A DNA stretch of 64,000 nucleotides from Nereocystis luetkeana. Its lineage: Eukaryota > Sar > Phaeophyceae > Laminariales > Laminariaceae. The DNA lies in the NCBI GenBank assembly GCA_031213475.1, contig JARUPZ010000024.1:7753324-7817323 (forward strand). Direction: 5' to 3'. Positions 1 through 64,000 of the stretch are shown piece by piece. Made by a program: the position numbers and the translations under genes. Position 1 is the first letter of the stretch. The number at the start of each line of letters is the position of its first letter. The notes under the pieces are model-generated. The model made no database searches and had not been told where the DNA came from. It worked only from the letters and a program-made list of their open reading frames with translations.

Positions 1-397
1 GTTGGGGGGGGGGGGGGGTACTCGATAGGAGAGATGTACTCGATCTCATGCATGGCCGTAGTCGTATGGGGGGGGGGGGGGGGGGTATGAAGAACCCCTT
101 CCCCCCCTTTAGTATGTCTCTCGCCAGCTCCACGCTCTCATTCAGTGCTGTCCTCTACTACTTCTGTTAAGCCAAGTATCCGTACCGACCCAAGTTGATG
201 CAACACCCCCGATATTTCATGATGCCCCATATCGCCTACGTACGTATAGTCATCGTTTTCTTCCCGAAACAAAATCAGGGTGATAATGTCATACCACCAG
301 TGTTATACCGCTGTAGTGCAGCGGTGGCGGCCAAAAGGCTACGTACGGCAACTTTGGTGTTCCTGTCCATCCCATTTATTATTATTATTATTATTAT

Positions 398-504
398 TTC
401 GGGGGACCATAGTTAATAGGACCTACGGTACGCACCAAAACCTATGTATTTCCCTATTTTTATTAACAATATTTGGTCCTATTTACTATGGTCCCCCGCA
501 AATA
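398..504. mobile_element. TA-target palindromic MITE (M1), copy 1
   Basis: Terminal inverted repeats CGGGGGACCATAG and CTATGGTCCCCCG enclose the family core. The ends have drifted (CGCAAATA on the right). Confidence 0.75.
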
Positions 505-695
505 GGCTTGCCATCCGACCATGTGCAGCATGAGCTGCGACATTGATCAATCAAAACATTCCTGAAGGAAGAAATCTCCGTATACAAAGGGAACCTATAC
601 ACAGAGTCTATATTTCTTCTATGCCTACTTCCCCTTAATATGTGTTATCTATCCCATTTGTTATCCTCGCCCTAACTCTCTCGCTCCTTTCTATT

Positions 696-807
696 CACGG
701 GGGGCCACAGTTAATAGGACCAAATATTGTTAGTAAAAATAGGTAAATATAATACCAGGTAGGTTTTTGTTTGTACCTTAGGTCCTACCCCTGGTATTTA
801 CTATGGC
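696..807. mobile_element. M1 MITE, copy 2, degenerate right end
   Basis: The left end is CGGGGGGCCACAG and the right end is eroded (TTTACTATGGCTCG). The centre carries TACCAGGTA at 753-761. Confidence 0.6.
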
Positions 808-1107
808 TCGTGCCTCGATATATGTTGGGAACTTCCGTTTCAGCGGCTTATTCACAGAGCGAGCGGACCGTGGGCGAAGCTATACCTCGGGAACAATTGC
901 TTGTCTGAGTCACCCAGTCGAGTGTTTTGATTATACTATCCTGTTGAACTTATTCGTAGCCTTGAGCTTTCATGCCCTTCGGGTTATCTCTTCGCGATAT
1001 TCACCGATCTAGAAGTACGATATCTGTTGTGCTGCGCCGACTACGTCGTATACGTTTCAAGCCCAGCTTGGAGCGGGGGTCCAGAGCTACTCGCCCATGC
1101 GGTCTTT

Positions 1108-1203
1108 AACCCCTTTCGAACCGCAGTCCCGTTTTGGGGACAAACTACTTTAAATTTGACTGGTTTGTCCCCAAAACGGGACTGCGGCTCTAAAAGAGTT
1201 AAT
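1108..1203. mobile_element. piggyBac-like MITE (M2), copy 1
   Basis: TTTAACCCC...GAGTTAA flanks the near-perfect palindrome CGCAGTCCCGTTTTGGGG / CCCCAAAACGGGACTGCG. The TTAA ends and CCC start resemble piggyBac termini. Confidence 0.75.
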
Positions 1204-1587
1204 CGCGGCGGCAATGAAAAAAAGGGAGGGTGTAAAAAGCGCTGGTAAACAGGCTTACAGAGTAGCAGAGAGGGAAATTAATTACATTTTTAGTTGATGT
1301 TTGCTTGCTTGCGTGGGCGGTCAGGGCCGACATTACACCGGGAGTGAGCCGACATCAGGCAACCCGTATCGTACGAGGCGGGACCTGTAACCACGAAATA
1401 CCGTAAAGAGCGAACAGCGTTTATTAATAGTAGTTTCGCGCAGCGGTGGTGCGATCGTTTTTTTATAGCGCCCGTTTTCTCTGAAACAGCGGTGTCAATA
1501 CGCACGTAATAAGGGTTTTTAAAAAAAAAAGTCGGAAAAATGTACCAGGGTGCGTATTTTCGGAAGCGCTCCACAGCAGCAGTAGAC

Positions 1588-1650
1588 CTTCCTGTTCGGT
1601 ATTTGCACGACCTTCCAGTTCGGTATTGGCACGATCTTCCTGTTCTTGGA
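1588..1650. repeat. 24-bp tandem repeat, about 2.5 units
   Basis: GACCTTCCTGTTCGGTATTTGCAC is repeated with few changes. It lies in otherwise featureless DNA. Confidence 0.8.
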
Positions 1651-2868
1651 GAAGAGTTGAACGCTGAAAACAGATCGCACACCCACCTCTGAGCGAAGCC
1701 GACACTCCTTACGGTGTCCCACCAAAGTACAAACACACGCGACAACAGCGCTCAGACGTGTACCATGCCTGGTACGAAACATAAAAAAAAACGAATACCG
1801 CGAGCGTCTGTGCTCCCTTTTTTCGCCGGCGATAAAAAATTACCCCCCCCCTCGCAATTCACTACCTTTATTTCGGGGCAGCGGTAGATAGAGAGAGTAC
1901 CCTCCCTACTCTGTTGGGCTAGCTAGGGTCAGAAGTTCGATCCCAGCCTTCTTTTGGGTAGCTTTTTGTTGCGTTTTTTTCCCGTTTAATTATAATAGGG
2001 GTTTTGGCGTTATGTGTTTTATGCTTGGAGGATAACAATGATATGGTACTTTCCTCATCCTGTACGCCGCTCGTGCTGAGTGATCGTGGGGCCCTATATT
2101 GTGTGGTTTTTGTGTGTCCTGATTATACTGCTGATGATGCGATGATCTGCTTGTTTTTCAGGGGATATCGGCGACTGTGTGTGGTGTGTGTGCTAATGCT
2201 GCCGCTGTGATGCCGGTTTTGCGATGCTCGGGTGGTGTTGCGTACGTACGTGCGAGTGCACGTACTGCTGTATTGCGTGGCATTTTTGTTGAGTACGCAG
2301 GGGCTGGCTGGTGACAGAATTCGTACCAGTCCCAGTATAGATTAATGTGGCAGATCCCGGAGTTCCTCGAAAACCAGCCTCAAAATCTACGCTCGCTTGT
2401 GCGTCAAGTGCGTCAAGATCTCCGCCTTCAAAAGTCTTCCTCAGAACTATCACTATTAATAATAGATGACTTTGGTGCCGAACGAAGACCTAAAAAACTC
2501 TTAGGAATCCAGCATGATGCCACCTACCTATCTGTATGGTCTGTAGCTGGACAGCCGCACTCAGCTCCCATGGTCAGCACATACATCGCTGAAGCACCCG
2601 ATTGAGACTGTCACCCAGAGAGGTGAAACATAGGGAGAGACAAGTAAGTGCGTAACTTGAACGGAGAAACAGGGCCGTTGTGGAGGCATACCTCTCTCTC
2701 TTGCCTCCCAACAACACCGTCGCCTCAAACGGGAGACTTCATTTCACACGGTACGGGTGGGAAGGTCTCTCCTCTGATCACAACGCCAAGAACAGTACAT
2801 ACATTACATGTGTCCACCACATCGATCAAGGCCTAAGCTGTGACATCATGGCTGTGTAGTACGAGCCG

Positions 2869-3172
2869 GCGTCCCCGGTGGCTTGGTACGTGGGTGACCC
2901 GCGTGCCTACTAAGATCAATCTCGTGGGTTCAAGCCTCACCCGGTCCGGGTGAGTGCATGCTCGTAGGGACTTTTTCTTGCACAAAGAAATGACCCTAAG
3001 CGGAAAGCGCGAGAGCGTGAGCTAGCTACATTCGATGAAAATCGACGAGTAGTGGGGAATGCTGAACCCTACGCGCGACGAAAAAAAAATAGAGGCATGT
3101 GCCGGGGGGGAGAAGGGACGACACCTGTGACCACGGCTTGTCCCGAAAATCGCTGAGGATAAAACCTCCTAC
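2869..3172 (+). mobile_element. tRNA-derived SINE, family S1, copy 1
   Basis: The head resembles a tRNA: an A-box-like TGGCTTGGTACGTGG and a B-box GGTTCAAGCCT. The body shares long blocks with 27291-27617 (AAGCGCGAGAGCGTGAG, GGGAATGCTGAACCC, TGTGACCACGG). Confidence 0.7.
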
Positions 3173-3289
3173 TATTACGGGGGGCCATAGTTAATAGGAC
3201 CAAATATTGTTAGTAAAAACGGTTTAAATATATACCAGGTAGGTTTTTATGTATACCCTAGGTCCTATTAACTATGGTCCCCCGTAATA
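3173..3289. mobile_element. M1 MITE, copy 3, intact
   Basis: Both TIRs are complete and the copy is flanked by TA. It contains TACCAGGTA (3233-3241) that copies such as 15893-16001 lack. It sits directly after SINE S1 copy 1. Confidence 0.85.
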
Positions 3290-3867
3290 GTTGGGCTGGA
3301 AAGTAAAAGCCATGATAAAAAAACACGCACACAAATAGCTACGCGGAGGGATGCTGAACCGGATGGGTATGCGTATTAGTGAAACATTTCAAGTTATCGT
3401 GCATGGGGCACAGATCAGATCACGATCTATCTACAGCAGATCATCTCGATCCCTAACCTGTCGTTCTAACGTGCTGTGCTTAAGGCACGTATCGTACAAA
3501 ATCAACTCGGAAAACATATACTCGTATGTATGTGCGCAAGACCCGTCCCGTACAGGTCTCCATCCACGGCACACATGGAAACAGCGTAATGAGTGCCCAC
3601 CAACTGTTTGTTGGAGGTAGGAAAAGGTACTCCGTCTCCAAAGGGTTGCGTGGTCTACGATCGGAGGACGTCCGGCGAGCAAACAAATGAGTACCCCTCC
3701 CCCCCCCTCCCCGGTACACACGGTCTACAGTACTTCGAGTAGACAATGTAAATGTGAATCGAGGATATATCTACCCCGAGAAATCTAGATCATCAAATGG
3801 GGGTATGATATTATATTATCTGATGATCGGATCTGATCTGATCTGATCTGATATGTGAGTCCTGCCG

Positions 3868-4150
3868 TCGACGCCACTTGTTAAGATCACGGAGAGCGGG
3901 ACACTTTGTATCCCTGGACAGGTCTGCCTATTAAGCCGGCACTCGTTGGTACTCACGTTGATGTTCGCTTAGAGTTAGAAGAGCCACTTTATTCCTTTCG
4001 TGCACGACGGAGACTGGGGCCACGCTCGTGCCTCTCTGGAAAACCCCTGGTTTTCCACCTAAGATACGCCTTCCAAGCACTACAAATACGATCCCAGTGC
4101 CAGAACCCAGGTAATTACCGGGCTTTCAACCTTATACAAAGCAGTATCAT
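3868..4150 (+). repeat. 285-bp dispersed repeat RC, copy 1
   Basis: CACTTGTTAAGATCACGG to ACAAAGCAGTATCATA matches 10343-10626 throughout. It leads straight into the GATCT satellite. Confidence 0.75.
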
Positions 4151-4830
4151 AACATATGATCGGATCTGGTCTGATGATCTGATCTCGTTCGATCTGTGCG
4201 ATGTGTGAACGATGCCATGCGTTAACCCATTTGGGGCCCCTTTCAAGGGATGGCCTTCTTCATGATCTGGTCTGATGATCTGATCCCATTCGATATGTGC
4301 GATGTGTGAATGATGTCATGCATTAACCCCCTTGGGGCCCCTTTCAAGGGATAGTTTTCTTCATGATCTGGTCTGCTCTGATCTGTGCGCGATATGTGGC
4401 CGGTGCCATGCGTTAACCCCTTCGGGACCCCCTTTCAAGGGATAGCCTTCTTCATGATCTGATCTGATCTGTGCGATATGTGAACGGTGTCATGCGTTAA
4501 CCCGTTCGGGACCCCCTTTAAGGGATCGCCTTCTTCATGATCTGATCTGATCTGATCTGATCCCATTCGATCTGTGCGATGTGTGAACGGTGCCATGCGT
4601 TAACCCCTTTGGGACCCCCTTTAAGGGATAGCCTTCTTCATGATCTGATTTTGATCTGATCTGATCTGATCTGATATGTGCGATATGTGAACGGTGCCAT
4701 GCGTTAACCCCTTTGGGACCCCCTTTAAGGGATAGCCTTCTTCATGATCTGATCTGATCTGATCTGATCTGATCTGTGCGATATGTGAACGGTGCCATGC
4801 ATTAACCCCTTCGGGACCCCCTTTGAGGGT
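4150..4830 (+). repeat. GATCT-based satellite, about 7 units of 84-104 bp
   Basis: Each unit has a GATCT run of variable length, GTGCGATATGTGAACGGTG, then ATGCGTTAACCCCTT, GGGACCCCCTTTAAGGGAT and CTTCTTCATG. The GTTAACCC words fall near 4221, 4323, 4412, 4496, 4600, 4704 and 4801. Unit length varies mostly with the number of GATCT repeats. A single inverted unit lies at about 37065-37130. Confidence 0.85.
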
Positions 4831-6334
4831 ATACCAGGTAGCGACTACTGTGAAACAACCACAACTTTGACGTCCTCGACTGTCTGCGAGCAGCCTCAGC
4901 GCCCGGCAGTACGGGTAGGATCATGTTGCGCCCCTGCGAGACGCACGACTCCTTGCACATCAACCATCGTAACTCGGGACACCAACCATTATATCCTATA
5001 ATTCCACTAATCACGCAGTGGGATTGCTGCGTTCGTCCATTTTTAGCGTCAGATTCCCTCTCTCTCTCTCAAGTCCCAAGAGGACTGAGGACACGCACGT
5101 AGGCGTTCGCAAGAAACGGAACGTCGTCCAACGTCGACGTGATATTTCAACAAACCGGAGGTCTTCTAAATCGATCTGCCGCGCACTGAACAAAGCAGTA
5201 GTAGTACATACATAACTGGTGCCACGATTTAATAAAATAGATGCCGCCATCAAACGGCAAACAGGCGCGTTCAACAACAGCAGCAGCAGCAGCAGCAGTC
5301 TAAGCGCTGATCATGGTTTAGAACACATTTTGCGGAGGGAGCAAAGCACTAATACCGTGGCCCGCACGCTCCAAATATTTACGTACGTACACACTCCCGC
5401 AGAGAGGTCCTTACGCCCGCGCTACATCCTAGTATATATCCCCAGTGCACGGCTGGAGCGCCCTGCAAATCGACACCGACTGCAAACACAATGTGTCCCC
5501 CCACGGTGATCTAAAAGTGCTCTTTCTATGGTCGTACAGCTGGGATGGATTGACCACCCTCTGGCCATGGCCAGCATCGCCGGAGCACCCGAGTGGGATA
5601 GACACGTGGGCTACACTTTTTGAGGGTACATCGTGTACCTCCGGACGTCCCCTGACGACCACAGCTCGACCCCCAACTCCTATCTACAGTAGCACTTGAC
5701 AAGGAACGGCAGAGGAGGAGGAGGAGGAGGAGAAGGAGGAGGGGTAGCGTTCACGAACAGATGGAACCGATGACACCATCAAACAACAGGACGATCGAGC
5801 TCCTCCGCACCCCCCCCCCCCCCCCCCCCCCCCCCGACCGGGGTTCCCTGCTCTACCAACACAAAACCATCCTACGGAAAACAAAAGCATACACGAACTA
5901 ACAAATACGCGGGGTTACCCGCTCCACCGACACACAAACCACCCTACCGAACATAAAGCGCACGCACACCTACTGAACACACTAACAAACACCACCTACG
6001 AACAGCAACTAACCTGCTGCACGGACATACACCATCCCACGGGCGGGGGGGGGGGGGCACCTGCTCTATGAACAAAACCTCGTCCACGGAAACGAGAAAA
6101 ACAAATCCATGCAACACCATAGCGCACATGATATATACCGTGAAGCGCTTTGGTTTTCGCACGAGAAGCACGACCGTTTCTCGGCGCTCGTTTTCTGGCA
6201 AAGAAGGGAGAAAGGGTAACGGTGCCAACGTCGAACGGATACACTTTCGGAAAGTTCTCGACCGAATAATTTCCCGAAAAAAAACGTGTTCGGCACATGG
6301 CAATCTAACCTTCCACGCTTCGCACAGATCACGA

Positions 6335-6402
6335 TCTACATGATCTAGATGATCTAGATGATCTAAATGATCTAGATGATCTAGATGATCTAGATGATCT
6401 AG
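6335..6402. repeat. GATCTAGAT tandem repeat
   Basis: About seven 9-bp units (GATGATCTA) in the 3' flank of the kinase gene, next to repeat RE copy 1. Confidence 0.8.
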
Positions 6403-6409
6403 TTCCTCG

Positions 6410-6596
6410 CCTGCCGTTATGGGAGGTTGTGCAGGATCTGCCTTATAGGGGCAGATCCAACCTAGGGAACATGTGCCAGGTCACAATGCAGATTTTGTAA
6501 CGGGTCCCACCAAGCAATGAGCTGCTGCAGATCATACGAGAGAGAGGGCATATATCAATCTGTCTTCTTCGACAGATCTAGATCATCAAGTCGGAA
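6410..6596 (-). repeat. GATC-rich dispersed repeat RE, copy 1
   Basis: It shares GTTGTGCAGGATCTGC and a fixed order of GATC-rich blocks with the copies at 11690-11910, 43650-43790, 46100-46400, 54240-54430, 55640-55850 and 59140-59345. It lies 145 bp past the kinase stop codon. Confidence 0.6.
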
Positions 6597-6740
6597 TCGA
6601 TGTTCTGTTTGAGGTGTGCGACCTTCCCGTAGCGTGAAGATCGAGCACCAAAAAACAAAATAGAAACCCCTGTGCGAGACTACCAAACGCCTTACGGCAG
6701 GTAGGCAGGTAGTTATAGGTACTGCGATACATCAATCGGG

Positions 6741-15592
<8,852 letters not shown>

Positions 15593-15892
15593 CGTCAGTC
15601 ATAGCTTTTATTTTGCATCCTCCACATTGAAGTATCAATGGTATAGTATACGTACCCGTAATAAGTTTAGACGGCAGCCATCCGCGGTCGCAGAAACGTG
15701 TCCTAAATTGGCATTTACAGGGGTAGGGGATAGGGGAAATAACATATACGGAGTACCTGGTACATTTTATGAGGCTCAGGCTCCTACTACACCGCACTCG
15801 AATATCTCGATGTATAACCCTCTGTCCCGAAACATAATGATCCCTTCTATCGGTTATTAGTATACAAAAGTTCCTGACTTTTCGGAACGGAG

Positions 15893-16001
15893 TATTACGG
15901 GGGACCATAGTTAATAGGACCAAATATTGTTAGTAGAAATTGTTAAATATATAGGTTTTTATGTATACCACAGGTCCTATTAACTATGGTCCCCCGTAAT
16001 A
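15893..16001. mobile_element. M1 MITE, copy 4, intact, without the CCAGG insertion
   Basis: Perfect TIRs are flanked by TA. Its centre reads AAATATATAGGTTTTTATG, the empty form of the site filled in copy 3. It lies 300 bp upstream of the kinase start codon. Confidence 0.85.
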
Positions 16002-16179
16002 GTAGTATATACTATTATTAATAGTACCCGAAAAACTAAAAAACTAAATTGAGAAAAAAATGGACGCTCAACCTCTATCGTAGGTGCTCGTCTGAGCTTT
16101 ATTTTGAAGAATATATATATATATATATATATATACCTGGTACTATTAATAAGTATGGGATCAACGACAGTGGTATAGG

Positions 16180-16288
16180 TATTACGGGGGACCATAGTTA
16201 ATAGGACCTATGGTATACATGAAAAACTATATATTTAACCAATTTTACTAACAATATTTGGTCCTATTAACTATCGTCCCCCGTAATA
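16180..16288. mobile_element. M1 MITE, copy 5, intact
   Basis: Complete TIRs (one mismatch, CTATCGTCC on the right) are flanked by TA. It is in reverse orientation relative to copy 4, 180 bp away. Confidence 0.85.
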
Positions 16289-16565
16289 ATTAGTTCCCCC
16301 AGTGCTCAGTGCCCTTATTTGACCCTTCTACGTAGAACTGTAATGTGCACAGAAACCTGAATATCAGTCTAGTTCCAAGTAATTTGTCCGCAGAGAGGGA
16401 GTGCAGACCCACCAAGAGGTTATACTATTAATATAACCCTTCTACTAAAGTACTGCACTTTTTCTTCTCTTTTTCTTCTTGTTGCTCCTTCCCATTTATC
16501 ATGTCCGCCCTTCTTTTCTCTCTCCCTCCTTAGTACTAATAGAAACTATCATCCGGGGTCACCTG

Positions 16566-16679
16566 TCACGGGGGACCATAGTAAATAGGACCTGCGGTAA
16601 CACAAAAACCTACCTGGTATATATTTACCTATTTTTACCAACAAATATATGGTCCTATTTACTATGGTCCCCCGCAATA
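16566..16679. mobile_element. M1 MITE, copy 6
   Basis: Its ends are eroded outside CGGGGG. In reverse orientation it carries the central word as TACCTGGTA (16611-16619), at the same internal site as copies 2 and 3. Confidence 0.75.
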
Positions 16680-17476
16680 GCAGGCTCTCCTCTCCCCCCC
16701 CCCCCCCCCCCCCCCCAATACGGCTCGCGCCGTCATTTTTATCCTGGACAAGACTTCAGCGCTTTTCCCCCCCTCGTCCACTCGCGTCTATTAGCGCAAA
16801 TACATTTCTTGCTCCAATTACAACTAAGTTTCCCCCAAAAACGGGAGTGGGCAGTTCAACTAATAAAGGGGTTAAGGACGCCGCCGGTCAGGTGAAAAAA
16901 ACATACTCGGACCAAAAACAGCTACGGCAGCACCCCTATATGGTGTGAGAGCGCGCGTTCAGGCCAACAACAACAAAAAGCCGTGGCTCCTGACGCCTTT
17001 CGTCACGAGAGTCACGTGTCGCGCATGGCCAAAATCGGATACTAGAAAAATACAGGGGTAAACTGTATATATGTTCGGCAAAACGGTCGTAAAGTGCTCG
17101 CGCGGGCACTAGACCGACGAAAACGCAAATCAGATACCAGATACCTCGTACCGGTGGTACATGAGTGTCAAGAGGCTCGTAGCTCGAGCCTCTGCGGCTG
17201 GGCCTACTGCTGCAAAGCTGGGCATGGCGCTAAAATATACCAGGTACTACAAAACACACACAAATAATACGACTATTAAACAATACGAGTATGTTGAGAC
17301 ATTGTACACTGGGATTGAGGCCCTATTCGCCCATGGACGCATCACAATCACGTACCGGTACCAGGTATGCAACAGGAATGCTCGAGTATTTTTCAAATCC
17401 CCCGGCGATTGGTCGTCGCTGTCCTTCGTCGTTCGCATCATGAACTGTGGCTTTCCTCGGCAGAAATGCTAACGCT

Positions 17477-18256
17477 TAGGCCGTTTCCTATGCGGTTCGA
17501 TTTTTGAGCTTCAGATTTTGCCCCGATTGCACTTTCAGATGTGGAGTTGGCCAATCGAGCAGTCTTCCTACGCGGAAAAATCAGATTTATTGTGTGTGTA
17601 GAGACTCGAGCAAGCGCCGAGTCCAACTGCTATTTTGGTGGTTTGGCGCCGCGATGAGACGCGCTGGGTGCGCTGCCCTGCGCGTAGGACCCAAGCGTGC
17701 GAGCCAAGGCGGACTACCTCTGGTCTGGCGGCAAAGAGACGTGGCGAGTGCGCTAGAGCCAACCTGTCTTGGTATTTTGTGTTCCATTTTGTGACTGTCT
17801 GCTGCTGCTGTACAGCAGTGTAGTCTACGAGTGCTCGTACGTATCCACGGAGAGGTGCGTGCCGAGTGCGCTTCTCTTGGTCTCTAGGCTCGCCAGGCGA
17901 CTGTAGTCTGGCCACGGAGGGACGCCCCGCCCGCCGCCCGAGCGTCGGGCGCGAAGCAACGTCGCTATACCGCTCTGTCACCATCCAACTCATCGGTCGT
18001 TCTGCTGCTGCTGTTTGCTGTCATGGATAACATCTTGAATTTAGAGAACGTGTCATTTTTCGATTTGAAAATCTGATGACCCAGGTCGTCGGATTTTGGG
18101 CCACAATCCGACGACTTGGGTCATCGGATTCTCAAAATCGATTTTTTTCCGGTCGGATTTTGCATATTTGGACTGCATAAGCAGGGTCATTCGTTTTTGA
18201 GATCGAAAGACACAAATCTGAAGCTCGAAATCGAACCGCAAAGGGAACAGCCTTAA
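17477..18256. mobile_element. Harbinger-like non-autonomous TIR element
   Basis: TIRs of about 45 bp (left GGCCGTTTCCTATGCGGTTC, right complement GGCTGTTCCCTTTGCGGTTC) are flanked by TTA on both sides, the target duplication usual for PIF/Harbinger. An inner palindrome (18066-18132, TGATGACCCAGGTCGTCGGA with its complement) can form a long hairpin. The open frames inside do not resemble a transposase. Confidence 0.7.
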
Positions 18257-18362
18257 CCCTTGCAGTTAGTACTGCAGTCCCGTTCGAGGGGCAAACCTCT
18301 CAAATTCCACGTGATTTGTCCCCAGAACGGGACCGCAGCACTATTAATAACTAAAAGGGTTA
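18253..18362. mobile_element. M2 MITE, copy 2
   Basis: It abuts the right end of the Harbinger-like element. The right arm has an extra 10 bp containing TATTAATA (CACTATTAATAACTAAAAGGG) compared with the family form CCTAAAAGGG. Confidence 0.7.
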
Positions 18363-18626
18363 TAAACCCTCTTGGGACACTTCAGAGGGAGAAGTTGACG
18401 ATAAAGAGAAACCGCGAAAAATGATCAATCTCGAAAACAAAATGGTGTCTTGACTGAGTTACAAACGCGAGGTGTCGTCCGCGACAGGATACGGACACCC
18501 CGGCGCAACACAATCTCACGTGCCCGTAATATACGGCAGGGCGCTGACGCTACTCTTGGGCGGTACCAGGTATATTTTTCTAGGTCATATATTTGGTCGC
18601 TCTCTCGGGATCCCAGAGAAGTCAAA

Positions 18627-18720
18627 ACCTTTTAGAGCGGTAGTCCCTTTTGGGGGACAAAGTACTTAAAATTTGAGTGGTTTGTCCCAAAAAAGGGACA
18701 GCAGTCTTGGAGGGGTTAGC
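18627..18720. mobile_element. M2 MITE, copy 3
   Basis: The palindrome has arms CCTTTTAGAGCGGTAGTCCC and GGGACAGCAGTCTTGGAGG. The left TTAA is lost. Confidence 0.65.
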
Positions 18721-19155
18721 GTCGGGCCGCCTCGTCATCTGGGCGACTGCCTTTATGTTTGGCTTTACGTTCGCGACAAAATCATGATCTTCGCAAAAAT
18801 CCGTCAATGATTTCATCCGCACAAACATGGGTATAGTAGAGCGTGCGCCGACCGAGGTATAGACACTAGCATACCTCTGTCCCAGGTGGCCGCGACGACT
18901 ATAGTAGCCAGAACAACAATATATATTTTGGGGTAGGTGGCCGCTACGGCTAGCCCAAGCAGGCTGGGTTTTAGCGCCAGAAGCTGGCAGCAGGCGGCAT
19001 GCACACCACGACCAGCCCGCAGCAGGTGGACTACAGCCGGGTGATGTACGCACGGTACGTACGACATTTACTGGGACAACGCAAGACGCATGAGAAGAAA
19101 AAAACACGGGGGAAAGCGGAAAGGTCCTGCTCTGCCCTGCTCTGCGCGCCCGCTA

Positions 19156-19164
19156 CTGTTGCTG

Positions 19165-19199
<35 letters not shown>

Positions 19200-19202
19200 A
19201 GC
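19156..19202. repeat. (CTG)n tract
   Basis: Short CTG/GCT run in intergenic DNA; a similar run is at 20041-20070. Confidence 0.85.
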
Positions 19203-20324
19203 ACCAGCAGGCAACGGCGTGCGTGTTTGACACACCCATCTGCGCTGTACTGCTGTGGCCGGTCGCGTTCATCGGAGCCTGCGGGCCGCAATCCGCCATA
19301 TTACCTCTCTTTTCTGGTGCTCTATGTGTGACAGGCCCACTCATACCCTGGACGGAAATGTAAGGACCGTGTGGATTGAATATGAGTGCCTTAACTGCCC
19401 TTATATCCCCGACGTTTTGTGTTCCTTGCCCGAAGCACGCCCCAGGAATCTAGACATCAGACAACATGCGAAGAACACACACAACGTTGCAACCCCCACC
19501 AAGCAGCACAAGCGGCAGCGGGCTACACCACGCGCGTGTCGCAGGTCCCATCATCGGTTATCACCACCTCTCTCTCTCTGCCTCTTCTGCTATGCTGTTG
19601 TGCATGTGTCTGCGGTATCACGCACGCCGCGAAAAAAAAAACAATTTGAGTCTTCGGAATATGGTTAAATAAATGGCCACGATGCTCGATTTTTAACTTG
19701 AAGGCGCGACTTCGATCCTCGCAGAGAGTACGCATGTCTATTTTTTTCTACCTGGTACTTATTTTTTCACAGCTTTTTTTTTTCGCATATCATGTGCGTA
19801 AACCCAGACATCACAGACAGCAAACAGGCGCCTGCTACGACCAGCTGGCTACAACGCTGTGCACGCCTGCCGCCCGCCAGTGGTGCAGGAAGCAACATCA
19901 CGCGTGTGCGGTAGCTTGCCCGCGCTGTATCGCTGTGGCTTTCTATTAATATAGTGGCTTTTTTATCGGGCCCTGCGATCTGTAGAGCTGGGCGTCTCTG
20001 CTGTTGTGTGATACCTGCATGCCGCAACAGGAACAACAACACTGCTGCTGCTGCTGCTGCTGCTGCTGCAGTGCGATTATCGTGGGCAGCGGAGTGTGGT
20101 GTGGAGTTCCAGCCCCTCCTTAGGGGCATCCTTTTCTATTTCTGTAAATATTATCCCACTATTAATAGTGTACTGCTCTCTTCCGTGTGTCACGCGTGTG
20201 TGTGCGGCGTGTGCCGTGTGTCACGCGTGGAGTGCTTTCAAAGTTTTTTTTTGGTCGGCAGTCCTCGGTTTTAGCGGGAGAGGCCTTCTTCGCCGTGAGC
20301 GCCACTACAAATAAATACATGCAT

Positions 20325-20523
20325 TAACCCTTCAACCCCTTTAGAACTACATTCCCGTTTTGGGGACAAACCATTCAAATTCCAAGTAGTTTGCCCCCAA
20401 TTGTCCCCAAAAGGAGACTGCAGTCCTAAAAGGGTTAAGAACCGCAGTCCCGTTTAGGCGACAAAACAGCCTAACTCCAAGTGATTCGTCCCCAAAATGG
20501 GACTGCAGTCCTAAAAGGGTTAA
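20325..20523. mobile_element. M2 MITE pair in tandem, copies 4 and 5
   Basis: Two copies (about 20325-20436 and 20437-20523) share GGTTAA at their junction. Both end CTGCAGTCCTAAAAGGGTTAA. Confidence 0.75.
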
Positions 20524-20591
20524 CGCACCGACCGATGTGATATCATACCAGTACAACGTTGGGCAGAATCAATCAAACAACAAAATTTATT

Positions 20592-20826
20592 AAAACGATT
20601 CAGTGTGTGTGTTCTTGACATTAAACCGTTCTTTCTACCCGTCGACATCCAGCACAACCAGTGTCCGTGCCGATTCTTCAATCCTAGAAGAGATACAAGT
20701 TATGTGGTCACAAAGCTACGCCACAGAGATACTACGTTGCCACGTGTGCAGTATGCACTGCAGTGGGCAATGCAAAGCCATGTCATCATACTAGATACGA
20801 CAGGCACGACATACGCAATCTATGAA
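20592..20826 (+). repeat. 230-bp dispersed repeat RA, copy 1
   Basis: The block TCTACCCGTCGACATCCAGC to ACATACGCAATCTATGAAAT is shared, at high identity, with 50062-50306 and, inverted, with 61911-62133. No coding function is seen. Confidence 0.8.
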
Positions 20827-21472
20827 ATAGTGAAACGAAAAGAAACAATCAAAGAGAAAACAAAAACAAGGTAGACAAATCGAAAGAAAAAAAGAAAAAC
20901 ATGAAAGCAAAATCTAGGAGAAACAATCTGTCGTGCCCCCCCCCCGCAGGCGAGGTGGCCAACACTTGAAAAAGAACGAGCTGGAAAAAAGAAAGAAAAA
21001 AAAATAAGAAAAAACACCACTGCTTGTAAACAGAGTAAGACAAAGAACCAAGGAAAAAAGTAAGAAGGAAAAATAACAAAGGGGAAATAACAGGCAGACC
21101 AAAGCCCAAAGCACCTTCCAGGTGGCGGCAGCAGTTTGTGGTACGAGTAGTATAGCCAGGTTCTCCCTGCTAATCCGCCTGGTACCTTGCTACCCAGACT
21201 GCCGTCTCCGCCCTGCGTTCGTCAACTATGCCCAGCCCCTTGGCATCAGACAATACGAAACGAGCAGAGCAGGTTCGTCATCCAACCACGCCACACGGCT
21301 CCTTCAGTACGGCTTATCAATCAGAAAAGGAAGAGAAAAAAATAAAATAAAAATCACGGAGAGTCAGCGCAAGAAAGAAAAAAAACAAAACAAAAAGAGA
21401 AGACAAGGGAAGACCACGTTCGAACCAGCTGCACCAGTTGGTAGCACTAGTAGTATGGTCATGTTCTACTTC

Positions 21473-22235
21473 CTAGTCGACGTGGTGCCTTGCTACCCTG
21501 TCTGCCATCTCCTTCCTACTTTCGCCTACCGCCGTTTCCCTTCCACCCCTCCTGTTCCCCCCCCTCTCCGCATTCCCTTGGTCGGGCTTTCTGCCACTTC
21601 TCTTGTTGCCCCCTCCCCCCCCGTTCCCTTGGGCACCATCCACGGCGGATGCGCGGCGCTGCCTACTCATCTCAGCCTCAGCCTCGTGCCACCTCACCAT
21701 GAACCGTTCGGCTGCTTCAAGGATTCCCCGGTACCACTTCCCCGCCTTTTTGGCTGCAGTGGACCACAACGCGGTCTCAACTCCAAGAACCAAGGGGGCA
21801 ACTTCCGTTGACCCTTCGGTGGCTCGGAACTCCCTAAGGTCTTCGAGTATGCATCTATGCCAAGTCTTACACTGTCCGCCTGGTCTCGGGTTCTCCCCAC
21901 CAGTTATCGTCCCGAACATTACCCGACTGGGTAATCGCTCCTTGCTTTGCCGTGCCACGCCCCCCGCAAAGAAGAGCCGCCGTTTACGAATGGTCGTTTC
22001 GATGCTCTCGCAACGTGTCATATTGAGGGCCTTCGCGTACGAGAGGGTGGCATGGTCAGTACGAAGTCGGCGCTGGAAGCCAATGACTCGCAAGAGGACT
22101 TGGTGGTGAGCCGTTCGAAGCTTGGCAAAATGTTCCGCTCTGAGGGTCCACGTCACACACCCGTACAGCAGGGTCTCATTCACCTCGGCCTTCAGCATTC
22201 GGACTTTAAGGCTAAGGGGGGCGGTCAGTCAACAG
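21473..22235 (-). mobile_element. LINE fragment B, C-terminal part only
   Basis: The open frame (22198-21473, 241 aa) matches the last third of fragment A ([38 protein letters not shown]) at moderate identity, so it is a separate, older insertion. Homology stops at about 22235 inside the reverse transcriptase domain. It ends in a Gly/Arg-rich tail. A stretch at 21120-21210 resembles its 3' end and may be a further remnant. Confidence 0.85.
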
Positions 22236-22302
22236 GAACAGTTCTACATTATTTCCATGCATGTTTTGTAACCAAAAACACTTGTGTAGTTCTAAAAGGG
22301 TC

Positions 22303-22610
22303 TATTGTTGTTGTTGTTGTTCTCACATTAACTCACAATTCAATGCAGTCCGTGGTCGCAGGACAGGCTCCAATAACTCTGGAGTGGAAGAAATACCTCA
22401 AGTGAAAACAGAGGCAAAAAAAAAAAACAAGCATACGCACTCCACCACTGCGGACACCAGGGAAGCAAAAAGGAGACTATTAATAGCAGACAAAAACCTA
22501 AAAAAAACGATAAAGCTAGGCAAAAAAAAAAAAAAAAAAAAAAAACAGACGCAGATAGCAAAACGCAAAAAAAAGGCAAAACGGACCATACTAACAAAGA
22601 CACAAAGAGG
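22303..22610 (+). repeat. A-rich dispersed repeat RB, copy 1
   Basis: TTGTTG run, CTCACATTAACTCACA, then CTCCAATAACTCTGGAG (a small hairpin), followed by an A-rich tail with TATTAATA. Nearly the same sequence is at 61390-61695. Shorter pieces with the hairpin are at about 14448, 51838 and 53585. Confidence 0.75.
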
Positions 22611-22779
22611 TACAAACGGGAATGAAAGAAAAATGAAAAAAAAGAAGGGACAAAAAAGCGATAATCACGGGCGGGGGGGAAATAAAATACGAAAGGCAGG
22701 CACTGGAGCATACAGACACGCAAAGTTGCCCAGATAGCACCATGCTAGTTACTTGGGACCCAAAGAAGGGAGTGCATCA

Positions 22780-24934
22780 TCACGATGATGGCCATAACCA
22801 GGCTTCAGTCTGTTGGGCAGACCGCCTCCCCTCCCCCCCCCCGCCATTCCCCCTCGTCCCCCTTTCGCCCCCCCCCTCTCCCCTGCCATTCTGCACACTC
22901 GCGTTGGCGTCAACGGCTGTGGTCGTTGTTGCAGCTATTCTATGCCGTTCTGCCGATGCCTCCTTCTCATCTGTATGCCATTTCCGCATGAAGGCCTCCG
23001 CCCCTTCCTCGACCCGTCGGAACCATCTGCCGGCTTTCTGTGCTGCCTCGCGCCACCCTTCGAGCTTGATGCCGAACTCCTTGAGGTCCTCCTCAAGGTA
23101 CCTCATCCAGTCCCACTCCTGTCCTCCGGAGTAACCCTTACCCCCAACCATCTCCCCAAACATCACCCTATTCGGCAAACGCTCCTCTCCCATGCGTGTC
23201 ACAAAGCCCGCAAACAAGAGCCTACGTCTGTGTACCGTCGTCTCAACGCTTCCAGATTTTGTCCTGAGAAGCGCGCTAGCATAGGATAGAATGTGGTCTT
23301 CGCGCTTTCGTTTTCGCCACCCGATGCATCGGAGGAGCATCTTGTGGTGGACCTCCCGTAGCCTACCGTAATCAGTCTTGCTCGGGCTCCAAGTAACGCA
23401 ACCGTAGAGCAACGTTTCGATCACCTCGGCTCTCAGCATTCGCACCTTCAGGCGTAGGCGCACACCCGGGCGGTCATAAATTTCCATCTTATACCGTCCG
23501 AAGCATGCCCATGCCCTCTGGAGTCGACGCGTTACCTCGACACTTCTGCCCGTCCAATCTGCGCTGATAGCCCCGCCCAGATACACAAACTCGGTCGTTT
23601 GTTTGTACACTGGGCCGGCGGCGGTGACGGTGAACGGCACGTTCCCCCCATCTTTCGTTTGCAGACACATTATCTCCGTCTTGGCCTCCGAGACCGTCAG
23701 GCCGAAAGCGGCACATGCAGACACGATCACCGTCATCATCCTCTCCAGGCCGTTAGGTGATCTCGATACTATGCCTGCATCGTCAGCATAGAGCATAGCC
23801 CACAGTGTCTGGGCCTCTTCATCATTCCCCTGTCCGTCGGCGTGCCCGACCCGTGCCTTCCCCCTCTTCTTTTTCTTCTTCTCCTGCTTTTGTTGGAGTT
23901 GCACCAAGCTGTCCGTGATGGCTTTATCAGCAGCGAAACGTTTCTCCGCCACACGCAGCACCGCTGTAAAAAACTTGTTGAACAACAATGGCGCGAGCAC
24001 ACACCCTTGCCGTAGGCCCTGTTTCACGTCGAACATATGTGAGCACTCGCCGTCATCCAGCCGCACGCATGCTCGCATGCCGTCGTGGAATTGGCGGATA
24101 ACGGTGAGCATTCTAGGTGGCACCCCAAAAGCGAGCCAAGACAGCCCACAGGAGGGTTCGGTCGACGGAGTCATAGGCTTTGGTGAGGTCGACAAAGCAC
24201 ATGAACAGCGGAGTGTCCTTCTTCCTTGCCAATTCCTGCGAGCGTCGCACCACGAACATCATGTCGACCGTCGATCGTTCGGGCCTAAAGCCACACTGCT
24301 CCTCCGGCAGGATGCCTTCCCGTTCGCAATAGTCGCTGAGTCGGCGCGCGATGACTTTGAGGAGTACTTTGCCGGCATGCGCGACAAGGGAAATGCCACG
24401 ATAGTTACCACACTCCGTCCTGTCTTTCTTCTTGTGCAGCACCTTAATCGTTGCATCCTTCCATTGCTGCGGCACGACCCCTCCCCTCCACACAGCGACG
24501 ATAATCTCGTAGAAGCTTCCCAAGGTGTCCGAGTCTCCCTCGTCGGCCAGGACCTTCAGAAGTTCAGCTGGGAGACCATCAGGCCCAACCGCCTTGCGGT
24601 TCGCCATCGCCCTGATCGCGTCTTCCACCTCGTATCTAGACGGGACGTCGTCCAGCGGACTGCACGAGGGCCAGACCTTGAGCTCATCGACGATAGTCGG
24701 GTCGAGGGTCGATGACTTGGTGTTTAGCAGCTTATGGAACCACCTTACCCATCGTTCCCGGATGAGGCCTATGTCTCGTAGTAATCTACCTTCCTCGTCC
24801 CTGATGTACTGCGAATGGAAAGTCCTCTTTCCTTCCACATTCATCCCCTTAAGGTGCTTGTAGAACCCAAACTGATCGCCTTCTTGGATACGCCTTTCGA
24901 GTTGACGGACGTATTCCTCGAAGAACTTCTGCAC
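22780..24934 (-). mobile_element. Non-LTR retrotransposon (LINE) fragment A, reverse transcriptase, frameshifted
   Basis: Two overlapping frames encode one reverse transcriptase. The upstream part (24934-24113) shows [35 protein letters not shown] and [13 protein letters not shown]. The downstream part (24195-22780) shows [15 protein letters not shown], the catalytic YADD, then [10 protein letters not shown] and the helical C-terminal domain usual in such elements. The frame changes at a TTTTGGGG run near 24123-24130, consistent with a one-base indel. No apurinic endonuclease domain precedes it, so the copy is 5'-truncated. It is intergenic and probably inactive. Confidence 0.9.
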
Positions 24935-25164
24935 TCCGTCCGTCCTATTATAACCTGGTAGCTATTAATACTGAACAGGGCTATACCTGGTATTGTAAAG
25001 CGGTATTATTCAGATATTTTATAACGTCGTATGTGATCATATTTCAACATACTACGCGTATGATATACTAACTGTAGTACCGCAGGTATGCTTTTCAATT
25101 CCTTGGCACTCCCCTGCGCGCGTCCCGGAGGGGAACCTTGTATATACGTATGGAAATGTATCTA

Positions 25165-25450
25165 GAATAGGGCTGGGCACTGGCAAAGCAGTATATACTG
25201 GGAGTAGCAATCTACTGATTGCCTAGGCCAGCAAACGCGCTGGTAGATTCTGTCATACATACGCCCAAGAAACACGCCATCATATAGTTCGGAAACCCAC
25301 TGAATGCGTTTCGGGAGGAGAGGGTAGCGAGGAGAGAGGAGAGACAGCGACAGTATACTGCTGCAATCCGGGATACAATACTCGTACTGATTGATTTTGA
25401 CGACAGCAATCGCCACTGACTGAATCAGCCAGTGCCAGCCCTGTATCTCG
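25165..25450. mobile_element. hAT-like non-autonomous element, copy 1
   Basis: The ends TAGGGCTGGGCACTGGC and GCCAGTGCCAGCCCTG are inverted repeats of the hAT type (YAGGGCTGG). ATCTAGAA and ATCTCGAA beside them could be an 8-bp target duplication with one mismatch. A second copy at 45790-46066 shares the interior (GCGTTTCGGGAGGAGAG). Confidence 0.65.
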
Positions 25451-25810
25451 AAATTCTAATACCATGGTATGATTAATTAAAAGTGTATCGTCTCGCCAAT
25501 TTCCCACCGGAAGCAACTTACGACGTACCAAAGCTGTACCAACCTGTCCGAAAATGTAAGGAGGTTTTGGTATTAATTTGTGTATCAAAACGCTCCTTTT
25601 TACCTGGTACCAATCTGCAATGTGTGACAGCTACGAGTAGCCCAGAGCGACGAAGCAAACTTTGCGCACACAAACTACTTGGAATTAGACTAGCATAGAT
25701 TTTGCAGAAGGAAAAAGTAGGCGAGACAGCAGTGCGGGCTAAATACAGAGGCCACGCTGGAGAGACGCGGAAGGAGACGAGTCGCGATTTGAACACCCAC
25801 AGACCCGTAC

Positions 25811-26134
25811 CTTGACTAAAAGGGGCTGCTTGCACGGGTTCTCCTCCTGCTGCAACGCCGCTCCGCACTCCCCCCTCTCGCCGCCAACACCCGTCTTCAT
25901 CGCCATCTTGTCAAATAGCCCTGACACGAAACGCTCCACTATTCTTGCCGGCGACGCCGCGCTTCTCCCCACCGACTGCTGTGCCAACGATGTGCTGCTG
26001 TTGTCGGGAAATTCGATCCCATGTGTATTGTTCAGGTCGCCGAACCCGGGCATGCTCGTCCTCTCGTCTGCCGCGCTGGAGGTTGTGCAGCAAAAAAAAA
26101 CTGGCAGAAAATATAGCTGAAACAGGCTCGGCAT
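25811..26134 (-). CDS. Possible first exon of a divergent gene for a secreted protein (108 aa visible)
   Basis: An open frame starts with ATG at 26134 and reaches a plausible donor, AAG|GTACGG, at 25811. The first 21 residues look like a signal peptide (hydrophobic LFQLYFLPVFFCC, then TSSA|ADER), followed by a polar, GC3-rich stretch with an amphipathic segment ARIVERFVSGLFDKM. No family is recognised and no downstream exon was found before the hAT-like element and LINE at 25.4-22.8 kb, so the gene may be disrupted or its exons may lie further away. The opposite strand is also open over 25812-26120. A poly-T plus CCTCCAG at about 26072 could instead make this an internal exon starting there. 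Confidence 0.35.
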
Positions 26135-26319
26135 AATTCCCGTTTCATAGAGCCATCCATGGTATTGGAAAACCTCGCAAATATGTAACAGTCCCGCCGC
26201 GTTGAAGGTAGGTGCTCGTACGTGCTATTTACGTGTCGCGCACTTCTGCGGCTTGCTGCGTGTGGTACACGTACAGCGTAGAGACCGCTTTGCCTCACTC
26301 GGTAAGAGTAACTCAAGGG
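26135..26319. promoter_or_regulatory. Putative short bidirectional promoter region
   Basis: This 185-bp gap separates the start codon of the beta-hydroxylase gene (plus) from the start of the possible secreted-protein exon (minus). No TATA box or recognisable element is evident. The call rests only on the divergent arrangement and depends on the minus-strand exon being real. Confidence 0.25.
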
Positions 26320-29300
26320 ATGGCGTCGAAGCGACGACCTCGTTCATTCGCGGCGATCGCGTTGACGGTACTGAGTTCCTTGGAGCGATTAAACGCTTTC
26401 ATCGTGCCTGCGCGACCAGCAGGAGTATCAACAGCAGCGGCTAACTCGCAACGACGACAGCAGCAGCAGCAGCAGCAGCAGTCGTGCTATGCTTCCGTTG
26501 ACAAAGTACCGGGAGGGGCGGTAGGGGGTAGGCTTGCGCGTCGGGATTGGCGAGGATGCTCAGCGCGAGTTTCGCGGCATGTGCTGCATTTGGAACCGTG
26601 AGTGGTGTAAGGTGAAACTACGTAGCCGGTTGGCGTTGACGATGACGTATCGATACATGTAGCAAGTATGGCGAAAGTGCTGAGTACGGCGGACAAAGCA
26701 GTACTTTAGGTAATATTAATAGTTACACTTTTCAGTATGCCACGTTCATATGCATGTCTACTACCTGGTGCTACTTTTAATACTGGCTGTCTACACCCTG
26801 AGCAGTTGCAAGTAACCTGAAACCTCGTACTCGTACTGGTATGTGGTACCGGGTACTGAGTGTTTTTTTTTGTTTTTTTTTGTCTCATCCCATTCATTAT
26901 CTTCGCACATCTTCTTCTCTCTCTCCTTCCAACTCGTAACTCAGATCCGGGGTCGCATAGCAGGCTCTTCTCCCCCCTTCCCGCTACGGTACGTGCCTTC
27001 AATTTTCAATTTTTATCGCGAGAAGATTTCAGCCTTTTCTTCCCTCGTCGACTCGCATCGAATTGTGCCTACCCACGCTGCAAGGCGCTCTCAACAATTG
27101 AATCCTTTTTTATTTTTTCAAATAAAGTCAAAGTCCGACCCACCTGGGGCTCGAACCCAGGACTCAAAGAAGTAGAATTCGAGGTTAACCACTTGAACCA
27201 CCGGGGCGAGTGTACAGGCTACCAAGTACCAGCTTTGTACAAGTTACAAGTTGTAGCCGTTATCGTAACTGATTCCAAGTAGTGAATAACGGCGTCCCCG
27301 GTGGCTTGGTAGGCGGTCCACGTGCCAACACGTACTCGTAGATCCATTTCGTGGGTGTTGGTCTCACCGAGTGCAAAGGTACCCTACGAGACTTTTCCTT
27401 TCACAAAAATTGACTATTAATATTAATAGCGGGAAGCGCGAAGAGCGTGAGTTACGTATTTATAGCAAGATCGATGAAGAGCAACGGGCAGCGGGAATGC
27501 TGAACCCTGTGCGCGATAAAAATGAAGGCACGTACCGGGAGGAGGACGCGGGACAAAACTTGTGACCACGGACCAGGGCTTAGCCAGAAGATCGCTCAGG
27601 GTAAGCACCTCCTGCTGAGTAAAAGGGATGATTGTGACAAAGAAATTAATGACAATCGTAATAGCGCCAGGTAACTAACGTATGAACGAGTTCCTGCCTC
27701 TTGATCGTTCGGTTCGTGCGGTCGGCAACCGGCATCTATCCGGTAGTCTGGTGGTGCCGGGTGGTGCTCACGCTGAAACACCTTCAGCACAGGAGACCCC
27801 TCAGATATGACGAGTTCACAGCTGGGCCCTGGTAGCTTCAGCCGGTACGGTATACTCGCATACTGGCCGTGCCAGATGCCTGTACACTGGACCCAGAAAG
27901 TCCATTGTTTCGGCAAAGCCGAAACCCCCGCCGCCCCCCGGCTGGTGAAGGGGACGCGCTGAAGGTGACCCACCGGAGGCTCGTTTTTTTTTTTCGAGAG
28001 GTGATTTCGCCATTAATAGGTACGAAGAGCTGAAGAGTACGTTGATTTTAGGCCATGTTTCAACGGCTGTGTATGAATTCATTGGGTGGAGTTGGTTGAC
28101 TATGTATGGGCGAATGATCTAAAGGGAACCAAGGGCCGAGTGCTTTGATGGCACAGGAGGGATCGACAGAGCTCAAGCCATGAGGAGTATAGGCGGCTTC
28201 GTCCGTCGTGCTCCCAAGTCTCCCTCCCTCTCTCTTCTGTTGCGCGTGCCCTGTCTCAGCGCCGCGCAGTTTGATCGACTCCCCCTGTAGTATGAGGAGT
28301 TACTATGTGAGACGTACGTAAATACCTGGTATCCAATACTCTGGCGACCCTGGCAGCTCCCTCGGCCAGTACAGCAGTAGTACCCACAATTCATAGTGGA
28401 ATAATGCCCGGCCCTAGCAAACTGGGGCATACACACGAACGTAAACGGTACTGCCAACTCCCAACGCCGTCTGCTTTCGCAATGACCGTGTTTTTGTTTT
28501 GTCTTCCCGTATGGACACAACAACCCTCTTGTGCCCCAAGAGAGGACCGCGACCAGGCGTTCGAACTGCTGGAGGCGTACATCGAGCGAGAGAGCGACTC
28601 GAGCGGGCGAGAGGACTACGATCGCATCAGAGGGCTGGTGCCGCACATGCGCAAGCGTCTATGGCAGGCACCCTCCAGGGAGCAGGTATCGCGCGTATGA
28701 CAGCCGGGGACCACGTACATCACAGCAGGCACTTCCTCTTCTTTTCAATTCTTGTTTTTTCCATCTCATTTTATTCTCTTCGCCCTCTCTTTCGCAGTTC
28801 AGATCCCTAGAGGGCAACATAATTTCACGGATTCAACTCTCACCGAGTGCATGCTCGTAAGGACGTTTTCTTGCATAAGAAATGATCGGCGGAAAGCGCG
28901 GAAGCGTGAGTTAGCTATAAAAGAAGGGGGGGGAAAGCCACGCTTCCCCTCTGAGACCCCTGTACCCTTCAGGACTGCAGTCCCATTGTGGGGACAAACC
29001 ACTCAAGTTCTGAGTAAATTGTCCCGTAACCGGGACTTCAGTCCTACTGTAAACGGCAATATAGAACTTGTTTGGACTATAATGTAAGTATCAAACGAAG
29101 CTTATATTCCACAACGAACTTGAAACTGTCATTTTTCCCTTGGCGGCGGCGAAAAGCGCGCAGCAGTGCGAGGGGTCAGGCATGCTGTAGGTGTGGGGAT
29201 CAAAGTCATACTTTCGCACACCGCATACCAGGTAAAGATGATCATACACCAATCCGTATTTTCCCCGGCTGGTGCTTGCTGTCGGTGCATGACATCGTCT

Positions 29301-32300
29301 TTTTTATATACCAGGTATACCGTTATTTTTGTAATCGCCGCTGGACCCTCTTGCGACTGCAGAGGGGAAAAACTCGGCGAATTATAAATGTGCGATTATT
29401 ACCGCATCGATGGAACGAGGCAGCTCAGGCTATGAAAGATACAATCCAAGGAGTTGAGTGACACGCGCGCAGCTTTATTATGCGAATGCTGCTAGCGGTG
29501 CCAATGATACTACTGCTGTACTACAACGGTGTTTGCGAAGATTTTTTGGTTGGAATCGATTTTTGGTTGGGTTTCTTGTTGTCTCTTTCCTATACTACTG
29601 CAGAATTACCCCAACATATGGAATTTTTCCAAGAGTTAACCCAACCCAAGAGTGACTAGGTTTATAGTGGCCTTTTGGCCACATTTTGCCACAACCTTAG
29701 GAAGACCCTGAAGTTTCGCGGGTTGGGGTGATTTGTATGGAGGAACCAGACCGCAAGAAACCCAACAGAGATCAGTTTCAACCAAGTTCTTCGCGAACAC
29801 CCTATTTATGCTCCTTTTACTTATTGGGCACTGACGCTGGACGGTTAGTTGAGACAGAAAGCATCTCTCGATTGTTTTGCTATTACGGGGGACCATATCG
29901 AGTAGGACATACGGTACACCCAAAAACCGATATACTTCACTATTTTTACTATTACGGGGGACCATAGTTAACAGGACCTATGGTACACATAAAAACCTAT
30001 ATGTTTAACCATTTTTACTAACAATATTTGGTATACTGTTAACTATGGCCCCCCGTAATAACGGCATTTGGTCCTATTTACTGTGGTCCCTCGCAATAAG
30101 TGCTTTCTGGATCCCATGTGGGCCAAGTCCCGCAAGGGTTACCCAATGTAGCGCTCGAGGATTTTGAGGTCGTCGTTTTGCCCTCGACTTCGGTGAAAAC
30201 ACGCAGGACGAAACGACGGAGGAGCTGGGCATGGACGACTTCCAGTTTGCCACCAAGGAATACATGCCTGGATTGGCCTCCCATCCATGGTAAGCGCCAC
30301 TGCTATTGTTGCGCTGTGCTTGCTTTGCTGCCTTCATCGTAGCGGGGCTATTGCGTACGCCCACTTTGAGTGTCTCAAGTTCGTAACTGGTACGGTAAGT
30401 AAGTGACTACTCCTATTGCGGGGGACCATACATAGTAAACAGGACCTACGGTACACACAAAAACCGTATATTTTCCTATTTTTACTGACAACTCCTGGTC
30501 CTATTTACTTTGGTCCCCCGTAATAGGGGCCGTTACTGTCGGTTTGCTTTTTTCCAGAATTTCCAAATTTTTGGAAAAATTGGAGATTTGTAATAAAATA
30601 CGGAGGCGGTCTGCTGTCACGATTTGTGAAATTTAACACAAAGGCGAAAGATTGGGAAAGAGGAATTTCACATTTTTACAAACGAAAATGAGAGATAATC
30701 TGGAACACTTCAAAGAAAATACGCGAAAACAAATCGTGGAAATTCCGAAAATTCCTTAAAAAAAGCTCTCCGATCACAACCGCCCAAAGGGACCCTACTA
30801 CTATAGTGCGTTCGGGGCTGGAGGCCACTTGCATACCGACGTCCCTGATCAGAGTTGGTACCGGTCCCTTCCAATCAGAGCTGTTTACGGGCCACGACCC
30901 CACCCAACCCGCGGGTCGGGTCAGGAAGCTTTTAAAACCTCACGTGTCGACTCGGGTCGGATTGGGTCGGCTCGGCGCAGGAGGTTTTCAAACTCTCACG
31001 GGACGGGTCCGGTCACCCTTACCCGACCCGACCCAGCCTGGCCCGCGAGATTTGATCCGACCCGCGAACAGCCCTCCTTATAATCAGTACGTAGTGGGCT
31101 AAAACGGGGCGCAGAAATTTGAGGCCCCTTCTGTACCGTTTTCCCTTATCGCGGGGTCCTTTGACCCCTTTGAGGCAAACTGCAGTTCCATTTTTGGGAC
31201 AACCTACTTCAGAGTTTGAGTGGTTTGCATTCCCAAAAAGGGGGTTGCAGTCTTAAAAGGGGTAAATGAGGCTACGTGCCTACTCGGAAAGCAATCTAGA
31301 ATAACGCGGGGCAGTTGACGCCAGCTATCTACCAATCATGCCGCTGCATTGACGCGAGCCACGTCCGCTATGTACCAAATCGCTGTATTCACGCGAAATG
31401 CGAAATCACGCCGCGCACAAACAAGAAGGCAGACACAGCTCGCAGCTCGCACACCCGCAGTCACGAGACGATTGACCTTCGACCTCAACACATAATCAAC
31501 CCAGCGGTCAACGTGCTTCGTACCAGGCAAGGCCAATGAGTATACGTGATGGCCTCGAAGTTATCATTGGCATCCGTGGTCTAGGGGGCGAGAGGTTGGC
31601 CGCCGCGTCCTACGCTCTCCGTCCAAGCATTCGAAACATTATGTTTTGTGCCAACGGAGAGAAGTGGAGAAAGTAAGGCATCTATTTCCTACACACCAGC
31701 TGCCACGTATGTTTTTAGTAGACGCCTGGCCCACCCACGCCACATATCACCGACCGAGGTTTGAGCACTGTGACACTAGCGTGGGCCGGAGCCCCTAACT
31801 ATTACGGGGGACCATAGTTAATAGGACCTGTGGTGTACATAAAAACCTGTACATTTAACCGTTTCTAGTAACAATATTTGGTCCTATTAACTATGGTCCC
31901 CCGTAATAATAGCGCGCTTCGTTCAGAGATCGTGACGCCGTCGTTGGTTTTGTCGATCGATGTCCAACCTCAATCATGGTTTATTTCTTGCCAACGAAGA
32001 GGGGTTGAGTTTTGTTTTTCGTCGTCTGTTTCTGAAGAGCAGTGCCGAGATATGTTTTATGAGACGCCTGGCTGGCCCACGCCCCATATCACCGATCGAA
32101 GGGTGAGCACTCGTGACACTATTAGGATGGGTCGGAGATCCTAACCGGTGCGTCCTGTTCAGATTTTGTATGGGGGGGGTCGTTGGTTTTGTCGTTCGAT
32201 GTCTGCCGAGGATTCTCGTAAAAGTCGTCTCCATTCTCCAGAGCCTGCCAGAACAGCGGTTTCATACACGTTGCGCGGCGCGCAATGAAATTCCGAAAAA

Positions 32301-35034
32301 GTTGTCCCGTGGCGTTTGAAAATCGCCTATGAATACCTACTCTGCCTATCGATTTTAATGTTTTTGTTTCATTGTCCTGTTCTTTCTTTTTTTTTCCGTT
32401 TTGTTTGCCCGTGGGCGCGGCAGCTGGAAGAGGCAAGCCCAGCCTTATTGTTTCTGTTTTACATAAACTATTTTGTTTGGTTTTTGTTTTTTTTTCGTTT
32501 TCTCGGGTGTGCGTAGCATACCATGGATAATTTCCCTTGTATCGTTTTGGTTTTGTAATTTATACCGGATGGTCCACCACCTCCCCGTGTTGGCGTTCCC
32601 CTTCATACAGGTACTGCGGTTGACGTACCTGGTGCATGCTATTTTGTACGTGTTCTCTTCCATGAAGGCGTTTTGTTTCGTAGCCTGGCAGCAAAAGCCC
32701 CACCCCCCGCCGAGTGCTCGTAGTGTGACCGGCTTCGCGATGTTCTTGCGAGGATAGCGATGCACACGGTCGGCGACCGTTTGCCGGCTGGCTGGAGATT
32801 GGTATTTGCATTTTCCGAGTGTCATGGAATCAGAACCAAGATTATCGGGAAAATGTGTCCGCCGGGATACGCCGTTTCGTGGGACCTCACTAACGAGCTG
32901 TGTCGTGGTAAGGGTCGACCTTGACGAGGAGTGTTTCACAGTTTTTTCCAGAATCTTCCCCGAAAATTCGGTATTTTCCTAACGAGAAATACCGAAATTT
33001 CGGGAAAATACTGAAACAAACTAAAAAACGGTCCTCGTTAAGATCGACCCTAAAAGAGAGAACCTAATTTTTATCAGTTCCCTATACAGTTTGGGAGACT
33101 TTACTTTATGCCTCACACAAAAAAAAACAAACACTTTGTTGTGGAACAAAAAAAGGCGCTCGCAACATGTTCGAAATAATCACATGGGCTGCTATATCAG
33201 CATGTACCAGGTACTATGATCCGCTGAACGGGAACGGTGGGGCATAAATCACAACACATAACGATTGCAAAAAATTCGAGTGGTTCTTCATTTGAGGAGT
33301 TGGTAGAGAGAGGACCTGGTTTCACTTACTCGGGTACCTGGCGGGTATACCGGGTATACCCAGACGGGTCCTACCCGTGTGGCGGGTCGGGTCCGACCTT
33401 AAAAGCCGCGTTTTTCTTTACCCCACGAGTAATGACGTCAAGGGTACCCGGGTAATCCACGGGTTTTCGGAGCCTCTGCGGTAATTCAAGTCTGTACGGG
33501 TACCCGGGTCCCCGCGAGTTTTTGAGTACCCGCGGGTGTTTGGCATCCCCGGTTCACCCTCCCTCCAAAACATCTCTAGGAAATGTGTTGGGCCCTAAAA
33601 GTGCCCCGCCCTACCGCACTGTACAGGCATGGCTCTTGATGTGAAATAAATAATTTGCGGGTGAGAGTCACACACATTTGAGCCGAAAGGTTCAGGTTTC
33701 GCCCCCACCGCACTGTACCGCACTATAGAAGCATGGCACTTACTGTCGATCGATGTCTTTGCAGGTGGGAGTCATACGCATTCGAGCCCAGAAGGTACCA
33801 CCCCCCCCCTGCCGCACTTCACAGCGCTGTAGAGGCATGACTCTTGATGTGAAAAATCGATTCATTTTGCAGGTGGGAGCCGGACACGTTCCCGTGGGCG
33901 CGGCAGCTGGAAGAGGCAAGCCCAGCCATACAGGTGCGAGCACACCCTCCGTAGCGGTCTCATCTTCTCCGTAGCTCGCTTGTCTGCAGGTGTCCTTGCG
34001 CTTTTACCGCTCTGCCTGGCCGTGTGTGAACCCGTTCCCTTCGGGTGCTATTCTAATTTTGTAAATTTGAAAACGGCCCTCAGCTTTTGCGGGCAGAGTG
34101 AATGGTGATTCCTGTTGGGTTTTCGGGGCGAGAGGGACAATCTTGGTGGCTTTCTCCGTGGAAGAAGCCGCTCCTAACCCCCCCCCCCCCGTCGACGCTC
34201 AAAACGAAAAAGTATGTCTTCGTGTGTCATAAGTCGGACGCGTTCTGCGATAGAGGTAGCACATTTCCTCTAAAAAAATCTGAATGAGGGGGCTCCTTAT
34301 CCCAAAATCGTCGCAATGCCAATCTCGTTTCGAAAAATGGCGTATTTGTATACTTGGGCCGTGGGATTATTCATCGGGATACAGATTGAGTTTTGCTCAT
34401 GTCAGTTTTCGGGTGACTTACTATTAGTGTGGAGCTCCTCAAGCAAGTAGTCTCAGAAAAATTAGGGTGAACCCCTATCGTAGAACGCCTCGTCCGCGAG
34501 GTGCAATCATTCTGCGCGTCCTATGCGGCGTGTACATACGATACGTATATACGCCCCCAGTAAATCGTTGGATCGCGTTTTTTTTTTCGCGTTTATACCG
34601 CTCGGCCGTAACCCCTGCACAATCCCCGCGAAACAACAATAAGAGCACACAAGCGCGTACATCTATATATCTACGACGCTTCACTCCCTTCTTTACAAAA
34701 AAAACGGGAGGTATTGCTGGACGGCAGGATAGTACTCGTAGCTACTAATAGATGGTGACCCCGACGATCGTTGTATTTTTAAGGGCGCTTCACGGAATCA
34801 TGTTGACCCCCCCGCTGGTCGGGTCAGGCAGTTTTCGACATCTCACGGGTCCGTTTGGGTCGGTTTGGGTCGGACTGGGCCGCGTCAGGAGGTTTTCAAA
34901 ACTCCCACGGGTCGGGTCGGGTCACCCTTATCCGACCCGACCCGACCCGACCTGACCCGCGAGGTGTGACCTGACCCGTGAACAGCCCTGGTATTTGGTT
35001 TTTATATTGCAGGTACCAGGTATGCCAGTACCAG

Positions 35035-35068
<34 letters not shown>

Positions 35069-37944
35069 ATACGAACAATATTACAACCGTATATATACAA
35101 TGTACAAGGTTCTCCTTCGCGATGAGGGCTGACTTGAAATCCCGGGGGTGTCCCGAGGTGAACTGGGAGTACACACACAGCTATACCAGGCGTTCGTTCC
35201 TCGTACATCCCAGCTACTCGTTCGTGGCAGCCGGGGCAAGAACGAAGGACGTAAAAAAAAAAAACGTGTAAAGCTAAAGAACAAAAGAAGTACCTACCCA
35301 CCGCGCAGGTAACACCGACCGATCAACCGAAACAGTTTTAGTGTTACAGCAGCAGTTCTATTTTTGTTGTTGGTGTTTCTCCTTTGAACGAAACTCAGGA
35401 GGAGTACCGAGCGCTCCGAGCCCGAGAGGAGTCGGAGGCTCAGTTCAAGAACAGCAAGGAAGGGGGTTACACGAGCCAAGGCTGGACACACATCCCCCTC
35501 GTGAACTCGAGGGAATGGCAGGGGCTGTACGCATCGCAACGGGCGCACTTTCCGAAGACACTGCAGGTACCTTGACATGCGTACTATTTTTTTTTGAAAA
35601 CATAGTTCAACCTGAAATTTTCAGCTCTCCTAAGTATTTACACATGTCGCGTACTGCTGTACTATCGTTCGGCCCGTTGGTTTATCACTTCGCCTGGACG
35701 CGTTCGTCCCAACGGCTATGTACCCGTCTCGCGTCGCCCCCTGATGAAACTCCGCACGTGTTTTGTGTCGTGCCAAGATCTTGAAAGACCTGGGGATCCT
35801 CGCGAACGCCCGGGCGGTGCTAATCGGGCGGCAGCGACCGATGTCGGGGATCAAGATGCACAGGTAGGCACTCGATGTAAGAGCTAATTTTAGTTTGTCA
35901 ATGGGTACAAGGAATATGAGTTGGCTGGACTTCAATATAACTATCAATAGTTGGGTGTGGCGAAGCGAGTTACCAGGTAAACCACGTAGCTGACTTTTTT
36001 TTTCGTATTACCTGACGACAACAACAAAAATTCCGAGCTACGAAAAACGTGCCAGCCGGATGCACGAACTAAACGCAGACTTCCGCAAATTACCGCGCGT
36101 AACTACAGCGGTAACCGCTGTAATACCTAGAACTCCGCAAATTACCCCCCGCGACTACAACAGTCACGCAAAGTACCGCACGCAACTACAGCAGTAACTG
36201 CTGAAATGCCTACCAGGTAGCCAACTAATGGCATATAGTCAGCCAACTCACAGCAACCCTACCGATTCAAGAGCCCCCACGGAATATGCCAGTATTACCG
36301 ATTTCTGATTTCCAAACCGCTCGTATCCCCGTATAAGAACGCTTTGATGATATCCCGGGATAAACAGCGAAAGTCGCAGCAACGACCGATATCGAGGGAT
36401 CAAAATGCCTGCGTAAATGCTGAGAATGATACCTCGTAACTAACTTCACCGGTAGTCATTTTTCGGCCAACCGTCAAAATCCAAGATCTTGCGACGAGCA
36501 TTGTATATTATTTTCATACGTACAATATCTTGATCTACTGGTAGAGATGCTGCAGATCATAGATATATATGTAAGGCAGGAAAATGTGTATGCCCAAAAA
36601 TATCTACGCATATGATAAAATAGGGATCTGTACGATCTGTCGGATGATCTCAATCGTGCAGCTCATAGCGAGTATAAGGCAGGAACCTGCATGCCCCGAA
36701 ATTTCTGTATATTGAAATCGAAACATGTATGAAGTGTCAGATGACCTAAACCTTGCAGATAACATGAGGCTGGAACATTCGTATGGCCTGAAAGACCTAG
36801 ATAATGAAATTGGGATCTGCAGGATTTGTCGGATATGTGCACAAAAAATTATGAGTGCTCCGTCTCGTCTAACTCACTGTTCCATTTTTCCTCCGCGATT
36901 GCCTGCCGCTTTTTACGCAGTGACGGGTCGAACGTAATAATCACCTGCCATTTGGGACTGGACGTCCCTGGGGACGAAGAATGCCTAATGTGGGTAGGTG
37001 TCGACATGGAGCGCCGGGCGTGGCGCAACAACAAGTGAGTGCTCTGCCCGTACGCGGATCGAATACACCGTTCACAGATCAGGTCAGATCAGATCTGATC
37101 AGATCAGACCAGACCAGATCAGATCCCCACTTCATGGTCTAGAGTTTTCGGGGGGAAATGATGTACCTTAAGCCTTTTAGGGCCGCAGTCCCATTTTGGA
37201 CACACAAAAACTACTTGGAATTTGAGTGGTCCTGTCCCCAAAATGGGACTGCAGTCCTAAAAAGGTTATGTAGAGCGCGCACATCGCTCTAGATATTTCG
37301 GGGTAAATGTTTCCCTGATTCAGTATAAATCATCTGCAAGTTCTAGATCATCCTTCCCCGGGGATATCTGTATCACGCGGCTCTTGCGCACGTCTTTGTC
37401 GGGTGGGATATATCTGTATGATGTGGCTCTTATGCGCTATTCATTTGTTTTTTTCTCCAAAATTACAAACTCACCGCTAAAGGGCTGCTAGTGAATAGGA
37501 AAAAAGAGGAAAAATACATAAATTTGGAAAAATTGAAAAAAACAAATCCTTGGAAAAATTAGAAAAAATGGGAAAAAACAGTGACTGGAATCAGCACCAA
37601 CCGCCGAGCTAAACACTGCTGACTGTTTAGTATGCTCAACCTCGCCCCCGCCCCCCCCGCCATTCCGTGGCAATTCCGCCCTCCCCTCGTCGCGGCGTTT
37701 TTGGTCTTGCCTCGCCATGACAATGATTGATGTTTTCAGGCTTCTGTGCATGGACACGAGCTACCTGCACTGGACGCGGAATAACACCGAGCAGGAGCGA
37801 ATAATCCTCTTGGTCATGGTGTGGCACCCGGACATCACGCCGAAGGAGAAGACAGTGCTCGAGTATCTGGATTCCCTCATCGAGCACGCCTCGGCGGGGA
37901 AACCCTTGCCCCTTCACCCGCCCGTGCCAGTGGAAGAATCTTAA
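26320..37944 (+). CDS. Plastid-targeted aspartyl/asparaginyl beta-hydroxylase domain protein (2OG-Fe(II) oxygenase), 8 exons, 379 aa
   Basis: Exons are 26320-26597, 28541-28685, 30207-30289, 33873-33933, 35399-35566, 35778-35863, 36921-37034 and 37740-37944; all eight join in phase with GT-AG introns. Residues 1-26 form a signal peptide (basic KRRPR, then a hydrophobic run) ending LNA|F27, followed by a transit-like region and a Gln tract (about 47-54). The family signature runs from PGLASHPWWEPDTFPW (about 161-177) through GWTHIPL to MHSDG and TSYLHWTRN. Predicted iron ligands are H273 and H322 (the family lacks the usual Asp), and R332 would bind 2-oxoglutarate; the 10-residue gap H322-R332 matches animal ASPH as I recall it. 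The ASPH family hydroxylates Asp/Asn side chains, but the substrate here is unknown. The ATG at 26320 is the first in its frame. The gene starts 185 bp from a possible divergent gene. Confidence 0.92.
26868..27212 (-). mobile_element. tRNA-derived SINE, family S2, copy 1
   Basis: On the minus strand the element begins with a tRNA-like head (27212-27138): an A-box-like TGGTTCAAGTGGTTA and a T arm CTGGG-TTCGAGC-CCCAG with a perfect 5-bp stem. A roughly 270-bp pyrimidine-rich body on the plus strand follows. It lies in intron 1 of the beta-hydroxylase gene. The acceptor stem is imperfect, so it is not called a functional tRNA. Confidence 0.7.
27291..27617 (+). mobile_element. tRNA-derived SINE, family S1, copy 2
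   Basis: This copy lies in intron 1 of the beta-hydroxylase gene. Its B-box is eroded (GTGTTGGTCTCACC). It carries two overlapping TATTAATA words (27413-27430) where copy 1 has CCCTAAGCGG, an apparent short insertion. Confidence 0.7.
28831..28935 (+). mobile_element. SINE family S1, internal fragment
   Basis: Only the block from CTCACCGAGTGCATGCTCG to GTGAGTTAGCTA remains, matching 2949-3030 of copy 1. It lies in intron 2 of the beta-hydroxylase gene. Confidence 0.6.
28963..29050. mobile_element. M2 MITE, copy 6, degenerate
   Basis: AGGACTGCAGTCCCATTGTG pairs with CCGGGACTTCAGTCCT. It follows the SINE S1 fragment in intron 2 of the beta-hydroxylase gene. Confidence 0.6.
29518..29812. mobile_element. 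TIR element M6, copy 1
   Basis: GTGTTTGCGAAGATTTTTTG on the left pairs with AAGTTCTTCGCGAACACCC on the right, with an inner TTGGGTTTCTTG / CAAGAAACCCAA pair. It lies in intron 2 of the beta-hydroxylase gene. Confidence 0.6.
29881..30099. mobile_element. M1 MITE, copy 7, interrupted by a nested M1 copy
   Basis: The left part (29881-29949) and right part (30061-30099, ending TCCCTCGCAATA) form one old copy split by the younger copy at 29950-30060. The composite ends 107 bp before exon 3 of the beta-hydroxylase gene. Confidence 0.85.
29950..30060. mobile_element. M1 MITE, copy 8, nested in copy 7
   Basis: It is inserted at TTTTAC-TA of the older copy and flanked by TA on both sides, which fixes the element ends as TTACGGGGG and CCCCCGTAA and the target duplication as TA. 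Confidence 0.88.
30414..30525. mobile_element. M1 MITE, copy 9
   Basis: The TIRs are recognisable with a 4-bp insertion in the left arm (CCATACATAGTAAACAGG). It lies in intron 3 of the beta-hydroxylase gene. Confidence 0.8.
30878..31078. mobile_element. GGGTCGG-rich TIR element M4, copy 1
   Basis: AGAGCTGTTTACGGG and CCGCGAACAGCCCT are inverted ends around GGGTCGG/CCGACCC runs. The AGGGCTGTTC-type end suggests hAT. Confidence 0.5.
31160..31266. mobile_element. M2 MITE, copy 7, degenerate
   Basis: Arms ACTGCAGTTCCATTTTTGGG and CCCAAAAAGGGGGTTGCAGT lie in intron 3 of the beta-hydroxylase gene. Confidence 0.6.
31700..32210. repeat. Local duplication, first unit interrupted by an M1 MITE
   Basis: AGACGCCTGGC, CCACGCC, CATATCACCGA and GTTGGTTTTGTCG recur in the same order in both units (about 31705-31970 and 32050-32210). 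It lies in intron 3 of the beta-hydroxylase gene. Confidence 0.75.
31800..31908. mobile_element. M1 MITE, copy 10, with empty-site partner
   Basis: It is intact and inserted in the first unit of a local duplication; the second unit (about 32050-32200) reads through GATCCTAACCGGTGCG without it. Confidence 0.85.
32408..32444 (+). repeat. Exact 37-bp copy of beta-hydroxylase exon 4 inside intron 3
   Basis: It is identical to 33891-33927 (CCCGTGGGCGCGGCAGCTGG onwards) but lacks an acceptor in front and the CAG|GTGCGAG donor behind, so it is a dead exon fragment. Confidence 0.9.
33602..33895 (+). repeat. Tandem repeat spanning the 3' splice site of beta-hydroxylase exon 4
   Basis: Three units of about 100 bp share CCGCACTGTA, GGCATGGCTCTTGATG and TTTGCAGGTGGGAG. 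The last unit contains the real acceptor (33872); the middle unit has a decoy TTTGCAG|GTGGGAG at about 33764, and the first has TTTGCGG, a dead acceptor. Confidence 0.8.
34238..34510. mobile_element. Solo arm of foldback F1
   Basis: One arm only: GGTAGCACATTTCCTCTAAA through ATTATTCATCGGGATACAGA to AGGGTGAACCCCTATCGTAG. The matching second arm is absent. It lies in intron 4 of the beta-hydroxylase gene. Confidence 0.7.
34812..34993. mobile_element. M4 element, copy 2
   Basis: The right end GACCCGTGAACAGCCCTGG is clear and the left end is lost in CCCCCCCGCTGG. It lies in intron 4 of the beta-hydroxylase gene. A strongly degraded relative covers about 33325-33560. Confidence 0.5.
36370..36440 (+). 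repeat. Degraded copy of the exon 6 end and donor in beta-hydroxylase intron 6
   Basis: GCAACGACCGATATCGAGGGATCAAAATGC resembles exon 6 bases from about 35832 (GCAGCGACCGATGTCGGGG), and GCGTAAATGC takes the place of the donor AGGTAGGC. It lies about 540 bp downstream of the original. Confidence 0.65.
37172..37269. mobile_element. M2 MITE, copy 8
   Basis: GCCGCAGTCCCATTTTGG pairs with CCCCAAAATGGGACTGCAG in intron 7 of the beta-hydroxylase gene, about 140 bp after exon 7. Confidence 0.7.
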
Positions 37945-38589
37945 TTTTCGTTGTCGTTTGGCCCCCGCCTTTTGAGAGGAATGTAGCATTTCTTGCACAC
38001 ACAGAATAATTGGAGGATGAAAAATCCTGTATTTCTAATGTTGACCCTGGATGATTGTATCCCAGGGAGTTGCTTGCTGTAAGGTGGCATTTGGTGGATT
38101 TTTTAGCGCCGGGGAGCGGTGGGATAAAAGTCAGTTAGCCTATGTTGGCGGCTGATGTTGCTTTATATTTTTGGCACACATAGGATAATTGGGGGATACC
38201 ACGATTTCCTGTACTCCTCCTGTCGACCCGGGGAGTTGCTCGCTGTAAGTCGGCATTTTTGGTGGAACGTTTAGCGCGGGGGGATGGTGGGAAACGCCTT
38301 AGTTAGTTGAGCTTATGTGGGCGACTGATGATTTTTTCTATTTTTTAACTATGTTTTGGAAGAGACTCTGTGTAAACGCTACTTCGTGTGACGATAAATA
38401 TTCTATACATGTACCCACCACGTGCTCGGTGGACCGGGTAAGCAGTTCACACACCCAAATAAAACGATCGCATAATTCGTCTAGTAGCTGTCGAAATTCG
38501 TACTTACTGCAGCTTGCCGCGACATGGGGGCAGGTGTTACAAGGATTTCCCAGGGTTTATTGATCTATACCAGTTGACGGATTGACGCG

Positions 38590-39010
38590 TTGATGAACAG
38601 GATGGAATCACTCCGCTCCACCGGTGTTTCCGGAAAGCAATCGAGACAGGCACAAACTCCCCGCTTTCCTTCCTCGTGAACGCCTTCTTTAGACAGGTGG
38701 GCGGCCACCTGAATGAAGGAAAAGGACAGCGCTGGCCCTTCTGCCTTCCGCTTACTTCTGCGTCGGCTGAGGACGCATCGACCACCACCTGGCTGCCGAT
38801 CGGCCAAGGTCGCCGTGGTCGAAGTGCGTGCCCAGCTGACTCAGAAGTAAGCCGAAGGCAGAAGGGCCCGCGCTGTCCTTCATCTTGAAGGTGATCGCGC
38901 ACCTGTTGATTGTTGGCGCTTATGATGAGGGAAATCGGGGAGTTTCTGCCTGTCTTGATCGCTTTCCGGAAACACCGGCGGAGCGGAGTGATCCCATCCT
39001 GGGGACCAAC
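38590..39010. mobile_element. Foldback element F2
   Basis: AGGATGGAATCACTCCGCTC near 38599 is matched by the complement of GAGCGGAGTGATCCCATCCT near 39000, and GGCCCTTCTGCCTTCCGCTTAC by its partner at 38841-38866. The centre is about 60 bp. It starts roughly 650 bp after the beta-hydroxylase stop codon. Confidence 0.75.
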
Positions 39011-39914
39011 GCAAGGAGTCTAAAGTACCATTGGGAGAGTCGTCACAGCGGGAGCAAATGCCCACCAACACAAGTCTGATGCTCGCGGCGAGTTGTTGGA
39101 CACCTAGACAGCAGCCGTCGGTTCTCGCGGGAAAAAGTAGTGGATCGACGAGCTCCAAGTTTCGTGTGTCCAAGTCGATGTACTCGCGGTTGACATCAAA
39201 GTCGTGTGTACTGGTTGCAGCGGTCTCGGGCGCAGTGGAGATTGCGGCGGGGGGGTGGGAGCAACTGGGTACTGAGGGGGTAACGGTACAAAGGAGATTG
39301 CGTTCTTTGGGGAGGGAGTGAGGGCCTACAGCGGCGCAATAGAGATTGCGCGGCCGGGTGCCCCTCCATAACGGAGGCTGTACTGTTGAGCAGGGGGGTG
39401 GGAGTCACTGGATACCGAGGGGGTAGCGGTGCAGTGGGGAATGCGTTGCCTGAGGAGGGCGTCGGGGCCTGCAGCGAGGCAATAGAGATTTCTCTGCAGT
39501 GACGCAATAGAGATTGTGCCGGCGGGCAGTCGGGTAGGGATTGATCAAATACTGAACATGCAGTTGGTATAAAAGGGATTGCGGGGCAGATTGTGGGGGC
39601 AGGCTGGTACTAACGTGGTAGCGGCGTGTTCGAAATGGTAGTTGCCGCAAAAGAAACAAAGAGCGGGGCAATATTATGTTCATGGTTGCCATCCTCTCGC
39701 CCGTTATCCCCGGGGGTGTAGTCGTCGTCACTTGGAGTATAAGTCGCCATCGCTGTGCTTCCTCGGGTATTGCTCGGGCCGGGGGGGAGGTTCCGCTGTT
39801 GCCGGGGCGGGGGCGGGTGATGGAGCTGGAAGACGACGAACGGCGGCCTGGTTGTTGGGGTTGCTGCTGTCGTTGTGGCCACCGTTGTTGTCGTTTTCGC
39901 GGTTATGGTAGTCG

Positions 39915-40175
39915 TCAAGGTGCCGGCGGTTTTATCGGCAGGCGGCGGTCTGAGCAGCCCGCCGTCCGCTGTTGGCGTTGTACTCGGCAGGCATTGTACA
40001 CAGCTGAGGGGGGGCATTTGTGGTTGTTGGAGGAGCGAAAAATCCTCAAGATAGTTACCAACCGCAGTAGTTTGACCTTGGCGTCCGGGTTGGTGACGTT
40101 TGGGAGGGCCTCGAGGGCATCCCGAAGAATGGTGGTGCTTGAGCGGTAGAATCCTGAGGACAGCCGGGCAGCCAT
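39915..40175 (-). other. Unassigned open frame, possibly coding at its start
   Basis: ATG at 40175 opens 86 codons. The first 45 residues (RSSTTILRDALEALPNVTNP and KVKLLRLVTIL) would form regular helices and use GC-rich third positions; a GTAACT donor could follow CTGCGGTTG. The rest is low complexity. A different, longer frame (40296-39610) over the same DNA is Thr/Pro-rich and less convincing. Confidence 0.2.
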
Positions 40176-41454
40176 ATTTTCCAGTTTGATAATTTACCAT
40201 GTTGGACGATTTGCACGTTCTTGACTCCCATCTGCGTTCTGTTTTCTCTGGCATCAGTATACCCCCCCATATCATTCCCTTGGCAGTAAGTCCCAATGCC
40301 TAACTTTTTTACCACAGGCGTCTTAGCCTCATTCACTAGGTGTGGGTTGATCCATAGTCTCATTAGGCAGTCATTGTTTTGATTTGTTGTATCTTCGAAC
40401 CCTTTCCGATTTTCCGGTAAATTTTGGAGCCATCCCTATATCGTTGTGTGATCTGCGTCTACGACTATTCAGAGTGGGCTAGTGTGATTGTGTGTCTGAT
40501 TTATGAGCTATAATAAACAACCGTATCTATATTTGGATACGATATTGTTACTGTAGATCGTGTCTTCCAGTATACGTAGGGTCTCTATTCTAACGGATAG
40601 TCGTAGCCGTATGCGGTGTAGAACACCTGTGATCTGATTGGACCTGAGTTGTAGTGCGTACTATTGTAGACAAATCTGCATTGAAGTTGGGACACGTCAT
40701 CACAGGCGGGGTATTATATTGGGAACTTGAGGCGGCATATCCTATACTTGCCAGTACATACATGGGAGCCGGCCATGCTAAGAGAGCATGACCCCCTCCC
40801 CACCCTCACCCCCTTCCCACCCTCTCAGCTTGACCCTTCGATCTCTACCGCAATTAATATGAGAACATCTATCTTCATTGGACGCGTCCTGATACCGATC
40901 AAGCACTACGTAGATAGATCAACCTGTTTGCCTTCAGTGGATTACCACCGATGGTGGTCACACATTAATACAGGCAGGCAGAAATGCCCCTAATTCTTGG
41001 CCGCCATGCTTGGTGCTGTTCGTGTGTGGCCTACTGTACGTAAATACCGCCTTTTGGTATACCGGTACGTGTTTACGTATACATACGTACAATGTTCGTC
41101 CATGTTTTTGTTCGAACCTTTGCGAAGCTTTTGTGAAATAAAAAGTATCAGCCGCTGACGACGTTAAGTCAACTAGACCGGGGGAGATCGGAGAAGAAGT
41201 GTACGGTAGCTTGTGCGAACCGCACAACAGATAGATGGCTGACTGGGTCACGTTCCACAAAGAAAAACGTGAACGAACAACAAACTTCCGGAGGATGTTG
41301 CAAAAGATCTTAGAGCTTGCGACCGTTTTTTTCAACACCCTCAAGATCGCCCTGTTTAGACTGTGAACCGCCGCAACAAACCGAGGGCATAATTCTGGAT
41401 CGCCCGCAATCCAAGCATCGTCACTACCCCTCTCCGCTGCGCCATATCACTTCG

Positions 41455-41705
41455 GCTTAAAGGCCTCCGCCCCGTGCTCGACCCGCCGGGACCATCTGCT
41501 GGTCTTATGAGGTGCCTCGGGCCACCCCTCAAACTGTATACCGACCTCCTTCAGATCTTCCTCGAGGTGCCTTATCCAAATCGTTCCCCGACCATCTCCC
41601 CATCAAATATCATCAATCAGTCAACCTCTTCGGTAGGCCCTCCTCACCCATACCTGGTGCGTGCTACTCGTACGGAACCTGCGAACAAGGGTGCCAGCAC
41701 GGCTG
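41455..41705 (-). mobile_element. LINE fragment C, decayed
   Basis: The minus strand reads a degraded version of the C-terminal domain of fragment A (compare 22980-23220 with the same AGGCCTCCGCCCC and GACCATCTCCCC blocks). It is about 250 bp long with indels and lies 340 bp before the reductase start codon. Confidence 0.7.
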
Positions 41706-42046
41706 ATGCCGGTGTAACCAGCTGGGTTTCAGATTAACCAGTAATATTGGGTGCCGGTAACCAGCCGGGTGCAATGTGTAACGATGTAACGACGAAACGG
41801 CGGTGGAACGGTCGGGGTGCAACGAAGAAGATCTGGTTTGACCGGATCCCAGGTCAATAACGCTTCCAAATCTTGTGTCGCAAAGTACAACATGATTTTG
41901 ATTTTGCGAGTGTCGCCTGCTTTCATTATCACTCGTCAGTCTCGCGCGTGCGCCACCCACGAAGAACTCCGCACCGTCTGCTGCTAGAACAGGCGACAGG
42001 TGATACCACTACGACGAAGGGCAGTGCTTGTGAAAAAGTGTCGAGG

Positions 42047-59630
<17,584 letters not shown>

Positions 59631-61389
59631 GAATCACGCGAACCGCGCAACCTCCTGTGTTCGAGGCGAGGCGCCAAATCGTCGAGATGGCAGGAGCGTA
59701 TTTCGGCAGGTTGCGGAGAACCCGTGGTAGACGGCCTCGAGGCCTCGCGTGACTGTGTGCGGGGCGGGAGCCGCGTGAGCGGATCCGCGGCGCCGAGCCG
59801 TGATGGGTAGGCGACCTCGGTCCTTGGTGTGCCTTTTGGTGCAGGCGGCTTAGTTGTTCCCCTCCAGAATGCCGCTAAGGCGCGTTGGCGCCTATCCGGT
59901 ACTCTCTTGCGGGTGTGGGTCGATGCTCGAAATTTGAGGTATGTAGACAGAGAATTGCACTAAAAACAACCGTTTACCGTCGACGTTGATTAATCGGATA
60001 TCGCTGCACCTTTTAACACGTCAGGCATGCTCAAAATCGAGTAAGACCCCAGGTCTGTCGAGGGAATCGCACCGAACCGCTCGCCGTCGATTTTTATTGG
60101 ATGTAAATCACTCCGCTTTTCCCGTTTTCTCTACTTCGGTGCATGTTACCATTGATGTAGTCACAGCTTGCCGTATGGGCCAATCCGTGCACTTCTTTGT
60201 GCTGTAGTGGAGTTCGTTGCTGTATACCAGGTAGTCGATTAGACTGCAGTGGGAGATAGCGGACACACCGTTGCGACGGCGCATTTTGCAGGTGGGCAGT
60301 GTAATGGACCGTTGCTGTATATTTTCGGTCGTGGGGCCTGCGATGGTGAGGGTTTCCAGAGAGTGATGATGGCGTGAGTGATGCATGCCTGTTTTTGTAC
60401 AGATGACAAAAAAAATGAAAAGGAAGCTAGAAAAAGGGGAGTCAGAATGAGCCGTGGCATGCCGGTATAGTTATTTCTGGTTGTCCAAAATGCCGATGAT
60501 GTGCGTGTTTGCTTTGTTCTTGTTTTTGTATCCCCATCGGAAATCTGGTGGTATACAGTATTTTTTGTTGTTGCTGGCGATCGGTTGAAAAAAAGCTAAA
60601 CCTTCAGTTAGTTTGAGTGTACGCCGGCGGCTGTCGTTATGCTTGCTGCTTTTATAGTAACAGTAACTACTGTAGGACCAGACAGTGGTGTAGCTGCGCC
60701 TTTGTGGGCACACGCGGAACGGCTGTGCCTAAACAAAGACCTGCCCTGGCTGATTGAATTAGAGAAAGACGTTTCGTGCCTGCAGTTTTCTGATTGGTCA
60801 ATCTTCCAGGTCGGGATTGTCTATTGGCGGAAAATTCTTGGTCGATGTGATTAGTCGACATCCGGAATCATCGTGACCTCGTTTTTCCAAAAAAATTAGG
60901 ACAATTTTTAAAATTGGCCGTGGATAATATCAGGTCTTCTTCTGTTTCTTTGCTGTAGAACGAGAAGGAGGAACGTACTCGTTACGACTTCTGGGTTCCT
61001 TCAGCTCTCGTTCTACACCAGAAAAAAAAAAAAACTTGGCTACAGTACAAGAAACCGAAAATTCAAGCGCTTGGAACCACATTTTCAAACTTCAGCGACA
61101 AGGTCCGCCCCGAAGGAGGACACGAAAAGGGTTGTAGCTTTGGCACACTGACGGGATTGCACCAAGGAGCTTATATCCAGTCTGCCAAATTTTGGCTCGA
61201 TGGAAACGTTCGGAGCTAGAGCAGAAAAACGAAATGTCCTATTAATAAGGGAAAAAACTGCGGCAGACGTGCTTCCATTGGCTTTGTTGTCGGCACTTTT
61301 TTGTTTTGTGGGCAGTGCAACACAAGTGAGATTGAGATATCTCTAAGTAAGTAGTTATATACCAGGTACTCTATACCCCGGTACCTGGT

Positions 61390-61695
61390 ATTGTTGTCGT
61401 TGTTGTTGTTGTTGTTCTCACATTAACTCACACTGCAGTCCGTGGTCGCAGGACAGGCTCCAATAACTCTGGAGTGTGTGGAAGAAGTACCTCAAGTAAA
61501 ACAGAGGCAAACACAAAAAACAAGCATACGCACTCCACCACTGCGGACACCAGGGAAGCAAAAAGGAGACTATTAATAGCAGACAAAAACCTAAAGAAGA
61601 AGATGAAACGAAGCCAAAAAAACAAAACGAAAGAAAAACAGAAGCAGATAGCAAAACGCAAAAAAAAGGCGAAACGGACCATACTAACAAAGACA
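61390..61695 (+). repeat. A-rich dispersed repeat RB, copy 2
   Basis: It differs from copy 1 mainly in homopolymer lengths and a GTGT insertion after CTGGAG. It begins directly after TACCTGGTA at 61382. Confidence 0.75.
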
Positions 61696-61910
61696 GGTAT
61701 ACTGCATACCAGTACCGCTGCAGTTGTCCAAGACACATGTTTTCCTCTGTACCAGCACGAGGTCGTACGAGTACGTACGAGATCTGTCCAGGAAACCGTG
61801 TGTCAAGAACCTTGAAATCCTAAAATTGCCACACGGTTAAAACCGTGTGATATCATATCAGACTCTGATATGTAAACTTTATTTTAGTAATTTGGTTGTT
61901 TCTTGTCGTT

Positions 61911-62133
61911 TCACTACTTCACAGATTGTGTATGTCGTGCCTGTCGTATCTAGTATGATGACATGGCTTTGCATTGCCCACTGCAGTGCTTACTGCACAC
62001 GTGGCAACGTAGTATCTCTGTGGATTAGCTTTGTGACCTTGTATCTCTTCTAGGATTGAAGAATCGGCACGGACACTGGTTGTACTGGATGTCGACGGGT
62101 AGAAAGAACGGTTTAATGTGAAGAACACACACA
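61911..62133 (-). repeat. Dispersed repeat RA, copy 3, inverted
   Basis: Inverted relative to the other two copies; M2 copy 15 follows at once. Confidence 0.8.
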
Positions 62134-62137
62134 CACA

Positions 62138-62216
62138 CTGCAGTCCCCTTTTGGGGACACACTACTTGAACTTTGTACGCTTCGTCTCCGAAACGGGACT
62201 GCAGTCCTAACAGTTA
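62138..62216. mobile_element. M2 MITE, copy 15, truncated
   Basis: It keeps CTGCAGTCCCCTTTTGGGG and CGAAACGGGACTGCAG. It follows the 230-bp repeat copy at 61911-62133. Confidence 0.65.
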
Positions 62217-62354
62217 TAAAACAGGAATCAGGGTACGAGTACGTAGACAGGCGAAGTTGTTTCGTTTTTTTTCTGTTTTCGGTTCAGAACGAATGGTTGC
62301 TGGTTGCAGTTCAGACTTCAGAGTTGCTGACCATGGCCATATCATACACTAAAT

Positions 62355-62692
62355 CTTTTTTTTTTGCTCATCTCATTCATTTATCTTCGCACATCTTCTT
62401 CTCTCTCTCCTTCCAACTCGTAACTCAGACCCGGGATCACATAGCAGGCTCTTCTACCCCCTTCCCTCTACGGTACGTGCCTTCATTTTTATCGCGAGAA
62501 GGTTTCAGCCTTTTCTTCCCTCGTCGACTCGCATCGAATTGTGCCTACCCACGCTGCAAGGCGCGCTCAACAATTGAATCCTTTTTTATTTTTATTTTTG
62601 CAGATAAAGTCAAATGTCCGACCCACCTGGGGCTCGAACCCAGGACTCAAACACAAGTAGAATTCGAGTTTATCCACTTGAACCACTATGTC
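62355..62692 (-). mobile_element. tRNA-derived SINE, family S2, copy 2
   Basis: It is nearly collinear with the copy at 26868-27212, including the T-arm block and the body with TCGTCGACTCGCATCGAATT. The tRNA-like head is more eroded at its 5' end. An open frame over 62297-63214 is only a by-product of this repeat. Confidence 0.7.
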
Positions 62693-63629
62693 CGAAAATA
62701 TATGGACATTTTGATCCCAACATTCTATAAAAGAGGTTCTTTATGTTTAGAGACGAAGCGGTATATAGTAGTAAATGAAAACGGGATGCACATGATGGAT
62801 GGGACAGGGTACATGGGAATATCTCTCTTGTTTGCGTCTTGCTTGGAAGTTCAGAACCCCACTGCCCACGCACACGCACGTACTTCACTCACACCTCACA
62901 CCACGCACACGAACACGAAGCAAGTAGCCGCGAGCGGTGAACAACTAGCTGACTCACCAGGATTCACAGCTGTTTGTTGGAGCTGCTTGCTGCGTGTTGG
63001 TGCGAGGCTACGCGAAGAGCAGTACTATAGTAGTCAACACAACCAGCGACTGTCACGCGCAGGAGGACGAGGAGACGAAATTGTTGGAGCGCCCAAGCAA
63101 GACTTCACGCAAGCAAGGCTCTTCACATATATACAAGGCGGTCGATTGATTTCCAGGTCAGACACAGCACAAAAGACAGGTCAGGTGAGAAAAATCCAGC
63201 ATGTAATAATGTAGTCACAGACAGGTAAGATTTCGCCGGTGCTGATGGTGCTGTCAGCTAGCAGCCGCGTGTCGGTACCGATATACCAGGTACCTGGTAC
63301 GTAGCTAGCTGTGGCTCGTCGGTCGTCATGGACTCCCATTTATTGCAAACGCTTGGTGCGATGTTCTACGGGCACTACGTACGAGTAGTAGAAGTGTGGT
63401 TTTCGATTGTCGAATATGATTGTTGTGATCTTTATGGCGGTGTCTTTTTTTTTGCGTTCAACTGGCGAAGGGCAAAGGGTTCATCATATACCCTGGTAAT
63501 AAATAGCCCTAACGTACGCATGCTGCCATGCTGCCTGTTCGGCTGTAACGCAAGCGCAGCAGAAGCAGCAGCAGAGCACCAACGCTTGTGATGTATTTTC
63601 CTCGTGGTTCGAGCTATGGGTTATGATCC

Positions 63630-63970
63630 TCCCCACTTCTCGGTGTGCCGCAGCACGGCAAACTCGAAGCGTCGTTCGGGCTGTAACGGCGGCGATTTCT
63701 CCAACACGTGTTTGTACCAATTTGGTCTCGCGAAGGCATCATCTCAGAAGTGCCATACATACCTGGTATATGGCATGGCATGCATGAGACCCTCACTAAA
63801 AATAGATTGCCAGTGCGCAGAGACCTCACTCTGCGTGGTGTGCCGCAGGACGGCAAGCTCGAAGCGGCGTTCGCGGGCTAACAGCGATGATTTTTTCGAA
63901 CACGTGTCTTGTACCTGTGCGTGGTGTCTGCTGCACAGCTGCTGCAGCAGCGAAGGCGTCATCTCAAGAC
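63630..63970 (-). repeat. Duplicated exon-like block at the right edge
   Basis: Two diverged units (about 63630-63750 and 63835-63970) on the minus strand can encode LEKSPPLQPERRFEFAVLRHT and a related EKS..ERRFELAVLRHT, both preceded by an ATGACGCC/ATGATGCCTTCGC block. The shared reading frame hints at a terminal exon of a minus-strand gene beyond the window and its duplicate, but no family is recognised. Confidence 0.35.
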
Positions 63971-64000
63971 ATAAGGAATGGTATGGGACCCCCCAGGAAA

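Follow-up and report, generated by a model that had tools for sequence, protein, structure and literature searches.

TACCWGGTA is abundant and dispersed

Why should one 9-bp palindrome, TACCWGGTA, recur all along a stretch of DNA whose host is probably a brown alga? In the window, by which we mean the whole 64-kb stretch analysed, an exact word count found 40 occurrences, 23 with a central A and 17 with a central T (Table 1), whereas 100 dinucleotide shuffles gave a mean of 0.45 and a maximum of 2, none of them reaching 40. This confirms an earlier note on the same DNA, which had estimated about 40 copies against about 0.5 expected by chance; all 14 coordinates and all four tandem forms that it quoted (TACCAGGTACCAGGTA at 11764 and 51213; TACCAGGTACCTGGTA at 56600 and 63284) proved exact. 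One-mismatch neighbours of the word had at most six copies each in the window, both strands counted. A genome-wide count, which the note had proposed, found TACCWGGTA 182,395 times in 465 Mb and its reversed control word 1,744 times, so the over-representation holds across the genome. An equal density in exons would, according to the note, have refuted its reading; with open reading frames as a weak proxy for coding exons, none of 116 occurrences (hereafter scars) lay in frames of at least 250 amino acids (3.0–3.9 expected), 6 lay in frames of at least 200 (7.8–8.8 expected) and 59 in frames of at least 100 (52–56 expected), the last without a deficit.

Table 1 Scars and probable related footprints in the window
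Feature	Position	Strand
scar TACCAGGTA, inside TTACGGGGGACC-type MITE	753..761	
scar TACCAGGTA at MITE hot site	3233..3241	
scar TACCAGGTA	4832..4840	
double scar TACCAGGTACCAGGTA	11764..11779	
scar TACCTGGTA	12825..12833	
scar TACCTGGTA	15754..15762	
scar TACCTGGTA	16134..16142	
scar TACCTGGTA at MITE hot site, MITE on other strand	16611..16619	
scar TACCAGGTA	17238..17246	
TACCGG (4-nt variant) then canonical scar TACCAGGTA, tandem	17353..17367	
scar TACCAGGTA	18564..18572	
scar TACCTGGTA	19749..19757	
scar TACCTGGTA, just outside reverse-transcriptase open frame 24113–24961	24984..24992	
scar TACCTGGTA	25601..25609	
scar TACCTGGTA	28323..28331	
scar TACCAGGTA	29226..29234	
scar TACCAGGTA	29309..29317	
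scar TACCAGGTA	33205..33213	
scar TACCAGGTA	35014..35022	
scar TACCAGGTA	35971..35979	
scar TACCAGGTA	36211..36219	
scar TACCAGGTA	42899..42907	
TACCAGGTGCCTGGTA, probably a double scar that has decayed (TG read for the middle TA)	43391..43406	
scar TACCTGGTA	44181..44189	
scar TACCTGGTA	45994..46002	
probable minor footprint TACCAGGGTA	46437..46446	
scar TACCTGGTA	48444..48452	
scar TACCAGGTA	48672..48680	
scar TACCTGGTA	50014..50022	
scar TACCAGGTA in repeat RA; empty copies 20739 and, reversed, 61985	50210..50218	
double scar TACCAGGTACCAGGTA	51213..51228	
probable minor footprint TACCAGGGTA	51930..51939	
scar TACCTGGTA	53221..53229	
double scar TACCAGGTACCTGGTA	56600..56615	
scar TACCAGGTA	60225..60233	
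scar TACCAGGTA	61360..61368	
scar TACCTGGTA	61382..61390	
double scar TACCAGGTACCTGGTA	63284..63299	
probable minor footprint TACCAGGGTA	63489..63498	-
scar TACCTGGTA	63760..63768	

The word behaves as a 7-bp insertion at TA

The word acts like an insertion of 7 bp into a TA, consisting of CCWGG and a second TA. The hot site, one homologous position of a resident MITE, is filled at 495 loci in the genome and empty at 5,189, and both central states occur there (40 A and 60 T by hand count among the 100 filled matches listed). When 50 MITE copies from 264 kb were aligned, 7 carried insertions that read exactly TACCWGG; these lay at four different TAs, and one was double. In 264 kb, 7 of 116 scars had a partner 7 bp shorter, compared with 12 of 984 TAN5TA controls (Fisher p = 0.002); matches near the scar itself were excluded, and one of the seven pairs a double with a single scar. 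The best filled and empty pair was identical at 40 of 40 flank bases. A laxer version of this test gave noisy results, with partners for 9 of 116 scars and also for 58 of 1,386 TAN4TA control words. Empty sites have one TA and no 7-mer unit, whereas filled sites have TA on both sides. Empty homologues, whose absence from repeat alignments the earlier note had held to count against its reading, are found both at the hot site and for individual scars. Its own example from repeat RA stands: GCCACG-TACCAGGTA-TGCAG at 50204 does face GCCACGTGTGCAG at 20739 and, reversed, at 61985; the site in these empty copies has TG, not TA. The MITE alignment also shows a 7-bp difference between copies of the kind described earlier for the M1 copies.

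Several scars lie within one MITE family, as they would if TACCWGGTA were part of one longer dispersed repeat, a linkage that the earlier note had also held to count against its reading. However, 79 of the 97 single scars in 264 kb have no MITE link and, judged by flank identity, are not duplicates, the MITE scars occupy four different positions, and the averaged flanks show nothing beyond a weak target preference. We give the longer-repeat explanation practically no chance.

Scar sites share a target preference and decay neutrally

For the target signature we used these 79 single scars, having removed the other 18 of 97. W was found at −7 in 132 of 158 flanks (background 0.52, p = 6e-17) and on both sides (±7) of 55 of 79 scars (background 0.28, p = 2e-14), and T was avoided at −1 (11 of 158 flanks versus 0.19, p = 5e-5). 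Scar sites are therefore TAs with a two-fold symmetric target preference.

The very high copy number, palindromic form and dispersal of the word (spacing CV 1.02 along the sequence) would also suit a motif that selection maintains as a signal or protein-binding site, as with HIP1, the uptake sequences and other highly iterated palindromes of some bacteria. A conserved signal should diverge less than its flanks, but scars and their flanks decay at about the same pace: 7 of 248 scar bases and 111 of 2,447 flank bases differed in 90–100% pairs, and 25 of 136 and 239 of 1,291 in 70–90% pairs, neither difference being significant (p = 0.25 and 1.0, respectively). In addition, the copies have empty homologues from which they differ by a clean insertion of 7 bp at TA, and the central letter was identical in all 48 ungapped scar comparisons, which are not independent, so this letter is passed on with the site. 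We therefore regard selection for a signal as very improbable. As the scars are inherited and decaying, the losses of the element that they would record were germ-line.

A staggered excision would account for the scar

We consider it highly probable that TACCWGGTA was left as an excision footprint by a cut-and-paste transposon that targeted TA and had 5'-CCAGG ends and a 5-nt stagger. Such a transposon would insert at TA, duplicate it and begin with 5'-CCAGG at both ends. Excision by a cut with a 5-nt stagger would leave each donor side with TA and a single-stranded CCAGG overhang, and the two overhangs would anneal through CC:GG pairs flanking a single central A:A mismatch (T:T with the opposite polarity). 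Mismatch repair would fix A and T with roughly equal frequency and so produce TACCAGGTA or TACCTGGTA, whereas rarer joints with trimming or slippage would give TACCATGGTA, TACCAGGGTA and probably TACCGGTA or TACCSGGTA. The element would once have filled each TACCWGGTA site and would now be rare or gone. The 97 local single scars have 52 T and 45 A in the centre. The reading put forward in the earlier note, in which excision with a 5-nt overhang and a central mismatch leaves CCWGG and a second TA, gains support from the filled and empty sites, from the symmetry of the target signature, from neutral decay, from the presence of both W states at one homologous site and from the A-biased joints described below; the 'undescribed, very active transposon' that the note invoked is inferred from its scars, as are its end sequence and 5-nt stagger.

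Among the matches listed (77 minor-joint loci), the minor relatives had A far above T: TACCATGGTA was found 17 times and TACCTAGGTA once, and TACCAGGGTA 49 times (42 with one tandem array taken as a single locus) and TACCTGGGTA 5 times. This bias is predicted by end-joining of two CCAGG overhangs and points to a putative 5'-CCAGG tip at both ends. TACCGGTA occurred at 21 loci (3.2 expected) with a target signature that is only weak, so only part of these may be scars. TACCSGGTA occurred at 13 loci without the W-at-7 signature (0.44, n = 9; identical flanks counted once), and TACCGG, a 4-nt variant, is seen in tandem with a canonical scar at 17353.

Tandem scar forms number 4,800, 4,739, 4,522 and 1,856 across the genome, the last two being AT and TA doubles, whereas reversed controls number 0–1. 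Triple forms exist besides doubles. Adjacent double scars were about 12 times as frequent as random hits on TA would produce (locally, 10 versus 0.91), of which target preference explains only part, and AA and TT doubles exceed a simple re-insertion model by about half. The double and triple forms, and this AA/TT excess, would fit a 7-mer microsatellite unit multiplied by slippage or tandem duplication. Yet most runs in 264 kb (97 of 106) consist of one unit, empty sites carry no unit beside their one TA, and the surplus of AT over TA doubles is not predicted by slippage. Slippage, which may explain part of the doubles, is contradicted as the main cause, and in that role we judge it vanishingly improbable.

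Search for the source element

The earlier note had suggested a search for elements with terminal inverted repeats that start TACCAGG and carry a DDE transposase. This search came back empty: inverted-partner comparison of CCAGG ends recognised no complete element in about 348 kb, and the transposase loci examined lacked such ends. One inverted pair (165944/166110 of the 264-kb string) proved to be an inverted duplication around a MITE, and the rest consisted of double scars, MITE copies, a simple repeat and weak matches attributable to chance. Clustered TACCWGG ends without a following TA were duplicated segments, shared MITE sequence or double scars, none of them an element end. Among 520 insertion-like gaps between collinear repeats, one had CCAGG ends, and two MITE copies account for it as an artefact. 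Behind CCAGGG, ten sampled MITE-like sites had no common sequence that would fit an element end.

Profile searches of the genome gave no match to PF13358, none to PF01359, although its control was equally silent, 28 to PF03184 (DDE_1) and 57 to PF13359 (DDE_Tnp_4). CCWGG-type ends were absent from 12 stretches covering 13 of the 28 DDE_1 matches (4–10 kb around each). Two of these loci, L047 and L049, are complete elements, but they end TA-CAGTACCGG, which does not predict CCWGG. Loci L038–L043 are mutually related and have no long terminal repeats within the stretch, L045 and L046 have the same tip at one end of the stretch only, and L044 and L048 form a further group. One of the 57 DDE_Tnp_4 copies, L052, had no CCAGG-type ends within 4 kb. 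The double-scar pattern occurred in 9 stretches of viral contigs, no more than chance by a rough estimate, in records from which close relatives may be absent. A literature search confined to open-licence papers found no report of a TACCWGGTA scar, and none of the matches listed for TACCAGGTA was on transposons by title.

Abundant scars with no complete copy recognised could instead reflect programmed removal, in almost every case, of short TA-bounded elements by a domesticated nuclease, similar to the internal eliminated sequences of ciliates but with a 7-bp scar. Ciliate excision is precise, however, the losses here were germ-line, and visual inspection of the window list showed no surplus of short paired ends. 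We consider programmed removal unlikely and continue to favour excision of a transposon.

A possible second scar and a resident MITE

TATTAATA looks like a second scar in this genome, with its source element still present. The case is made by tandem forms and by the target logo, which, serving as an internal control, is closely similar between the TATTAATA scar (43 loci) and the TTACGGGGG MITE (102 TA ends); the laxer test found empty sites for 0 of 43. The TTACGGGGGACC MITE and the TATTAATA scar, which likewise share a closely similar target logo, resemble the TACCWGGTA system in having TA at both ends and a scar derived, putatively in the case of TACCWGGTA, from the end nucleotides. This MITE differs from the TACCWGGTA source in its ends and in its target preference, which is for C at −1 instead of W at 7, and, unlike that source, it persists in copies, 50 of which were extracted from 264 kb. 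TACWGTA, a form of Tc1/mariner footprint, was also over-represented (149 loci versus 41.6 expected), but we have not counted it among the scars: it lacks the W±7 signature, and its empty sites are in no clear excess, at 5 of 149 loci compared with 21 of 974 controls (6 of 149 in the laxer test).

Implications

If the excision reading is true, one word records excision events on the order of 180,000 in one genome, and target choice, re-hit rates, the repair of one defined mismatch and end-joining errors would become measurable in nature at great depth. A broader scenario, which we offer tentatively and with some doubt, is that a transposase lineage so far undescribed, targeting TA and excising with a 5-nt stagger, invaded the algal lineage, hopped on the order of 180,000 times and all but removed itself through excision, leaving a ghost transposon known from uniform scars only; these would then be a natural record of target choice and of host repair of one mismatched break. 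The rule suggested is that scars can far outnumber surviving copies, and element-only repeat annotation would therefore miss much transposon history. Scanning for TA-X-TA words could bring further vanished transposons to light, TATTAATA looking like a second case, albeit one with its source present.

Comparison with known systems

Because no element with CCAGG ends was found, we do not claim Tc1/mariner membership, although the source transposase was presumably of the Tc1/mariner/pogo type; the TA insertion and TA duplication of that superfamily are seen here for the scar, not for an element. In the brown alga Ectocarpus, the sections of PMC12477816 considered here describe many Mariner-Tc1 families, most copies being non-autonomous; the words 'footprint' and 'excision' are absent from its main text, and the sections considered describe no CCAGG-ended family. 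The same sections give PIF/Harbinger elements a 3-bp target duplication, TNA or ANT, whereas the duplication here is TA, with T depleted at −1.

Passer leaves footprints of 0–4 bp, and ZB and SB are similar, according to the relevant part of PMC9976928; the canonical scar, at 5 bp besides the duplicated TA, lies outside that range. As far as that part describes it, the Passer/pogo group resembles our case in its TA-class cut-and-paste movement and short footprints, and DDE_1-type genes are present in this genome, but the complete DDE_1 elements here (L047 and L049) have ends of another kind. Sleeping Beauty excision leaves 3-nt 3' overhangs, as stated in the excerpt of PMC7827188 used here. 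Compared with Sleeping Beauty, TACCWGGTA would retain five terminal nucleotides rather than three, has a uniform outcome and very many scars, and is known here from scars alone; the two are alike in their TA target and its duplication, in a footprint made, putatively in the case of TACCWGGTA, of terminal nucleotides and in an odd palindrome with a central W.

Abundance of the scar and its context

TACCWGGTA (the scar; W is A or T) occurs 40 times in the window, with a central A in 23 copies and a central T in 17, compared with a mean of 0.45 and a maximum of 2 in 100 dinucleotide-preserving shuffles. This count matches the approximately 40 exact copies claimed in the earlier note, in which all 14 copy coordinates and all four coordinates of tandem forms were exact. 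The 264-kb string (the window plus 200 kb upstream) contains 116 copies, and TACCAGGTA is its commonest 9-mer, simple-sequence words aside. Genome-wide (465,085,209 bases, 1,987 contigs), we counted 182,395 scars and 1,744 copies of the reversed word. Scar runs showed Poisson-like spacing, with a coefficient of variation of 1.02. A reverse transcriptase of the window points to a brown alga as the probable host: of its 120 listed relatives, all the named ones come from Ectocarpus (66–67% identity; closer matches exist).

Positions of features in the window, the 264-kb string, the fetched stretches (L) and the whole genome (G000)
Feature	Sequence	Position	Remarks
Complete DDE_1 element	L047	409-2386	TA at both ends; ends TA-CAGTACCGG, tips TA-CAGTACCGGCCCGC
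Complete DDE_1 element	L049	523-2754	TA at both ends; ends TA-CAGTACCGG, tips TA-CAGTACCGGCCCGC
Similar form of tip TA-CAGTACCGGCCCGC	264-kb string	76842, 86926	upstream of window
TATTAATA, examples	window	2454, 18342, 24963	
Tandem array	G000, contig C1	1304145-1308362	528-bp period; TACCAGGGTA in 7 consecutive units plus one copy upstream
14.6-kb unit in ~4 tandem copies	264-kb string (L009-L014)	1-56683	92-95% identical; unit contains a ~26-bp satellite with TATCACACGTGTGG
ARAGORN tRNA-Ser, anticodon act	window	62619-62692	probably spurious

Empty and filled sites

The scar had been read as a 7-bp insertion at TA, and both homologues 7 bp shorter and MITE copies with and without the insertion bear this out. 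When matches near the scar itself were left out, a partner 7 bp shorter was found in the 264-kb string for 7 of 116 scars, compared with 12 of 984 TAN5TA words of other sequence (P = 0.002). In one of the seven pairs, the filled copy is a double scar and its partner a single one. The best filled/empty pair has 40 flank bases, all identical. Among 50 aligned copies of the MITE with ends TTACGGGGGACC, seven carry TACCWGG insertions, which fall at four TAs (consensus positions 19, 59, 70 and 85) and include one double, and two more carry a decayed scar form and a 6-bp TACCGG, respectively. A 7-bp insertion at TA with a central C, TACCCGG, also differs between repeat copies.

At the MITE hot site, one homologous TA in this resident MITE, exact pattern matching found 495 filled and 5,189 empty loci genome-wide. 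The central letter was A in 40 and T in 60 of 100 filled loci listed (hand count), and the site was therefore struck on two separate occasions at the least and probably on many. Part of the 495 filled loci may be amplified copies of an already scarred MITE. MITE density along contig C1 looks uneven: 82 of the 100 empty sites listed, all on this contig, lie between 15.19 and 20.61 Mb (G000:C1:15.19-20.61 Mb), and its 9 listed filled sites include 6 beyond 15 Mb.

Neutral decay of the scar

A word this common could instead be a motif kept by selection, but divergence of the scar bases in duplicated-segment alignments speaks against this. Excluding the central letter, scar bases differed at 7 of 248 positions in pairs 90–100% identical (flanks, 111 of 2,447) and at 25 of 136 in pairs 70–90% identical (flanks, 239 of 1,291), in comparisons that are non-independent, one scar being set against several copies. 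The central letter was identical in 48 of 48 ungapped comparisons, and the partner was gapped at the scar in 31 of 48 comparisons of the 70–90% class. The scars are neutral.

Target preference and double scars

Dropping MITE-linked and duplicated copies left 79 of 97 single scars. W occupied position −7 in 132 of their 158 flanks (background 0.52) and on both sides of 55 of the 79 (background 0.28); T at −1 was found in 11 of 158 flanks (background 0.19), and A was commoner than T at −3 (56 versus 39 of 158). The signature is alike on both sides, which are independent of each other, as for a dimeric transposase. Re-strikes on scars should be favoured, because, counted from its own outer TA, a scar has T at −7 and A at −6. 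Double scars total 15,917 genome-wide, approximately 12 times the number from random TA strikes (arithmetic from the local density, 14,823 TA in 264 kb). Re-insertion at either scar TA with A preferred at −3 would yield AT > AA = TT > TA and would put AA midway between AT and TA. The observed order of AT (4,522) and TA (1,856) agrees with this model; AA (4,800) and TT (4,739) are about half again commoner than it predicts, an excess to which duplication or local re-hopping must contribute.

Inferred ends of the element

If both overhangs were CCAGG, trimmed joints would retain A on the strand starting from TA, favouring TACCATGGTA over TACCTAGGTA and TACCAGGGTA over TACCTGGGTA. TACCWDGGTA occurs 11,664 times forward and 11,654 times in reverse genome-wide (control, 1,909 and 1,920). 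The first 100 entries listed come without exception from the beginning of contig C1 and represent 77 loci (hand count), at which we found TACCATGGTA 17 times and TACCTAGGTA once, TACCAGGGTA 49 times and TACCTGGGTA 5 times (42 versus 5 with one tandem array counted once), and an AA or TT form at 5 loci. At the MITE hot site, the base after TACCWGG is not T at 295 loci; 100 of these listed comprised CCAGGG (68), CCTGGG (7), CCAGGC (6), CCTGGC (8), CCAGGA (8) and CCTGGA (3). Seven of ten CCAGGG loci examined read TACCAGGGTA, and the rest TACCAGGGGTA, TACCAGGGTC and TACCAGGGAT. Recognisable MITE sequence persists rightward in six of the ten; a search downstream of the other four for shared sequence fit for an element end found none. 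The A-biased minor joints and the CCAGGG excess thus point to an element beginning 5′-CCAGG at both ends; by analogy, its overhang is assumed to be 3′.

Search for the source element

No complete CCAGG-ended element was recognised in 355,541 bases of genome (including ~8 kb of overlap), with inverted end partners sought up to 10 kb apart inside one stretch, or among 520 insertion-like gaps. By the rule of three, this non-random sample allows at most ~4,000 recognisable copies genome-wide, and scars therefore outnumber them by at least about 45:1.

The genome has 28 DDE_1 matches, and a DDE_3 profile search of it gave no match. Two complete DDE_1 elements, in L047 and L049, were rejected as the scar source by their ends, which are not CCAGG. 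A TACCAGG scar carries the L047 element in its outer TA; the tip of this element recurs at two further DDE_1 loci (L045 and L046). Seven DDE_Tnp_4 matches of equal score, with open 294-aa frames, lie on contigs C10, C12, C13, C19, C31 and C1678 (L052 is one), which suggests a recently active Harbinger-like element.

The resident MITE and a second scar

The MITE ends lie at TA in a C-TA-G context (C at −1, 0.64; A at −2, 0.53; T at −3, 0.41; 102 TA ends). The logo of TATTAATA, found at 43 loci of the 264-kb string against 5.4 expected, has 0.58, 0.43 and 0.47 at these positions and is near that of the TTACGGGGGACC MITE; two tandem forms occur against 0.12 expected, and a laxer alignment test found empty sites for 0 of the 43. 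MITE ends of the form TTAC...GTAA could leave TATTAATA upon excision, and TATTAATA is probably the MITE's footprint. Target preference can pair a scar with a still-present element in the Nereocystis luetkeana genome. Because its logo differs from that of the MITE and TATTAATA, the CCWGG scar should belong to another transposase. TACWGTA is 3.6-fold over-represented in the 264-kb string (149 loci versus 41.6), where it showed neither the W-at-7 signature nor a clear excess of empty sites.

Comparison with known footprints

Sleeping Beauty and mariner are described as cutting three nucleotides inside the element and leaving the 3′ overhang as footprint (PMC7827188), and Passer, of the pogo group, as leaving 0–4 bp, called similar to ZB and SB (PMC9976928). 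In rice, 8 of 94 putative excisions were reported as perfect, with just two target copies left (PMC4423477). The main text of an Ectocarpus repeat paper contains neither 'footprint' nor 'excision' (PMC12477816). The TACCWGGTA scar is longer than the footprints of Sleeping Beauty, mariner and Passer. It would work like a Tc1/mariner footprint; we do not claim membership of that superfamily, because the footprint is longer and the element and transposase were not found. The CCWGG scar also looks far more uniform than the footprints compared, which four G:C pairs flanking one mismatch would explain.
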